Source of the DNA: Arenicellales bacterium
GTDB lineage: Bacteria; Pseudomonadota; Gammaproteobacteria; Arenicellales; JAJDZL01
NCBI GenBank assembly: GCA_958295885.1
Contig: OY282380.1
Span: 4,263,109 to 4,327,108, forward strand
DNA length: 64,000 nt
Direction of reading: 5' to 3'
This document shows positions 1-64,000 of this stretch, one piece after another. The translations under genes and the position numbers were made by a program. The number at the start of each line of letters is the position of its first letter. Positions within the stretch are counted from its first letter, which is position 1. The notes below the pieces were generated by a model. That model had not been told where the DNA came from. It ran no database searches and worked only from the letters and a program-made list of their open reading frames with translations.

Positions 1-799
1 GGTGGTAGTATTCGTGCTGCGGATAACCGTAGTCGCAGATGATGATCGTCCCTTCGTTCAGACAATCTGCAACTGTTCTTAACCAAGCCGCCGCATGTGT
101 ATGGATTTCAGACCAATAACCATCGTAATTTTCAACGGAAAGATCCAGCTCGCTGAACAGATCTAGAACATCCTTTTGAATGTGTTTTTGAAAAGTCGTT
201 CTCAGGTCTCCATTATTATCAACTACATATGCTTGATGCAATTGATTAGAACTAAGCTGAAACAGCTCGACAGGCATCGCATCAAGGACTTCATTTGCCA
301 GAATCACGCCACTCATTCCATCATTTGGCAGTTCATCGTACCAGCTTACCTGAAATGCAGAATGCTCGTCCATGGCTGCAATCGCCTGCTTTTGAGCTAA
401 TTTCATAGCAGGACTGACTTCCACGATGACATATTTATCCAACGGAATTTTCAATTTGTGGAACTGACTTAGAATCTGAGAGGCTAACCTGCCATTGCCA
501 GCGCCAAATTCGTAAATAATCTTGGGTCCATTGAGCTGATTCAGTGACTCCGATATTTTATGAGCTAGAACGGTTCCGAATAAATCTCCCAGTTCTGGCG
601 CTGTGATGAAATCTCCACCGCGCCCGATCAATTCTTTCGCTGACATATAGTAGCCAAGGTTCGGTTCATATAATGCCATGTCCATGAATTCAGAAAACGT
701 AATTCTTTGGTGCTTCGAACTGCGAATTTTCTTGACAATCTTTTCCTTCAATGCCTTACTTCGAACGCGCTCGGCCGCATTCAGTGCAAAATTATTCAT
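1..799 (-). CDS. midA: MidA-family SAM-dependent methyltransferase, C-terminus beyond the window
   Basis: This reading frame is open from an ATG at 799 to the window edge, so only the first ~266 residues are visible. The translation has the order expected of the COG1565/NDUFAF7 (MidA) family: an N-terminal segment with FSEFMDMALYEPNLGYY, then GGDFITAPEL, the AdoMet-binding loop YEFGAGNGRLA, and near the edge the family signature DYGYPQHEYYH. Relatives methylate an arginine of a respiratory complex I subunit in mitochondria; the bacterial substrate is less certain. It is divergent from folM with 140 bases between the starts, and midA next to folM is common in gammaproteobacteria. No lesion is seen in the visible part. 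Family assignment is firm; the symbol follows the family name. Confidence 0.85.
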   Translation of the reverse strand, partial: MNNFALNAAERVRSKALKEKIVKKIRSSKHQRITFSEFMDMALYEPNLGYYMSAKELIGRGGDFITAPELGDLFGTVLAHKISESLNQLNGPKIIYEFGAGNGRLASQILSQFHKLKIPLDKYVIVEVSPAMKLAQKQAIAAMDEHSAFQVSWYDELPNDGMSGVILANEVLDAMPVELFQLSSNQLHQAYVVDNNGDLRTTFQKHIQKDVLDLFSELDLSVENYDGYWSEIHTHAAAWLRTVADCLNEGTIIICDYGYPQHEYYH

Positions 800-939
800 A
801 GATGTGAGCACTCGGATTTTGGATGTTCAGTTCAATTATAAGTTTCTACATCAAATGCAAAATTAGATCGAACAGTCCATGCAGATTCCTATTGGCCAAT
901 GTTGAATTTACATTCATCATCACCTGAATTGAGCAGCCT

Positions 940-1674
940 ATGAACAGTAAGGTTGCATTGATTACTGGAGGAAGCCGGAGAATTGGAGCAGCGGTCGTTC
1001 GGGGATTGCATTCCAGAGGTCTGAACGTCGCCATCCATTATCGCGATTCCAAAAAAGATGCAAAACGACTGTCTGCTTGTCTGAACCAAATCCGACCGCG
1101 CTCGGCACAAATATTCGGCAGTACGAATTTACTCGATTTCTACGCTTGTTCTCAACTCGTAGAAAGTGCATTTGCACACTTTGGACGCTTGGATGTGCTC
1201 GTTAACAATGCATCGATATTCGAACCAACCAAATTGGGTGAAACCAGCCTGGAAGAAATTCATCGAATGTCCGCAGTTAACGTTTACGCTCCCTACAGCT
1301 TGATGCAGTTCGCTGCACCGATGCTAAGAATGTCGAACGGCTCGGTCGTGAATGTTTCGGATATCTATGCTCGTTTTCCAAAGGTCAATTATTCAGTCTA
1401 TTGTGCGACCAAGGCATCCTTAGAATCCCTGACAAAGTCCTTCGCTCTGGAATTGGCACCGGACATCAGAGTGAACGCAATCGCGTTAGGCGCAATTCTT
1501 TGGCCGGAAAATCCATCTACGAATAGAGGGGGAATAATTGAAAAGACGCCACTTAAAAGATTGGGCACTCTTGATGAAGTCGCCAGCGCTGTCAATTTTC
1601 TTGCCTGCGATGCAACCTACATGACAGGACAGGTATTGACAGTGGATGGCGGCCGCACTATTTCACAATCCTGA
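940..1674 (+). CDS. folM: Pteridine / dihydromonapterin reductase (SDR family)
   Basis: A 244-residue short-chain dehydrogenase. The N-terminal Rossmann loop is TGGSRRIG, with the Arg typical of NADPH-dependent pteridine reductases where classical SDRs have Gly. NNAS follows at about residue 90, the catalytic Tyr/Lys pair lies in YCATKASLE, and the C-terminus carries the usual TGQVLTVDGG. FolM reduces dihydromonapterin (and dihydrofolate weakly) for tetrahydropterin supply. The neighbouring methyltransferase, and folB and plsY 6 kb downstream, match the gammaproteobacterial folate neighbourhood, although folK, often found here, is absent. Length is normal and the frame is intact. The start has only a weak upstream Shine-Dalgarno. 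Confidence 0.88.
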   Translation: MNSKVALITGGSRRIGAAVVRGLHSRGLNVAIHYRDSKKDAKRLSACLNQIRPRSAQIFGSTNLLDFYACSQLVESAFAHFGRLDVLVNNASIFEPTKLGETSLEEIHRMSAVNVYAPYSLMQFAAPMLRMSNGSVVNVSDIYARFPKVNYSVYCATKASLESLTKSFALELAPDIRVNAIALGAILWPENPSTNRGGIIEKTPLKRLGTLDEVASAVNFLACDATYMTGQVLTVDGGRTISQS

Positions 1675-2185
1675 ATCAAAAAAATTCGCTTGTTTTTTTC
1701 ATTGAGTCAAATTGAAAGCCTGTAAACATTCATAAATAGGTGGCTTTTGCCGCGAGCAGGAGGAATTGCCCAATTCCGCATTTAGTCTAAAAGGAGCCTT
1801 GCGCCTGATCTAGAGACTGGAGAATTGGAGCGATTACACGCAAGATAAGAATTGTGATTCGGAGGCTGATTTCTGAACCGGTCCAAGGATTAGCCTCATC
1901 AGTCAAGCGACTCAATTTACACTTACTTTGCCCTAATTCCCAGACATCTTTCGCAACCATGTCATTGCAGGTTCGCCGGGCTGCGATTTTCAATTCCAAT
2001 AACAGATCGATGATCTACGAAATTCCAAACATTACGTGCATCATGAGACGAATGAGTGTTAAATTTTTCCCTTTCGCAGAGAGGTACGGCCCTACCAAGA
2101 GTAACCTAATTGAAATGGAATCCTGTTCCCATAAAAGACTGCATATCTCATATGATCACGCTAATTTTCAAGAGTTTTATGACTT
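1675..2185. other. Gene-free stretch at the edge of the accessory island
   Basis: No convincing gene is visible on either strand; short open frames here have no recognisable domains. An A-run followed shortly by a T-run just after folM (about 1677-1700) could act in termination but forms no strong hairpin. No folK remnant was recognised. This is the left boundary of the sequence separating folM from folB. Confidence 0.5.
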
Positions 2186-2950
2186 TCAATTTGAATCAAT
2201 CTCGACAGAAACTCGAGTCAAGAGATAGGATTTGACATCATTTACAGTTGCATTGCTGGGGTCAAATAGAGACAGGTTTACACCCTTTCCAACCGAGCTC
2301 TTGTACATCACCCCGTGATAATCGCATTTCTTAAAGAACTCGCAAATATATTGACTTGGAATATAGTCAATCGCTGCCGCATTTGGAACAATTGGTCGAG
2401 TTAATTCCTTCCCTAACTCAACCAACAAGTCAATGTCCTCTCTTAACTTTGGAATTTCATCATCGTCGACTAAAAACGGTGAAACCGATTTTCTTAGGTT
2501 ACGCAAATCAACAAGTTTTAGGTTCGATTTTGCAGTAACACGTCCAACAGTAGCATAATCTCCCGTATGCGGGCGAATTTCGGCAACGGCAGTATCTTCA
2601 GTAGACGCTAGATACAAATATGGAATTCCAGCGGGACTTGCGCGTCCTTGTGATGCGATGTGATTGGGAGGCGCGCCCATTTCACAGATTTTGAACATTT
2701 CGTCCTTGGAATTTTGGATACGAGCCCGATACCAGGTCTCAAACTCTTCGAATTCAACCTCAAAAAGAAGTAAATGAGAAAAAAGGTTTTTCACCCAAGT
2801 TCCGCACTTTTGCCGCTCAATCAACCATATCAAAAATATTTGTTAGAAGATATTTTTAATAAATCATTATTTGTAGTATTTATATTCTAATATCTTACAA
2901 ATATTATTGTTTATTAGTAATATCTTTTCTTTTATAACTCAAGTAACTTA

Positions 2951-3190
2951 ATGTTGTTACATGTACAGTGATACAGCACTCCAAACAGCCACTACAATCC
3001 TCTATAATTACCCCATTGACAATACTCTTTAAGATCATGTTCATCAAACCCGTAGTTTCCTACACCAACAAAAAACAATACCCAGATGCGCCTACCTACT
3101 GGTCAGGCGTTGAATATGAAGGCGGAATTGCAACGAAAACGCTGGTAAACGAAGCTAAAGAAAATGGCGCGAAATGTTGTTACATGTACA
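2951..3190 (+). repeat. Pair of 17 bp direct repeats inside the inserted element
   Basis: ATGTTGTTACATGTACA occurs at 2951-2967 and again at 3174-3190, 223 bases apart. The second half (TTACATGTACA) is nearly palindromic. The copies enclose most of the only open frame in the element, so they may be recombination scars or protein-binding sites. Function unknown. Confidence 0.75.
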
Positions 3191-3231
3191 ATTCAGTCAT
3201 TTTCAAAAATAACATGATATCAATGCTTTAG
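3037..3231 (+). CDS. Small ORF inside the element, unknown
   Basis: A 64-residue frame from ATG 3037 to TAG at 3229-3231, beginning MFIKPVVSYTNKK and containing YPDAPTYWSGVEYEGG. A TTGACA hexamer lies at 3016-3021 but no clear Shine-Dalgarno precedes the ATG. The composition (aromatic, Gly-rich centre and a CCYMY segment encoded by the second direct repeat) does not match a family I recognise. An earlier start at 2968 would add 23 unconvincing residues. It could be a captured gene fragment. Confidence 0.35.
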   Translation: MFIKPVVSYTNKKQYPDAPTYWSGVEYEGGIATKTLVNEAKENGAKCCYMYNSVIFKNNMISML

Positions 3232-3695
3232 GAGAATTGTTTTTTGAGTAGTGCGGAACTAGGGTTCAGACTACTTTGGTCAATTTCTGTAATTGGAAAA
3301 AACCTGTTTTCATACATTAGTTCAGTTCGTAAGCGTTCCCAACTTTTTAACTTTCCATCATCACCGATACTTTGCGGGGAAAATCTTTCTTGAACTATAT
3401 CGTCATCGTTCAATATCTTACGTAACAGATTCTCACAATAAGCGTGATTAATCCTCTCGTTGTCGAATAATTGCCAATCTTTCTTTAGCCACTCAACCAA
3501 ACTTTTACCATTCTGGTCAGTTTCATAAATCTCGACTAATGATCCAAAAACATCGCCCAATTTGGCAGGCTTGACCAGCTTAACGCCTTCAGACTGACAA
3601 TATGAGCAAACACCAGACGAGTCGGAATATGATGGAATAATTTCGTTCCGTAAGCCCCTATCGCCAAAACAGTTAGCGCAACACCTCATCGCGAT

Positions 3696-4640
3696 CTAAC
3701 TTCTATTTTTAAAATAACCCGCTAACGTTTCAATGTGATGTTTTATTGAAAGTTTCTTGACATAGCCCAGCCCTGGATAATGACCTATTTTCTTCAAGTT
3801 GATAAATTCTTCAATGGCACTAGATCTAAATATCTGACTGCTTTGATCTTGAACTTCGTCCACTAATTTGTGAAGAGCTTCCGCAAATTTTCCGGCAGGG
3901 TCTTTGGGAGAATTCTGACGAATTGACTTAAAGTGATGAATATGCATTTCACCATACCTGTTGTTGTCGATATAGGTAAGATGAATTGCGACCGCATACG
4001 CAGGTCCACCTGTTCCAGAATAATAATTCCCTACGGTCAGAAAATCACCGAATCCATTCATACCTTCGTCTTGATAAGTCGCATGCAAATCTGAAAAAAA
4101 TTCCTGATCAGGATAATCGCGATTGGTTTGCTTTCGAAATCCATCTCTAATCAAAACTCCCTCCGAAGTATTGATGTGGCGCCGATATAGTTTCCCACTT
4201 TGATTTTCCAAAAACAAATGACGAAATCGGCCTAAGTCTTCACCGAGTAACTCCACCAGAACTCTCGCGTCCGAAAATCCAGCATGAATCAAACAATTTA
4301 CATTTTTCTCACTTGATTTAAGATTTGATTCTATGTCACATACTGACATATTTTCTTTTAGCAATAAACCTAAAGATATGTTCTCGCAGTCAGGATACTT
4401 TTTTACTATCTCCTCAGCAATGGAGTTACGGCCACTTTCGAAATTCCCGAATTCTGGGTTTGCGATTATTATTGCTTCACCATGGAATTTAGTAACTTCA
4501 TCCAACGTCTTAAAAAGCCCGCGCAAATCTCTCCTTATGGGCTCAATTACAGGGATAAAATTTGAGTCATAAAGCAGTTCAGCGGATTCTCGGACAGCAA
4601 TCAGCTCAAACTGTTTTCCGCGAAAATATGGAAAGTACAT
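3696..4640 (-). CDS. sce7725-family protein
   Basis: A 314-residue protein starting MYFPYFRGKQFELIAVRE, with PVIEPIRRDLRG shortly after, the opening typical of the sce7725 family and broadly similar to phage and retron-associated 'beta' proteins. The middle contains LLLKENMSV and LGRFRHLFLEN, and the later part GDFLTVGNYYSGTGGPAYAVAIHLTY. No catalytic motif is obvious. It lies 6 bases after the sce7726-like gene and 6 bases before the HEPN/RES gene, a tight three-gene transcription unit. The biochemical role of the family is unknown; the pairing with an sce7726 nuclease-like protein is recurrent in databases as I recall, and here a predicted NADase is the third partner. The frame is intact. 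Confidence 0.75.
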   Translation of the reverse strand: MYFPYFRGKQFELIAVRESAELLYDSNFIPVIEPIRRDLRGLFKTLDEVTKFHGEAIIIANPEFGNFESGRNSIAEEIVKKYPDCENISLGLLLKENMSVCDIESNLKSSEKNVNCLIHAGFSDARVLVELLGEDLGRFRHLFLENQSGKLYRRHINTSEGVLIRDGFRKQTNRDYPDQEFFSDLHATYQDEGMNGFGDFLTVGNYYSGTGGPAYAVAIHLTYIDNNRYGEMHIHHFKSIRQNSPKDPAGKFAEALHKLVDEVQDQSSQIFRSSAIEEFINLKKIGHYPGLGYVKKLSIKHHIETLAGYFKNRS

Positions 4641-4646
4641 TATTAA

Positions 4647-5552
4647 CTACTGCCAACCAATTGCATTTTGCAAAGAAGTATTGAGCGCATTCAATAGCTG
4701 ATTTTGATCGCGCCTGCTTAAACGAGTATAGAGTGCCATTGGAATCATTGAATTGGGCAACGAATCGAGAAAATCAGAAAGCTCGGACTGATCTCGAGTT
4801 TCCTTGAGAACTTTTACCATCTGTTCGTGAGCATCTTCACTATCGAGTCTTTTAAATATAGATTTATAGGTAGAGTAAGCTTTTGTATTCGGCACTTCGG
4901 GAATTTCATGTTTGAGATTTTTAAGAATTGCTTTTGATTCTGAAATACGAATTGAATCGAAGATGCATTCAGCCTTGATGTTGCGACTAAATTCCTTGGA
5001 TTCTCTTTTGGTAGATATTTGATGCCGGTTACTCAGTAAGAGAACTCCAACCGAATCAGGCATTATTTTTAATACAGAGTCTAAATGATTGCTGCCAGTG
5101 ATGACATTGACGTTTGCGAAAACGCTTTGGTACGCTGAGATTTGCTTTTCCAATCTGCATAACGAATCACGTTCAGATTTAATTTCATAGACGTTCGATG
5201 TGCCATTGATTATTACAACATCCGCTTTACAGTCACCAACCCGGAATTCGTTAAGAAGTACGGCTGTGTTCAGTGAGTGTTTGCCAAGCAATACCTTGTG
5301 AGCAATTGCTGACTTGTAAATGTACTCATATCGATAGTCCTTAAACCTCAACCGACGATGAACTGGATCAAATAAATCTCTTATTGGAGAGCTTAAGTCA
5401 ATTATCTCCAAAGAAAGGAGTTCATTTGCCAAGCAAGCAAACATAGGTGAGTATCCGCTGCGGGCTAATTCCCGAAATACCGTTGGTGAAAACAATCTTG
5501 AAGCAGCAGAATGCTGCTGGTCGGTAAGTCTTAGAGAGTTAGTCATTTTCAT
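4647..5552 (-). CDS. sce7726-family protein, PD-(D/E)XK nuclease-like
   Basis: About 301 residues from ATG 5552 (a GTG at 5561 and an ATG at 5546 are alternatives; none has a strong Shine-Dalgarno). After a helical N-terminus, the central region reads LLNEFRVGDCKADVVII followed by YEIKSERDSLCRLEKQI, matching the E...D...(E/Q)XK...Q pattern of PD-(D/E)XK nucleases. It is the first gene of the sce7726 / sce7725 / HEPN-RES unit and is divergent from the KAP fragment at 5794, leaving a ~240 base promoter region. Nuclease activity is predicted only from the motif. With a likely NADase as partner, an abortive-infection or toxin role is a reasonable inference. The frame is intact. Confidence 0.75.
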   Translation of the reverse strand: MKMTNSLRLTDQQHSAASRLFSPTVFRELARSGYSPMFACLANELLSLEIIDLSSPIRDLFDPVHRRLRFKDYRYEYIYKSAIAHKVLLGKHSLNTAVLLNEFRVGDCKADVVIINGTSNVYEIKSERDSLCRLEKQISAYQSVFANVNVITGSNHLDSVLKIMPDSVGVLLLSNRHQISTKRESKEFSRNIKAECIFDSIRISESKAILKNLKHEIPEVPNTKAYSTYKSIFKRLDSEDAHEQMVKVLKETRDQSELSDFLDSLPNSMIPMALYTRLSRRDQNQLLNALNTSLQNAIGWQ

Positions 5553-5793
5553 GATTCTCACGAAATTATAATTGAAGCCCCTACAAGCACCCGCTTGACA
5601 ACGTGTTTGACAGGACGATTTATTTTTCTGATTTATCCACGCGGGATAGACTGATTATGAAATCGCTTATATTCGACACATCGAATGGGCTTTGAAGTAT
5701 TTCCGCTTCGTTTCGACTAGATCTGACTGTAGTTTAACTACTTTAAATAACGCTGAATGACAATTAACTTATGCCAACTGAATTGGAGGAGTC

Positions 5794-6165
5794 TTGTCGA
5801 ATCATAACAAAAAGGGGATGATACCCGGTGATAATCCAATCGAAAAGGTTGATGAAGATCTATTAGACCGAAAGGATATCGCCGCGAATTTTGCCCGCCA
5901 TGTTTCGAAACTTGATGTAAGCAAGGGTGTTGTAGTCGGTATCTTTGCCCCTTGGGAACACGGAAAGACGATTTTTATAAACCTTACACGGCCGGTATTC
6001 GAAAACGCCGAGGTTTCAATTTTCTCATTTAATCCATGAGTATTTAGCGGTACTGAACAACTAGTTGATCGGTTTTTCTCGGAGCTCTCTGGTGAAATTA
6101 TGGAGAAAGCACCTCTGAAGAATATCGGGAAAAATACTGCGAATTATGGACTCCCTTCTCAATAG
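5794..6165 (+). pseudogene. KAP-family P-loop NTPase, N-terminal fragment with an internal stop
   Basis: Translation from TTG 5794 (GGAGG five bases upstream) gives LLDRKDIAANFARHV, then GIFAPWEHGKTIFINL, a degraded Walker A segment, then VSIFSFNP followed by TGA at 6037-6039 where family members have Trp. The same frame continues with VFSGTEQLVDRFFSELSG, the normal KAP continuation, until TAG at 6163. The rest of the KAP gene is missing; the sequence passes directly into an unrelated AAA ATPase fragment. The nonsense codon and the truncation both indicate a dead gene. KAP NTPases are frequent in phage-defence and membrane-associated islands. Confidence 0.75.
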
Positions 6166-7152
6166 ATTAAATTCAATTTCTGGCCACAGTAACACAGGAA
6201 AAATCACATTATTGGAAGCCTTGCTTTTATTGTTGGGTTCTGGAAGTCCGAATTTGTTGATAAATACGAATGTAAATCGTCGTAGTAATCCCCTGAACGC
6301 GCCACCCCACGCAGCTTTCAGCACTATTTGGAAACCCTTATTCTTTGAGCTCATGATTGATGAAGACATAAGAATTTTTTTACCCGTCACTCTTCACATG
6401 GATCAATAGAGTTGAAAATATCTTGTAAACGGCCAAACGGCACAGAGGCTCGTCTTGATAAACCTGTTTTAACAACGATTGCTACTGATATCAATGAGTG
6501 GGTGCTGAAAACTAACTTTCGACTGCGAAAAAAACATTCGGAAGGGACTCTACATTTAGCTGGAAAGGAGTTGAAAGTAGACTCACCAAGAAGACAGATT
6601 TCGACAGTTCCTACGATTGTCCTTTCTCCACATGCAGGAAGTATTGAGGAAGACGCAGATAGGCCGCAGCAATTGTTGAGACTTAAGCAGACGCATCTGC
6701 TGATTGATGTGCTGCAAACATTTGAACCGAATCTCAAAGATGTCAAAATACTCTTCCACAATGGAACTCCAATGATATGGGCTGATATCGGGCTGTCCGA
6801 ACTAGTTCCATTAACGGCATTGGGTGAACGGATGATTCGTACTAACCGATTGATTCTTGCGATGACTGTTGCGAGAAACGGCGTAGTGTTAGCAGATGAA
6901 ATCGAAAACGGTTTTCACTACTCATTAATGCCGAATTTTTGGCGCCAGATTGACTTAGTTTCCAAACACTTCGGTACGCAAATTATTGCAACTACTCAAA
7001 GCAGAGAGTGCGTACGAGCAGCCCAAGAATCTCTCCCGCACGAACAATTCACTTTCCACAGACTAGCAGTCGATCAAAATGGAAACAGTTGCATTTCATT
7101 CCCTGAAGACGCGCTCGAAGCGGTTTTGAAACATGATTTTGAAATTCGATAA
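6146..7152 (+). pseudogene. AAA/OLD-like ATPase, 5'-truncated and frameshifted
   Basis: The first segment (from 6146) encodes ISGHSNTGKITLLEALLLL, a Walker A region, and APPHAAFSTIWKPLFF, as in AAA_15/AAA_21 ATPases. The second segment (to 7152) encodes LSELVPLTALGERMIR (signature-like), VVLADEIENGFHYS (Walker B) and QIIATTQSRE (H-loop region with Gln for the usual His). The two lie in different frames; a run of seven T at 6375-6381 would need eight to join them as RIFFTRHSSHGSIELK. The usual N-terminal strands before the Walker A are missing because the KAP fragment abuts directly. In 7153-7310 a short in-frame tail (KFEQPIQQIAEGKDLEII) may be the end of a lost neighbour. Confidence 0.75.
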
Positions 7153-7310
7153 ATTTGTCAAAAGCAAGGAAATTCGAGCAACCTATTCAGCAAATTGCTG
7201 AAGGTAAAGATCTCGAAATTATTTTGGCAAATAAAAAAGCGTTCAGGAGTTGAATAATGTACAGAGGCGCGCATTGCCCGCAAAAAATATCTTTGAAACA
7301 AAACACATGA

Positions 7311-7673
7311 CTAATTTGATTTCTCAATGGTTCGTTCGATCATCACTCCAACATTCCTGCTTCTTTCGACCGCGCGGGGTTTACTTACTTTCACTTTACA
7401 CCACGTCACATCAAATTCGGAAAGCACGGTGCTGGCAATCTCTTCCGCGACAGTCTCAATCAGCTTGTAGCGCCGACTGCTGATCAGTTCTGAAATTCGA
7501 ATCGATACGCTCTTGTAGTTTACGGCATACTCCAATTCATCCGTTTCTGCCGCCTTTTTGATGTCAGTGCCGAGCCAGAGATCAACAACAAGATTCTGCT
7601 TGATCCGCGCTTCCCATTCCCAAACTCCAATGCTCGCCTGAAATTTTAAATTTTCGATGAAAACAATGTCCAT
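7311..7673 (-). CDS. folB: Dihydroneopterin aldolase
   Basis: A 120-residue FolB. The start ATG at 7673 (MDIVFIENL) is preceded by GAGGAG; a longer reading from TTG 7691 would translate through that Shine-Dalgarno and is rejected. Family residues are present: GVWEWE near the N-terminus, YKLIETVAEEIA in the substrate-binding helix, and VSKPRAVE with the catalytic Lys. The enzyme converts 7,8-dihydroneopterin to 6-hydroxymethyl-dihydropterin and glycolaldehyde in folate synthesis. It is divergent from plsY with ~180 bases between the starts, the standard arrangement in gammaproteobacteria. The frame is intact. Confidence 0.93.
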   Translation of the reverse strand: MDIVFIENLKFQASIGVWEWEARIKQNLVVDLWLGTDIKKAAETDELEYAVNYKSVSIRISELISSRRYKLIETVAEEIASTVLSEFDVTWCKVKVSKPRAVERSRNVGVMIERTIEKSN

Positions 7674-7857
7674 TCGCTTCTCCTCTTGCAATTGAGTGAC
7701 GTAAGGAAACGGTCCGACGTTTCAATACATTCTGTCGGATGCTGTCATCCACGACAATTTTTAACCATATGATTGGTACAATTGTTGTATCAGTTGTGGT
7801 TTGGCCTTTCTATTATTGCTGTGACTGGCTATCACCGATTAACGTTGTAATTCGCAC

Positions 7858-8442
7858 ATGCCTGTAATTATTTCATTTGTTGCGTCCTATGTCATAGGAT
7901 CTCTTCTCTTTGCAGTCATTGTTTCCAGACTCCTAAGTTTGGAAGATCCTCGTTTCACCGGATCTCGAAACCCCGGAGTAACCAACGTTCTCAGAATTTC
8001 CGGTAAACTGCCTGCGATTCTGACTTTACTGGGCGACGTTCTAAAAGGCACGATTGCGGTAATTCTCGTTGGAACTTTCACCGAAGATCCAATGGCAGTG
8101 GCATTTTCAATTCTGGGAGTTGTACTTGGGCACATGTACCCGATTTTTTTTGGATTTTCGGGTGGTAAATCTGTCGCGACGTCAGTTGGCGCTTACCTTG
8201 GACTTGCGCTCCCTCTTTTTGGAAGTGTGACGGCCGTTTGGCTGATCGTCTTACTGGTAATTCGCATTTCATCCATTTCATCTCTAAGCGCAATGCTCTC
8301 CGCACCGATTTTTGCTTGGATTTTCGGGCTGGACCCTTGGATTGTGGGGAGTGCCGCAATCGTATTTCTGCTAATTCTGCACCGTCATAAAGAAAATATA
8401 AAACGATTGCGGGCAGGCAAGGAATCAAAAGTTAAATTTTAA
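7858..8442 (+). CDS. plsY: Glycerol-3-phosphate acyltransferase PlsY
   Basis: A 194-residue integral membrane enzyme with about five hydrophobic segments. The three PlsY motifs are visible: GSRNPGVTNVLR, GHMYPIFFGFSGGKSVAT and the C-terminal HRHKENIKRLRAGKESK. It transfers the acyl group of acyl-phosphate to the sn-1 position of glycerol-3-phosphate at the inner membrane, the first step of phospholipid synthesis. Start, length and frame are normal. Position opposite folB supports the assignment. Confidence 0.95.
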   Translation: MPVIISFVASYVIGSLLFAVIVSRLLSLEDPRFTGSRNPGVTNVLRISGKLPAILTLLGDVLKGTIAVILVGTFTEDPMAVAFSILGVVLGHMYPIFFGFSGGKSVATSVGAYLGLALPLFGSVTAVWLIVLLVIRISSISSLSAMLSAPIFAWIFGLDPWIVGSAAIVFLLILHRHKENIKRLRAGKESKVKF

Positions 8443-9022
8443 AATGCGCTCCATAAAGTGAGTGGAATTGACGCTGAGGTGATCGAATCAGCACCTGCGA
8501 AATCCAGACTGCAGATCGTTCAATTTCCAGTCTCCGATGGTCAACCGTGCATTTTTCAACCTCGTGAACCTTACCAGATCAGTCCTTTTTCTCGTTACAG
8601 ATTCTGCAGCTGACACTGGAATATTGCACTGCTCAAGACATTTTCCGCGAACAGGGAATCCAGAAATCTGACTTCACGACGAACCATGTAGAATTAGACA
8701 AGTTTCAACACTCGAGCTCAGTATTGTGAGATGGCTTCGCCGTAAACGACAAACCGAAAACGTCAGCATCAGAATCAGGGAAAGTCCTGCGGTTGCGATT
8801 GGTTGAATCTTGGCAGAATCATCAATCTGGCGTCGAATCGTCAGTCGAAAAATTCAGGAAAGCAAACGTGTAAAATGGTTGTGAATGACTCACTAGGAGT
8901 TGATTCCATTCAAATTCCGATCCAGACCTTTATCTGTCCTAGTTAAGTCGAACCTTGGAGAGATCAGGAAGTGGAACAGTGAATTCAAAACGAAACATAA
9001 AATTGGAGGATCAAAACCGTTC
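8443..9022. other. Gene-free stretch after plsY
   Basis: No convincing coding sequence. A longer reading of the next gene from 8900 extends into this stretch but lacks family similarity. I see no repeat or strong terminator. Confidence 0.5.
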
Positions 9023-9523
9023 ATGAATAATCAGCTTAAGTTTGTTCGAGTGGGAATGCGCAACAACGGCGCAAGCGTGAAATTAAAGCTGCGCTGGGAT
9101 AATTCGCCTGCTACATGTCAAATTGTTTGTGACGCGCTTCCCTTCGAAGGGGACATGTGGCATGCAAAGTATGCCAATCACGAAATCTATACTTTGCTGC
9201 CGGTTGAAGAAGTTTTTGGCAAGGATCCGCCTAAAGAGTGGCTCTGCATGTTCCCAGCTCCTGGTGATCTTATGTACATCTTTCATCCGGATGGTTTACT
9301 GCCGCCTGACGTATGGACCCCACAAAGCGATCATCGCATCGTGGACATTGCGCTGTTTTATGACCGAGGCAACAACCTATATGGTCCAAGCGGCGGAAAC
9401 ACAGGAAACATTTTCGCAACCGCTTATGACATCGAGGAGCTGGAGTCCTTCGCGTCAAGTTGCTTGGATGTTTGGAAGAATGGCTTCTGGGGAGAAAGAA
9501 TGTACGTTGAAGCCGCGGATTAG
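9023..9523 (+). CDS. DUF3830-family (cyclophilin-like fold) protein
   Basis: About 166 residues from ATG 9023, with GGAGG 13 bases upstream; an ATT/GTG-type start near 8900 would add ~40 residues unlike the family. Family-like features are APGDLMYIF in the middle and FYDRGNNLYGPSGG...GNIFAT near the end. DUF3830 proteins adopt a cyclophilin-like barrel, and their function is not established; they often sit with aminotransferases, amidohydrolases or amino-acid transporters. Here the gene runs convergently into a class III aminotransferase with a 21-base gap, next to an amino-acid ABC system, suggesting a role in catabolism of an amino acid or related compound (inference). Confidence 0.7.
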   Translation: MNNQLKFVRVGMRNNGASVKLKLRWDNSPATCQIVCDALPFEGDMWHAKYANHEIYTLLPVEEVFGKDPPKEWLCMFPAPGDLMYIFHPDGLLPPDVWTPQSDHRIVDIALFYDRGNNLYGPSGGNTGNIFATAYDIEELESFASSCLDVWKNGFWGERMYVEAAD

Positions 9524-9544
9524 CAGTCTGTGGCTCGACTCGGT

Positions 9545-10864
9545 CTATCGCCTCAGTTCCTGCAGTGCGTCTTGTGTAATCGACAGAGTTTCGTCAATGT
9601 CAGAACTGGTATGCGCAAACGAAATGCTGCCTTGTTTTGTTGTGACTGGAAAGTGAAAAACTCCCCTTTCTATCAGTAGATTGCGGTAGCGGACATCCAG
9701 TTCAGCATCGTTGTTTCGAGCGATGTCCATCCAGCACGTCGGTTCGTACTCCATAAAATAAACAACGAATGCCGACCCTTGCCGGATTACTGTTGTTGGA
9801 TAGTCCTGAGCGGCAAACAGCCGGGTCAGTCCTTTTTGCATGCGTTCGCCAAGCCGGTCCAGATGAGCATAAATTTCCTTGCCGCGTTCCTTTAATTTCC
9901 TTACGGTGGCAGCCGCCGCTGCGACTGTGAATGGATGAGCGTTGTAAGTGCCCGCCACCAGCACTCTTCTTGAAGGGTCCGGATGACAAACATACGACAT
10001 ATACTCGGTTCTGCCACCAATGACCCCAAGTGGGTATCCATTGGCAGCTGCCTTGCCGAACACGCTCAGGTCGGGGGAAACTTTGCAAATTGATTGATAA
10101 CCCCCCAAAGCGTGGCGGAAACCGGTCTTGACTTCATCAAAAATAAGCAGGGAGCCATGTCTGTCGCATAAAGAGCGAACTTCTTCGAGATACCCGGGCT
10201 GGGGTTTTACGATCCCGACATTCTGCAGTATGGGCTCTAGAATGACGGCGGCGACCTGATTCTGACTGAGAACATTCGCCAGTGCTTCAGGATCATTGAA
10301 TTCGACTGCGTGAGCGCCTTTTGCGGTAGATTCATCCATTCCAGCGGAAATAGGCCGCAACGCGTGTTCCTGACCTTTTTTGTGGGATTCAAGTGCAGAT
10401 GCTGGATCCATGAGATTGAAAGCGACAGAATCCATCCACCCGTTGTAACCCCCCTGCATGAATACAATGTCGTTGCGCTGAGTTGCAGCTCTTGCTATAC
10501 GCAGCGCAAAGGCCACCGCTTCGGTGCCGCTGCTGGTCAGCTGCACCTGCTCCAGATAGGGTACGGATTCGACAAGAAGATCTGCAACTTCCCGTTCCCA
10601 AGGCGTCGTTCCCGCCCCTATCAGAGACTCTCCACGCTGCATGGATTCGATGACGGCAGAATCGATGTCATCGTCGCCATGACCAAGCAGGTACGGTGCG
10701 AATGCCGCATGGTAATCAATGTAACGCTTACCGGTGTGATCCCACATGTAAGCTCCCTTGGCACGTACAAAAACCCGCATGGGATGAATCGCTCGATTCA
10801 ACGACATCACCCCTCCCGCGATTGAACTTTGCTGGGAAACGATCTGCTCAGCGGTTTGGTTCAT
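9545..10864 (-). CDS. Class III PLP-dependent aminotransferase (glutamate-1-semialdehyde aminomutase-like)
   Basis: A 439-residue fold-type I PLP enzyme. Visible family elements are LTSSGTEAVAFALRIARA (cofactor phosphate loop), LLIFDEVKTGFR with the Asp that contacts the pyridine nitrogen, and the Schiff-base Lys in FGKAAANGYPLGVIGG. Overall similarity is to the aspartate aminotransferase / glutamate-1-semialdehyde 2,1-aminomutase group, but the transporter context argues against hemL and for a catabolic aminotransferase. It starts 51 bases after the periplasmic binding protein gene on the same strand, so the two are probably co-transcribed. Substrate is unknown. The frame is intact. Confidence 0.85.
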   Translation of the reverse strand: MNQTAEQIVSQQSSIAGGVMSLNRAIHPMRVFVRAKGAYMWDHTGKRYIDYHAAFAPYLLGHGDDDIDSAVIESMQRGESLIGAGTTPWEREVADLLVESVPYLEQVQLTSSGTEAVAFALRIARAATQRNDIVFMQGGYNGWMDSVAFNLMDPASALESHKKGQEHALRPISAGMDESTAKGAHAVEFNDPEALANVLSQNQVAAVILEPILQNVGIVKPQPGYLEEVRSLCDRHGSLLIFDEVKTGFRHALGGYQSICKVSPDLSVFGKAAANGYPLGVIGGRTEYMSYVCHPDPSRRVLVAGTYNAHPFTVAAAAATVRKLKERGKEIYAHLDRLGERMQKGLTRLFAAQDYPTTVIRQGSAFVVYFMEYEPTCWMDIARNNDAELDVRYRNLLIERGVFHFPVTTKQGSISFAHTSSDIDETLSITQDALQELRR

Positions 10865-10915
10865 GCCAACAATAGCTGCAGATGGAGATAGAGTTCAAAC
10901 AATGCACGCATCGTT

Positions 10916-11701
10916 TTATTCCGCAGTGATCATTTCATACCACTGATCTTTCAATCCTTGCTGTTCAATCGTTTCAAGCCAAACGTTAATGAAATTGACG
11001 AAGTGATATTCGCCAGGCAGCACTGCATAGGCGTAACCCTGTGGATTCAGCGGGGCATCATCCATAATGCGCAAGTTCATGCCCGGATTTTGTTTAATGA
11101 AATTCCGAAGTGATGAACTGTCAGTCAGCACTGCATCCGCTCTCTTGCTGGCTACTTCAAGAAAATACGTAGACAGTTTGTCGCTTACGAGAGGTTTTAC
11201 AGTCGCTTTCTTGAAAAAGCGATTGGCGAAAGCTTCGTCGGCCGTTCCTGAACCGACCGCAATGATCATTCCTTCCTTATCCAACTCGCTGTGTGACTGA
11301 GCGTCGGAGTCCATATGAACTGCAGTGCCCTGCGTTTCATATCCGGATGGATTCGAAAACAGCACCCGCATGGCCCGTTCAGCGGTTCGGAACATCGGTG
11401 ACATGACAATGTCGCATTTGTCTGTTTCCAGACTTGGGATCAACGTTCCCCATTGTGAATCAACTGGTTTGTATTCCACCCCCATAATGCCTGCCAGATG
11501 TTTTGCTGCTTCTATGTCAGTTCCCACCCATTCATTCGTTTTGGGGTCCTTTGCACCCCAAGGAAGCGCTTCAGCGTGACACACCAAAAGCTCCCCGCGA
11601 TCCTTGATTACACTGATTCGATCGTCAGCTGCAAATACCGAACCCAAACCTAAAATAGACAGGCCTAGGACAAAACTCAGCCAAATTGACAATTTCTTCA
11701 T
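10916..11701 (-). CDS. Amino-acid ABC transporter periplasmic binding protein
   Basis: About 261 residues from ATG 11701, preceded by GGAGG eight bases upstream; the open frame extends further upstream but that part precedes the signal peptide. The N-terminus MKKLSIWLSFVLGLSILG ending at VFAADD is a typical Sec signal peptide. The mature part begins RISVIKDRGELLVCHAE and contains EWVGTDIEAAKHLAG, as in family 3 solute-binding proteins for polar amino acids. It should deliver ligand to the permeases and ATPase at 12976-15158, although a 1.3 kb gene-poor gap separates them. Ligand not determinable from sequence. Confidence 0.88.
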   Translation of the reverse strand: MKKLSIWLSFVLGLSILGLGSVFAADDRISVIKDRGELLVCHAEALPWGAKDPKTNEWVGTDIEAAKHLAGIMGVEYKPVDSQWGTLIPSLETDKCDIVMSPMFRTAERAMRVLFSNPSGYETQGTAVHMDSDAQSHSELDKEGMIIAVGSGTADEAFANRFFKKATVKPLVSDKLSTYFLEVASKRADAVLTDSSSLRNFIKQNPGMNLRIMDDAPLNPQGYAYAVLPGEYHFVNFINVWLETIEQQGLKDQWYEMITAE

Positions 11702-12975
11702 TTCACTTTCCTCCAATATATATATTAACATGCACTTAACTGTCAGAGTGCAGGTGTTTCCCATGCTATTTTTTGGTCCATAAAATCCGGCAGGCGGCAT
11801 CTAAAATGACACTCACACCACTTGGCTATTTTGCTCATTATCAAACAAATTCGGATATTTCGCACTGACTTGCTTAGCGTGGGATGCCCCTGGTCAGAGT
11901 GCATCGCCAAATTTACAACAGAATTGATTATAGGGAAAGTTCTGACACTTACGCATTCAAAATTGCTGGCTAAAACCCGCACAGCCGAGTGTTGAAAATG
12001 GAGCGTAGAGTCACAACCATGCCATGAGATCGTAGATAGTGTGACATTTTCGATCTAGATGTTATAAATTTCAATTTCACGAATCTTCCAGTCCTGTACC
12101 ATTGCAGGAACCAAATTGAATCCATTCTGTCACGCTGTGCATGATCTTCAATGCTGCGAAGGCGTCGCAGCGAGCCTCGGCGGTTCGCTGTAGACAGTGA
12201 GTAAGCTGCTGAACATATTGGTGATCAATACGTTCGACGACTTCGCTCCCTAGAAATCCGCACCTTCACCGCGACGATCGATCGCTGACAAGCCGGCGTG
12301 TAACTTTGTGCCGCGCATCCGCGTTTGCCTCCGATCAGGGCATCATAGACTTCGACGAAACTACTCAACCAATAATGTTGGTCGCGATCTGCCAAGGCGT
12401 GTCACAGAGTGCGCAACATTTTTTGCACCGGTCCAACCCACGTCAACTCTGTGCGCTAAGGGCAAGACCGAGACGCCTTATTTATCAAAACTCATCAATT
12501 TGGTCGCGGAGAACTGTTTGGGCAGTGGAAATTGGGTGTGCCTGAACTATGTGCCGGCAGTCACCGAGGCTCTATGCAGGCACTGAGCGCATTGATTAGG
12601 GCAATGACCGGTCAACATTTGGACTTGATCGTGTCCACCGCGGAGCACTTACAACTATTCGGGCAGCGGTGTCAATTCAGCTCATTCAAACAAGCTCCCT
12701 AAGTGGAGAAGGTGGAGCTCCAATCGAAGCCACCACAAAACGGATGTTTCAGAAGTTAAGGTTCTGATAGAACGGAAACTGAATTGGGTGCTCTACGTAA
12801 TGATTGGTATTTTGGTAACGGCCGTGGGCAGTTTGATTACGGCATTGATAAAAATATGGCAGTAGATCACTTGTGGACGAGTAACCTCTCAAAAAGATCG
12901 TCTAAAGTGTATTTGGGCACTTCTCTATATGATCCCCAAATATTTTTGCGAATTCGAAGGAGCTTCTGACCAAGT
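11702..12975. other. Gene-poor stretch inside the transporter locus
   Basis: About 1.27 kb between the binding protein and the ATPase gene. Short open frames around 12306-12586 show no recognised domain. The sequence looks like heavily decayed coding DNA, possibly an old insertion that separated the binding protein from the rest of the operon. No intact gene, RNA or repeat was identified. Confidence 0.45.
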
Positions 12976-13713
12976 TTAAAGGATATTTGACAAAAACTGT
13001 TCCAGTTCCGGGTTGGTCGAAGCCGTGAAGAACCTGTCGGTTTCCTCGTCTACGACAATGCGTCCACCTGCCATGAATATCATCCGGCCAGCAACCTCTT
13101 TCGCGAAACCCATTTCATGAGTGACAATAAGCATAGTCATTCCTTCTGTTGCGAGTTCGCGTATGACGTCCAAGACTTCAACAACCATTTCGGGATCAAG
13201 CGCTGACGTCGGTTCATCAAAGAGCATCGCTTTGGGACGCATCGCCAAAGCTCGAGCAATCGCTACCCGCTGCTGCTGCCCACCCGAAAGATGATTGGGG
13301 AATTTGTCGATCTGTTCTTCAATTCCAACGCGGGCCAGCAGTTTTTCCGCCAATTGATTGGCTTCGTCGAGACTGATTTTTCTGGACATCCTGGGAGCAA
13401 AGGTAACATTCTCCCGAATTGACATGTGCTCGAACAGATTAAACTGCTGAAAAACCATCCCGACTTCTCTTCGTATGTTTTCCACGTCGGTCGCACTGCC
13501 GGGCAGATTGATGCGATCAACGGTAATTTCGCCGCTGTCGACTGACTCGAGCGCATTCAACACTCGAAGAAAAGTAGATTTTCCACCGCCGGAAGGTCCG
13601 ACGATGCAGATGATTTCTCCTTGTTTGATTTCGACTGAAATGTCGCGCAGCGCCATAAAGTCTCCGAATGACTTGCAGACGTTGGAACACGAAATAAAAT
13701 GATTCTCTGTCAT
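12976..13713 (-). CDS. Amino-acid ABC transporter ATP-binding protein (GlnQ/HisP type)
   Basis: A 245-residue ATPase from ATG 13713 (a TTG one codon upstream is less likely). All motifs are present: Walker [10 protein letters not shown], the Q-loop in [11 protein letters not shown], the ABC signature LSGGQQQR, Walker [14 protein letters not shown] and the H-loop VTHEMGFA. The protein energises uptake through the two permeases encoded immediately upstream; the gap to the nearer one is 30 bases. It belongs to the polar amino-acid uptake subfamily. The frame is intact. Confidence 0.93.
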
Positions 13714-13743
13714 CAAAGCGGTGGTAGATGAAAAATTAAGGAC

Positions 13744-14409
13744 TCAGTGACCCGTTCGCCGCAGCAGATTCTTCTCCGCACGTCTCGCAAACATGCTGAT
13801 AGGAAAAATGAGCACGAAATACAGTACTGCGATCGCACTGAGAAATTCGAAATAACTCAGAGTTTTCGCTCCTAGAACACTGGCCGTATACGCCATTTCT
13901 CCAACTGCGATCGCTGAAAGCAGGCTGGTCGCCTTGAGCAGCTCGGTCAGAAAGTTGACAAACGCCGGCATCATTCGACGAATTGCAGGTGGAATGATTA
14001 TTTTTCGCCATATGTGAATTCTTGGAATCGCTAGTGCGTAAGCAGCATCCACCTGTCCGCGAGGCACGGCGAGTATGCCTGCCCTGAAAATTTCAGCGAG
14101 ATAGGCGCCGCTGAAAAGAGACAAAGCAATGACGCCACAGGCTTCGCTCGAAATTCGAATCGACAAAAGCAAGGGCAAACAGGAATACACCCAAAAAATC
14201 AAGACGACTTCCGGAATGGTTCGGAAAAAATCTATGAATCCGTTCGCTATCCAGTAACCGCTCCCGCGCTCTGACAGCTTACCAAAACAGGCGACTAATC
14301 CGATTGCGGCTCCTATCACCAGAGATATCGCTGAAATCAGAATGGTTACCCCAAATGCCTGGAGCAAATCGGGGCCGTACCGAATAAGCTGATCCCATTC
14401 AAATCGCAT
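13744..14409 (-). CDS. Amino-acid ABC transporter permease (HisM/GlnP family)
   Basis: A 221-residue membrane protein with about five hydrophobic segments. It contains the EAA loop as GAYLAEIFRAGILAVPRGQ, followed by AIPRIHIWRKIIIPPAIRRM. Its ATG (14407-14409) overlaps the stop of the preceding permease in the sequence TGATG, so translation is probably coupled. The two permeases would form a heterodimer in the inner membrane. Confidence 0.92.
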   Translation of the reverse strand: MRFEWDQLIRYGPDLLQAFGVTILISAISLVIGAAIGLVACFGKLSERGSGYWIANGFIDFFRTIPEVVLIFWVYSCLPLLLSIRISSEACGVIALSLFSGAYLAEIFRAGILAVPRGQVDAAYALAIPRIHIWRKIIIPPAIRRMMPAFVNFLTELLKATSLLSAIAVGEMAYTASVLGAKTLSYFEFLSAIAVLYFVLIFPISMFARRAEKNLLRRTGH

Positions 14410-15158
14410 CAGCGCTCTCTTTTCTGAAGAAAATATTCGAGACGCAAGGTTGTTTTGCTCATCAAATAGCCAACCACGAAATAGATCACGGCAATCGCAC
14501 TGAATAATTCGACTGGTTTGAAAGTGACGTTGCTGATTCGATTTGTCACAGTCATCAATTCACTTACATGCAGGATTGACAGGATTGCCGTTCCTTTAAA
14601 GAAACTGATGGTCAAGTTGACCAAAGGCGGAATCATTGTTCGAATGGCCGGCGGAAGAATGACCCGCGTCCAGCGGATTCGAGCGGGTAAAGCAAGCGAA
14701 TACGCTGCTTCCCACTGCCCCTTTGGAACGGATTCAATTCCCGCTCGCACGATTTCCGTAAAATACGCTGCCGCCTGCAGCGTGATCGCGATCACGCCAC
14801 TTTGCAACGCAGTCGTATTAATTCCGGTTACAAGCGGCAATGCAAAGTGTATCCAGATCAACTGAACCAGAAGTGGAGTGTTGCGCCAAATTTCTACAAA
14901 GGCGATTACAGTCCAGCGAATTACGGCAAACGGAGACTGACTGGCTATGGCAAGAATTGTGCCGGATATCAGACCCGATACGGCAGCACAAGCAGTCAGC
15001 GCCAAGGTGAGAAGCAGCCCTTTGAGCAGAACTTCTCTATACTCCCAGACAACGGAAAAGTTGAGTGAAAGCAACAGGTCCCAATTGAGGTAGTATGCGA
15101 GTACGCCAGCCAGCATCAGCAATACTATAGGTATTAAATAATTGGAGAACTGTTTCAT
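14409..15158 (-). CDS. Amino-acid ABC transporter permease (HisM/GlnP family), first gene of the operon
   Basis: A 249-residue membrane protein. Hydrophobic segments span most of the chain, with a conserved N-terminal helix before VLLKGLLLTLALTA. The EAA loop reads AAYFTEIVRAGIESVPKGQ. It partners with the permease encoded directly downstream. The upstream region 15159-15474 (316 bases, shared with the divergent NRDE gene) should contain the promoter; I cannot define its hexamers with confidence. Confidence 0.92.
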   Translation of the reverse strand: MKQFSNYLIPIVLLMLAGVLAYYLNWDLLLSLNFSVVWEYREVLLKGLLLTLALTACAAVSGLISGTILAIASQSPFAVIRWTVIAFVEIWRNTPLLVQLIWIHFALPLVTGINTTALQSGVIAITLQAAAYFTEIVRAGIESVPKGQWEAAYSLALPARIRWTRVILPPAIRTMIPPLVNLTISFFKGTAILSILHVSELMTVTNRISNVTFKPVELFSAIAVIYFVVGYLMSKTTLRLEYFLQKRER

Positions 15159-15474
15159 TAAAATTACGACACTGGCAGGCGGACTATGCTTTTCGCTTAT
15201 CTGAGCTGATTCGATGAATAAGCACTAGGGGAAACTCAATTCAGATACCATCCTTAAACAGTTCGTTCTCAGCAAAAAATTATTCAATCGAAATGGATTG
15301 CCATGAAAATCTTATCAATCATCTTCCGGAGCATTCAATCAGCTGGTTTGATCCAATCCAAAATTGTCGACTTCACGAAGACAGGGCCGATGTATATTTC
15401 AAAAACCTCGGGTTGCAATTAGTTTATATCTTTCTAACGTTTCATCATTGGGAAATATTCACCTCAAATAAGTC

Positions 15475-16254
15475 ATGTGCATCATTCTAACTGCGTTGAA
15501 TCGAAATGAGCGTTACAAATTCGTAGTCGCAGCGAATCGCGAAGAATATTACGCGCGCAGCACTGACCCCGCTCACTTCTGGCCTGACAGTCCGCAAATT
15601 CTGGCGGGGCGCGATAACGTATGCTTGGGAACCTGGTTGGGAATTAGTACGCTGGGAAGATTTGCAGCGATAACCAATCACTCGATTCCTGTCGCTGAGA
15701 ATTCGAAAAGCAGGAGTCGAGGGGAAATTGTGCGCAGGTACCTGGAGCATATCGATGCCAAGTCGGAGTTCAAGGAGCATCTGGCGCGCAGCCAAAACGA
15801 GTTCAATGGTTACGGGTTATTTTTTGGCAATTTTTCGACGCTCAGCTACACCTCCAATCGAACAGACCTGGAAGCTGAGATTGCTGATGGAATTCATGGT
15901 CTGAGCAACCACACTTTAGATTATCCGTGGTACAGACTTGACTATGGCAAATCACGGATGAAGGAGGTGCTGTCGAATCACTCTGAAATCGAAATGGATC
16001 AATTTTTTGAAATTCTTGCGGACGCTCGAATTGAGAACTCTGCAGACGCTCCTGCCGATTCGCAAGCAGCTCTGAAGAGTAAGAAGTCAGGTAAACTGCC
16101 AATATTCGTGCAAACAAAATATTACGGAACGCGCAGTTCAACCGTAATTTTCGCTGACCGCGAGGGGAAGGTTCAATTTGAAGAACGGACTTTTGATCCT
16201 GTGCTAAACCGCTATGCCGATAAAAGAAAATTCGAGTTCGAGGTGGAACGCTGA
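15475..16254 (+). CDS. NRDE-family (TANGO2-like) protein
   Basis: A 259-residue member of the NRDE family. The start MCIILTALN is characteristic because the N-terminal Cys follows Met directly, and the name-giving motif appears as AANREEYYARST (NREE variant). Also visible are LAGRDNVCLGTWLGI and GRFAAITNH. Eukaryotic TANGO2 relatives are linked to haem and lipid handling; the bacterial role is not established. It is convergent with relA with only 12 bases between the stops. The frame is intact. Confidence 0.85.
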   Translation: MCIILTALNRNERYKFVVAANREEYYARSTDPAHFWPDSPQILAGRDNVCLGTWLGISTLGRFAAITNHSIPVAENSKSRSRGEIVRRYLEHIDAKSEFKEHLARSQNEFNGYGLFFGNFSTLSYTSNRTDLEAEIADGIHGLSNHTLDYPWYRLDYGKSRMKEVLSNHSEIEMDQFFEILADARIENSADAPADSQAALKSKKSGKLPIFVQTKYYGTRSSTVIFADREGKVQFEERTFDPVLNRYADKRKFEFEVER

Positions 16255-16266
16255 ACTGGAATTCAG

Positions 16267-18402
16267 TTATTTCAGGACTCGTGATACTTTCAGGACTCGG
16301 TCAACATTCGACAGTTTACGCAAAACGCTCTGCAGTTGGCTCGTAGATCCAAGTTCCACGGTCAAATGAATTGTTCCCGATTCATTGATCTTTAACCTGC
16401 CGACATTAACAGCAGTGATTTTCAAATTCAGATTATCCATTGCAGCGGAAATGTCTTGCAAAAGAGATGGATGTCCGTCCACTTCCAGAACAAATTCCAC
16501 CGGCTGTTTTGTTTCACTGCCAACCTGCCATTTCACTGAAATTCTGCGGTCAGGGTGATTCACTAACATATGTTGGATATTTTTACAGCCATCTTTGTGA
16601 ATTGTGATTCCTCTTTTCACAGTAACGTATCCGATCACGTCATCCCCCGGCAAAGGCTGACAGCAGGAAGCGTGGTTCGTCAGCACATTGCTGACTCCCT
16701 GTATTGACAAAGCTGGCAGTGTCACATCGGACGTACGATGGCGCTTGATTTCGATTTCTTGAATTTTTTCGTGATTGAAATCGCGTTTGATCAACCCTGA
16801 TATCGCATGAAAGGGCTTGAGTTCTCTCATTCCGATCGCAGTAAAAAATTCGTTGCTGTTTTGAAATCCGTTTTCTGCTGCCAACTTATCCATATTCACT
16901 TTCGTAATATGGTGCCGAGTCAGTTCCTTCTCGAGTGTCGCTTTGCCTTGGGCAAGATATCGTCCGTATTCCTCGTGCTTGAACCAGCGGCGAATGTTAC
17001 GTCGAGCTCTGACTGAATTTACAAATTTATTTTGAAGAATCAGCCAGTCTCGACTGGGTCCGCCTGTTTTCACCGTTCTGATTTCAACCCAATCTCCACT
17101 TCGAAGCGAATAGGTGAGTGGAACAATCTTGCCATTGATCTTCGCGCCTCTGCATCGATGCCCTACTTCAGTGTGAATTGCGTAGGCAAAATCTATTGGA
17201 GTCGAGCCAGCAGGAAGTTCCACTGCATCTCCTGCAGGTGTAAATACATAAATGACATCGGCTGTGATATCTTGGAATTTCGCATGTTCAGACTGAAGCA
17301 CTCCAGAGACTTCGTGTTTCCAGTCCAGAAGATTACGCAGCAGAGCAACTTTCTCGTCCTGATATGCAGCCGAACTGGAGTTCTCTTTGTATTTCCAATG
17401 TGCAGCCACTCCAAATTCGCAGTCGTGGTGCATTCTTTCGGTACGAATTTGGACTTCCACGACTTTCGAATCAGGGCCGATTACAGCAGTGTGCAGCGAT
17501 TGATAGCCATTCGATTTTGGCATCGCAATGTAGTCGTCGAATTCATCGTTTATTGAAGACCAGGTTGCGTGAACGGCACCCAGCGCTTCATAGCAGGCAG
17601 CAACATCGTTCACCAGGATTCGAACCGCGCTTACGTCAAACAGATTTTCAAAAGTCAATCCTTTCTGATTCAGTTTCCTCCATATGCCGTATAAATGCTT
17701 CGCACGACCCGAAACGGTCGCCCTGATGTTCAGTTTTTCCATCAGATCTTTAAGCAGCATCACGAACTGGCGGACGTAGTTTTCCCGTTCTACGCGACGT
17801 TCGTCCAAATACCGTGCGATGCGGTCGAATTCCGCACGGTTCAAATATTTGAATGAGAGGTCTTCCAGTTCCCACTTCAATCGCCAGATTCCCAATTTGT
17901 TGGCGAGCGGGGTGTACACAGACAACACCAGCGTGGATAGATTCTCGCTTTGCGCCGCCGGCAATTGGCTTGCCTGCCTCATGCGAACCAGGAGCTCAGT
18001 CAGATGAATGACGATGACGCGGACATCGTCAACCATGGCGATCAGAATCCGGCTGAAATCAATCCGCCGCCTGGGAGTGCTGTCCTGCAGGTCACCGCGG
18101 TTGAGAGCCTCTGAAATGCTGTCAAGCTGCAAAGTCCCGCTGTAGAGTTTTCTTACTGAAGTTCCGAATAATTCTTCGATTTTTTCAAGCTGCAATCCTG
18201 AGTCATTTCGCAAATTTCTTAAGATCGCTACCGTTGCAACATCTTCGTCGACTTCCGCTTCTGCGAGCAAAGACATAATCTGCTCCAGAGTGCTGTCAAA
18301 TTGTGTAGGGTCACTCGCAGATGCTCCGTAAACTTGGGCCATCTGAACGGTGTGAGATCCAATGAGTAAATCAAACGACTGTTTGAGTGGAACTGGCTGC
18401 AT
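16267..18402 (-). CDS. relA: RelA-type (p)ppGpp synthetase
   Basis: A 711-residue long RelA/SpoT homologue. The N-terminal hydrolase-like region lacks the HD motif (ILRNLRNDS at that position), the hallmark of monofunctional RelA. The synthetase domain contains VYTPLANKLGIWRLKWELE, RAKHLYGIWRK, and EFDDYIAMPKSNGYQSLHT, with the acidic EFDD variant typical of RelA. A TGS domain follows (VIYVFTPAGDAVELPAGST), then the zinc-finger-like region with HASCCQPLPGDDV, and a C-terminal ACT domain. The enzyme senses uncharged tRNA on stalled ribosomes and makes the stringent-response alarmone. The frame is intact. Confidence 0.95.
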   Translation of the reverse strand: MQPVPLKQSFDLLIGSHTVQMAQVYGASASDPTQFDSTLEQIMSLLAEAEVDEDVATVAILRNLRNDSGLQLEKIEELFGTSVRKLYSGTLQLDSISEALNRGDLQDSTPRRRIDFSRILIAMVDDVRVIVIHLTELLVRMRQASQLPAAQSENLSTLVLSVYTPLANKLGIWRLKWELEDLSFKYLNRAEFDRIARYLDERRVERENYVRQFVMLLKDLMEKLNIRATVSGRAKHLYGIWRKLNQKGLTFENLFDVSAVRILVNDVAACYEALGAVHATWSSINDEFDDYIAMPKSNGYQSLHTAVIGPDSKVVEVQIRTERMHHDCEFGVAAHWKYKENSSSAAYQDEKVALLRNLLDWKHEVSGVLQSEHAKFQDITADVIYVFTPAGDAVELPAGSTPIDFAYAIHTEVGHRCRGAKINGKIVPLTYSLRSGDWVEIRTVKTGGPSRDWLILQNKFVNSVRARRNIRRWFKHEEYGRYLAQGKATLEKELTRHHITKVNMDKLAAENGFQNSNEFFTAIGMRELKPFHAISGLIKRDFNHEKIQEIEIKRHRTSDVTLPALSIQGVSNVLTNHASCCQPLPGDDVIGYVTVKRGITIHKDGCKNIQHMLVNHPDRRISVKWQVGSETKQPVEFVLEVDGHPSLLQDISAAMDNLNLKITAVNVGRLKINESGTIHLTVELGSTSQLQSVLRKLSNVDRVLKVSRVLK

Positions 18403-19335
18403 AGCGAAAATAGATCTTGAATTTCTACTTAAGTATGACTCCGTGCTTTAAACGGAATTTTGTTGGTGTAAGAACTTATATTTTATTGTGAATGAGTTGA
18501 TCCTGGAGCACTTCCATGCCGCTTTTCAAGCCAAGGCACCCAAGTTGGATTTAAAAAATTGTTTCACGAATTCGACGACCTATTGCAAATGAGGCGACAC
18601 CGAATCATGGTATGCTGTCCTGCTAAAAGCAACCGTGGACTTCAGTGCTGATGAACTGACTGTAATTTTACCTGAAGCAGTCCGGTTGGTGGCTGTCAAG
18701 TCGATTTAGCAAGCTGGCTGATGAGTGTAACCCTGCATCGAACGTTCGGGTTAGGGTTACATCGGGCACATAAAGAATTTCAATGTTGAACTCCGCAAGA
18801 ATTGGAATTAGGGGCTACCCCTAACGGCTGTACGACGGAAATCCAACATAGTAAATCGCATGTTGCTTCTACCTCGCCACCATAAATCTTCAAGTTCCCA
18901 ATAATCAGAGCAGCGATGTCTGAGCGTATAAACGCCGCCCGTGTACTTATAAAGCGAACCTATGAGTATCAAATGGGGCAGGCACTCCTTTCTAGGAAAT
19001 TTACTGAATGGCATAATAAGGCATAATGAGCAGATATCATGAAAAGATTTAGCGGAGACAGTCACCACAGACGGCTTCGCGCTGGACTGTACAATTCAAA
19101 TTTCAATCTCGAACCAGCGAATGCAGCTTGGTTTACTTGATGAGGTTTCGTTACTTCAAAGCGATTGACGAAGGATTACACTGCAGTTTGGGCATTACCC
19201 GTTAGACTTCGTGCTGCTAAATTGTTCAAATGGTCGACTTGCGATGAAAGCGAACGGAGGCATCTTGTGTCGCGAATTCTTTCAATCTGATCAAGGTGCT
19301 GTAGACAAAGGAATTGTTGAGATTGATCTTGGAAG
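18403..19335. other. Gene-poor stretch, decayed
   Basis: No intact gene recognised. Just before the antitoxin-like start at 19336, a frame ending ...GAVDKGIVEIDLGS with TGA directly before the next ATG could be the tail of a toxin-type partner, but it is too short and broken to name. Confidence 0.4.
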
Positions 19336-19696
19336 TTGACCATGATTACTAATCAGCGTCAGTACGGAATATCATGTGCATTACGTGAGAAGTTCGAACG
19401 TGCAGTTGCAGAAATTAAAACCAGCCCACAGGGCAGTCGAGTTCATCCTAGATTAATCACGGCAGAACAAGAGGCACTTGCAAGTCAATTGGCAGAACTT
19501 CTTGCTGAGATCAAAGATTATGAGAACCGCTAGTCGACCGATGTTTACATCATTTCGGTAGAATCGTTTGATGAATTAGCTGATTAAGGCGCGAATTGCA
19601 AGAAGGCTCAGCCAATTGGCACTTGCCGAACGACTACGGCTGAAGGAGCTGCAAATTCAGTGTTTCGAATCGGCTCTTTACAGATATTGGAGCTAG
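19336..19696 (+). pseudogene. XRE/HigA-like antitoxin, broken by stop and frameshift
   Basis: The first 65 codons encode MITNQRQYGISCALREKFE and LASQLAELLAEIKDYENR, resembling the N-terminal region of HigA-type antitoxins that begin with an ERQYRIT-like segment. After the TAG, another frame continues with LIKARIARRLSQLALAERL and KELQIQCFESALYRYWS, matching the expected helix-turn-helix. An in-frame stop and at least one frameshift therefore separate N-terminal and DNA-binding parts. Any toxin partner upstream is not recognisable as a whole gene. A relic of a toxin-antitoxin pair is the simplest reading. Confidence 0.6.
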
Positions 19697-20992
19697 AAGT
19701 GGCTGTGCGATATAGCCACTGCACCTGGGGTTTGATTCCGTATTAAATTCTTGTTGCCTGTGGCATCAACATAGTCTTCAAGAACTGACAATTAAGCTAC
19801 GTCAATTTGGGACAGTACTTTTGAGAAGCATTATTATACATGCTGGGGCAGAACTGATTGGCTGCACCCTGCATATGCGTGAAGTCTGTCGCAGCAAGAA
19901 TCAGGCAGACAAAAAAATCAAATCCACGTCGCTGGCTTTTCCTGTAACTGATTTCTGGGCATTTGTAAATCGCATTACATCACTCACAGTTCGGTCGACA
20001 TCATGTCCTCATCAAAAATACCACTTTCAATGAAAATGCCGAAGATGTACCCAGACTTTATGTTGGTGGACATAGTCGCAGTGCATTCGAACCACATTCA
20101 CTCTGCCTGCTGATTTTATTGTATTCGCCCCTTCAACTCACCACTGTACCAAGAGGCATCAGGGCGTTAATTTTATTTAAATCAAGTTGGGTTGATTACA
20201 AAGGCAATTGCAAAGTAATTTTATGTTGACGTGAGACGAGTTCGTATCTGACATCGGAATTCTATTATTTTACGAATTTCCAGAACAGAACTGAAAAAAT
20301 CATTTGGTCCGATTCGTGTTTAAGAAATTCCGAATGCAAAGACTGACGACTTTTCAATTTGAATTGGTAAATGCCACAAAATTGGTGAGAGTCACATCCG
20401 CTAAAGCATCATAATGCTGGTCACAGAAGTGCTGTTGAGTTCATTGAATTAGGGTCAAATGCACAAGGCTTTGGGTTAAGGATGAACTTATGGCTAAAGT
20501 GTAGACTTTGCATCTTCACTCGCAAGGGATTCTGGGTCGCTCGCATTCGCTTTGGTGTGACGTTTCCAATTTTGAGTCGCGGTCGCCGATTACCTGTTTT
20601 CGCATGCGAACACTTGAACGAATACTTGTAGACTGTTGAGGCATTAGGTTAGAGAGAACCAGCCATCAAAGTGACTAGTTACGGCATCTATTGACTGCAA
20701 TCAATCAGGGCTGGAAAACACCAACGGGCAAAATTTGACTTCAGCTTGGACCATACAGTTGCGGTGAGCGTAGCACCTCCCCCGAAGTGGCTCCACTATC
20801 TCGGCATGAGTTCGGCATCTAGTCAAGGAAATCGCATACAGCTTCGCGAACATTTCGTTTTCCAAGAAAACTCCGACATGTACTGCGATTTGCAACGATT
20901 CGGCTACATAAAACTATCGTTATGCAAGTTTAGCGGAAATCTTACGCTAAAATTAGAAAACGGTATTGCCTTGCGTACAGCTTTGAGAACTA
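19697..20992. other. Gene-poor stretch upstream of the ietS 3' end
   Basis: About 1.3 kb with only short open frames and no recognised domains, repeats or RNAs. Confidence 0.45.
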
Positions 20993-23599
20993 TCAAGAGT
21001 GAATTTGTTGTCGTTTTAAATTTATAACGGGTATTACTTGTTTAGTAGGTATAGCTTCTCGCACTTCATTATAAATGTCAATACCAAGGTCAGTAGCAAC
21101 TTCAAGAGTTGTAACTAAGGCATATGGAATTTCCTCCTCAAGAATTCCAGCAGTGGGTCTGCAATTTACTTGAATTTGCAATTCAGAACCTTCATCGTAT
21201 TCAACTCGTCTATTGCTTTTGAAAATTTCGTGTTGTAAAGTACTTCGCCGAACTGCTCAATGATCTCCTTGACAACGTTGCAAGTGCAATAAATTCTCAT
21301 CTGTAAGCTCAAACCAAAGACCTGCTCTTCGCCACGCTTGGTGATTCGGATTAATGGGTGAAAACCATGCAAGCGTTATAATTATTCGCAACCGGTAGCG
21401 GTTTCCAACAAGAGATTTTGGTAATGGAAAGTTAATAATATGAGACTTGTCCTTTGTTAGAATTCCTCCACTTATAGCGGTGACTCGTTGTGGATTACAT
21501 TCCTGTACTCGGTTTAGATCAACTTTACCGTAACCCAATAATCGTGTCATTCGTTCCTTAACTCTTTGATGATTTCGCGAATCAGACAAAATTGATTTCA
21601 AAATATTTCCCGCGTTACCCCAATCGGCACTGTGGGTAATCAGTGCCTTTAACAGTATGCTGCGAGGAATAATATTTAAGGTTTTTCCTTTGTTCCCTGC
21701 ACAAAGTTGTTCAATCACATCGTAGAGCAAACACCCCATACGACTAATCATCGCTGCTGCACCGCTAGTGCCGCGTATGAACGACACTCCCCCCAAGTCA
21801 CCACTTTGAACACCCGGAGAGGCAACTTTTTGGCCGGGTGCACCGATTTGTCGGTAAATGTCAAAAGTACTGGATGGAGAAACTTTAGGGCGCATTGCAA
21901 TACGCCCTCCCTCTGCTAACACGTCTGGTTTAATTCCACGTCGATATCCCATACCTTGTCTATTAATTGGGCTCGGAAGACTTAGATCGACGTATGGATC
22001 TTCCCAGCCAGGTTGAGGTTGTTCAGTGGATTCATCGCCATGAATTGACGCTACAGTTAAAACATTCACTGCTTCCGCCGGCGATAAAAGTCGTCTATGA
22101 TGCGAATTCGCATCAACTGTCAGGATAATTCGCTTTTGGCGATTTCCAAATAATTGATTTGTCTGCTGAAATGATGAAGTGTCAAGAGATTCCGAACAGT
22201 TTCCTGCACTGACAACGAAAAGCACTTTATAGCGCCACGCCAACCAATCCAGCAGTCGTGCTAGTGGACTCAAAGTTCGTTCAAAAGGTCGACTTACAAT
22301 TCCAATGGAGAGATTTATTATTTCAACTCTAGAAGCTACGGGAGCTACATCGTTTTCTCCATCGAACAAACGGCGAACGGCCCGATGAACCAAATCAACA
22401 ATCAATATATCCTCAGGAACCGTTTCAGTATTATTGTTCCAATCACGAGAGTCATACTTAAGAATTGGACGAACATACAAATATTTCGAGAGAGCACCGT
22501 TGTCGGAGGAGAGATCCCCATTGACAATTAGTGAGGCCATGGCTGTACCGTGTTTACGCGTATTTGCCGGATAGTTTTCTTCAAAATTGTCTGGATCGTC
22601 AACTATGAGACGACCTTGAAGTCGTCTATGTGATTGCAACGGAAGCCCATCAAATAACGCAATTACTGGGAATCTCGAAGGTAAATTCTCGGATACGTCC
22701 TCTTGGTCTTCGTCTGACTCATCCGTCGGAAGTGAAACAAACATTTGACCACATGCCTGAATATATTGAACTGCTTCACAGCGAATGAGATGAATATTCG
22801 CATCGAGAGAATCTAAAATTGGTTTGATTTTTGACGCAGGAAGACTAACTGAAAGTGCATGATAGGCAATTTCCGGTATGACTGCTTCGGATAAAATTTG
22901 ACCCTCTAGTTTTTCGACTTCTTCGTAAATTTCTATTTGCGCTGCTTTACGCTGGTCACCATTACGCCGGTACCAAAGTTCAATTTCACAAGGTACTAAT
23001 TCCTCCCCCTCATTTTGAATACGTTCTTTCCAATCTTCGAGTATTCCCGTATTTCCAAGACGATCTTGGACCCCCCATAGCCTTATAGTTTTTAATTTTT
23101 CAAACACAGACTCCCATTTTTTGTGCCCGTGCGGAAGAGGGGAGTTTGAATTCCACCTATCCCAAAGCGATTTCAATTGGGTAAGAGCCTCTTGATTTGC
23201 AAAAACCATGTAAATTCTACTGTCAAGTGGCTTAGCTAAATTAGGTTCACCATCGTCAGTTAATTCGAAAAATTCTTCATTGGCCGAGATCTGCTCTAGT
23301 TCATTCTCCCCAAGCCATTCCATTCCTTGAACTTGCTGTACTGATCGATAAAAATCTGTTACATTGTCAATTATTTCTAGAACTACTACCAGTTCCGGCT
23401 CGATGTTCAAATTCTCAAGCTGGAGTTTTATTCGCCTTTTGTCCAATGCTTTCTGCAGTTGTTGGAATTTAGGGAAAATTCTTTCAGATTGCCGGTCTCG
23501 GCTAGGACAATGAATATTTTTTGGGCGAAAGCCACTTAGCTTTTGACGATCTCTAGACTTTCCTGAATTAGGCAGTATCAGTAAGGGGCGATCTGGCAC
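20993..23599 (-). pseudogene. ietS: IetS-like subtilisin (S8) protease, one premature stop
   Basis: The long frame encodes 780 residues of an S8 serine protease with the catalytic Asp in VIALFDGLP (about residue 317), His in RKHGTAMASLI (about 350) and Ser in RGTSGAAAMISR (about 611). It stops at TGA 21257-21259, but the same frame continues with AVRRSTLQHEIF, LQIQVNCRPTAGILEEEIP and IYNEVREAIP to the true end at 20993. Relatives have this C-terminus and, as I recall, a Trp where the TGA stands. One G-to-A change would explain it. The gene follows the AAA ATPase gene by 19 bases, the arrangement of the IetAS anti-phage system of Gao et al. 2020. A product truncated by ~89 residues may or may not be active. 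Confidence 0.82.
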
Positions 23600-23618
23600 G
23601 ACTAACAGTCAACACGAA

Positions 23619-24599
23619 CTAAACTGACATTTGCGGTACTCTTTCCTGCCACCGCTTCAATCGACCAGCCACGATAGCTTTAATGTTTCCAGTTGGAAGA
23701 TTTAACACGTAGTCCCTCTGAACTTCCAGACTGAACTGTTCAAGCTCAGCAAAACTCCATCCTTTCATTTGCTCAGCCAAATTCTCAGGCTCAAATCCTA
23801 GGTGTTCACCGAATCTATTTTGAAATTGATGGAACCATTTTTCTGCCATCCGCTGCGTTGGTGCTGGAAGTTCCAATGTGATTTGAAATCTACGCCAAAC
23901 AGCTCTATCAAGCAGCTCTGGATGATTTGTTGCCGTAATTACTACAACATGGCTTGGAAGATCGTCAATATGCAACAGAAGTGAACTTACAACCCGTTTA
24001 ATCTCACCCGTCTCGTGAACATCGCCCCGCTCTTTCCCAATAACATCAAATTCGTCAAAAAATAACACGCACCTATGACTGCGTATCTTGTTAAAAAGTC
24101 GTGAAAGTCTTACAGCCGTTTCCCCTAAGTAACTGGCAATTATTGACTCATAACGCACCACAAACAGTGGGATTGCAAGCTCTGTAGCTACAGCTTCCGC
24201 CAGTGAAGTTTTTCCATTGCCCGGAGGTCCAATGAGCAGTATCCGATGCCTTGGTTCTAAATTAAATGAGCGCAATAGATCAGCTCGTTGAAACTCTTCC
24301 AATATTTCGTTGCAGTCCATCGTCGCGGAGTCCGTAAGCACAAGGTCTGACAACCAACGCTGAGGAGTAATTGATACAAATAAATTCGAATTGGACTCTA
24401 ATCGGTGTGTAGAGATATTTGATGAATTGGATCTTGAATGAGTACTCGAATTGAGGTGAGCGGCTAAACGGTCAGCCAGAATATGGTGTTGTTTCGCGCG
24501 TTCTTCTACAACTATAGCTTCTAAACATTTGTGAAACAAATTTTGGTCACCCTTAGCACCAGCTCGAACTAAATTTACTAACAAATCGGCGCGGGCCAT
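23619..24599 (-). CDS. ietA: IetA-like AAA+ ATPase of the IetAS defence pair
   Basis: About 326 residues from ATG 24599 (AGGAAGG eight bases upstream; a GTG three codons earlier is less likely). The AAA+ core has Walker A GPPGNGKTSLAEAVA, Walker B CVLFFDEFDVIG, sensor-1-like VVVITATNHPELLD, and an arginine finger region DRAVWRRFQITLELP. This is the classical small AAA ATPase paired with an S8 protease; together they form IetAS (Gao_Iet), which restricts phages by an unknown trigger. The frame is intact, in contrast to its protease partner. Confidence 0.85.
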   Translation of the reverse strand: MARADLLVNLVRAGAKGDQNLFHKCLEAIVVEERAKQHHILADRLAAHLNSSTHSRSNSSNISTHRLESNSNLFVSITPQRWLSDLVLTDSATMDCNEILEEFQRADLLRSFNLEPRHRILLIGPPGNGKTSLAEAVATELAIPLFVVRYESIIASYLGETAVRLSRLFNKIRSHRCVLFFDEFDVIGKERGDVHETGEIKRVVSSLLLHIDDLPSHVVVITATNHPELLDRAVWRRFQITLELPAPTQRMAEKWFHQFQNRFGEHLGFEPENLAEQMKGWSFAELEQFSLEVQRDYVLNLPTGNIKAIVAGRLKRWQERVPQMSV

Positions 24600-25029
24600 T
24601 CCAAGCACCTTCCTAAAGTGAACTCAAACAAAAGGAATTGACCTGTCGCTCGCACGTACCGTAAATTTGACTGATCAGGAAATAGATGCAACTGATACTC
24701 CGAATATCGTAGAGTCAAGCAAACCGCTGCTTTCTGTAAGAATTGATTCGGTGCTGATGTCACAAGATGTGGATTTCAGAAATATCTACAAGATTTGAAA
24801 TTTGACTGTTTGACAGTGCTGCTATTTGAAATTCGTGTATGCATTCAATTTCTCTATAATTGCTGTTTCAAATAAATTTTTAAATACATAAATATGAAAT
24901 TTTATTTAAATCTTTCCAAGATTTCTATGTAAATGATTCTGTTTCCAGTTAATGATCAACGAGTAAACTATTGCCTTTGTTCTTAATTTGGGTGAAATTT
25001 GGTTCAATAATTGTCAAATGACATTTAAA
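24600..25029. other. Upstream region of ietA and 5' end of a decayed element
   Basis: No gene. The last ~70 bases (from about 24960) resemble 43830-43905 closely, including TTTAAAAACATAAG before the ATG-like start, so they belong to the 5' end of a repeated mobile element. Confidence 0.55.
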
Positions 25030-25560
25030 AACATAAGGATATATTCGCATGGATGCTGAATTGTCTGAAACCTGTATTGCCCAGTTCAAGCAACTTTCGA
25101 TTCATTAGCAAGCCCAAGCCATTTAGATTATCAACGAGGTCAATGCCGAAGCTCAATCGGTGTTGGCGGTGGAACCACCTGTAATACGCTGTTCCCAGGA
25201 ATCAAAGCAAAGCAACTAAAACCCGTGCTAGCTCAACCCGTTTCCTAGTGGTCAGCGACGATCACAAGTCGCACGCCAAGTGCGCCAGAGAACTGGGATT
25301 GCAACACGAAACCATCGTGGAGTTTCGAGATGGCTATGTGCGCTTAACCTAGCACTTTTAAAGCATAAACAATTGACATGAACGATTGAAGAATTTTGTA
25401 AATCATCGTTGCTGCGGAGTTTCTGCCGAGTGGCTCGACGGTTACCTACCCTCGTTCCATTATCGTACCACATAAGCCACTCCTATATCAGCTGCGTGTG
25501 TGGATCTGGCTTCTAAGAAAATTCCACGCAACTCACGAATGGAATCAAACTTATATTAGT
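25030..25560 (+). pseudogene. IS1595-type transposase, decayed
   Basis: Reading fragments in several frames: an opening MDAELSETCIAQFKQL at 25050, DDHKSHAKCARELGLQHET near 25258, then a segment readable as SINN.HERLKNFVNH, CGVSAEWLDGYLPSFHY near 25365-25470. The last pieces match the order in ISXO2/IS1595-type enzymes (HxxxxNxxHxxLKxWxxxxxGVAxxYLxxYL). Multiple stops and frameshifts make it non-functional. A second copy of the 5' end lies near 43830. Confidence 0.55.
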
Positions 25561-25698
25561 CTGCAATTTTCAGAAATTTATTTTCCTTTGCTAAATAACC
25601 GCTTACAGCAATGCGACCGACAGCATCAATCTATCATTGAAACAGGATTTACGATTAATATGAAGTCCTAACTCACCGTTTAGTAAAAAGAAAGCCTG

Positions 25699-27019
25699 CC
25701 TCCCTAATCCGCAATTAGGAATGACAAAATAGAAAAAAGCCTTGTACAATTAAAGTTTTAAACAACCCTTCAGGATCACCCAATGGGTGATGACTGAAAC
25801 GACCAAAAATAATACAAGGCTTATGAACATTCTACCTTACAAAACAGCTGACAGCAATCGCAACTTGACCGCCCGCGCCGGTTTGGTGGTGATTGCGGAT
25901 TGATTCAAACGCTTGGGATTGAACGAATTGGCGGATCGTTTCATGCCCGCTCCGGGCAGCAACCGCGGTTATCGGCCAAGCGTTCTGTTGAGCACCTTCA
26001 TGCTGATGAAACACGAGGGCGCGAAGTGCTTGGAGGATGTGCGTCATCTGCGAGCCGATGCAGCCACTTACCAGGCTGGGGTGATCAACTACTGTGAGGC
26101 CAACGACATTCGCTATGTGATCCGCGCCAAGATGGACACTTCAGTGAAAGAATCGATGTCGACCATCAAGCCGTCGGACTGGGTGCCGCTGATCAAACGT
26201 GATGGCACCGAATCGGAAACTGAGCAGGTGGCTCATACCTTGCATGTGATGCACGCCACTCCGAAAGCCTTTTATCTGATCGTTCAGCGACAGCTGAAGA
26301 AAGAAAAGGAGACGGATCCACAGCCGGACCTGCTGCCAAATTTGTTTTTAGATCAAGATGATAAAAGCACGCAGAAAGGGAAGTACATGCCCCGTGCGTT
26401 GGCCACGAATTTGGACTTGCAGACGAACTGGGATGAACATAAGGTCGTGCATTTTTACAATCAGCGCGGCGAAGCCTCGGAGAACCGGATCAAGGAATTA
26501 CGCAGTGACTTCGGCGGCGCACCTCTGCCATGTGGGGATTTTGGCGCCAATGCGGCATATTTCAAACTGTGTGCGTTAGCCTGCAATCTGTTGGCGCTGC
26601 TGCGACAATTGCTGCCGGCTGGTTGGGAAAGCAGACGGGCGATCACGATACGCTGGCGTCTGAATGCGTTGGCCGCACAGATTGTCTACCATGGGCGGCA
26701 GTGGACTTTGAAACTCAATCGAGCGCAGCGGCAGCTGATCGACGAAGCGCTTTGATCCATCCGCAACTGCAAACTGTCGTGAATTCGCCGCCTTGTGCGG
26801 CGCTGCTCTTCTCCAATTGACATCGATTCCGACACCGCGGAAGGCTTTCATGCGTCTTGTCAAAGGAACTTCATGCGCCTAGCATCATGGACCGGCCCAA
26901 TTGCCGCAAAATGAGATTCTTCGTGGACTGTTCTCGCCGAACGGCGTACTGAATATTCGGAAAATCGGCTCAATTCTCGATCCTGATGGCTGAAATATTT
27001 TCTAATTGCGGATTTGGGT
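25699..27019 (+). mobile_element. IS1380-type element, internally deleted
   Basis: Terminal inverted repeats CCTCCCTAATCCGCAATTAG (25699-25718) and the inverse ending GGATTTGGGT (27002-27019) agree at most positions. GCCTG occurs immediately outside both ends (25694-25698 and 27020-27024), a plausible 4-5 bp target duplication. The element is ~1.32 kb and contains one disrupted transposase gene; an unusually long 3' non-coding part (26756-27001) has no gene. Confidence 0.75.
25823..26755 (+). pseudogene. IS1380-family transposase, nonsense codon and internal deletion
   Basis: Reading from ATG 25823 gives MNILPYKTADSNRNLTARAG, meets TGA at 25901, and continues in frame with FKRLGLNELADRFMPAPGS and YRPSVLLSTFMLMKHEGAKC, typical IS1380 N-terminus. 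At about residue 70 the text jumps from DVRHLRADAA directly to TYQAGVINYCEANDIRY, omitting the ~150 residues that normally hold the first two acidic catalytic positions. A short repeated stretch coding RADAA/RADSA on both sides of the lost part would explain the deletion. The C-terminal part from there to 26755 is intact. Inactive. Confidence 0.75.
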
Positions 27020-27089
27020 GCCTGTTCGCCAAGATCTCACCTAAAGTCAGACTGCTCGGTATAATCGAGAAGACGGCAACGAGGAATCT

Positions 27090-27917
27090 ATGAACAATCA
27101 AGCACTTCCTTCAAAACATGTGATCGCGGTATCTACCTCCGAAAGCTCAGACATGGAGGTTCTCGGTTTGAGCGTCGATCACCTGCGCGATGCCATAGTA
27201 GAGATTGCTCGTTATGTACTCCGATTCGGATCCTATCTTGTCTACGGAGGAGATTTACGCCAGTATGGATTTAGCGAATTGCAGTTTGAGATCGTGGCTC
27301 GCTACCACTCTGTAAGCAACGATGACGACGGTCATGCAGGTGTTACAAACTATTTGGCGTGGCCGGTCCATATTCAAATGCCCTTCAAAAAGCTTGAAGA
27401 AGCTGCCAAAGAGCTGAACGGCTCGGCCAAACTTGTCTGTCTGGACATGGATGGGGAACCAATGACGATGCAGCAGCGAAAACAACTCAAAACAATGCAG
27501 CCGACAGAAGCGGAATGGTCAAAGGGCCTCACCGCGATGCGACGACATATGCTGAAGCAAACCACTGCTCGCATCATTCTGGGTGGCACGACTGAAGGGT
27601 ATAAAGGGACTATGCCTGGTATAGGTGAAGAGGCGCTGCTGTCGTTAAAGGCAAGGCAGCCGCTATTTGTGATTGGTGGCTTTGGAGGATGCGCTCGCGA
27701 CATTGCGGAAAGCCTTGGACTTGTTAAAAAACGAATGTTCAGTCAACATATTTGGACGGGGCTGGAAGAGTTCAAAAGTTTTTCCGGCGCAGACCTTAAC
27801 AACGGTCTTTCCGCTAAGGAAAATGCCACGCTTGCGATTACGCCGCACATTGATCAGGCCATTGTGTTAATTCTGCGCGGTCTTATCAATGTTGTAGAGA
27901 AGAGAAGTCGCGAATAG
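27090..27917 (+). CDS. SLOG-domain protein (TPALS-like)
   Basis: A 275-residue protein with a Rossmann-type opening VIAVSTSESSDMEVLGLS, followed by HLRDAIVEIARYVLRFG and LVYGGDLRQYGFSELQFEI, then VTNYLAWPVHI. This resembles the SLOG subgroup found with TIR or phosphorylase effectors, proposed to bind NAD+-derived or nucleotide ligands. Later are ARIILGGTTEGYKGTMPGI and LFVIGGFGGCARDIAE, two further glycine-rich segments fitting a second ligand site. No effector domain is fused or adjacent; the neighbours are an IS1380 element and a disrupted membrane-protein gene. Intact; function unknown, sensor or nucleotide hydrolase most likely. Confidence 0.7.
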   Translation: MNNQALPSKHVIAVSTSESSDMEVLGLSVDHLRDAIVEIARYVLRFGSYLVYGGDLRQYGFSELQFEIVARYHSVSNDDDGHAGVTNYLAWPVHIQMPFKKLEEAAKELNGSAKLVCLDMDGEPMTMQQRKQLKTMQPTEAEWSKGLTAMRRHMLKQTTARIILGGTTEGYKGTMPGIGEEALLSLKARQPLFVIGGFGGCARDIAESLGLVKKRMFSQHIWTGLEEFKSFSGADLNNGLSAKENATLAITPHIDQAIVLILRGLINVVEKRSRE

Positions 27918-28393
27918 ACAAGTTGCTGGGAAATAGCCATCATCATGTGTTTCGATCAAATTTGCAGTTGGTCAATCGTGTAAAAAAATTTGAGAGACTC
28001 TTCTGCTGAAATGAGAATAGTCCTTTAGCTCGTCGTAATCTAGGTGTTCAATTGGGTGGACATGACCATCACCTTTATTGAGCACGCCGGCATTCGTGGG
28101 AAAAAAACTGCCAGATCGCTCGTAAGGCATCGGATGCGGAGATAGAACCAGGTAGATCAATGTCTACGAGTCAAGCAGGCGATGACGGTCCTAAGTCAAA
28201 CTACTTGAATCTCACGAAATCAATTGGAGTATGGCACTCTTGCTGATACGCACGATGCCGCGAGCTGCTTGCAGCTTCGCAAGCAACAGTTAGAGTTCTT
28301 TACGAGTCACCTGACTCGTTGATAGTCTAGAGGGTTTGCAACGCTGAATCGAATCGCCAATGATGATGCTGCAGGATAATTTTGCACTACTCC
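27918..28393. other. Gene-free stretch after the SLOG gene
   Basis: A 62-codon minus-strand frame at 27972-28160 has no recognised domain and no clear Shine-Dalgarno; I do not call it. Nothing else seen. Confidence 0.45.
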
Positions 28394-28799
28394 TTAGAAC
28401 TCAAAGCGTATAGAGAGTCTGATCCCATGAGTTCGCAGCCTTGCCCGCGTCTGGTCTAGATTGAGCAGTAACGGGTCCCGGCTTCCGTCGCGCCAGATGA
28501 CCCGGCCCTCTCCCTGACCAGTACGAACATCTCCGAGATCGCTGTAGTGCAAGGCAAAATCAAGTGTCGCGCCCTTTTTCAGCGGCACTGCGACTCCCGC
28601 GGTCAGCATCCACGCGAATTCAGTCTCGCTCCCGCCCGGCACGACTGTCGTCGTTCTTGGAAAGGTCATGCGGGTCTCGCCGATCCGGGTGCGAGCGGCA
28701 CCAATGCCCAATCCGATGAACGGTTCAAACGCGCCAAGCCCAGTTAAATTTGGGTTGGGAAAATCGACATAGACAACGGCCATTGCGGACAGGGACGAC

Positions 28800-31288
28800 C
28801 AATGGCATTTACTTAGTGATAAATACGTGTTGACTTAATAGTACGCACCTCGCGGACGACTGTTTTCATTGAAATATGTTACTTTATGCTACTGGTTCGT
28901 CGATGCCTGAGGTTGATTTCGTTTACGAATCCATTTGTTTCGCGGCTGTTTCGATTGCCGCGCATAGGAACGATCAGGACGTTGTTTCTGACGTTGCCTG
29001 CTGATGCTGCTGACGATGGCATTGACCGTAGAAGCAATCAGTTCTGCCTGTCGCAGCACCAGCTGTTCCAGACTGCGGGCCATCACCTTCAGCGCATGCT
29101 TGAAATTCACCTGTTTTCTGTCTTCTTCGGGCGCACCCTGGATTCGATCTTCACTGTAGTTGGTGAAGATTCTCGTGAGCGTGATCAGCACAAAATGCGC
29201 ATACAGTTCCTGTTTGACGCCGCGTTCTGATTTGGCATGAAACTGCTCGATGCTCATCCATGATTTGGAAATCTTGTACATCTCCTCGATGCCCCATCTT
29301 TGATGGTACAGATCAGATAACTCCGAGATCGGATAGCGCACTGGATCCTGCAAAGTGACCGCGAGCGTGTAGGTGGTGTCGGCATGGGTGTATTTCACCA
29401 GTCGCAGTTTCAGCGGCGGACATTTCACCTGCGCATGGCGGCGGCGGATGCGAGTCCGGATTTGCGCGGTTGGCTCCACCTCGATGATCTCATCGGTGCG
29501 CTCTGAGTCCATGAACCGGTCCATCGCCACGGTCATGTTTTTCTGCAGACGGAAGACTGCCTCCACACCTCGCAGCCAGTGCGCATGCAGCATCTCGTAG
29601 CTGTAATAACCGCGGTCATAGACCACGACGTCGTTTTCGTCCAGCTGCTTCAGATGCGTCAGCGCAAGCTTTCGTTCATTGCCATGCGATGCCAGCTCAA
29701 AGTCAATTGGAACGCGCGCCTTGAGCTGATACAGACAGCTCACAAGTCCCTGCGGATAATGCGCCTTGTCATTGGGCGTGCGATAACTGTTTTTAAGCAG
29801 TTTCCGCGGCAGGTTGAGCCGGCTGCCGTCAACCGCATGCAGACGATGTCCCTGCCACAGAAAGTCCTTTCGCTGCGCTTCGGAGCGCTGCAGAATGCGC
29901 TGCTGCAGGACCTTGAAAACCTGCTCATCCAGCTTGGCGCGCGCCCGGCTCATGGCGGCCGCAGTGACCGGCTGTGGCTGTGGCAGGCGGATCTCCAAGT
30001 CGCGGCACTGCGCCCATAATTCGTCCAAACAGGTGGCATAACCCTGTCGATTGTCAGAAAACACCAGCCGAAAGATAAACAGCATCAACAACATCGTGTC
30101 GATCACTCGCCGCCGAACCCGCCACTTTTCATCAAATTCCGCCGCTACTTCCGAGATTTCGCCGATCAGATGCTGCCACAGCTGCACGAATGAATCCGAA
30201 CTCGCCAGCGGCTTCGGCATTGCTGCCTGCGCGCGTTTTTTGCGCTTCGCACGAGCCTTTTCACCGTGCGCTAAAATCTCTCGAAAACCTTCTTCCAAAG
30301 GATACACATAGACACCTTTAGGGGTTTTTCCAGAACGCTTCTCGGTGGTGCCCAGATACTGCCAGTTGGCCGCCCGATAACTGCTTGCCTCAAAGCGCGT
30401 CTCATCCACAAACGTCTCCATCAGCACCGGCCGACAGCCATGCTGGCACTGCCAGTCCTGCGGCAGCTGCCGACACACCAGCGACAAGGCCTTGGAAGCG
30501 AGATTTTTCACCCGCACCCACGGAAAGATCAGAAACCGACTGTTGTTGACCGCCAAGTGCAGATGTTTCTTGTGTTTCTGATCCTGCCAGCCAACCCACA
30601 CATCCCGACACGGCAGCGCCTTGACTGCATACTGAAACAGGAAACAGCCCAGTTTGCGACCCTGCCCGTCAACGATGAAATAACGCAGGTTCGCCCCGAT
30701 CGGATGCCGGTATCCCAGATAATGATAACGCTCCACCCATTCGTTGAATTCCCCTGCCTGATCCGCAGAAGTCACCAGCTGCACAGAAAGCGGCATCAGC
30801 TCCGACAGCTCCGCCTGTTCTTCGGTGCGCGCCGTCAGCGCCAGCGGCCTGCTCTTGCCGCGCTTAAGATGCGACTGCTTCGGCGGCAGCTGCACAACGC
30901 CCAATTGTTCCAGTTCCTCCAGCAGCAGCAGCGCTGACTGGTAGCGATTGACACCCTTTGATGTGTGCCAGCCTAAATGCTCACTGATCGTCTGCGCCAG
31001 CTCAGTCCGACTCAAATTCTCAAACAGCGAAACAGTCTGTTGAATCTCACCCAACTGTCTGCGGGTAAAACGATGACCGAAAAATGTCGTTGACTTCAAC
31101 TTCTTAATGCGCTCATCCACCGCTGATCTCCTGACAAAATGATCCTTACCTCTATTTTGACAGTACTGCACAAGAAAGTCAAATGCGGATGTGCAATTTT
31201 TTTACATCCCTCGATTTGCCCGCTATATCAATCTGTTGCCATCTCTACAAAAATCTGCAAATACATTTATCCTATGTTAATGCCATTG
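28800..31288 (-). mobile_element. DruA-IS4 insertion sequence, 2.49 kb, intact
   Basis: Ends match as inverted repeats: CAATGGCATTTACTTAG at 28800 and, on the other strand from 31288, CAATGGCATTAACATAGG. Both sides are flanked by CAGGGACGAC (28790-28799 and 31289-31298), a perfect 10 bp target duplication as produced by IS4-group elements. The undamaged duplication and open transposase gene suggest a recent insertion. Confidence 0.9.
28889..31120 (-). CDS. IS4-family transposase with N-terminal DruA (DUF4338) domain
   Basis: About 743 residues from GTG 31120, preceded by AGGAGA; the open frame extends 17 codons further. The N-terminal ~330 residues are a DruA-type domain: WVERYHYLGYRHPIGANLRY, LAVNNSRFLIFPWVRVKNLAS, METFVDETRFEASSYRAANW. 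After an Arg/Lys-rich linker (EKARAKRKKRAQ) comes an IS4 DDE domain with HAVDGSRLNLP, VVYDRGYYSYEML and YHQRWGIEEMYKISKSW supplying the three acidic residues. DruA was first named as a component of the Druantia defence system, but here it is clearly part of a transposase. The frame is intact. Confidence 0.88.
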   Translation of the reverse strand: MDERIKKLKSTTFFGHRFTRRQLGEIQQTVSLFENLSRTELAQTISEHLGWHTSKGVNRYQSALLLLEELEQLGVVQLPPKQSHLKRGKSRPLALTARTEEQAELSELMPLSVQLVTSADQAGEFNEWVERYHYLGYRHPIGANLRYFIVDGQGRKLGCFLFQYAVKALPCRDVWVGWQDQKHKKHLHLAVNNSRFLIFPWVRVKNLASKALSLVCRQLPQDWQCQHGCRPVLMETFVDETRFEASSYRAANWQYLGTTEKRSGKTPKGVYVYPLEEGFREILAHGEKARAKRKKRAQAAMPKPLASSDSFVQLWQHLIGEISEVAAEFDEKWRVRRRVIDTMLLMLFIFRLVFSDNRQGYATCLDELWAQCRDLEIRLPQPQPVTAAAMSRARAKLDEQVFKVLQQRILQRSEAQRKDFLWQGHRLHAVDGSRLNLPRKLLKNSYRTPNDKAHYPQGLVSCLYQLKARVPIDFELASHGNERKLALTHLKQLDENDVVVYDRGYYSYEMLHAHWLRGVEAVFRLQKNMTVAMDRFMDSERTDEIIEVEPTAQIRTRIRRRHAQVKCPPLKLRLVKYTHADTTYTLAVTLQDPVRYPISELSDLYHQRWGIEEMYKISKSWMSIEQFHAKSERGVKQELYAHFVLITLTRIFTNYSEDRIQGAPEEDRKQVNFKHALKVMARSLEQLVLRQAELIASTVNAIVSSISRQRQKQRPDRSYARQSKQPRNKWIRKRNQPQASTNQ

Positions 31289-31669
31289 CAGGGACGACAG
31301 GTCCGCAGCAACTGACTGCCGGCGATCCGTTGCCAGAAAGTTGGCGCGTCCATGGAATTCAAGATTCGACCGGTTTTCGACCAGAAGCTCGAACCGATGC
31401 TTAGGGCTGACTTTATAACCGAGTCCTAGTTCAAACACGCCAGATGTTTCAAAATCACCGACTGAACGAAGAGGCGCTTCGTCGCCGCTAATACCGCAGC
31501 CGTAAAGAGCCGCCGGTGACGTACTCATGCAGTCGCGGTCTTTGAATACGGTTTCGGCCGAACTGTCCAGACCCGCTCCAGTACGCAGATAAATGTCTCC
31601 AGCCGCCGCAAAGCAGCTGAACAACAGTGTCAAAACTGCGACCAGCTGTACCTGGAAAATTCGATTCAA

Positions 31670-32831
31670 GCCGAATTTTAAAGCAGTTGAAACGGAGAGA
31701 AATCCGCTGGTATTTTCATCAACCTCGGGGCAGTGAATCGAAATTGCTTCATTCGATGCTGCAAACGATCGCGTTCCATCGGTTCTCTGATCAGATTCAC
31801 CATCACGTACATCTTGTACGCCGTTGCTTTGGTCTACGTACATCGTCTTTCTGCTATTTCTTCTCATCAGCTCGCTTATTCCAATTGGTTTCTCAACGTA
31901 TGTCCATCAGCAGATTGCCAGACAGTAAGACTCCTCTCGACATCCAATTTCTATAGTGCGTAACAAAGGCACTTGTCTCGGCAACGCGCTTTACTTTCTG
32001 ACCTGCTTGCAGTGGGGTTTGTGGCAGTCGATCCTTAATCGGCATTCCGCCATTCGAGTAATTGTAATTTGTTCAACAGTTAAATATTGGACAATCCTTT
32101 GAATGTGAACTGATTTCTTTTTGTCTTGACCAAAAAAGATGAATCTCAAAGTTAATTGAATTTTTACTTTAGACTGTCACCCAAACGCGGTTTTCACCTG
32201 ATGGGTGAACCTGAAACCGTCCTAGGAATGCAATCCTGCTCCCGCCCGATGAATTTCAAACATTGAATTCTTCAGAGTTCTTCGCGTCGGATTTTCAGAT
32301 GAGAACTTGCGAGAGGATGACGTCATGATAGCAATTGAAGCAAATTGAGGTATGGATGTCATTTAAAGAAGAAGCATTGTGCGACTCAGGATCAAGGAGT
32401 TTCAATGCAATGGAATCAGATTCGTTTCAGACGCATCCGAACCCATGAAGTTCAGCGGAAAAGTGTAAGCCGCGGCTGCAGTTGAGCCGTTCCACGAAAG
32501 AAGGATGGGAAGTGAGCTGCGGTTTTCCTTTGCACTTACCGAAATAGGCTCTTAGGTAATTTCTCTGACTGACGCGACTGAGACCGGCGAGACAGCGTCA
32601 CTCACAATTCCTGCAGCAGTTGCCTCAACTCAGTTCCGGCCGAAAACTGGAGCTGCAGGGAAAAATTCATAATGACATCAGTTCGCTCAGGGATTTCTCA
32701 GAGCATCCCTGTCAGCCTGCCCTTGCGATTGGTTAGTCAAATCATCTGCTTTTCATCAAAGTCAAGAGAGCGGGTTCGAACGGTGATCTCCGCCTGAGAT
32801 GAGCGCCCTCCACTTGTCTCAAAGGGACAAC
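31670..32831. other. Gene-free stretch upstream of the barrel gene
   Basis: No intact gene. The codons before 31669 remain open in frame to 31867 but do not look like a secreted protein start. No RNA or repeat recognised. Confidence 0.45.
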
Positions 32832-33119
32832 TTACGAACCTTTTGAAAAGACGCGTATTAATATTGCTGCAACGATTAATGTAAATGTGAGAATCTGCAA
32901 TGAGATAGTCCATCTGAAATTATTTTTCATTAGTTTTCTTAATTCATTAAATTCAGACTTCAATGAACTGTTTTCGTACCTGTATTCACTGTTGTTGGAA
33001 TTATTGGCAGAACTGCCCTCGCATTGGTTGATTGCAGCCACTTCAGCCTGTTGACTCTCCGTGCCGGCAGCTTCGAGTTCCCTTGATGTTCCGAGCGTGT
33101 CGTATTCGGATTTACTCAT
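32832..33119 (-). CDS. Small tail-anchored membrane protein
   Basis: A 95-residue frame from ATG 33119. The first half is polar and Ser/Asn/Glu-rich, the segment SLKSEFNELRKLMKNNF is amphipathic helix or coiled coil, and ISLQILTFTLIVAAILIRV near the C-terminus is one membrane helix with a short basic tail. No family recognised. Composition is protein-like and the frame is intact, but no homology supports it; regions on both sides are gene-free. Confidence 0.4.
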   Translation of the reverse strand: MSKSEYDTLGTSRELEAAGTESQQAEVAAINQCEGSSANNSNNSEYRYENSSLKSEFNELRKLMKNNFRWTISLQILTFTLIVAAILIRVFSKGS

Positions 33120-33739
33120 GAAATTTTCCTATATTACTCATTCGATAACGGCGACTTGAACTCCCTTCTGAGGTTTGGCTTCCACCAGAAAGACTCAGTT
33201 CGATCACAGCTTAGAGTGCGACTCACATTCCGCGAACTGTTAGTCAGCGTCCGTCCGCGCCCTAGGTTCAATTCCACTGTGCGGCACTGCCGTATGACCG
33301 GATTGAACCATATACTTACCTTACCATAGCTGTCTTTCCGATTACAAGGTGTCACCGCTGCAAGCAACCGCCATGGGATTGAAACCAAATGAACAATTGA
33401 GGCAAAAGTGAGGCATGGACATCAGTCAGCAAAGTGAAGAGCACTTGAATTCAAAAATGGAACAGATCGCAATTTCCATCATGTCCGTGAAACGAAACTC
33501 TATGACAGTTTGTGTTTTCCGAGGGCGATGACAATGCAGTCAACGATGATACGCGCCGACCATAGCGGTACAACCTCTAGACCAATTCAGGTCAAGGACT
33601 GATTCCCATCATGAGCTTAATTCTGATGATGGAATCCGCTGAGCTCGCCACTCCGAACATCACTTTCAGATACGAATGCGGCGATATAAGACTATGTCAG
33701 TCATTGTCCAGTCCATCAGATGAACCAGTGCATCGTTGA

Positions 33740-33972
33740 TGAGCAAACAGCGCGGATTCGGCAGACTTCAATCGCGTTTTCAACTCTGGAGCGTCAGGGT
33801 TTGACGCACACTGCATGCCAGCAACCTAGCTGCCACCTCCAACCATAAGCGGCGAGAGGCACACGACGCCGTACTCGAATCGCTGAAAACCTGCCGCGAA
33901 CAGAATTTGAGCTTTTGGCGCCATCTGGAATATCGGTTCAAAGCACCGAGTTCTTCCGATGTTACACCCTGA
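33740..33972 (+). pseudogene. Possible IS66-type transposase C-terminal remnant
   Basis: Fragments such as NHKRREAHDAVLESLKTC and FWRHLEYRFKAP resemble the C-terminal helices of some IS66 transposases, which end with a conserved helical segment followed by stop. Only ~75 codons remain, with stops. Family assignment is tentative. The rest of 33120-34115 holds nothing I recognise. Confidence 0.25.
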
Positions 33973-34115
33973 ACTCGTCAGCCAGTTCCTAAATCCCACT
34001 GCTCCGACTTGAAGTTCACAATCCGAGTCGCTTCAAGTAAAATTACAATCAGAACAACAGCATGAATATGCACAGCTGCCAATAACAGGAATACTGGCCC
34101 CATTTAGAGATTAAT

Positions 34116-34608
34116 ATGAACGATGCATTGTTATCAGAAGCCGACCAAAAGGAAGGACTTTCTCTCGTCTATGTCAAAGCTCTGGCAATACGGGCGGGCT
34201 ATTCGTGCTCAATACCAGATCCAGACCGAGATAGCATTGACCTTTGTATCCGTGCAGGTGGATATTATCGTCCTCCCCTCGATTGCAATTGAAAGCAATC
34301 GTAAACCTCCAGCTTTCGCTCGCAAACGATTTTCGATACCGATTGAAGAAAAAAAAACTACAGCGACCTGTGTGCGCCAACGCAAATTCTTCGCCTGTTG
34401 GTGGTACTTGATTTGCCAAAGGATAAAGATCTCTGGCTAACAGAAAAAACTTATTTTGAGAAGACGAGCCTACTGGCTAAGTCTCCAGCAACAGAAAAAT
34501 TTAGTCGAGGGACAACAGACAGTTACTGTTCGGATTCCAAATTCTAATCTACTTGATGTTGAGAGCCTAAAGAAACTGATGATTCAATCACGAAATGGGG
34601 AGATCTGA
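34116..34608 (+). pseudogene. DUF4365-domain protein, broken
   Basis: From ATG 34116: MNDALLSEADQKEGLSLVYV, AIRAGYSCSIPDPDRDSIDL and GGYYRPPLDCN, the start of a DUF4365 protein, which belongs to a restriction-endonuclease-like fold. Stops and frameshifts follow. Further on are YSDLCAPTQILRLLVVLDLP and, in another frame, RRAYWLSLQQQKN and TVRIPNSNLLDVESLKKLM, which complete the family. The terminal TGA overlaps the ATG of the next gene (TGATG), showing the two were translationally coupled. Confidence 0.7.
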
Positions 34609-35702
34609 TGAAAGTAAGTATCCAGGATAGGGAATTATTGTCAAAAATTTCAGCTGTGTCGCTTGTCACCTACGCGAGCAGTGTAGGTTGGAACCGCTCT
34701 GAAGTTTACCGCGAACATTCTGATATCTATATTGGAGAAAAGTTGCCGGAGATAATCATACCTCGCACGGAACACCTAGGAGATTACGCTAGCGTTGTAT
34801 CTACGCTGATTAAGACATTCGCTGAAGTTAGCCATTCTGATGAACTTACAATTTTTCGCTGTTTGGAGGGCACAGACCGAGATGTCGTCCGCGTTCGCGT
34901 TAGTGAGGTCGAAGGCGGCACGCTAGCGTTGAATCACGGACATAAGCTCATTACCGGCGCTCGTGATATGGTGCTTTCTTCAGGCTGTTCGTTGTCTACG
35001 CCTCAGTTCAGTTATAGAGCCGGCGCGCATAGGGAGGCAAACGACTTTTTGAATCAGATGAGGATAGGTCACACCGAACAGGGCAGCTTCATCGTTACTT
35101 TATTTACCCCTGTCATACCAAGTCCAATGCCATCGCTCTTTCCAGACGAAATTGATCATGAAGCCCCTATGGGCCGTAGGGTAATGAAACGTTTGATTGA
35201 GGCGAGCATTGCAACTCGTCAAGCATTGGAGCAAACGACAGCCGGAATTGAAAATGCATTCAAAAACACAGTGGAAAAAGGAGTAAGCGCTAATTCATGC
35301 GAAGCCTTGGCATTGATGGTCGAATCATTTGAATCATTGGAGATCAGCGTCTCTTGGGCTCAGACTAGACCACTTAGCATGCCATCAAATTCAGCCCGAT
35401 TCAGCAAGATTGATTCTCCTGTTCTGAAAGAAGCAGCTCGTTTTTTCAAAACACGCTCTCCTAAACTTGACCAAACTCTTTTTGGATTCGTTCGGCTTTT
35501 AAAGCGTGAGGAAGAAGAAGCTGATGGTGACATTAATCTCGCGACGACGATAGAAGAGCAAAATCGGTCAGTCAAAGCAACCTTGCAAATGCGGGACTAT
35601 GAAAAAGCATTACTGGCACATAAGGAGAAAGCGATGGTTGTCCTGAAAGGCGATCTTGAGCACTCAGGAAACCACTGGCGGCTTTTGAATCCAGAAACTT
35701 GA
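34608..35702 (+). CDS. Unknown protein, partner of the DUF4365 gene; 3' end lies in an IS inverted repeat
   Basis: A 364-residue protein beginning MKVSIQDRELLSKISAVSL. The central part has HREANDFLNQMRIGHTEQGSFIVTLFTPV, and the last 100 residues are helical, ending VVLKGDLEHSGNHWRLLN. No catalytic motif recognised. It overlaps the DUF4365 pseudogene by one base, so the pair was an operon; its partner's decay leaves it orphaned. The last codons and stop lie within a 23 bp sequence (35683-35705) identical to the end of the IS at 61191-62714, so the original C-terminus may have been altered. Similar gene pairs occur in defence islands as far as I recall. Confidence 0.6.
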   Translation: MKVSIQDRELLSKISAVSLVTYASSVGWNRSEVYREHSDIYIGEKLPEIIIPRTEHLGDYASVVSTLIKTFAEVSHSDELTIFRCLEGTDRDVVRVRVSEVEGGTLALNHGHKLITGARDMVLSSGCSLSTPQFSYRAGAHREANDFLNQMRIGHTEQGSFIVTLFTPVIPSPMPSLFPDEIDHEAPMGRRVMKRLIEASIATRQALEQTTAGIENAFKNTVEKGVSANSCEALALMVESFESLEISVSWAQTRPLSMPSNSARFSKIDSPVLKEAARFFKTRSPKLDQTLFGFVRLLKREEEEADGDINLATTIEEQNRSVKATLQMRDYEKALLAHKEKAMVVLKGDLEHSGNHWRLLNPET

Positions 35703-35705
35703 GTT
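35683..35705 (+). repeat. Solitary IS end, 23 bp identical to 62694-62716
   Basis: The 23 bases are identical to the 3' terminal repeat of the complete IS copy at 61191-62714, with the same orientation, but no transposase sequence adjoins on the side where the element body should be. This points to a deletion or one-ended event that left only the terminal repeat, and it contains the stop codon of the gene before it. Confidence 0.75.
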
Positions 35706-35994
35706 ATGAAGTCCCTCGCCGGCAGCACGATTCTGTCACCGCGGAGTTGCTGCCTATACCGACATTGACGGCTCCTCACAATGGCCTCAGTCGATCTGCT
35801 GTTCTCGCCAAACTGCTTTTGCTGATATTCGACTTCTCTCATCGAACAATCTCTTTTGAGATGTGCTGAAATTGCCTTGAATTCCCTTCAATTGTTCCAA
35901 ATCAGCTTAATCTTCGTTCGTAAAATTCAGGAATTATGTCCATATGAACAATGCGTTCAGAGTTTTATGTAGAGTCGAGGGCTGGCGCGTTTAG

Positions 35995-37845
<1,851 letters not shown>

Positions 37846-37895
37846 TAGAGTGCTTCAGTCCATGTCGTTACCTCCATAAACCTGTACCATTTAGT

Positions 37896-37962
37896 ACTCC
37901 CTGATTCATAGGAATGAGGGAGTTGATCCACCGCAATCAATTAATTGATTGCGGTGGATCAA
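37896..37962. repeat. Two adjacent hairpins next to the intron 5' end, one a 40 bp perfect palindrome
   Basis: 37896-37923 forms a stem of ~12 pairs with one mismatch and an ATA loop (ACTCCCT...AGGGAGT). Immediately beside it, 37923-37962 is a perfect 40-base palindrome with arms TTGATCCACCGCAATCAATT. On the plus strand it is followed by AAAATCG, on the minus strand by AACTCCC. It may be a transcription terminator, the target preferred by class C group II introns, or the junction of the IS110 element to its right. Confidence 0.75.
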
Positions 37963-38256
37963 AATCGAGAAATTGAACCGATCATCAGGAACGAGTACCG
38001 CTATGAATTTTTTAAATTACCGAGCCGATGAGCTCCAGATTCACTGCCGCGATGTTCCCTCAGATTGGGCTCCCCATCCAGAGCAACCTTTCCATGAACT
38101 GTTTCTTTGAACACCTAGGGCGGATTCGTGCCTGGATGGGGAACTCGCCGAAAACACTCATGCGAAGTCTGTGTCTTAGAGCACCTGTACAGGTCCGGAG
38201 TGACGGCGAGGATGCCCCATCTAGGTCGAGTATAAATCAAATTACAATGGAGTCAC
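37963..38256 (+). other. IS110 left non-coding end, possible bridge-RNA region
   Basis: The ~290 bases before the IS110 transposase are non-coding. CCCCATCCAG near 38070, CTGGATGGGG near 38135 and GCCCCATCTAG near 38215 can pair with each other, giving alternative long-range hairpins. IS110-family elements place their guide (bridge) RNA in a non-coding end, upstream of the gene in the IS110 subgroup, so this is the expected place. RNA boundaries cannot be defined by eye. Confidence 0.4.
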
Positions 38257-39504
38257 ATGATGTCAGAAAATTTCACTTGTTTTGTCGGCATTGACTGGGG
38301 ACGAAAGTTCCATCAGTTCTGTGTCCTTGACCACGACGGTCAAGTAGTCGCACAACGTACCTGCCAGCATCTGGCCGAGCCGATCCGTCAGATGGCGCTG
38401 TGGCGGTTGCAGCGGGTCGATCACCAGGTCGAGCAGCTGAAGATCGGCTTGGAAGTTCCAACCGGTCCGTTGGTCTTGGCGCTGCAGTCTTTTGGCCTGA
38501 CGCTATGGTCCATCAATCCCAAGCAGTCGAGTCGCTTTCGCGACCGCTTCTCGGTCGCCGGCGCCAAGGACGACCGACGCGATGCGCAGGTCATCGCCAG
38601 TGCGCTTCGCACCGATCAACACGCCTTTCGGGAGGCACCCGCACTCACCAAAGAGCAGCGCACAATGCGCAGCCTAGTGCATTGCAGAGGCAGATTGATT
38701 CGACAATAAGTCAAATTATCCAATCAGTTAAATGAATGGTTAGCAGCCTGTTTTCCAGCTCTGTTGGAGACTGTCGAAGACGTGGCTCAGAGCTGGTTTT
38801 TAAGTTTGCTGCAGCAGGCACCGACTCCACATCGAGCCCAGCAGATGACCCGCAGTGAGCTGCAGATATTGCTCAAAAAACATCGCATCCGTCGTTTCGA
38901 TGCCGACACTTTGTTGCCAATCCTGCGCCAGCAGCCGTTTCCAGGCGTCGATCCGATTGCTCCTCCAGAAGCCATTGAGATCGCAGTCCTAGTACCACAA
39001 TTGCAGTTGGTGCTGTCACAAATCAAGGACCTCGAGCGTCAAATGGATACGGTGATTGAACACTGGTGCCAAGCGCCTCTCGAAACCAACTCAGACTCGA
39101 TCAGCGACGTGGAAATTTTACGTTCGATCCCAGGGATCGGCAGAAATGTCGTGTCGGTGCTGCTGTCCGAAGCGCCAGAAGCCATTGAACAGCGAGATTA
39201 TCAAGCTCTCAGAACGCTCAGTGGCGTCGCCCCGGTGACTCAACGTTCGGGCAAAAAGACGGTTGTCTGCCAGCGACGAGCCGTCAACAACCTGATGCAA
39301 AATGCACTGTATCACTGGGCTCGCGTCGCCTGTCAGCACGATGCGAAATGCATACGGAAATACGACTGCCTGAAAGCCCGCGGCAAAACTCACGGACATG
39401 CTTTACGCTGCGTCGGCGACCGCTTGCTCAAAGTGCTTTGCACGATGCTGCAGAACAACACTTTGTATGAGCCTCAACTGCCTGCAACTGCCACCGTTGC
39501 CTGA
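38257..39504 (+). pseudogene. IS110-family transposase, one in-frame stop
   Basis: The first 150 codons encode a RuvC-like DEDD domain: CFVGIDWGRKFHQFCVLDH, WSINPKQSSRFRDRF, AKDDRRDAQVIASAL. TAA at 38707-38709 interrupts, then the same frame continues through VKLSNQLNEWLAACFPALL to the transposase_20 domain: VEILRSIPGIGRNVVSVLL, ALRTLSGVAPVTQRSGKK. A single base change would restore a ~415-residue enzyme. Both DEDD and Tnp20 domains are otherwise complete. Confidence 0.85.
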
Positions 39505-39581
39505 AACAATTTGATGTCGCCGACAAACTCAATGGAGAAGCTATTTTGACTTGACAAAGGATACGAAGTCCGCCCTGGCTG

Positions 39582-39689
39582 CTACCAACCGGAGCGACAG
39601 TTGTTGTGTGGGTTTCGCACCCACTGAAAAGAAGCGCCTTTCCACGGCGCACGAGAAATTGAGGCTAGTATTAAAATAGTTTTTTTCAT
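39582..39689 (-). CDS. Truncated secreted-protein start
   Basis: From ATG 39689 with GGAGG six bases upstream, 35 codons begin MKKTILILASIS, which looks like the start of a signal peptide, then continue without similarity to TAG at 39582. The IS110 end lies close by, so the gene was probably truncated by that insertion. It is too short for a confident call. Confidence 0.35.
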   Translation of the reverse strand: MKKTILILASISRAPWKGASFQWVRNPHNNCRSGW

Positions 39690-39851
39690 TTTTTCCTCCA
39701 AAAAAAAGAAAATCCTTCGGAGGTGACATTTCCCGTACTGGGGAATTGTTCCCCAGAAGGGTTAGTTTTGGGCGCGAAGCCCGAATTGATTGCGCCCTAG
39801 TGGACTACCTTTCCGGAAGTAAACCGGATGGTTGAGGGTAGGACTTTCGCC

Positions 39852-40256
39852 CTATTCGATGATGCCTGCCTTCAACAAAGCGGCGGTAATCCTCGCCTGA
39901 CCTTCTTGCAGCATACCCACATCGGTCTTGAGGCTCGCAACATCGGACTCGACGGATTCCAATCGATGATCCATTCGGTCCACTTTGATCGTCAACTCGG
40001 CCAAGCTTTCATTGACGGAAAACGCGTTGAATGCGACACCGGAAAATGCGATAACGACCGCAACTACCATCGTCGCCGTGACGCGCAACACAAAACGTTG
40101 GTGCGCTCTGTATTCATTTCGCGCATCCTCGTTCGAGGCGCGCAGCTCGACCGTATTCTTTTGAATCTCGGCTGTCATCGTTTCGAGCATCGTTATGCGA
40201 CGCTCCGTGTTGAGTTCCCTGTAGAACTCTTCACGAGTCACGATATTTTCAGTCAT
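39852..40256 (-). CDS. Membrane protein with flanking coiled coils
   Basis: A 134-residue protein from ATG 40256 with GGAGG upstream (TAGGAGGTCAAT). The N-terminal ~60 residues are charged helix (REEFYRELNTERRITMLE), a single membrane helix follows (VLRVTATMVVAVVIAFSGV), and the C-terminal ~60 residues form a heptad-like coiled coil (LTIKVDRMDHRLESVESDV). No family named. Similar small proteins appear in phage and integrative-element cassettes. A strong hairpin (CTGGGGAATTGTTCCCCAG, 39738-39756) 100 bases past the stop may be its terminator. Confidence 0.55.
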   Translation of the reverse strand: MTENIVTREEFYRELNTERRITMLETMTAEIQKNTVELRASNEDARNEYRAHQRFVLRVTATMVVAVVIAFSGVAFNAFSVNESLAELTIKVDRMDHRLESVESDVASLKTDVGMLQEGQARITAALLKAGIIE

Positions 40257-40289
40257 ATTGACCTCCTACTGATTTCCAGAGGCCGCGTT

Positions 40290-40476
40290 CCTTCCGGGTT
40301 GCTTTCCCCGGAAGGGTTTATGCGGCTTTTTTGCCGCTAACTGAAACCGCCTTGCTGCGGTTCCTTTTAATGACGCAACCTGCGTCATTGCCGTTCCGTC
40401 CACCTCGGGGACGGGCGTTTTGACAGGTGATCCGCCAATGGCGACCATCTGCCTGGCTTACACTCCCTTCGGAGTG
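40290..40476. repeat. Cluster of six compact hairpins
   Basis: Within 190 bases lie perfect short stems: 40290-40315 (CCTTCCGGG/CCCGGAAGG), 40322-40337 (GCGGC/GCCGC around TTTTTT), 40345-40362 (AACCGC/GCGGTT), 40369-40389 (AATGACGCA/TGCGTCATT), 40396-40414 (CCGTCC/GGACGG), 40461-40476 (CACTCC/GGAGTG). They share no common sequence, only size and spacing. Minus-strand short frames through this region are not convincing genes. Confidence 0.7.
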
Positions 40477-40691
40477 CCCAACATTTTGAAAAGCTTTGAT
40501 ACGTTGGCAATTTGTCAATAATCTGATTATCACATGAACCATCGCAAATTGCAAATCGAGGAGACGGATGATAGGTACTCGCATTGCTTCTCAGTTTTTA
40601 GCTTGCAGGGCATTCAATCTCCTGTGGTGATGCAACATGTGCTCTTGTCGATCGACATTAACATTGAAACTATTCCTGCTCCTTGCTCGCA

Positions 40692-41141
40692 CTACGCTGT
40701 GGAGATCGCCGTATACAACCATATGCCAATCCCGCTGATACTCAGACCTACACCGAAAGGTTTTTCTGTTCGGTGCCAATAGCTGACAAGGGTACAGATT
40801 GAGGCGCCCACCAACAAAAAGGGAACCGCCTGAATTCCGAACCAAGCGCCCAAGGCTGCCAAATACTTGGCATCGCCCAAGCCAATGCCGGCTTTACCGA
40901 GGATGCGGAGCTGGATGTCGTGGCACAGCCTGATTCCCAAATAACTTACTGCACATCCAAGAACCGCTTGTGTCCAGGGCACGAATTACCCAGTGGTGTT
41001 GATCGTCAAGCCAACGGCCATCAGTGCGAATGTGAGCCGATTGGGCAGGCGGTTGGACACATGATCTGTATACGCCAGCTCTACCGATATCCAGGTGAAA
41101 AACGCTAAAAGCAGCCAATTCAGCGTGATTTGCAGGGTCAA
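40692..41141 (-). pseudogene. Prepilin peptidase (A24 family), in-frame stop
   Basis: Reading from TTG 41141: LTLQITLNWLLLAFFTWISV, ELAYTDHVSNRLPNRLTFAL (first catalytic Asp), then TAA at 40986-40988, continuing VPWTQAVLGCAVSYLG, GIGLGDAKYLAALGAWFG (second catalytic Asp of the GxGDxK motif) and PFGVGLSISG. This is a compact A24 aspartic peptidase of the kind that processes prepilins. The stop lies between the two halves, and the 5' end has no good start codon. Probably dead. Confidence 0.75.
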
Positions 41142-41382
41142 GTGAGTGTTTTTGGCTCGGTTTTACTGACAATGTCGTCAGATTGATTGTACTTGGCTTT
41201 CAGGCATGGTCCATGCAATCCATTCTATCTTCAAGCACTATATCGTTTTTGAAATTCAGAGCGTTTTGCGGGGCAGGAGACAGACTGCACGGTTCGGTCG
41301 ATGAATTGCAAAGCGAACGAGAAGGCAGCAGCTGTCATTTCAGTAGCGAATTTGGTTTTAAACATCGTGGATTCAGCACAGC

Positions 41383-41864
41383 CTAGCTGCCCAAGTTTTC
41401 CACATACAAACTGTAAGAAGAATATTTAAGATGCGGATCATATCTCATTTCTCCTTCCAATCTATGCTTGTCCACTTCAGGCGACAGTTCAAGAGAGCAG
41501 AAGCCTTCTTTATTTCTTTTGGTGTTGAAGTATGTGCCATTTAATTTAATTTGTCTGCGGTGTAGCACGCCGGAGCCGTTAATTTGTTCGGGCGTAGAAT
41601 ATTCTTTGTTTATCTTAAATTTTGAAGTTCATCAAATTTGAGTTTTCCGGTGATTCTGTCGTGCTCAGACACCAAAAGCACTTCAAAATATACTGTTCCT
41701 TCATAATTACGAGCATACACTTCCATGATGATTTCAGGCAGTCCCCGCAGCCAGGCTTCGAGCGCAAGACCCATTAAAGTTTCATCTCCAGGACCTATGG
41801 CAATTTTGACCGCGTGTCCCTTCAGGTCCGCATGATCTGAACCCAGCGCTCTTTTCGGGGCCAT
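41383..41864 (-). pseudogene. Unknown protein, frameshifted
   Basis: The first part, from ATG 41864, encodes MAPKRALGSDHADLKGHAVK and VYFEVLLVSEHDRITGKLK; the second, in another frame, encodes VLHRRQIKLNGTYFNTKRNK and CSLELSPEVDKHRLEGEMR to 41383. Continuous protein-like character across a frame change suggests one ~150-residue gene with a frameshift near 41600. No family recognised. Confidence 0.4.
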
Positions 41865-41921
41865 GGTGTTGACTTCCGCGTCGTCGTACGCGCATAAAGT
41901 GTCGAAACCAGCTCTTCGTTG

Positions 41922-42339
41922 CTAGGACTTTACCGATTCCAAAAGCACCAGCGCGGTTTCAAGCCGTTTGCTTTCTTCGCTGATCTTCTGCGCAAGCAAT
42001 GCTTCCTCTTTGGCTCGCACCTGTACTCGCTTTTTTTCCAGTTCTTCCTGAACGGCAATCAGTTCCTCAAGCGCGGACATTTCCGCTCTGGTTTCGGCAA
42101 TCTGGGAAAGCGTTTCATGGGATGCCTCAATTGCTGCTTGTTCCGCTTCGTAGCGTTTTTCGATCGATTCAAGTCGCTTAGCATTTTCCCTGCGCAAAAT
42201 TTCCAGTTCCTGCTCCTGCGTTTCCTTCAAGGCGGAGATGTTGGCCTCAGTTCGCACTGCCCGCTCGGCAATGGTCTTGATTAGCGTTTCCGCTTCAGAA
42301 AGTTTGCTTATAACTTCATCAGCCTGTTTGGTACCTCCA
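41922..42339 (-). pseudogene. Coiled-coil protein, 5' end lost at an IS junction
   Basis: About 138 codons of continuous heptad-rich helix: QADEVISKLSEAETLIKTIAE, QELEILRRENAKRLESIEK, EELIAVQEELEKKRVQVR. The frame is open at its upstream end and runs straight into an ISNCY transposase fragment at about 42340, so the N-terminus has been lost. Function unknown; same strand as the peptidase cluster downstream. Confidence 0.55.
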
Positions 42340-42832
42340 CAAATGAGTCACATCGACCGCGTAATGGCTGGCCAGAGTGATGTCCTGCCAACTCTTGACC
42401 GCCGGCTGCCACCAACTGACTGATCTCCGACAACAGCTCCGGGCTCAGCAGCGACACATTGTCGATCAGCGTCTGAACTGATACTGGCTGCGCTTGTCGC
42501 GGTGAAAATCGACACTGTGTCCCAGCATCTGACGCAACGTCTCGTGATGGTTGGCGTAGTCCTGCAAGCGATCAAAATCGTAGTTCAAACCGTGCTTGAA
42601 CACCGCTAGCACCAGCACCCGCCACAACTGCATGCCCGACCTACCTACCTTCATATCGACCCCAGGCTGCATCTTTTCCTGCAGCAGCTCGAACACTCGC
42701 TAACGCGTCGGTTCGTGGCAGTACATCCATTGAAGACCTTTGAGCGCCGCCGGCACATCGTCGCGCGACTTCGCATCAATCTCAATGTCGCCAATCGCGG
42801 TCTCGCCAAACTGCATCACTAGATAGATTGGA
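42340..42832 (-). pseudogene. ISNCY-family transposase, N-terminal fragment
   Basis: Fragments read GDIEIDAKSRDDVPAALKG, a TAG at 42700-42702, RVFELLQEKMQPGVDMKVG and QLWRVLVLAVFKHGLNYDFD, then in another frame LIDNVSLLSPELLSEISQLV and PLRGRCDSFV. This is the N-terminal ~150 residues of the ISNCY (IS1202-like) group, with a stop, a frameshift and no DDE domain. A C-terminal fragment of the same family lies at 54930-55415. Confidence 0.7.
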
Positions 42833-42928
42833 AATTATTTGTATTACTAAGCAAATTGAATTGTGCTATTATATATATCTATTATATTTACATATTTTAA
42901 TAAAACACTATATAAAAGGAGAGTAATA

Positions 42929-43480
42929 ATGCAACACATTGAAATTGAGCAATCAACTTTTGAACGTCTTCAGCGGTTTGCAAAGCCACTCGTAGATACA
43001 CCAGATATAGTTGTGAATCGTGCATTAGATGCACTTGAACAACGCGAAATCAATCATATTGATCATGAAGTTCTAACCGATAACGTGCGTAATATTAACC
43101 CACGTTCATTGCCGGATTTAAAGCATACGAAAGTATTGGCTGCGTCATTGGACCGAAAAAGTGTCCATAAGCCAAACTGGAATCTATTGGTCTATGAGAT
43201 ATTGAGCTATGCGATGAATCAACTAAGTGATTTTAGTGAAGTTCAAAAGCATTGTCCTGTGAATATGGTGCTGGGATGTAAGGAAGACGAAGGATATCGC
43301 TACCTTGCTGAAATTGGCATTTCAGTTCAAGGGCTATCGGCGAACAATGCATGTGAAGCTTTAGTGATAATTGCAAATAGCCTAAACGTGGAACTCAATG
43401 TAACTATTATGTGGCGTAACAAAGAGGGGGCGGTGTTTCCTGGTGAGAAAGGGTCTTTGAGTATTAGTAGCACACTGTAG
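42929..43480 (+). CDS. Unknown protein, intact orphan
   Basis: A 183-residue protein from ATG 42929, with AAAGGAGAG just upstream and an AT-rich promoter-like stretch (TATTATATATATC) further up. It begins MQHIEIEQSTFERLQRFAKP with VDTPDIVVNRALDALEQ, which looks like a ribbon-helix-helix-type or short helical module; the C-terminal half has KPNWNLLVYEILSYAM, GYRYLAEIGISVQGLSANNA and ends near GAVFPGEKG. I have the impression this architecture recurs beside restriction or mobile-element genes but cannot name a family. The surrounding genes are all IS fragments. Confidence 0.6.
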   Translation: MQHIEIEQSTFERLQRFAKPLVDTPDIVVNRALDALEQREINHIDHEVLTDNVRNINPRSLPDLKHTKVLAASLDRKSVHKPNWNLLVYEILSYAMNQLSDFSEVQKHCPVNMVLGCKEDEGYRYLAEIGISVQGLSANNACEALVIIANSLNVELNVTIMWRNKEGAVFPGEKGSLSISSTL

Positions 43481-43530
43481 TCAAACTGAGGTGCCAGTGA
43501 TTTTGTTAACTTAAAATTTCTTTTTTCCAT

Positions 43531-43797
43531 TCATGCTGGATTTAGATTAGTTGGTGATGCGTTCATGAGCGCATCACCAACTTTTTGGTCGTGTTTGTAG
43601 TCCCGCTCATAGGCCTCGGGACTACGATATCCTAACGATGAATGTAACCGCCGTCGATTGTACCAAGCCTCTACAAATTCAATAATCGACGCTTGTAACT
43701 GTGCCAACGATAACTGCTTGCTCAGACCATGGATCAACTCACACTTGAAAGTCGCAAACCAAGATTCCGCAGGCGTATTGTCGTAACAATTATTTGT
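43531..43797 (-). pseudogene. IS3-family OrfB, C-terminal fragment
   Basis: About 88 codons: NNCYDNTPAESWFATFKCEL, then IIEFVEAWYNRRRLHSSLGY and SPEAYERD. This is the third acidic region and the C-terminal end of an IS3 OrfB integrase domain. The upstream part of the element is absent. Confidence 0.8.
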
Positions 43798-43829
43798 GTC
43801 TCTATATTACAGAACCAAATAAATTCAAT

Positions 43830-43980
43830 GGCTCTGTTCTTATTTTGTGTGAAATTTGGTACAACGATCAAATCTCATTTAAAAACATAAGAATACACTA
43901 GTATGGATACTGAACAATTTGAATCCTATATCACACGGCAAATTTTTGTTGGACCCATAGAACAATTTTGCACGCTAAGT
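43830..43980 (+). repeat. 5' end of an IS1595-type element, second copy
   Basis: This stretch resembles 24960-25080 in order and sequence: a GTGTGAAATTTGGT-like segment, TTTAAAAACATAAG, then an ATG followed by codons for MDTEQFESYITRQIF. Only ~30 codons remain. The stretch to 44199 has nothing else recognisable. Confidence 0.5.
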
Positions 43981-44199
43981 TTTAAGAACAATGCGTAAAT
44001 CTGATCGAAACAAGAGGTATGTTTGCGCGCCTTTCGTCGAATTTCATTCAATCAGGGCAGGTTTCAATCGGTTGCTGAGCGAGTTTTCCGGCTATAGTTT
44101 GGATTCGGACACAGTCTGCCTGTTACGGCGACTGTGATGCCGGCCGGAGGAGTGATGGCTGCGATGGCAGACGGCGCGTCGGCTGTGCACCGTTTCAAC

Positions 44200-44584
44200 T
44201 CATTGTAAAACGGCCGCGCCGCGTCGTCGGGTGTTCTTGGTCAGACGCAGATAATCAAGCAGCAGACGTGCGTTGCCGTGCAATTCGCGCATCGTCGGCG
44301 CAACCGGTTTTCGGTATCGTCTGATCACTGCGATCGCAAAGCGACGAAGTGCGCTGACGTTCTCGGGCCCGTGCCCGCTGCGGCAGTGGTCCTCGTTCCA
44401 ATTGTTGGCGTCATCCAGGATGCGATGCACGGTTTCGATCGACCCGTGTCCGCGGTTGTAATCCAGCAAGGTCTGAGCATCGGCCTGATCGGCACTCAGC
44501 GAGGTGATGCCAACGCACTGTTCAACGGTTTGTTTGTATTTTTTACGCTTGCGGTAATGCTTCACGGTGCGGCGGATGCGCAAC
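44200..44584 (-). pseudogene. ISAs1-family transposase, C-terminal fragment
   Basis: About 128 codons: YKQTVEQCVGITSLSADQA, RGHGSIETVHRILDDANNW, CRSGHGPENVSALRRFAIA, typical of the ISAs1 C-terminus. It is cut precisely where the DruA transposon begins; the first ~12 codons of the open frame come from the transposon end. Confidence 0.7.
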
Positions 44585-47008
44585 CTGCCTATTCCGTACA
44601 AATTCAGTCTGGACTTAACTTATGTTGATTCCGACCTTCTGAGTTATGGTGAAACCAGCTTCCTTTTTGGGTCAGCATTTGCAGAGCCAAATCATAAGTC
44701 CGCGCCATTGTTGTCAGCATGCTATAGCCTTCCCAGATCTTCTTGTAACCCGGTGGCGGATCATTTTTACGATTCAAATAACCGGCGAGCATGGCCATCG
44801 TCACCACGCCGGCGCCGAGATTTTGTGGCACTTTTTTGCGATTTTGGCGTGCGAAGTCCTTCAATACACCGATTTCGGTCTCGCTAAACAGCACTTCCAT
44901 CGGCAATTCCGGAGTTTCTCGACCCAGCAGCGTCATCGCCGCAAGCCGCCAGGCAATCACCGCGTTGATGGTGACCGCACGTTCGATGCGCTCGCATTTT
45001 CGATGCTTGAGAAACTCCACCTTGCAGCCGGATTTCAAAATCCTGTGCCAATCTTCGATTCGCCAACGCAGCCGATAACGCTGTACTACTTGCGTCGCAT
45101 CGTGCGCGCTGTTGACCGCCAGACTGGTCAGCAGAAACCACTCCAGCGGCTTGACCGCGTCGCCGGCTTTTGCTTCATACACATGAACCAGATTCAACCT
45201 CAGCGGTTTCTCACCCGAAAAACCGCTCGTCGGCTGAATCTGCACCTGACGCCAGCGCAACTCGACCTTTGCCATCCGCGCCGGCTGCTTCGACATCGCC
45301 TTCTGACTGCGGCTGCTGCGCCGCGCCGAACGCGCCAACACCGGCACTTCCAGACTCGCCTGCGCACGTTGCCCGCGGATCGCATCGAACATCTTCGGCT
45401 GGCCTTTGCCTTGACTTCGATTATGCTGGGCGCGCATCAGCAACTCCACATCTGACAGCCTTCGACACTCGGCCATCACCGCAAAACAATCCGCCTCGCG
45501 ATCCATCACCGCCACCATCCGCACCTTTTCAAGCGGCGCCGCCAACTCTGCGCTCGCACGCAGCCCGCGCAGCCATCGCTGCGTCTTGGTGCCCTCGTCA
45601 TCCAGATGGCCATATTCAATGTGCGGCACCCCTAACGGCACTCCCTGCGCATCAAGCGCCAGCAGCGAATGCATGTGAATCCCCATGGTGCCAGCCGATT
45701 TGCGGTTGCGACTGATCAAGCCCATGCCCTGACAGCCACCGTGATTGGCGAAATTCAAATCGGTACCATCCTGCACGCACAAAACTTCCGACTGTGCCTG
45801 CATTCGCTCCTGCGTTCGCTGTCGATGCGGCGCCAAGATGTTCTTTGGCGTCACCGCCGATTCCGCCGGCTGATCCAGCAGACGATAATGCGCATGCACC
45901 GCCGCTTGATCCGACCTGGACGCAGCCGTGAACGGCTCCATCGGCTACCGAGCCTGGATGTCCGCACTTTTCACCAGTCTTGTGCTGCGACGCTCGTCAC
46001 CCAACGGCGCACCTCCAAATTCCTGCTCCGACCATTCATCAATCGCTAGTCCCTGACCTCTGTCACGCACCGGGACGCAAACCTTGTCCAACCCCAGATA
46101 CGTTCGCCATTTCCGTTCTAATTCATAGATATACACCGACTTCACAGCCGCCGCTTCAGACTTGCCCCCAAATCGACCGCGACCCGTCGTCCAGCCCACA
46201 TGGCGCCAGTTCGATGCTCGCAGCGATACCCCGCTGTGAGACGCATCCACAAACGTCTCCACCAAATACGGATCAAATCCATAGCGACTCTTGAAATCCC
46301 TGCCGACTCGACGCAGACACAGACCCAACACCTTCGACGCCAGATTCTGACAGCGCACAGAAGGCCGGATCAGGAACCGACTCATGCCGATCACTCGATT
46401 TAAATATCGAGACTTCAGCTCTGCATCCCAGCCCATCCACTGATCTCGACTGCGCAGCGCCAGCGCCGAAGACGCAAATCCCAGCGCACCCAAACAGCCA
46501 TGCTCAGACACTGCCAGATATCGCAGCTGACAGCCTACATGAACGACCGCTCCTCGCGGATGCTCGCGAATCATCAGCTCGTTCCACAGACGCAGCTGCG
46601 ATTCCTCTTCAACCACCACCAGCTGCAAACCGCTGACCTGATCCACCCGCGCCGGCACACCCTGCGCCAAGGCCACCGCCTGTCCCAATCCACGCGCCTT
46701 TACCTGGCGCACCGTACGACTCGAAGCCGGCAACTCGATCCGACCCGACCGCTCCAGATCCCGCAGCACCCTAAGACTGCTCGTCACCTGCGCTTTGCCC
46801 CGCGCATCGTAAAATCCAAACTCCTCACACACCGCATGCGTCAATTCCGTACGATTCGCAAAACTGCGCGTTGCCAGGATCGACTGCAACTGCTCCAGAC
46901 CAGATGCTGACCTCAGCTTGCGTGGAATTTGATTCTGCTGATACATGATATTCAAATGTACCAGCTCGAATTTTAAAAGTTAAGCCCCAATTTGTACTGT
47001 ATAGGTAG
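44585..47008 (-). mobile_element. DruA/Tn5-like insertion sequence, ~2.42 kb
   Basis: The ends match as inverted repeats (CTGCCTATTCCGTACAAATT at 44585 and, on the other strand from 47008, CTACCTATACAGTACAAATT). A second copy enters the window at 63709 with the same end. The flanks here are different truncated transposases (ISAs1 left, IS66 right), with no visible target duplication, so the element sits at a rearrangement junction. Confidence 0.8.
44604..46946 (-). pseudogene. DruA-domain / Tn5-like transposase, separated by one amber codon
   Basis: The N-terminal part, from ATG 46946, is a DruA-type domain: RGAVVHVGCQLRYLAVSEHG, VIGMSRFLIRPSVRCQNLAS, VETFVDASHSGVSLRASNW. It then reads SEQEFGGAPLGDERRSTRLV, the usual start of Tn5-type IS4 transposases, before TAG at 45945-45947. 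The same frame goes on with MEPFTAASRSDQAAVHAHY and the DDE domain: VLCVQDGTDLNFANHG, VAVMDREADCFAVM, YRLRWRIEDWHRILKSG. One base change separates this from a 780-residue intact enzyme; the two parts could also act as separate proteins. Confidence 0.82.
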
Positions 47009-47314
47009 ACTGCCGTCGGTCGAATTCGAGAGCTCGGCTTTAACTTTTTTATGCATACCGCTGGGCTTGCTTGGCTTGAGTTTAGGGCACTTGGGCAGCT
47101 TCTTCAAACGCTTGATCTCATCCGATGACAACTGCACCTGCTCACTCAGCTTGGCGTTTTGTTCTGTCAAGTCGACGATTTGCAGATCTTTTGCTGCCTG
47201 CTCTCGGCGCATTCTCTGCTTGCGTCGGTCACGCTTGGAACGAGTCATGGTCATCGTCGAAAATGCCTCACCGACACCGCCTTCAAACCCAGGTTCATCA
47301 TCTTGAGCCAACAT
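47009..47314 (-). pseudogene. IS66 TnpC, N-terminal fragment
   Basis: About 100 codons, including LTEQNAKLSEQVQLSSDEI and KRLKKLPKCPKLKPSKPSGM, the leucine-zipper and basic segment that open IS66 TnpC proteins. It is cut by the DruA transposon end at 47008, and the remaining TnpC domains are absent from this side. Confidence 0.7.
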
Positions 47315-48087
47315 CGCAAGAAAAATATCGATTCCGAATCAATCGTCGCAGCTCACACTCGGGGCAAAACTCCGAACTGCCGATCCATGCGAATGAATTT
47401 AAAACAATGGCCGTCAACCATAGCTTGCCAAAAAAAGACGCAGTAAGTCGAGCTCAATTCATCGCGCTCCCCGCCTCCCGTCAATATCGCTATCCAGAGA
47501 GCAAGATCACAACCATCTGGATCAAGTCCACAATCTGCCGCCGCTGAAAACGAATATGAGTCCGCGATTTCGTCTTGGCATTGACCGCAAAACACATCAC
47601 TTCAGCTACAATTATGGGGTACGGTAAATTCAAAAATCGCTCTCGGTCACAGACTTGGATTCAAGCAGACATGGCCCCGATCATTGAAACCCATACTCCA
47701 GTTTTGCCCCATTTACGTTATTTGGACTTTATAAATTTGAGCGGGTTGAGAATTCGTACGCATCAGGAATTTAAACGGGTTGATTGACCTTGACGCAAAA
47801 GGTAACATATATCAACGTATCGCAGAACAATTTGGAGTGTTTTTCGATTGAAAAAGTGCTGAGCGATCTTAGCGCTAGTGTCTTTTTCGGATTCAAAAAA
47901 GTAAATACTCATAGGACTGGATTCACAGAATTCCGCATAAGACGGTCAAATCCATTTTTTTGAATAAGCAAATCTATGACTTTTGATATATTTAGTCGTT
48001 CAGTATTCGTTCATATTGAGGTCATTATGAAGTGTTGACAAAAACGTAAACTCTGCAGTTGAATTAGCCATATCAGCACTAGCCTCA
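47315..48087. other. Gene-free stretch before the MBL operon
   Basis: Short frames at 47353-47595 (minus) and 47575-47787 (plus) have no recognised domain. The last 200 bases are AT-rich and probably hold the promoter of the operon starting at 48088; no hexamers were assigned. Confidence 0.45.
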
Positions 48088-48783
48088 ATGATATTCCAAC
48101 CTGAAATTTCAGCTTGCTCGATCAAATTAATCGGACAGTTTAATCCTGCAATATTTCATCCCGCTTGGCTTCATAGTAAGAGAATTGAACAAATAAATTC
48201 TGAATTTGCTGGGGATTTCATTACACTTCGAGAATTTGCCCAATTCTCAATCGAAAATCGCTCCTATCTCGTACAAACTGATCGTTTTCAACTTGCTACC
48301 TCCACTGCTCCGTGGGTAAAAATTTTGGATATCACAACTAAAATTTTTCACGAACATCTTTACCACACCCCAATTACTGCGTTTGGAATTAACCACGAGG
48401 TGCATTTCAGGCTATCAAGCTGGGCTGCACGAGTTCGACTTGGTCGAACATTGGCTCCAGTTGATCCTTGGGGCAAATTTGGACAAGATATGGATGTCGA
48501 GCAAAGAAATTTAACCGGTGGACTTCAGAGTTTAACAATGAAGCGAAAATCAATAGTTCATGGCAGCAGATTTGAAACTAACGTCACTATAGAACCTTCT
48601 TCGAAAATTTCAGATGGTACAGGTGTCTACATGCGTGTCAATGCTCACCACTCAATAGAAGGCGTATCGGATGGTTATGGAAGTGAAGAGGCAATGTCCC
48701 TATTAGCAGAACGGTTTGAACCGACTTTGGAAGAATCGGAGACTATTTTCAACACAATAATGGTGGAGGGAAAGAAACAATGA
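48088..48783 (+). CDS. Unknown protein, first gene of an MBL-linked operon
   Basis: A 231-residue protein starting MIFQPEISACSIKLIGQFNP. The middle contains RFQLATSTAPWVKILDITT and HTPITAFGINHEVHF, the later part SLTMKRKSIVHGSRF, VTIEPSSKI and GVYMRVNAHHSI. The alternation of short strands suggests a beta-rich domain. I see no catalytic motif and cannot name a family. The stop overlaps the next start by four bases (ATGA), so translation is coupled. No strong Shine-Dalgarno precedes the ATG, and a later start is possible. Intact. Confidence 0.65.
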   Translation: MIFQPEISACSIKLIGQFNPAIFHPAWLHSKRIEQINSEFAGDFITLREFAQFSIENRSYLVQTDRFQLATSTAPWVKILDITTKIFHEHLYHTPITAFGINHEVHFRLSSWAARVRLGRTLAPVDPWGKFGQDMDVEQRNLTGGLQSLTMKRKSIVHGSRFETNVTIEPSSKISDGTGVYMRVNAHHSIEGVSDGYGSEEAMSLLAERFEPTLEESETIFNTIMVEGKKQ

Positions 48784-49415
48784 AAAACCTCGCTTCAAGT
48801 TTAGATTTCGAACAGAGAGTTGCATCTTCTCGCCTTGGCTCCCAACAACAGCCAGATGATTTCCTAGAAAAATTGGTGAAAGAAAATATTAGAGGAATAC
48901 TCAAAGAAAAACACCATTTAAAACATTTACCTACAACAGAATTTGTCGATTTCCCGTCAAATGATACAGCGGCCCAATTTAACATGACTGATTCAATCGA
49001 AGAAAGAATAAAACTTAGAGACGTTGTGCCGCCTATTGGTTTCAGTCACATGCATCCTAAGTGGACTCGTACAATGACATCCACAGCCGAATGGGAAGGA
49101 TATGTTGAGAGTATAAGTGAAGATGAATTTTGCGTGAAGATGGTTGATGTTCGATCAAAAGTGTCTCTTCCAACTGATCAAGCAGTATTTTCTAAAGACG
49201 ATATCAGTGAATACGACCGACAAAATCTCAAGGTAGGCGCAATTATACGATGGGTTATTGGACGAGAGCGATTGTTAAGTGGTCAAATTCGTAAAGTATC
49301 GGAAATTCATTTTCGGCAACTCCCTATTCATACAAAAGCAGACTATGACCGAGCGTTGAATAAAGCAAAAGCACTCTTAGATGAAGTAGTTTGGGATGAT
49401 GCCGAGGGCGGATGA
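48780..49415 (+). CDS. Unknown protein, second gene of the MBL-linked operon
   Basis: A 211-residue protein from ATG 48780, with GGAGGGAAAG upstream inside the previous gene. The N-terminal ~90 residues are polar and probably flexible. From about residue 95, AEWEGYVESISEDEFCVKMV, KVGAIIRWVIGRERLLSG and IRKVSEIHFRQLP suggest a small beta-barrel (possibly OB- or S1-like, inference). The gene overlaps the following MBL gene by 20 bases. Intact. Confidence 0.65.
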   Translation: MKNLASSLDFEQRVASSRLGSQQQPDDFLEKLVKENIRGILKEKHHLKHLPTTEFVDFPSNDTAAQFNMTDSIEERIKLRDVVPPIGFSHMHPKWTRTMTSTAEWEGYVESISEDEFCVKMVDVRSKVSLPTDQAVFSKDDISEYDRQNLKVGAIIRWVIGRERLLSGQIRKVSEIHFRQLPIHTKADYDRALNKAKALLDEVVWDDAEGG

Positions 49416-50481
49416 AATTGAGGTTACTGTTTTTGGGCCTGGGTATGGTGAGTGCATTGTTATTCATATTGGATCTGGAAAATGGGTAATTGTCGACTCA
49501 TGCCTTGATGATGCCGGCGAACCAGCATCAATTTCCTATCTGACGAAACTTGGCATTTCGATTGAAGATTCTGTAATTTCGGTCAGTGCATCTCACTGGC
49601 ATGATGATCATATCAAGGGGCTGGCGAAGACAGTGGCGGCATGTCGCAGCGCAAGACTTTCGCTTGGCGCAGCTTTAACGTATTCGGAATTTCTTGCATT
49701 TCTTCAGGTTTTTGAAGATCAGCCCGTTCAAAAGCTTGATCGGGGAGGAACAGAACTTTTGAATTGTTTGAAGATTGTTAATGAGACGGGTCGCTCAATT
49801 AAACCTTTAAGTGAAGATACGTTAATTTTCGATTTCCAACCTAACGCACTGGCACATCGGCGGCAAGTGGAACTACGGGCACTTTCCCCTTCCGGTCAGC
49901 AGTTCTCAGATTTTCTGACACGGTTGAAGCATTTTCCAGCAATCATTATGGGGCGTACCAAAGGCAGGATAGTTGAACCGTCACGTAATGATCTTTCAGT
50001 AGCGATGATTTTAACAGTCGGGCAACAAGGTGTCTTGTTAGGCGCAGATTTAGAACAGGTAAGTGATCCAAAAAAGAGTTGGCAAGCGGTAGTTGATGCT
50101 CGTAAAGGAAAATCACCACTCTCCCATTTGTTCAAAGTTCCACATCATGGATCATACAACGCGCACAACGACGATGTGTGGATTGAAATGCTTGATCAGT
50201 CATTACAAGCAGTAGTTACACCGTGGACTAGGGGCGGGCATCGTCTTCCGAGGGAAAGTGACTTGAATCGTCTGCGCCGTCTTAGTAGTAAGTGCTATTT
50301 GACAAGTACAAAGACGATCCCAAAAAAGAGAAGATACAATGCACAGATTCTCAAACAGATCAAGTCTGCAGGAGTGAAGTTTGACTCGTCGATTTACTCC
50401 AGTGGACATGTAACATTTCGTTGGATTCCCGATAGCAGTTCACCCAGTGTTGGGCTATTTGGTGGAGCAGTCGCAATCTAA
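49396..50481 (+). CDS. Metallo-beta-lactamase-fold hydrolase, third gene of the operon
   Basis: A 361-residue MBL-fold protein starting MMPRADEIEVTVFGPGYGEC, with strand-loop IHIGSGKWVIVDSCLDD, then the metal-binding motif as SASHWHDDHIKG (HxHxDH variant HWHDDH), a later acidic position in LLGADLEQVS, and PHHGSYNAHNDD with a further His pair. These residues are those of a competent ComEC/Rec2-like or RNase Z-like MBL hydrolase with two metals. The gene overlaps its upstream neighbour by 20 bases. Nuclease, nucleotide or lactone hydrolase activity are all possible. Intact. Confidence 0.8.
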   Translation: MMPRADEIEVTVFGPGYGECIVIHIGSGKWVIVDSCLDDAGEPASISYLTKLGISIEDSVISVSASHWHDDHIKGLAKTVAACRSARLSLGAALTYSEFLAFLQVFEDQPVQKLDRGGTELLNCLKIVNETGRSIKPLSEDTLIFDFQPNALAHRRQVELRALSPSGQQFSDFLTRLKHFPAIIMGRTKGRIVEPSRNDLSVAMILTVGQQGVLLGADLEQVSDPKKSWQAVVDARKGKSPLSHLFKVPHHGSYNAHNDDVWIEMLDQSLQAVVTPWTRGGHRLPRESDLNRLRRLSSKCYLTSTKTIPKKRRYNAQILKQIKSAGVKFDSSIYSSGHVTFRWIPDSSSPSVGLFGGAVAI

Positions 50482-50816
50482 TCGATGCATGACTGAATTG
50501 TCGAGTGCCTGACGGAATTCTTACTGATTTTAGACTCGCAGAATCATACGAAGTCCCTTGCCGCCATCACCGGGCGACTATGCTTCGACCGTCCTCATGC
50601 TCTTTCTTCAATCCGGTGATTTCCTTGCTGCTGATGGCTATCGACAACGTGATGTGCCCCACGTACGTTTAAACTGACGACTACCGCAATGGCAACGTTT
50701 GGATTCGAAAAATGGTCGGGTAAGTTAGAACGAATATTTGCGACGGTGAAAAGTCAGCTTGGTCAATGAGAACAATGGGGAAATAGAGGAAAAGCGTAAA
50801 TGTACTTGGTAAAAAT
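50482..50816. other. Gene-free stretch after the MBL operon
   Basis: No gene recognised. Convergent ends of the MBL operon and the truncated nuclease gene; no clear terminator hairpin found. Confidence 0.45.
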
Positions 50817-51276
50817 TCAGTTTATGTATTTGCTAATTGAGTCGCCGCATCTTAGCAAATAGATTTGGTATTTTTGATTTCCATACTTAATTTTAGACCG
50901 CCGCAGAATTTTCAATTCCTCACTGTGGATTCTTGCTCTGCTGCCATGAAACAGCAGTGGAATAACTTTAAATGAGCTCTTATAACTGATCCAACCTTTC
51001 ACAATTTCAATCCCATCCTGTAACTGTTTCGCAGCTTTACTCGCTTTGAATTTTCCGCTTTTTAGCTCAATTGGCACTATCCACGAATTTTGATCTTTTT
51101 CTGCGAAAACAACGAAGTCGCAGTTCTTCTGAATTTGAAGACTCTTGACTTCATCACAATCCATATCTATAACAACTCGAGTTGTCGGGCATGAATCTAA
51201 CAACGCACTGCAGCCATCTCTCTTACAATTTATAGCATGACATGAAGAAGATACAGATTTACGAACCGAATTTACC
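50817..51276 (-). pseudogene. Nuclease-like protein, 5' end lost to an IS66-type insertion
   Basis: About 150 codons upstream of the stop at 50817 read CHAINCKRDGCSALLDSCPTT, then VVIDMDCDEV, NCDFVVFAEKDQNSWIVPI and IELKSGKFKASKAAKQLQDG. The D...(E)LK...QL pattern is that of PD-(D/E)XK nucleases and the paired Cys suggest a small zinc site. The frame runs straight into the IS66-type element at 51277; the corresponding 5' part is not visible on the far side. Confidence 0.55.
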
Positions 51277-51310
51277 GTAAATATTCGGCCAACCCATAGA
51301 CCGAGAGGGA

Positions 51311-52162
51311 TCAACTGTTGAGTATTTTCCTGAAGTCCCGGCACAGCGGGTACAGCCAGATATCCTTGATCGGTAATGTTGGCTTGGCGGAGGCAGCGCA
51401 TTTGCCGAGTCCTTTCGTTTGACCGACATTGATCCAGTTCGCAGCCTGGTAGCATGTACCCAAAAAGCGCTGTTCAACGAAAGTCTCAAGCAGCACCGGT
51501 CGAATCCTGTAACGATCGTACCACTGCTGCGGCGGCTCCCGGGCGAGCCTTGCAAGCAGGTGCGAGGCAAGATTGGGACACTTGATCCAAGGCAGAATGA
51601 GGAATCCTGCATTGTTTACGATCCGTACCAGATTGGCTTCTCTGCGCTCCCGATTCCAGCCGATGAAGTCATCCCGGGGTGCGGTTTTCCATGCTGCGGC
51701 ACCGAAGCCGAAGGCGGTGACAATCTGGCGGTCTATGGCAGCGAAATAACGCTGCTGAGCGCCGGGCAGGGGTTTGTATCCAAGATAATGATAGCGTTCA
51801 ATGTATTCGTTCCAAAGACGTGAATCAGCGGGGGTTGACACCCGCCAAAGTTGAGGTGTTGGCAACTCATGCAGCGGCGCACGGATCGGTGTCTGCGGTG
51901 CAGTGCTGTCGGTGAAGCGGATGACCGCCCTGGGAGGCTGGCGACGAGGCGGCGGCAACACAATCAGCTGATCTCGATACATGCGCAGCATCGCCACCCG
52001 GCACGACATCTGTTTGAGTCCTCCATCGGGCTTTTTCCAATCCAGCAGCTCACAGACCTGCTGCGACAGCCGGGTTCTGGAACTGTCAGGATGGGCGGCA
52101 ATCAGTTTGCGAATGCGCTCCAGCTCCTTGCAACTGAAGTCGCGTCCGCAATATCGAGTCAT
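51311..52162 (-). CDS. DruA-type (DUF4338) protein, separate gene in the IS66-like element
   Basis: A 283-residue protein from ATG 52162; the open frame extends 19 codons further, but this ATG overlaps the tnpC stop as ATGA. The N-terminal part SCKELERIRKLIAAHPDSS is the helical DruA lead-in, then YIERYHYLGYKPLPGAQQRY, IVNNAGFLILPWIKCPNLAS and LLETFVEQRFLGTCYQAANW. These positions (YHYLGY, RY, NLAS, ETFV, ANW) recur in the other DruA domains of this window. It has no DDE domain. Its translation is coupled to tnpC. Intact. Confidence 0.85.
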   Translation of the reverse strand: MTRYCGRDFSCKELERIRKLIAAHPDSSRTRLSQQVCELLDWKKPDGGLKQMSCRVAMLRMYRDQLIVLPPPRRQPPRAVIRFTDSTAPQTPIRAPLHELPTPQLWRVSTPADSRLWNEYIERYHYLGYKPLPGAQQRYFAAIDRQIVTAFGFGAAAWKTAPRDDFIGWNRERREANLVRIVNNAGFLILPWIKCPNLASHLLARLAREPPQQWYDRYRIRPVLLETFVEQRFLGTCYQAANWINVGQTKGLGKCAASAKPTLPIKDIWLYPLCRDFRKILNS

Positions 52163-53939
52163 GGCGGCTGTGAGACGGTTGAAAGACAGCCGCGTTGCGT
52201 TGATACCGCTGCCTCGCACTTTGAGATCAGAGAACTGCGCTGGCTGACTGCAGCCGATGGCTGCGACATCTCAGCCCGTCGAGCCTCGCTCATCCGCCAG
52301 GGAATGAAAGCCTCAGGATTCTCAGGCGCCGGTCCGCCATTGGCGGCGCAGGCGCTGAGATATTCATACAGCCATCGATGGGGATTGAGATCCCACAAAA
52401 GCACGCTCTGAATGATTGAGAACATCTGTGCTGCCAGCGAAGCGCTCCAGTGACTGCCCGAGCCGCGGCAGTTCTTGCGCAGCATCGCTGGGTTGCGCAT
52501 CTTCCGCTCCCCAGATTTATTATCAAGCGCAACCTGGGGATGTTTTAAAAACACCATCAGCCCCGACCAGTGATTCTGCAGACTGCTCAGCACCTTGAGT
52601 TGGGCCGGATGCATCTGTTCTGTCGACAATTCATGCTTCAAAGTCCGCTCCATCTGCTCGACCGAGTGCTCAAGCCGCTGCTGTTGGCGCATGAATGATT
52701 CGCTTTGCCGAGCCAACGGCCTCGACTCATCGAAATGCTCCTGACGACGCGCATTGAGGTGATAGATCTCGCCAATGCGCTCCCGCCACTCGAACATCCA
52801 CCGCTCCAGTTGCGGGTACTGCACCGCAGCTTCGAGATAATCCCGCCGCATATGAACCCAGCAAAAAGCCAGTATGATCGCCGCATTGACCTTCGCCAAT
52901 CGTTTGTAACCACTGTAACGGTCACAAATGACAAACACTTCCTTGAGCTTTTCAGACAGTGAACTGAAGTGCTCGATCGGAACATCACCGCTGCGCGTCG
53001 GCTCAATGCGGTAGATCACCGATGAAGTGCTCTCAAACACCCACAGATACCACCGACTGCCGATTTTCCCCTCCATCTTCTCATAGACCTTCCAGCCGGT
53101 CTCGTCACAGTGAAATACCGAATCTTCCATCTGCCGCTGCATCAACTGATCCAACAGCGGCTCGAACAACGGCGCCATCTTCTTCAAACCGTCAGTCACC
53201 GTACCTTGTGAGATCGCCATGCCCTGATCACGCATCTGGCGCAGCAGATTGCAGGTCGAACGACTGTACCAATACTTGCTCAGCAAAATCTCAACCCACA
53301 CCGACACCCCCAGCAATCCCTTGGCAATGACCCGCGGCGCCGGCTTGGCTGTCACCACGGCCGGAGTTTGACGGCAGTTACAGGTCTTTGCAAATTTTTT
53401 CCGCCGGATCTCGCGAATATGCGCCTTCGTAAAATATTCCAGAATCTCCGAGTTGTCGGTGTTCGACATCGGCGCATAGGCAACGCCACAGGAATCGCAC
53501 ACCTGATCTTCAGGCGCAACATCCAAGGTTTCAACTTCACGCGCCAATTTCTCTCAAGGCGTGCGTCCATGACCCTTGCTGCCGCGCTGTGCGCCGCGCT
53601 TTTTTTGACCGGCTTTTTCTCAGTTTTACGACCATAGACCTGTTTCTCCAACTGCCATACCCGCGCCTTTGTTCGCTCCAATTCCTCACTCTGCCGGCGA
53701 TGCTTCTCCAGCAGTTTCAAATACTCTCGGGTTTCATGCTCCTGCTGGGATTGCTCCAAGTGGTAACATTTATCTTTCCATTGTTGAGCAGGGCCCCGCC
53801 AACGGTTCACATCATACTTCAACTGAATATGCTCCTGCTTCGACAGCCTTACGAATTGTTTGGAAAAAGGCGTCGATCCACCTTTTCCCGAATCCGAAAA
53901 CTCCGCAGGTGGGTTTAGTGGGTTGAGCTCATTTGACAT
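52159..53939 (-). pseudogene. tnpC: IS66 TnpC transposase, frameshift and nonsense codon
   Basis: The first 110 codons, from ATG 53939, encode LSKQEHIQLKYDVNRWRG and RVWQLEKQVYGRKTEKKP; the rest, in another frame, encodes the zinc-binding segment CDSCGVAYAPMS, DDE-type core (VFHCDETGWKVYEKMEGK, VICDRYSGYKRLA, CWVHMRRDYLEAA) and the C-terminus (VALDNKSGERKMRNPAM). A run of seven A (53600-53606 on the plus strand as T) would need eight to connect them, after which TGA occurs in KGHGRTP*EKL. Most of the DDE domain is intact. Confidence 0.8.
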
Positions 53940-54026
53940 GCACGATTTATATACACTATTTGTGTCGTGGTGTTCATAGCTGAAGCAAATTTTTTTCTAT
54001 TCGATAAGGGTTGGCCGAATATTTAC

Positions 54027-54064
54027 GAAATTACTATATTGGCATCCAGAAACACTTTTTTCAT
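54027..54064 (-). pseudogene. PIN-domain toxin, 13-codon stub
   Basis: ATG 54064 begins MKKVFLDANIVIS, the start of a PIN-domain ribonuclease (VapC type) including the first catalytic Asp, and is then cut by the IS66-like element at 54026. The ATG overlaps the stop of the preceding gene (ATGA). The rest of the PIN gene is absent. Confidence 0.6.
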
Positions 54065-54267
54065 TGACACACCGCACCAGACTGATCGGACATCACGAAA
54101 CTGCATCCTGAAATCACATATGGAAACATACGAATAACGCCTGCCCTTGTCCGACAGTTCTTTTGACTTGCAGCATCTTGTTCGGCACCTGAGACCTTCA
54201 AATAACTCAGTGTGTCCCCCTTCCGAGTAATATCCATTTCAAATATTCGGTTCTTTCTTAAACACAT
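54061..54267 (-). CDS. Candidate antitoxin upstream of a PIN stub
   Basis: A 68-residue frame from ATG 54267, starting MCLRKNRIFEMDITRKGDT and ending DQSGAVCQ. The ATGA overlap with the PIN-toxin start is the layout of vapBC-like operons, so this is probably the antitoxin. I do not recognise its family, and the upstream limit is uncertain. Its toxin has been destroyed, so it may now be neutral. Confidence 0.45.
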   Translation of the reverse strand: MCLRKNRIFEMDITRKGDTLSYLKVSGAEQDAASQKNCRTRAGVIRMFPYVISGCSFVMSDQSGAVCQ

Positions 54268-54431
54268 GAAAGCAGGTCATTCATTTTTTAAATGCACTAA
54301 AATCAGGAGAATTATAAATCGAAGTTGACTGGTGCAAAATTATTCCAATTTTCTGCACAAATTAAAAATAAGCGTCTGAAAGCGCCAGCGTTTTTGTTAA
54401 CTGCCAATATAGTAAAACGCGAGTTTAACAA

Positions 54432-54930
54432 GATGACAAAGAAGGTTTATTCAGAAGAAGTCAAGGATATGATGTTGATCGTTGTCGAGGCGGGGAGACA
54501 GTGCGCGAGTGCCCGGCACTATTTAGACCGACGCCGACCACGATTTACAAATAGTTGCAGGCAATGAGCGGTGAAGCAGTTGAGTTGAAGCGTTTGCAAG
54601 CGGAACTGGCGGAGTTAAAGATGCAAAATGCATCTAAAAAAAGCGGCGGCTTGGTTTGCGAGCGAAAACGAGACCGCTGCTGGCAACAAAAGGCGTATGC
54701 AATGATCGATGTCAGCGCTACTTGTAAACTAGGCAGTTGTGCTAATCGAAAAGTTGCCAGATTGGGGAGTTATCAATGCTTCCGCCCGAAGGCGGAACCG
54801 TATTCTGCCTGGCGATGACATGGCGTGAAGTCACGTCACAAAGCGCCATTGCAATTGCAGGCGAAGATTAGACAGACGCGTGATCCATAGTGATGGCACC
54901 TATGGCTATCGTCGCATTGGGAGCGAGTTT
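54432..54930 (+). pseudogene. IS3-family element remnant (OrfA/OrfB), decayed
   Basis: Fragments in different frames: MTKKVYSEEVKDMMLIVVE and ASARHYLDRRRP (OrfA helix-turn-helix), ELKRLQAELAELKMQNASKK (OrfA leucine zipper), and near 54890 HSDGTYGYRRIGSEF (OrfB). Stops separate all of them. Nothing functional remains. The right side abuts an ISNCY fragment. Confidence 0.65.
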
Positions 54931-55415
54931 TGAAGCAAGCTGGCTACGAAGACGGTAGTGATTTGGTGTTGTCGGACAGGCTCGGGTTGGGCTACATGGA
55001 TTGCAGCGATGGCAATTATGCGGTCTCGGTCATGTCGCAGACCCAGAAGCGGTTTGCCGATTTTGTCGCTTGCAGTTTTGACCAGGGCATTCACTCAATG
55101 CCCAATCAGGCGCAGCTGGTTAAGCAATTGGAACAATGTGCGCTGCCGCGCAAGGGGCGACTCAGCGCGGCGGCTGCAGAGCATGAATCCCAAAACTGGT
55201 TCAAAGCTGAGCGCAAGCAGCATCCGGCAATCGAATCCGCGATCAACCGTTTGGAGCACTGCGGATTAGATTGTTTTTTGGATCATGGCAAAGAAGGTTT
55301 CGCCCGAGCGTTGTCGCTGTCGGTGCTGCTGGGTAATCTGAAACGACTCGGCACACTGTTGCGCGACAAACAGCGCAAAACTCTGGCACGTCGCCAATGC
55401 TTGTGCGCCGCTTAG
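54930..55415 (+). pseudogene. ISNCY-family transposase, C-terminal fragment
   Basis: About 161 codons: DLVLSDRLGLGYMDCSDGNY, ADFVACSFDQGIHSMPNQA (acidic catalytic region), LPRKGRLSAAAAEHES, and KQHPAIESAINRLEHCGLDC, FARALSLSVLLGNLKRLGTLL. This is the C-terminal half of the same family whose N-terminal half lies at 42340-42832; the two are on opposite strands. The frame is open but lacks the N-terminus. 55416-55633 holds nothing recognisable. Confidence 0.7.
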
Positions 55416-55633
55416 CGCATCTCCTCCCTGCTTGAAAATCCGGCTTCCGGAGGTTCGGTCGCGGGCAAAATCTACGAATTTCAGTTTTTTTTCTGACTTC
55501 CAGTCTATTTCAACGCACCGCTTGAATTGCTGCCGTCGTACCCGCGAATTTTCGCCGGCTTATGGCCAAATTACACGCAAAATTGAGGTTTTCTGCCAAA
55601 TATTAGCTAGTAGTAGATAAAGAGTCTTTGTTC

Positions 55634-56002
55634 TCACAATAAGACACCACAAGAATAGGCGGCGAGCAGCTTCTGTTTGTCTAGGCGAGCATTACGCTCT
55701 TTAGGCCAACCTCTGATGATTGCGTGACCCGGCCAAGGGTTATTATCTATGCACACGCTTAGTTCAATTTCCTCCACTTTATTTCTAGTGATTTTTGCCC
55801 AGCCGTAAAGCGTCTTATGGGTTTTTTCTGCTACGCGAGTCCCAGCTTTTACTACCTCTGATTTACACAAGCCATCAATATTTTGTACAGAGAGAGTGCC
55901 GTCTCTTCGAGGCTCGAACAGTTTCTGATGAACCCTTGCCTTTGTGATCTTTTTACTTTCGATTGCGAACCTTGCAAATAATTTTCCATTCTTTGCGGTC
56001 AT
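55634..56002 (-). CDS. Unknown protein, third gene of a conserved-looking operon
   Basis: 122 residues from ATG 56002, which overlaps the preceding stop as ATGA; longer starts at 56026 and 56038 would overlap the neighbour more. It begins MTAKNGKLFARFAIESKKIT, then VHQKLFEPRRDGTLSVQNI, GWAKITRNKVEEIELSVCI, NPWPGHAIIRGWPKERNARL. The conserved-looking DNNPWPGHA and GWP segments recur in proteins of unknown function that I have seen with the same upstream partner. Intact, no catalytic motif named. Confidence 0.6.
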   Translation of the reverse strand: MTAKNGKLFARFAIESKKITKARVHQKLFEPRRDGTLSVQNIDGLCKSEVVKAGTRVAEKTHKTLYGWAKITRNKVEEIELSVCIDNNPWPGHAIIRGWPKERNARLDKQKLLAAYSCGVLL

Positions 56003-56568
56003 CTTTTCTGCATCTGAATTAACCATTCTAGACCACATTGAAGAAGATTTAGAGGAGTACCTTTAGAATCCTCCTCCATGCCTGTCAATTTTGCTTTCCC
56101 TAGGTATAAACCCGAAATCGCAACATCTCCGATCGGCCCTACACTAATGGTAAACATCGTTCCATTGTCTAGGTGCCAATCAAATTCAATGTTTCCTTCT
56201 GGATCGGCAGATATTTCTGGAGCATCTACGGTACTTGGCAATTCTTCAACCACTGTTAAAGCAGTTTCCACTGTTTCTAGAGTAACGGGATCAGCATTTT
56301 CTCCATCCCAGTTTCGCTCACCAGCAATTTCTAAAAGACCTTGTAAAGTTTTTTTGTATTCAATTTTCTGCTCCAACGTTAATATTTGATGTAAAGAATT
56401 ATCAGAGAAGCGGGAAAATTCATTGACATAATTTTCAGAGATTTGTTGGACTGTAGATCGATTCCATTGAATTGATCGCTTCGAATTAAGATTGTCCATC
56501 ATCGATTCATTTGACAACGTGTAAATATTATCTCCAGTTACACTGAAATGTGAATTTCTATTTTCCAT
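55999..56568 (-). CDS. Unknown protein, second gene of the operon
   Basis: 189 residues from ATG 56568. The N-terminal third is polar; after LEQKIEYKKTLQGLLEIAGE comes NWDGENADPVTLETVETAL, then PEGNIEFDWHLDNGTMFTIS and the end ISGLYLGKAKLTG. The pattern (helix with GEnWDGE..A.P, then beta strands ending in a G/Y-rich strand) is shared by a widespread family of unknown function, to my recollection. Intact. Coupled to the next gene by ATGA and lying 6 bases after the preceding gene. Confidence 0.6.
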   Translation of the reverse strand: MENRNSHFSVTGDNIYTLSNESMMDNLNSKRSIQWNRSTVQQISENYVNEFSRFSDNSLHQILTLEQKIEYKKTLQGLLEIAGERNWDGENADPVTLETVETALTVVEELPSTVDAPEISADPEGNIEFDWHLDNGTMFTISVGPIGDVAISGLYLGKAKLTGMEEDSKGTPLNLLQCGLEWLIQMQKR

Positions 56569-56574
56569 CAGTTT

Positions 56575-56829
56575 TCATCTCTTTTTTAATTCCTCAGGCG
56601 CATCTGTCGTTATTGTGCCATTACCATCAATTGTGTACATAGGATTACCATCTTGGTCCCATTGATTAATGTGCCTAACAACTCGCGTAACAGTAGTTCT
56701 CATCGAGAATTCTGTTCCATCTTCCAATGTTATGTAAGAGAATGGTTCAACCGCCTTAACTACCTTAACTATTTGTCCATCAACCAATTTACCTGTCGTA
56801 GGATCTTTAACTTTTACCGTGTTTGACAC
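56575..56829 (-). CDS. Small unknown protein, first gene of the operon
   Basis: 84 residues from GTG 56829, which follows AGGAGG by nine bases; the frame continues upstream but without a start of that quality. The sequence SNTVKVKDPTTGKLVDGQIV, FSYITLEDGTEFSMRTTVTR shows a beta-rich small domain. No family recognised. AT-rich sequence upstream (56866-56930) probably holds the promoter. Confidence 0.55.
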   Translation of the reverse strand: MSNTVKVKDPTTGKLVDGQIVKVVKAVEPFSYITLEDGTEFSMRTTVTRVVRHINQWDQDGNPMYTIDGNGTITTDAPEELKKR

Positions 56830-56934
56830 ATGCAAATACCTCCTAACGATATAATTCCAATACATTAATAATTAACATTATCGTAGTTTAATTTTACACT
56901 TTTTATTTACGATTTTGAAATTGACACCCGCTGC

Positions 56935-58025
56935 CATCGCTCTGGCTTGCGCGCATCGGTTTCAAGATTCAGCTGTACCGTAAAAGACACTGCTCGTCAC
57001 GGCAAATCCGCTGCTTTGCGCCATTTTCCGCGTATCGCCGTGGCATACAGTTCGTTGGCGTCCAACAGCCGTTCTTTCCCATCTGCCTAGCGCACGCGAT
57101 ATTTCAGATTCCCTCTTATCATGCGCAGCACCGCAGTCAGCTCCAGTTCCAGCGCAGCGTTGATGATGCACTTGGTTCCATACCACGAATCGGCGACCAG
57201 ATTCGATGCCTCAAAGCCCATGCGCAACGCTTTTTTCAACATGCTGACGACCATTTGCGGCTTGCTTTTGTGCCGCGCACAGCGATAGCGGCGAGCCACA
57301 ACACTGCGACCATCTCGGTGCTCATGATTCAGTCCCTGCATGCTCTTGGAACTGATGAACAGTTCCGAGTCCAACGGCACAAAGCCGTCGTCTGCCGCCA
57401 GTCCCAAGGTCACTGCCTGCTGTCCGATCACGGTTTTCCCCAGGCTGTGATCATAGTGCGCCGAAACGCCTTCCATCTTCTTGCTGCGACGAATTTTAAT
57501 GGTGTCGTCGATCACAAACGCCCGTAGCGACAAGCGCTGAAAACCACAGCGCTGATAGAGCACTCGAGCCACACGGCAGTTCAGGCTGCGCCAGTTGAGA
57601 TCTTCACGCTTGAAAAATTCATACACCGCGTCTTTGCGCGCTTGGAAAAACTGCTGCATCGAATCACGGCAGAACATGGCGATCAAAGAACCACGCAGCC
57701 AACGCCACATCAACAGCAGAAACACCGTTTCGCGCGCACTCAAACCACTGCGCTTGGTCATTGCGGCTCGACCCGGGTGTCCGTTCAGGCCCAATGCACT
57801 CCACATCTGGGCTAACAGATTGTCGATTCGCAGCTGTGGGTCCTTCAGCGTCGGTTCAATATTCTGTGGCAGACTGGAACTATTGTTAATATGGTTCACG
57901 CTTTAGCGTTTGGTTTGTTGATATTTTGGAAAAATGACATTATACACCATTCTAGGCTAATTAAATACATTTAATCAATTACTTAGATTTTATTTTCCAG
58001 TCATTTTTTAACCTAGTAACTTGAG
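56935..58025 (-). mobile_element. IS4/IS701-like insertion sequence, copy 1, 3'-truncated
   Basis: Left-hand terminal repeat preserved at 58025 (on the minus strand CTCAAGTTACTAGGTTAAAA). The element extends to 56935, where similarity to copy 2 (61191-62714) stops abruptly after GCGGGTG, so ~430 bases of the 3' part are lost. Copies 1 and 2 are inverted relative to each other and enclose 58026-61190. Confidence 0.8.
57087..57899 (-). pseudogene. Transposase of IS copy 1, truncated
   Basis: From the start at 57899, MNHINNSSSLPQNIEPTLKD, LNWRSLNCRVARVLYQRCG, AFVIDDTIKIRRSKKMEGVS and LVADSWYGTKCIINAALE, i.e. the first two acidic residues of a DDE core. TAG ends the frame at 57087 in YRVR*ADGKE; beyond it the frame continues with LLDANELYATAIRGKWRK and a TGA where copy 2 has TGG, to the truncation. 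The A-run at 57231-57236 has six residues, so this copy keeps the frame that copy 2 loses. Confidence 0.75.
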
Positions 58026-58270
58026 TTACTAGTAAACTGTGTGGTGGATTCAATCGCGGTCAAACGTTTTCTGGATTTGCAGGATAGAGCTGTTTACGTT
58101 ATGAATACGATCAGCATTCTTTCGCAAGACTTTCTGCGGGTTGGCATTGCGGTAGACTTCGTATCGCTGATGGAGTTATGTGAGTTACCACTCATCCACA
58201 ATGAACGATTGAGTCCTGCGACTGAGAATTCACCGCATGCCTTCAAGTAATCAGGCACTAGTGCATTGCT
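58026..58270. other. Gene-free stretch between IS copy 1 and the ankyrin gene
   Basis: A 69-codon plus-strand frame at 58041-58250 has no recognised domain. Nothing else seen. Confidence 0.45.
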
Positions 58271-59521
58271 TCAATTTTCTTTGTCATTGAGAATATTCAT
58301 CACACGGCTGGAACTGAATCCCAGTGCGATTTTCCAGCAATTTATTTGTTGACCATACATTGTGTAAGTTTTCAATGGGTCACCACCCTTGTCTAACATC
58401 ATTTCAAATACCCGAGCTTCATCCATTTGCGCGGCATACATTAGTGGCGTATATCCTGGCAAAGGACTGGGTTGTACTGCGTTTGGGTCAGCCCCATAAT
58501 CCAACAAGAGTTTTGCGACTTCATGCAAGTCGTCAACTGACATCATTTGCTGTGTTTTTTCCGTCCAGTGCGACAATAATGCATTGGACCGTGGGTCATT
58601 TCTCAATTTCAACATAACAGCAGTCTGCTGTTTCAGACTAAACCCGTAATGCCCACCTGTATTTCTACGCAACGAATTCAAAGACTCGCACGTGACAGGC
58701 ATTGAATTTATATCTACCAAATCGTCTTTTGGGTTTGTTACTGTCGTAATATAGAAGATACAAATATAAAGGGGTGTATTGTCGTCGGGACCACGTCTGT
58801 TTGGGTCAGCCCCCATTTTCAGCAATTTTTCGACTACTTCAGGCCGACCTGTACCCACGGCAGACGTTATTGGCAGCAACCGCTTCTTGGCAGTTCGTTT
58901 ATTCAATACTTCTTTTTTGTGCTTCTGCTTGGCTAGAATGTCAAAAATCTCTAAATCCACAGGCGTGGGATTGTTATCGACATACAAGTTTTCGACTGCT
59001 ACTCCAATAGCCGTTTCATTAAGCTTCGAACAGAGGTTCACGTCCGCACCTTTGTCAAGAAGTTTTTTCACAACATCGACTCTTCTGAAAAGTACAGACC
59101 ATGTTAGTTGTGGCATGGTCTTTTTCGGGTCGTCACCAATTTTCATTCTTCGATTTGGATGTCTGTAGTCTGGATTGAAATCCTTATCTTTGAGCCGTAT
59201 GGGACCGGTCTTGCCTGAATTAGAGGCTGCTTCATAACACGGGAAATAACGATTCATATGGGATTTCCACATATCAATCTCCCATTCTTCAACAATGTCA
59301 GAAGTTTTGTAAGTAAATTCTTTCCTTCTGCTACTATCAAACGGCAATTCCAATCCAAAAAGAATCGCTTGGTTTTTCAGCTGTTTAAGAAACACTTTAT
59401 CTGGATTTTTTTTAGAAGATGCAACCACCAAAGCTTCAAAAATTATCTGTTCTTGATTCACGCCTCCTCTGAACAAGCTTCCTTTAAATGCTTTTCTATA
59501 GTGCTTGCATGCACTGTCCAA
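58271..59521 (-). CDS. Ankyrin-repeat protein
   Basis: A 416-residue frame from ATG 59521; a GTG at 59461 overlapping the preceding stop (GTGA) is an alternative start. The N-terminal ~140 residues have no recognisable domain. From there ankyrin repeats are evident: VDVVKKLLDKGADVNLCS, TGRPEVVEKLLKMGADPNRR, DLHEVAKLLLDYGADPNAV, ARVFEMMLDKGGDP, about five in total. Such repeats mediate protein binding. With its neighbour it overlaps (59458-59521). As part of a segment enclosed by two inverted IS copies it looks like cargo. Intact. Confidence 0.75.
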   Translation of the reverse strand: MDSACKHYRKAFKGSLFRGGVNQEQIIFEALVVASSKKNPDKVFLKQLKNQAILFGLELPFDSSRRKEFTYKTSDIVEEWEIDMWKSHMNRYFPCYEAASNSGKTGPIRLKDKDFNPDYRHPNRRMKIGDDPKKTMPQLTWSVLFRRVDVVKKLLDKGADVNLCSKLNETAIGVAVENLYVDNNPTPVDLEIFDILAKQKHKKEVLNKRTAKKRLLPITSAVGTGRPEVVEKLLKMGADPNRRGPDDNTPLYICIFYITTVTNPKDDLVDINSMPVTCESLNSLRRNTGGHYGFSLKQQTAVMLKLRNDPRSNALLSHWTEKTQQMMSVDDLHEVAKLLLDYGADPNAVQPSPLPGYTPLMYAAQMDEARVFEMMLDKGGDPLKTYTMYGQQINCWKIALGFSSSRVMNILNDKEN

Positions 59522-60480
59522 ATTGCCTCTAATCGCCTGCCATCGCGCTTCATAAAAATTAAGTGATAACTCATCCCTTCACGGGTCTCGCTATGTTTCA
59601 ACAGTTTCTTCACTCTTCGCAGTTCTTTTTTCAATTCACCATGATTAATTTCTTCCCCATCCCTTGCCCGGGAAATCGTATTTTGAATTTCACGTAACGG
59701 CAGGTCTATTCCCTCAAATATCCGACTGTTTTGCAATTGAATTTTTTCAAGTTCATCAAAGAGATTTCTTTCTGGTACTACACTCCAACAAAGGTTTTTT
59801 ACCTCATTAACTGCTCGCATCCCTAACTCTGTCTTTCTAAACTGATCAATTGCACGGGCAACAATCAATAGAGTTTTGACTCGATTCCAATCGAGAGATT
59901 TCGGATTAAGCGTGTTAGACCAACGTCCTAATGAGCTTACTCGTTGAAGCGACGGAAGTTGGCGGCCTCGTTTCCAGGAATCAATTAGATCAATCTCATC
60001 CTTAACGCAACTTTTGACAAACTTTTTCCACTCAGTTTCATGTTCCGCGATCCAGTCAATGACAGCGCTTACGGCGAGAACATTTCCTGCTGCCAGCTCA
60101 TTCGGTTTCGGTCCGCCTTTTTTCTGGTGTATGTCATTTAAAAAATTCTCTGCGAATTGCGGAAACCACAGTTCCAGTAACAAAGGTAGGCTGTCAGCAC
60201 GAGACACAAAATCCAAGGAAATTGATTGGACCATATTGACATACTGCTTAATCACATGCCGGATATTCTCAACTGTAATTTGAGACAGGTCTTGATCAAT
60301 TTTTTGCAGAGGTGCTCCGATGGAATCGACAAGAAACTTCTCTATTTGTCGATAATCAACGTTTGAATCGTAAACTTTTTCATCTAAGGATTTGTTTGAT
60401 TGTTTTGAATTGAAAGCATTGGCAATCGTGCGAATGATTTCAACCAAGGTTGGAAATGGAGTAAGTTCATTTTGATGCAT
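59458..60480 (-). CDS. Unknown protein upstream of the ankyrin gene
   Basis: A 340-residue mainly helical protein starting MHQNELTPFPTLVEIIRTIA. Later parts include ADSLPLLLELWFPQFAENFL, LSWNRV-like SLDWNRVKTLLIVARAIDQ, and KELRRVKKLLKHSETREG near the C-terminus. No catalytic motif or family recognised. It overlaps the ankyrin gene by 64 bases (or 4, with the alternative start), indicating co-translation. A small 40-codon gene lies upstream on the same strand. Intact. Confidence 0.6.
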   Translation of the reverse strand: MHQNELTPFPTLVEIIRTIANAFNSKQSNKSLDEKVYDSNVDYRQIEKFLVDSIGAPLQKIDQDLSQITVENIRHVIKQYVNMVQSISLDFVSRADSLPLLLELWFPQFAENFLNDIHQKKGGPKPNELAAGNVLAVSAVIDWIAEHETEWKKFVKSCVKDEIDLIDSWKRGRQLPSLQRVSSLGRWSNTLNPKSLDWNRVKTLLIVARAIDQFRKTELGMRAVNEVKNLCWSVVPERNLFDELEKIQLQNSRIFEGIDLPLREIQNTISRARDGEEINHGELKKELRRVKKLLKHSETREGMSYHLIFMKRDGRRLEAIWTVHASTIEKHLKEACSEEA

Positions 60481-60602
60481 ATTGATTCTCCAAATTTGGA
60501 CGATTGTTTCAATCGAATTTAGGAAAAGGGATAACGATTAAATCACCCCCTTTCCAGTTTAACGAATGTTAAGATTCTCTAATCGAATAATTCAACTATC
60601 GT

Positions 60603-60725
60603 CTATTTCTTAGCAGGAGCATTATCGCGTCTCTTGCCGGATGAATTGCCTGTTTTACTTGGCCAGTTAGGCTTATGACGGGTGCCACCGGAACTCCGTC
60701 CCTTACCGGATTTTGATTTAGTCAT
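60603..60725 (-). CDS. Small basic peptide, 40 residues
   Basis: From ATG 60725 with AGAGGAAA seven bases upstream, 40 codons to TAG at 60603-60605. The sequence MTKSKSGKGRSSGGTRHKP, then NWPSKTGNSSGKRRDN, is rich in Lys, Arg, Ser and Gly and lacks hydrophobics, with one Trp-Pro. I recall similar small Gly/Ser/basic proteins with RxxPNWPSxTGNxSG in several genomes, so it may be a real conserved family. It precedes the 340-residue gene by 122 bases on the same strand. Confidence 0.55.
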   Translation of the reverse strand: MTKSKSGKGRSSGGTRHKPNWPSKTGNSSGKRRDNAPAKK

Positions 60726-61190
60726 AAATTTTTCCTCTAAAAATAATTACCCAATATCGGGTAAAAATGGATTTTATTGATCTGTGAACGTGGGATGCTA
60801 CGGTGCGAATAGCGGGAAAACATGAAATTTTGCAGTTCTAATCAATTTATTCGAAAAAATTCTTTTCTGTCGGGCACAATTGAAAATGCGTTATCCGTAT
60901 TCATAGTGGCGTATCTCTCTGGTTGGTTTTTGTATTGAATTGATCGAATACTAACCAGATACGCCGCTTTTTCAACTCCCCCGAAACACCACTTTTGGCA
61001 ATATCTCATGCAACTGTTAGTGTGATAAAGAGCGGATTGTCCTATGATGAAGCTACCGAGCTAGAAGTCGCTGAGCGTCGGAAACGCGGTTTTCATTATG
61101 ATGGAGATGTGAGCGGGTAAACATGTCAGGCTACGTTTGGAATGTATACTGCTTGGATTGGTAGCAAACGATACTTTCAATGATTGGTAA
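60726..61190. other. Gene-free stretch with one strong hairpin
   Basis: Mostly non-coding. 60908-60965 can form a hairpin with GGCGTATCT ... AGATACGCC and GGTTGGT/ACTAACC, followed on the plus strand by GCTTTTTC, a possible terminator. No gene recognised. Confidence 0.5.
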
Positions 61191-62714
61191 TTCAAGTTTC
61201 TAGGTTAAAAAATGACTGGAAAATAAAATCTAAGTAATTGATTAAATGTATTATATTAGCCCCGAATGGTGTATAATTTCATTCATTCAAAAATATCAAC
61301 CAACCACACGCTAAAGCGTGAACCATTTTAACAATAGATCTAATCTGCCACACAATATTGAACCGATGGTGAAGGACCCACAGCTGCGAATCGACAATCT
61401 GTTAGCCCAGATGTGGAGTGCATTGGGCTTGAACGGACACCTGGGTCGAGCCGCAATGACCAAGCGCAGTGGTTTGAGTGCGCGCGAATCGGTGTTTCTG
61501 CTGTTGATGTGGCGTTGGCTACGTGGCTCTTCGATCACCATGTTCTGCCGTGTGTCGATGCAGCAGTTTTTCCAAGCGCGCAAAGATGCGGTGTATAAAT
61601 TTTTCAAGCGTGAAGATCTCAACTGGCGCAGCCTGAACTGCCGGGTGGCTCGAGCGCTCTATCAGCGCTGTGGTATTCAGCGCTCATCGCGGCGGGCGTT
61701 TGTGATCGATGACTCCATAAAAATTCGTCGCGGCAGGAAGATGGAAGGCGTTTCGGCGCACTATGATCACAGCCTGGGGAAAACCGTGATCGGACAGCAG
61801 GTGGTGACCTTGGGACTGGCGGCAGACGACGGCTTTGTGCCGTTGGACTCGGATCTGTTCATCCGTTCCAAGAGCGTGCAGGGACTGAATCATGAGCATC
61901 GAGATGGTCGCAGTGTTGTGGCTCGCCGCTCGCGCTGTGCGCGGGAGCAAAGCAAGCCGCAATTGGTCATCAGCATGTTGAAAAAGCGTTGCGCATGGGC
62001 TTTGAGGCATCGTATCTGGCAGCCAATTCGTGGTATGGAACCAAGTGCATCATCAACGCTGCGCTGGAACTGAAGCTGACTGCGGTGCTACGCATGAAAA
62101 GAGGGAATCTGAAATATCGCGTGCGCCAGGCAGATGGGAAAGAACTGCTGTTGGACGTCAACGAACTGTATGCCACGGCGATACGCGGCAAATGGCGCAA
62201 AGCAGCGGATTTGCCGTGGCGAGCAGTGTCTTTTACGGTACAGCTGAATCTTGAAACCGATGCGCGCAATCCAGAGCGATGGCAGCGGGTGAAACTGCTG
62301 TTCGTGCGCGGCTTGGATGCCGTGAAACGAAGCAGCAGCAAGAAGAACTGGGCTCTGTTTCTGACTGCTGATCCTCAATTGAGCGCCGAACAAATGCTGC
62401 GGGCATATTCGCTCCGTTGGAGCGTGGAGGTTTATTTCAAGGCGGCAAAGCAACACCTGGGGCTTTTGTCCGAACAGACTCGCAGTTTCGCCCGCCGCCC
62501 GTGGAACAATTTCCGTTCCTTGGCGTGCCGTTTCATCCGCGCCGGCAAAACCCTCACCGACCACAGTCTTGACTTGGTGATGCAAACCATTGACCGCCAA
62601 GTCGAACAATTCCTTGAGGCCTCACTTCAATTGGATGTCCTCAGCCTCCAAATTGATGATGATCCAGCGGTTTTATCAGGCTGAATTAGATGATTTTGAA
62701 TCCAGAAACTTGAG
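61191..62714 (+). mobile_element. IS4/IS701-like insertion sequence, copy 2, full length
   Basis: Ends: TTCAAGTTTCTAGGTTAAAA at 61191 and, on the minus strand from 62714, CTCAAGTTTCTGGATTCAAA, a near-perfect inverted pair. Length ~1.52 kb with one transposase gene, which is frameshifted. A short inverted repeat CACGCTAAAGCGTG (61307-61320) overlaps the GTG start. No target duplication is obvious at the flanks. Confidence 0.8.
61318..62684 (+). pseudogene. Transposase of IS copy 2, one-base frameshift
   Basis: From GTG 61318, MNHFNNRSNLPHNIEPMVKD, CQ-less DDE core AFVIDDSIKIRRGRKMEGVS and DGFVPLDSDLFIRSK, then the frame is lost after MLKK because copy 2 has five A at 61981-61985 where copy 1 has six. 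In the other frame, from about 61989: MGFEASYLAANSWYGTKCII (second Asp, here Asn: AANSW versus VADSW in copy 1), then SLRWSVEVYFKAAKQHLGLL with the third acidic residue (E). Besides the frameshift, the Asp-to-Asn change would disable it. Confidence 0.75.
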
Positions 62715-62779
62715 TTTTTTATTATTGTCAATTCTTATTCGAATATGGGTTAGTTCTACTACTGAATTAATTTGTTAAG

Positions 62780-63277
62780 ATGTTGTTAAAGTTTGTTCTT
62801 TCGGTGTTTCCAACCATAGTTGGAGGGATTGTTCTCGCTATCATTTTCTTTTTTGCTAGAGAAGTCATCTTCCCGATTCCAGACATTTCAGGGCAATGGC
62901 GGCTTACCACGGAGATCAATGAAACAACGTATCGGCCATTCGAAAATATGACACTATCGAATACCGCAATTCTCTCAAGTGAAGGTTCAGAAATAGTAGG
63001 AACATCAGAAAAAACAAATGAGAATTCATTGACTGGGGAAAAAGAATATATCGGTGCAGATCGAACCAGAGGAGAAATTGACGGAGTAATTGAAAAACGG
63101 TATTTTTCTAGAGACAAAATTCGGTTACATATTGTGGAACACGGTGAATTGCGTGATTCGACTACCTATCATGACCTTATACTCGATAAGAAAAACCGTA
63201 TGATTGGCAAATTTTTCTCGACAGCCGCAGATTCAAGAGGCGATGTCAGATGGGAGCGAGTGGGTTCTTACAAATAG
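62780..63277 (+). CDS. Membrane-anchored lipocalin-like protein, unknown
   Basis: 165 residues with one N-terminal membrane helix (FPTIVGGIVLAIIFFFARE) followed by a beta-rich domain: GQWRLTTEINETTYRPFEN, GSEIVGTSEKTNENS, IRLHIVEHGELRDSTTYHD, GKFFSTAADSRGDVRWERVG. This resembles small inner-membrane or lipocalin-like proteins; no family is named. It lies just outside IS copy 2. Start weakly supported. Intact. Confidence 0.6.
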   Translation: MLLKFVLSVFPTIVGGIVLAIIFFFAREVIFPIPDISGQWRLTTEINETTYRPFENMTLSNTAILSSEGSEIVGTSEKTNENSLTGEKEYIGADRTRGEIDGVIEKRYFSRDKIRLHIVEHGELRDSTTYHDLILDKKNRMIGKFFSTAADSRGDVRWERVGSYK

Positions 63278-63563
63278 ATTCTTCACCTTCCCCGTTGTGT
63301 GCTTACATGATGACTGAAAGAGTGAATCTCTGGGGATTTGTCGGTCTAGTCGAATTTGAACACGGATATGTCGCATGCAAATAGTCCCTGCATACACACT
63401 GTGCAATTAGAATCACTGGTGTCCCGTTGTTGAGATGAAATAATCTTTTATTCGATTGATAACATTAATATTAAGTCTTGTTTGAGGGTGTCCGAGACTT
63501 CAGCGAGATCTGTCGCATTCGACATTCCTCAAAAAGCAGTTATCAATCTCGGAGGTACTGTTC
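63278..63563. other. Gene-free stretch near the right edge
   Basis: Nothing recognisable apart from GGAGG at 63551-63555, the Shine-Dalgarno of the transposase fragment that follows. Confidence 0.45.
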
Positions 63564-63708
63564 ATGTACGAAGGACAATGCGTTTTCTCTCAGATTATGG
63601 CTCAGCTGCCTGCGAGCGCATCGAGCGAAATTGTACCACCTCGGTCTTGCCGGAGGCATTTTCCGAAGCGCGCTTGCGAAAGCCAACGAGAAGCGCGACT
63701 GGCGCATC
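63564..63708 (+). pseudogene. IS4 (DUF4372) transposase, internally deleted fragment
   Basis: From ATG 63564, MYEGQCVFSQIMAQLPASA, the start of DUF4372-type IS4 transposases; after a deletion the text continues in another frame as CLRAHRAKLYHLGLAGGIF and LAKANEKRDWRI, a familiar segment of the same family. It ends where the DruA transposon begins at 63709. Confidence 0.65.
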
Positions 63709-64000
63709 CTACCTATACAGTACAAATTGGGGCTTAACTTTTAAAATTCGAGCTGGTACATTTGAATGTCATGTATCAGCAGAATCAAATTCCGCGCCAG
63801 CTGAGGTCAGCATCTGGGCTTGAGCAGTTGCAGTCGATCATGGCAACGCGCAGTTTTGCGAATCGTACGGAATTGACGCATGCGGTGTGTGAGGAGTTTG
63901 GAGTTTACGATGCGCGGGGCAAAGCGCAGGTGACGAGCAGTCTTCGGGTGCTGCGGGATCTGGAGCAGACGGGTCGGATCGAGCTGCCGGCTTCGAGTCG
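63709..64000 (+). mobile_element. DruA/Tn5-like insertion sequence, second copy, continues beyond the window
   Basis: The end CTACCTATACAGTACAAATT and the following ~75 bases match the right end of the element at 44585-47008 (in inverted orientation) almost perfectly. A gene starts at ATG 63771. The flank on the left is a DUF4372 IS4 fragment. Confidence 0.85.
63771..64000 (+). CDS. DruA-domain / Tn5-like transposase, N-terminal part
   Basis: 76 codons visible, starting MYQQNQIPRQLRSASGLEQL and including ATRSFANRTELTHAVCEEFG, nearly identical to the N-terminus of the protein encoded at 46946-44604. Whether the amber codon of the other copy is present here cannot be seen. Confidence 0.85.
   Translation, partial: MYQQNQIPRQLRSASGLEQLQSIMATRSFANRTELTHAVCEEFGVYDARGKAQVTSSLRVLRDLEQTGRIELPASS

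Follow-up and report, generated by a model that had tools for sequence, protein, structure and literature searches.

The window, a stretch of 64,000 nucleotides of contig OY282380.1 from an Arenicellales bacterium, carries three insertion sequences with a DruA (PF14236) domain, all on the minus strand. An IS4-type element (family B; this copy measures 2489 bp, the element 2501 bp) occupies 28800..31288; it is bounded by the terminal inverted repeats CAATGGCATT and flanked by a 10-bp target duplication, gtcgtccctg, without mismatch. It encodes a 760-amino-acid fusion (28889..31171) of an N-terminal extension, a DruA domain (30341..30820; 124 bits) and a DDE transposase (NF033592, IS4 family, 171.8 bits), bearing out the fusion proposed in an earlier sequence-only reading. 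A Tn5-like element of about 2.42 kb (family C) at 44584..47008 is split in frame into a DruA-bearing first part of 336 amino acids (45945..46955; PF14236, 99 bits), whose end matches the start of Tnp_DNA_bind at a sub-threshold 22.1 bits (cut-off 24), and a DDE transposase part (44604..45941; NF033590, 288 bits; PF02281). The domain claimed for 44604-46946 is present, but this copy is not read in one frame; an unbroken 791-amino-acid frame occurs in copies elsewhere in the genome. A target duplication was looked for at the ends of this window copy and none was found. The IS66-type element (family A) at 51277..54026 retains both inverted repeats (GTAAATATTCGGCCAA), with no target duplication as judged by eye. 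Its tnpC (52159..53939) is broken into two frames, 52159-53547 and 53352-53939, with one TGA within the family match, and unbroken copies exist elsewhere in the genome. Behind tnpC lies a separate DruA gene (51311..52162; 133 bits) whose ATG start overlaps the tnpC stop in an ATGA at 52159-52162, as had been read. The structure predicted for this gene from an upstream GTG at 52219 combines an N-terminal helical domain with a GNAT core. All three window domains score above the PF14236 gathering score of 27 bits.

The window also contains fragments of related elements. On the plus strand, a truncated left end of family C begins at 63709, reaches the window edge at 64000 and continues 6 bp beyond it; because it comprises no more than the element's initial 298 bp, it lacks the DruA core, and the DruA-bearing Tn5-like copy formerly placed from 63771 onward falls away. 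Families D and E are two ISAs1-type transposases fused to DruA at other sites of the genome, each leaving one minus-strand remnant in the window and the rest outside: a right end of family D (97% identical) at 43934..44584, which adjoins the family C element, and 104 bp of the right end of family E at 11751..11854. The limits of the region first singled out, 28800 and 54026, coincide exactly with the outer ends of the IS4-type and IS66-type elements.

Genome-wide, PF14236 has 52 matches in 4.4 Mb, 50 of them above the cut-off, and is absent from all 14 control genomes, which excludes a chance occurrence. Forty-five of the 52 matches were assigned to five insertion-sequence families (IS66, IS4, Tn5-like and two ISAs1 lineages), and the three contexts initially noted therefore hold for the presence of the domain but not for their number. 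DruA is a separate ATGA-coupled gene in the IS66 family and a fusion in the IS4, Tn5-like and both ISAs1 families. It sits inside the mobile units and moves with them: inverted repeats and target duplications enclose both DruA and transposase, and exact duplications were found in 17 of 31 tested copies (A 2/8, B 4/8, C 6/8, D 2/3, E 3/4), with one length per family (8, 10, 8, 10, 9 bp). Of the 34 elements that exceed the curated cut-offs for the four transposase families, 33 have a linked DruA, with transposase scores of 237 bits for NF033517, 172 for NF033592, 288-292 for NF033590 and 147 for NF033564 (family E); the family D transposase is in pieces, the best of which reaches 129.7 bits against a cut-off of 70. 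In two of the 33 linked elements, another insertion sequence sits between the transposase and DruA parts. DruA is under purifying selection comparable to that on the transposase, with pooled dN/dS of 0.23-0.36 for DruA in the genome's own families and 0.19-0.48 for the transposases; DruA pairs from other genomes, solo copies included, give 0.15-0.31. DruA and transposase are not distinguishable by GC content inside the elements. In the IS4, Tn5-like, both ISAs1 and ISAzo13 fusions the domain stands at the N-terminus, the family D protein starting at the DruA core itself without an N-terminal region; the sole C-terminal DruA belongs to copy c09 of family A, which looks like a deletion product.

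Repeated independent acquisition, as the sequence-only reading proposed, is supported by the tree. A single clade with one fusion origin for the three window domains is rejected (p-AU 1.9e-44), and the IS66 elements carry two separate DruA lineages with opposite gene order (p-AU 0.0045, an optimistic value since the second IS66 group was defined after the tree had been viewed). A chance insertion does not account for the DruA of IS66, because all eight IS66 elements above the curated cut-off are linked to it here and IS66-linked DruA also occurs in two other genomes (L140 and L143). Other genomes add ISAzo13 fusions, coupled DruA genes of PF13808 and UPF0236 type, and solo DruA elements without a transposase. 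These results support the view that different DDE transposases captured the domain, a Mom-family GNAT (see below), several times as an integral module. Across 52 contig loci, solo DruA genes without a recognised transposase are common, in a set biased by the use of DruA as query, and hence DruA need not act with a transposase; in the tree, solo copies are interleaved with transposase-coupled ones. Two solo copies, L086 and L076, have kept both ends and an intact DruA frame and have lost the transposase. When the inverted repeats flanking 12 solo genes were compared with the best of 20 shuffles, four exceeded it: L076 and L083 clearly, L074 barely and L085 through a TTAAGGG-type simple repeat. 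The repeats flanking L086 did not, and we call this copy element-like solely by comparison with its autonomous relatives.

For an AlphaFold model of DruA (pLDDT 90), the best Foldseek match is 8bv8, the Mom protein (E 3.5e-6). VIA-align also ranks Mom first, at Z 14.5, with the next entry at 13.2, a lead of 1.3 Z over other GNATs, and in a viral structure library a Mom comes second with an E equal to that of an uncharacterised protein. Profile comparison points the same way: hhalign aligns DruA with Mom over 161 columns (probability 96.4, E 1.1e-9) at a score of 72.6; none of 60 column-permuted controls scores above 18.2, and the reversed profile reaches 22.7. Single Mom sequences score 26-50 against the DruA profile, and single RimI, RimJ and SpeG about 17; the corresponding Mom probabilities span 5.7-91.3%, that of Mu Mom alone being the lowest. 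The best PHROG is phrog_1384, 'Mom-like DNA modification protein', in six of six proteins (from the five families of this genome and one solo copy), with E values of 1.3e-4 to 0.017 that are each weak on their own. Taken from profiles and predicted structure, the homology of insertion-sequence DruA to Mom of phage Mu is well supported. Both reside in transposing elements, and they share, besides fold and profile, a series of aligned positions (DruA/Mom H144/H58, Y145/Y59, N216/N121, S219/S124, E249/D149, Y257/Y159, N261/N163 and G266/G168), including S124, the residue replaced in 8bv8, whose PDB title names the inactive mutant S124A. In contrast, Mom is a separate phage gene, whereas DruA is fused to or co-translated with insertion-sequence transposases, and DruA has an RD..GW motif (R182, D183, G187, W188) with no counterpart in the aligned Mom.

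We followed five positions across 53 aligned rows, H144, Y145, S/T219, D/E249 and Y257, equivalent to H58, Y59, S124, D149 and Y159 of Mom (NC_000929), where we take H58, Y59, D149 and Y159 to be active-site residues. The set is complete in 36 of the 53 rows, among them the IS66 elements with DruA after tnpC (3/3) and the IS4 elements (2/2); the 17 incomplete rows include the Tn5-type (3/3) and ISAzo13 (2/2) fusions, family E (1/1) and the IS66 element with DruA first (1/1), which may be inactive or chemically different. In each of the 53 rows H144, Y158, R182, G187, W188, E245, A259, W262 and G266 are unchanged and position 219 holds S or T.

Membership of the window DruA in a Druantia system is rejected. 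The DruE-type domain PF09369 (MZB), which we take to be DUF1998, has no match anywhere in the genome, in line with the earlier remark that druE is absent, and the same model finds matches in 8 of 14 control genomes. According to PMC7251935, DruE carries a DUF1998 domain, and the function of DruA in Druantia was listed as unknown in 2020. The PADLOC DruA models barely match here (the lowest E values are 0.0018 and 0.0078, and the IS4 type gives no match at 0.01), whereas on six Druantia-like proteins of other genomes they score 268-619 bits in five and 58 in L142. Conversely, an IS core profile gives 191-303 bits for IS-type and solo rows and 11-29 bits for DruE-linked DruA; this profile was built from many IS-type rows, and rows outside it still reach 191-289 bits. 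By these sequence comparisons, DruA of Druantia type is a separate, distant subfamily that shares the Pfam family PF14236 with the IS-type core (DruA of Druantia type I included) and scores 86.4 against it in profile homology as a six-protein set. Druantia-type DruA is itself rejected as a Mom homologue by sequence, its four alignments scoring 11.7-19.2 against permuted maxima of 21.3-28.4. When a set of 18 viral relatives was modelled (pLDDT only 70.5), Foldseek gives no match at E <= 0.001 and VIA-align puts Mom first at Z 10.3, tied with GNATs at 9.4. In profile comparison, similarity to phage Mom is detectably greater for IS-type DruA than for the Druantia type, which would be consistent with an ancestral role in transposition without proving it; that role is neither established nor contradicted, because the tree is unrooted, the alignment of IS, Druantia and Mom clades being too divergent for rooting, and Druantia-type DruA is a distant, separate subfamily.

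Mom renders Mu DNA restriction-resistant (PMC6483171), and a Mom-like GNAT identity alters what the DruA domain probably does. We lean towards a reading in which DDE transposases captured a Mom-family GNAT module that places a mark on DNA; several of the families have an N-terminal helical region ahead of it. Whether joined to the transposase in one protein or co-translated with it, DruA would act on DNA and may attach an acyl-type modification to adenines in or close to the element or its target, a modification that would be put to use in transposition; the transposase would cut and join and the Mom-like domain would add the chemical mark, which could protect newly moved DNA from restriction or label element copies for the transposase. 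The broader version, in which the enzyme marks the ends or fresh copies of unrelated insertion-sequence families and Druantia DruA is a later diverged offshoot, is put forward only tentatively.

Alternatively, DruA may have lost or never needed catalysis and serve as a DNA-binding and assembly module in which the GNAT scaffold, together with the N-terminal region, would grip the ends of the element and aid transpososome assembly. The N-terminal position of the domain in all five kinds of fusion and the 17 rows with incomplete active-site positions would suit such a module, but nine invariant positions and the strict S/T at 219 seem beyond the needs of a scaffold and family D keeps the core without any N-terminal region; we consider this unlikely. 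Less probable again is a passenger, a modification gene that shields the element or the host cell from restriction or other defences and takes no part in transposition. Joint action with the transposase is instead suggested by the repeated in-frame fusions and by start codons that overlap stop codons, and the solo copies that would speak for a passenger, L086 and L076 with their preserved DruA frames and those interleaved in the tree, come from the DruA-queried set; the restriction resistance that Mom gives Mu DNA (PMC6483171) also fits a passenger. A protein acetyltransferase that tunes transposition by acting on the transposase or a host factor is, in our estimate, slightly more improbable still: the GNAT fold allows it, most listed GNAT structures being named for protein or small-molecule substrates, and fusion would supply a local substrate, yet the profile signal is specific to Mom, with none to RimI, RimJ or SpeG, and Mom is the best PHROG in all six IS-type or solo proteins.

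Insertion sequences with passenger genes carry an extra gene within their inverted repeats. The elements described here are alike in this respect and differ in that one domain is common to unrelated insertion-sequence families and often fused in frame. The later paper PMC10853773 keeps to the DUF name and goes no further than GNAT: a GCN5-like acetyltransferase annotated DUF4338 is fused to DndF, in agreement with the fold found here, the partner there being a phosphorothioate-system component and here a transposase. A whole-word search of the main text of PMC10853773 returned no 'Mom'. Among the matches listed from open-licence PMC literature, which are no proof of absence, we recognised no paper on DruA/DUF4338 in transposases and none on Mom in insertion sequences, and term searches of PMC12458937, PMC13192584, PMC8670742 and PMC8136491 gave no match. 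What is new here, and well supported, is that the PF14236 domain of insertion sequences is related to Mom of phage Mu, a link through transposon-borne members that gives DruA a concrete, testable chemistry. It suggests that transposition of common insertion-sequence families could be coupled to DNA modification, hitherto associated with phages and restriction systems. In the tentative broader version, insertion-sequence movement would include an epigenetic step, a chemical mark set by the element on its ends or new copies. The natural DruA-transposase fusions provide material to test the purpose of such coupling.

A sequence search of the PDB with DruA gave nothing usable; the IS-type alignment A2, searched against viral contigs, gave 47 pattern matches, none confirmed. 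At L127, where TniQ, TniB and a Mu-type transposase are its neighbours, DruA was rejected as a further recruitment, being of Druantia type and probably cargo. A plasmid search with IS-type queries returned two records, both from Candidatus Thiodictyon syntrophicum.

The genome that holds the window is a single contig of 4,421,864 bp, with the window at 4263109-4327108, and contains 52 matches to PF14236 (DruA, DUF4338) at E ≤ 0.001, 50 of them over the Pfam cut-off. The domain matched none of 14 control genomes. With this genome included in both sets, it is present in 16 of 299 genomes sampled from the phylum and in 11 of 41 related genomes. Clustering of reading frames, with one copy placed by DNA comparison, defined five families that take in 45 of the 52 matches, the other seven being fragments or singletons. 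Family A (16, copies and fragments taken together) consists of an IS66 tnpC and then a DruA gene, while families B to E carry DruA fused to a transposase of IS4 type (B, 10), Tn5-like (C, 8) or of two different ISAs1 types (D, 6; E, 5). All three transposase contexts named in the sequence-only reading (IS4, Tn5-like and IS66) are present, to which families D and E, absent from that reading, add two more.

DruA lies within mobile units. Comparison of copies revealed sharp ends with inverted repeats in families A-E, bounding elements of about 2.79 kb (A; inverted repeats GTAAATATTCGGCCAA), 2501 bp (B; inverted repeats CAATGGCATT), about 2.42 kb (C), about 2.2 kb (D) and 2114 bp (E). Among copies with both ends found, 17 of the 31 tested have exact target duplications, of a single length within each family: 8 bp in A (2 of 8 copies), 10 bp in B (4 of 8), 8 bp in C (6 of 8), 10 bp in D (2 of 3) and 9 bp in E (3 of 4). 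The window copy of family B shows a perfect target duplication; none was found on testing the window copy of family C, or by eye for that of family A. Counting matches over curated cut-offs, with pieces of one element merged by hand, every IS66 (8/8), IS4_1 (8/8) and Tn5-like IS4_3 (8/8) element of the genome is linked to DruA, as are 9 of 10 ISAs1 elements, the exception lying at 26960-27727. Two copies within these counts (c02 and c39) have another insertion sequence between DruA and transposase.

At 1924679-1928700 of the genome a family C element is apparently nested in one of family E, and a family D remnant directly borders a family C element in the window, indicating that DruA elements insert into each other. 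Among the family B copies at genome positions 30588, 3233749 and 4348649, flanks are exchanged, the sequence to the left of one copy being found to the right of another; this suggests that the copies recombined and that the chromosome was rearranged. By eye, the window also holds a 442-aa frame with a YADD motif resembling a group II intron or retron-type reverse transcriptase (36139-37467) and two similar, frame-broken transposase-like genes of another family in opposite orientation (57087-57899 and 61318-62684).

A contig search of other genomes by two-sequence alignment yielded 52 loci. In 12 of these, DruA overlaps or lies next to a transposase, and these transposases, most of them 450-525 aa long, belong to a single blastp cluster. 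The members tested for Pfam (L091, L097, L102) match PF13808 over cut-off, and L078, L091, L096 and L098 show only weak IS1380 similarity (18-28 bits vs 180). Eight loci are ISAs1-type, one at a contig edge, three are ISAzo13 fusions, and the others are solo (without recognised transposase) or partial DruA. Twenty further stretches from other genomes added IS66 with DruA after tnpC (L140) or before it (L143), a UPF0236-type transposase behind DruA (L128), which we take to be ISLre2-type, and Tn5-like (L129, L130) and further ISAs1-type (L132, L144, L145) elements with DruA. The stop of the first gene and the start of the second share an ATGA in L088 and L091; in L079, L084, L096, L122 and L140 the overlap spans 8 to 23 bases. 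The domain also occurs on two Candidatus Thiodictyon syntrophicum plasmids, one copy annotated as an ISAs1 transposase.

Recruitment of DruA has been repeated. The tree comprises 53 insertion-sequence-borne (IS-type) and solo domains, leaving out 9 own-genome near-copies, 12 Druantia-like proteins and 11 Mom proteins, with 18 of the 52 contig loci and 5 of the 20 stretches outside it and its midpoint root a drawing aid only. The 13 rows of ISAs1 fusions, which include both lineages of this genome, are set apart by a branch with support 100/99; the corresponding values are 99/96 for IS66 rows with DruA after tnpC, 100/99 for Tn5 fusions and 100/100 for ISAzo13 fusions, and the IS4 fusion groups with L143 and a solo gene (98/95). 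A single group of the three window domains was rejected (p-AU 1.9e-44), which supports the earlier proposal of repeated independent acquisition. A single group of all IS66 rows, named after the tree had been seen, was also rejected (p-AU 0.0045). DruA is under constraint as well: pooled dN/dS in family A is 0.30 (12 copies) or 0.24 (6 copies) for DruA and 0.48 for TnpC (4 of 6 full copies, two shorter-frame copies left out), and DruA versus transposase values are 0.245 vs 0.186 in family B (4 copies each), 0.36 vs 0.37 in family C (7 each) and 0.256 (5 copies) vs 0.254 (3 copies) in family E. Family D gives 0.23 (2 copies), and DruA pairs from other genomes, solo copies included, 0.15-0.31.

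The alignment of solo L086 to the autonomous L084/L122 element runs from the left end through DruA and, by eye, the two match again at the right end; L086 lacks the transposase. L076 carries DruA alone within 17-bp exact inverted repeats, with the consensus of the L084/L122 element, and L083 has 22-bp exact inverted repeats of a different type. L122 has the 9-bp direct repeat ACTATTACA on both flanks, within 2 bp of the ends by eye. Because solo and coupled copies are mixed in the tree, the transposase has probably been lost repeatedly with DruA retained; with DruA as the sampling query, the reverse loss is not visible in this sample. At L083:3225-4529 the solo DruA adjoins an oligopeptide-transporter gene, the 22-bp repeats begin GTAA like family A ends, and no transposase lies between them.

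IS-type DruA has a GNAT fold and is homologous to Mom, the DNA-modification enzyme of phage Mu. In an AlphaFold2 model of the 302-aa window DruA (pLDDT 90.2, 37 aligned sequences), residues 116-302 match GNATs, and three helices with two short strands make up a small domain at residues about 20-85, which by the order of its elements resembles a winged helix. Phage Mu Mom ranks first in Foldseek against the PDB (E 3.5e-6), followed by other GNAT-fold proteins, and in VIA-align (Z 14.5, vs 13.2 for the runner-up and about 12 for the group after it); in BFVD second place goes to a Salmonella phage Mom, its E level with that of an uncharacterised archaeal-virus protein. Without any use of structure, a profile built from 37 DruA sequences matched 11 phage Mom proteins with probability 96.4 and E 1.1e-9. 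Its score was 72.6, whereas 60 Mom alignments with permuted columns gave no more than 18.2 and the reversed alignment gave 22.7. Against the DruA profile, single Mom sequences scored 26-50 (probability 5.7-91.3%), single RimI, RimJ and SpeG about 17, and an alignment of these three GNATs 14.8. The Mom-like DNA modification family phrog_1384 is the best PHROG for each of the genome's five families and for a solo copy, with weak matches (E 1.3e-4 to 0.017), and was not matched by a Druantia DruA. DUF4338 is already called a GNAT in PMC10853773; PMC7824862 describes Mom as a GNAT-superfamily enzyme that acylates adenine at N6 by group transfer, with momylation systems encoded in genomes of both phages and bacteria.

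The alignment pairs DruA with Mom at H144/H58, Y145/Y59, S219/S124, position 249/D149 and Y257/Y159. In Mom, H58, Y59, D149 and Y159 are active-site residues. The PDB title of Mom structure 8bv8 reads 'Mom inactive mutant S124A'. Across the 53 rows, H144 is retained in 53, S or T219 in 53, D or E249 in 49, Y257 in 50 and Y145 in 38, and all five together in 36; the window IS66 copy keeps all five and has G at 205 vs R in the other 52 rows. We infer that IS-type DruA modifies nucleic acid, and likewise the site and use of the modification: in the reading we favour, DruA would modify DNA of the element or of its target in coordination with transposition, and the modification could protect from restriction or act as a mark. 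The rivals are that DruA acetylates protein, that it serves as a scaffold, or that it is a pure passenger. The five-position set is incomplete in Tn5-like, ISAzo13 and family E DruA, which weighs against one chemistry for all.

As Druantia-type references (DruA linked to DruE) we used plasmid loci L148-L151 and L153, where DruA lies near a large gene annotated as a DEAD/DEAH box helicase, whose size and position lead us to regard it as DruE. On an IS-type core profile they score 11-29 bits vs 191-303 for IS-type and solo rows, many of which built the profile, rows outside it still reaching 191-289. Druantia-type DruA is homologous to IS-type DruA by profile comparison (scores 57-113), and its alignments give no signal against Mom, so that IS-type DruA links the two. 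An origin of the DruA family in transposons or phages would fit this link, which does not establish direction.

On the minus strand of L127 (5725-13842), the start of a Druantia-type DruA coincides with the stop of TniQ, with TniB and a Mu-type transposase ahead of them. The next genes encode a 404-aa protein and an ATPase that matches mad8 and HerA, and in L126 genes for DruA, a 412-aa protein and a HerA-like protein are arranged similarly. This may be a defence cassette carried by a transposon. PADLOC places Druantia-type DruA within large fusions at L136:5804-9646 and L142:6945-8807, one of which has an SspF-like match at its C-terminus (E 3.8e-12) and one a weak N-terminal resemblance to type II methyltransferases (E 6.9e-5). 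Viral contigs L168-L199 encode Druantia-type relatives, mostly of 390-440 aa, that may be related to the DruA-like proteins of Synechococcus phages in PMC12774648. RDEYIGWD is invariant among 18 aligned viral-contig relatives.

Follow-up and report, generated by a model that had tools for sequence, protein, structure and literature searches.

The closest described relatives of the MBL-fold protein considered here come from natural competence, the setting of ComEC/Rec2, and from phage defense. ComEC also has an OB domain (PMC5031224). HamM is a ComEC-like pro-nuclease that must be cleaved by a partner protease before it degrades DNA and protects against phage, and it stands with LmuA, Avs1, and the DRT-associated MBL pro-nucleases among the nuclease–protease pairs (PMC12799240). 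The anti-phage system 6A-MBL (NCBIfam NF058524) likewise has an MBL-fold member. The window analyzed here, 64,000 nucleotides from an Arenicellales bacterium (contig OY282380.1), contains an MBL-fold gene behind two genes that we call orf1 and orf2. An earlier note, made from the sequence alone, had described the three as an overlapping operon, and our ORF check of the window bears this out: all three frames are intact and on the + strand, orf1 and orf2 share 4 bp (ATGA), and orf2 and the MBL gene share 20 bp. The features of the region are as follows.

45945-46955, DruA-type gene with a DruA domain and a transposase DNA-binding domain
47761..48087, + strand, upstream region, 327 bp copied along with the trio; 84% identical 5' of the second genomic copy
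48088..48783, + strand, orf1, 231 aa; its family has no model
48780..49415, + strand, orf2, 211 aa; its family has no model
49071..49319, + strand, predicted OB-fold of orf2, residues 98-180; pLDDT mostly >90
49396..50481, + strand, MBL-fold hydrolase, 361 aa; ComEC-nuclease-like
49594..49611, + strand, HxHxDH metal-ligand motif (HWHDDH); across 109 homologs the first H, second D, and last H are invariant and the middle H is 98% conserved
50047..50049, + strand, Asp of GADLE, predicted bridging metal ligand; invariant in 109 homologs and aligned with the ComEC ADIE
50140..50154, + strand, PHHGS with the last metal-ligand His; 109 homologs conserve its two H at 99% and 100%, and the motif aligns with KVPHHGS of 9ic4
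51311-52219 (-), DruA-type gene, neighbor of the trio
52159-53547, IS66 element, neighbor of the trio

The upstream region is probably the promoter region of the trio. The two DruA-type genes and the IS66 element give the operon the mobile-element setting that the earlier note had described. Because of the transposase DNA-binding domain that the gene at 45945-46955 carries in addition, DruA here appears to belong to an insertion element. Positions 28889-31171 (-) of the window are occupied by a 760 aa ORF from this repeated DruA-type element. The element matches a 2.5 kb stretch adjoining the second trio copy at ~98% identity, and the genome contains ~8 full copies that are nearly identical, along with 65 related places. 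A further 212 aa ORF (50817-51455, -) overlaps the DruA-type gene and shows a likeness, below threshold, to the immunity proteins Imm53/Imm59; it may be what is left of a nuclease-like or immunity gene.

Pfam assigns the window MBL protein only to Lactamase_B, below threshold. A profile search against solved structures is more specific, placing the MBL domain of ComEC (9ic4) first and far ahead of every other solved MBL, with two matching stretches that cover both halves (E 7.9e-13 and 5.3e-11). Both ligand motifs reported earlier, HWHDDH and PHHGS, are present, and together with the D of (G)ADLE they complete the ligand set of the ComEC type. The trio MBL and ComEC/Rec2 share a G-x-G near the start, the HxHxDH-type motif, ADLE/ADIE, and KVPHHGS. 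The trio differs from ComEC/Rec2, however, in that it has no membrane channel, its OB domain is a separate protein, and it includes a dedicated partner, orf1; in its MBL, HxHxDH and ADLE are also ~40 residues further apart. Among defense proteins, the nearest PADLOC models are those of the Lamassu, DRT, and Avs1 MBLs (LmuA, RTasMBL, and Avs1a), with LmuA and RTasMBL matching 89 and 88, respectively, of 90 MBL members. Like the nuclease–protease pairs, the trio, as a predicted defense operon, has a separate MBL gene, but its partners are orf1 and orf2, and its MBL gene comes last rather than first. HamM-type systems are recognized by an adjacent trypsin-like protease fused to a defense enzyme, an arrangement that the trio lacks; in our neighbor survey, neither a trypsin-like protease nor a helicase, STAND, or RT gene recurred beside it. 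Similarity to 6A-MBL is weak (3.7e-5), and a score of 23 bits, where the cut-off is 220, leaves the protein outside that family; the only recurring partners of the trio MBL are orf1 and orf2.

The second gene encodes what is predicted to be a disordered tail followed by a five-stranded OB barrel. The N-terminus (~70-140 residues) is variable and modeled with low confidence, and the C-terminal barrel is conserved. When the barrel was compared with solved structures by VIA-align, archaeal IF5A ranked first (Z 7.5), followed by cold-shock domains, IF1, RPA, and SSB; the Z scores are middling, yet nearly all of the top rows are small beta-barrels of the OB kind. An OB-fold alone is no proof of nucleic-acid binding. 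Searches of 85 orf2 relatives against Pfam returned single chance matches only, and the window protein has no match in NCBIfam. PADLOC-DB 2.0.0 gave no match to orf1 or orf2 for the window, Hma-linked, Stutzerimonas, or lambdoid-prophage copies, and chance-level matches only (0.002-0.004) for the orf2 of a P2 prophage. In an alphaproteobacterial MAG (locus L071, 1321-3030), an almost complete FtsZ (Pfam Tubulin 1e-49, FtsZ_C 2e-35) continues in frame into orf2, and the fusion begins at the ATGA overlap with orf1. A second FtsZ in the same MAG is 96% identical and ends at a contig edge, so misassembly is possible and the fusion was left out as evidence.

The ComEC-type similarity of the MBL, its invariant ligands, and its OB-fold partner lead us to infer a nuclease triggered by its partners, as the earlier note had suggested; to our knowledge, no MBL with partners of this sort has been demonstrated to be a nuclease. 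A defense cassette could also work through an MBL that hydrolyzes, in place of DNA, a small phosphoester such as a nucleotide second messenger, with the OB protein binding RNA or a ligand. OB-folds do bind small ligands, and ModG is among the structural matches of orf2; moreover, MBL-fold proteins have been tied to cyclic-nucleotide cleavage in phage–host conflict (PMC9117128). The lead of ComEC over the other solved MBLs speaks against this reading, as does the lack of any nucleotide cyclase recurring near the trio, and we consider it unlikely, though the strongest of the alternatives.

The orf1 protein is confidently predicted to adopt a two-layer alpha/beta fold, with a long helix at the C-terminus (AlphaFold2, pLDDT 95, pTM 0.90). 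Conserved positions include N-P-x-x-F-x-P-x-W, D81, G-I-N, P124, W128, and N-x-H. Consistent with the earlier note, which recognized no family for the first two proteins, Pfam, PADLOC, and NCBIfam are blank for the window orf1 and orf2, and 95 orf1 relatives gave single chance matches only in Pfam and NCBIfam. Structure searches yielded no clear relative of the fold. The matches are middling: a guanido-kinase domain (Z 8.6), AdoMetDC (Z 7.5), and TBP (Z 6.8), with a Foldseek TM of ~0.3, all score within the range usual for two-layer folds, and we assign no function from them. The best viral structural match is a protein without a name (A0A515MGR4, TM 0.59-0.66). By eye, orf1 resembles TIGR04255, a sporadic uncharacterized family, but the likeness is too weak to claim: it is limited to residues 56-121 (66 columns; pairwise P 0.002, HHalign probability just 14%), and none of the 95 orf1 members matches TIGR04255 in NCBIfam. 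TIGR04255 may be a very distant relative; a protein of that family is encoded elsewhere in the same genome (2927002-2927760 of contig C1). An E. coli orf1 homolog, WP_000143147.1, is labeled "anti-phage protein" in two RefSeq records and "hypothetical protein" in another, and the former name, which counts in favor of defense, may mean that someone has already tested an E. coli member.

The three genes are conserved as one unit. Scans with an MBL alignment yielded 80 genomic loci and 36 on viral contigs, and the addition of earlier loci brought the set to 121. Profile searches place orf1, orf2, and the MBL gene in that order on one strand in 110 of these, with genes mostly overlapping or abutting; the same order and strand thus recur across related loci, and the arrangement is not due to chance. 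The exceptions comprise loci truncated where a contig ends (L021, L031, L035, L079, and L084), broken copies (L007 and L032), distant MBLs (L121-L123), and one trio concealed by the choice of start codon in our analysis (L037). Because MBL-seeded scans could bias this count, we ran the reverse search with orf1 alone against 299 genomes of the phylum. Three foreign genomes match, all with orf2 and the MBL gene alongside, and no orphan orf1 was found in the set. Pairwise distances among the three proteins are also correlated (Mantel r 0.85-0.88, against a permutation maximum of 0.125). The constancy of the partners and the mostly overlapping genes suggest that the three proteins form a complex. 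Adjacency was the check that the earlier note had proposed, and neither of the outcomes that it had named as telling against its reading, an unconserved trio or a housekeeping family for the first two proteins, was observed.

The second check proposed was location in defense islands, and here the settings point to defense. In five P2-like prophages, the trio lies in the cos-proximal region beside the portal gene gpQ, and in four of them gpA can be seen flanking it opposite gpQ. The gpA–gpQ interval of P2-like phages is an anti-phage hotspot (Rousset et al., PMC9122126), and related phages hold other cargo there. The same study describes an unnamed three-gene hotspot system active against P1; that system is said to be without a clear predicted domain, and the MBL makes identity with the trio unlikely. 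Eleven lambdoid elements carry the trio adjoining antiterminator Q, and in the annotated E. coli neighborhoods that we examined, which belong to lambdoid prophages, the three genes are flanked by holin and Q.

A further setting is the Hma operon, the BREX-related type 1 of PMC12839542. At seven genome loci from diverse phyla (L020, L038, L048, L054, L060, L072, and L077), an operon that PADLOC calls Hma, with genes for a DUF499 ATPase, DUF7680, a DUF1156 methylase, and a PLD-SNF2 helicase, contains or adjoins the trio. In some of these, the trio is 2-41 bp from HmaB or overlaps it by 4 bp, and in several, DUF7680 lies upstream. The seven loci occupy one branch of the MBL tree and so are not seven independent events, but ~six changes on it are needed to account for them. 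The trio is nevertheless distinct from Hma: most trio loci are without Hma genes, PMC12839542 mentions no MBL, and HmaA/B/C are not among the genes adjoining the window copy. DUF1156, DUF7680, and DUF499 are the only strongly recurring neighbors; what we claim is specific contexts and not a measured enrichment. Other first neighbors include single type I and type II restriction genes, DrmD, HEC-07, and PsyrA along with many ordinary metabolic genes, and outside prophages and Hma loci, the immediate neighbors are mostly ordinary.

Members come from 17 labeled phyla, including one Thermoplasmata archaeon, and the spread is patchy, with ~1% of species in the phylum carrying the trio by the orf1 search of 299 genomes. 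Among 5426 E. coli genomes, 14 carry one variant and 2 carry another. Besides prophages, plasmids of Adhaeribacter (Bacteroidota) and Pantoea hold the three genes in the same order. Phyla are partly intermixed on the MBL tree, which fits horizontal transfer without proving it. No match to the MBL turned up by tblastn in a set of 50,697 phage genomes; the prophage copies came instead from IMG/VR. The frequency of the trio in prophages beside late genes is what would be expected if it were counter-defense or fitness cargo of prophages and plasmids, for example a nuclease that clears host defense signals or competing plasmids, or an aid to DNA processing. About two thirds of the loci, however, are genome contigs, many outside any recognizable prophage, and the association with Hma and restriction genes also points away from such a role, which we regard as the least probable of the readings weighed here.

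The window's own genome contains two intact trios, at 4.31 Mb (the window) and 3.23 Mb, whose MBL proteins are 93% identical. Homology between the two is confined to window positions 47761-50512 (92.8%), that is, the trio with 327 bp upstream and 31 bp downstream, and the upstream DNA occurs in this genome only 5' of these two trio copies. Between the intact copies, dN/dS is 0.50 for orf1, 0.30 for orf2, and 0.20 for the MBL gene; the ratios fit purifying selection on all three genes and mark orf1 as the fastest-changing. A third copy is broken, with stops in orf1 and a damaged MBL gene (L007, G000:C1:1165040-1166108), and a fourth is an orf2 remnant with four stops (G000:C1:3440904-3441185). 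Neither the MBL gene nor the 327 bp of upstream DNA is present in any of the five other genomes of the genus. Such copy turnover is as expected of a mobile accessory cassette. It also bears on the idea of a toxin–antitoxin-like module, in which the MBL would be a toxic nuclease neutralized by orf1, orf2, or both, and the genes would be kept mainly by addiction, with any effect on phage secondary. Tight coupling of the genes, co-variation of the proteins, and the mobile and plasmid settings would suit that idea. Against it, this genome tolerates copies that are in decay, even if the intact copies could mask addiction, and the P2 hotspot and Hma contexts suit defense better; we rate the module as improbable, marginally less so than the cargo reading.

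The trio travels as one unit and sits in known anti-phage spots and within another defense operon, and it is therefore most likely a phage-defense system, undescribed or barely described. That it serves defense in some form we hold with high confidence. The fuller reading, a self-contained mobile anti-phage cassette with the MBL as effector and orf1 and orf2 as dedicated partners, we favor at somewhat better than even odds, and the gated-nuclease mechanism sits just below it, a little above an even chance. In this mechanism, the MBL, produced together with its two partners, would be a two-metal phosphodiesterase of the ComEC/HamM type, with DNA as the most likely substrate. The OB-fold of orf2, on its long flexible tail, would probably guide the complex to nucleic acid in single-stranded form, for example intermediates of phage replication or recombination. 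The fast-changing alpha/beta protein orf1 would most likely sense the invader or restrain the nuclease. Upon infection, the restraint would be released, and the MBL would degrade the phage DNA or the DNA of the whole cell. In its simplest form, the OB protein would deliver or license an MBL nuclease that orf1 would restrain or trigger.

The effector is of a known kind; its combination with orf1 and orf2 is not in the libraries that we searched. The three-gene composition is absent from Pfam, NCBIfam (June 2026), and PADLOC (2023). A full-text literature search found no description of the trio, with some likely sources and supplements outside its reach, and the main texts of the functional-selection and DefensePredictor papers mention no MBL. 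More tentatively, and at rather less than even odds, we propose that the trio is a system of its own type, a protease-free and helicase-free gated MBL nuclease under an OB-fold sensor and a new alpha/beta regulator, present in bacteria and archaea and recruited also as an extra effector of Hma operons.

ComEC-like MBL nucleases are known defense effectors that must be switched on by a protease. If our reading is true, the trio would control the same kind of enzyme in another way, through protein families that are both new, and would do so from a compact cassette of 2.4 kb whose range extends from E. coli prophages to an archaeon. Its small size, its presence in E. coli prophages, and its absence from the detection libraries that we searched mean that it could be tested at once and added to defense annotation.
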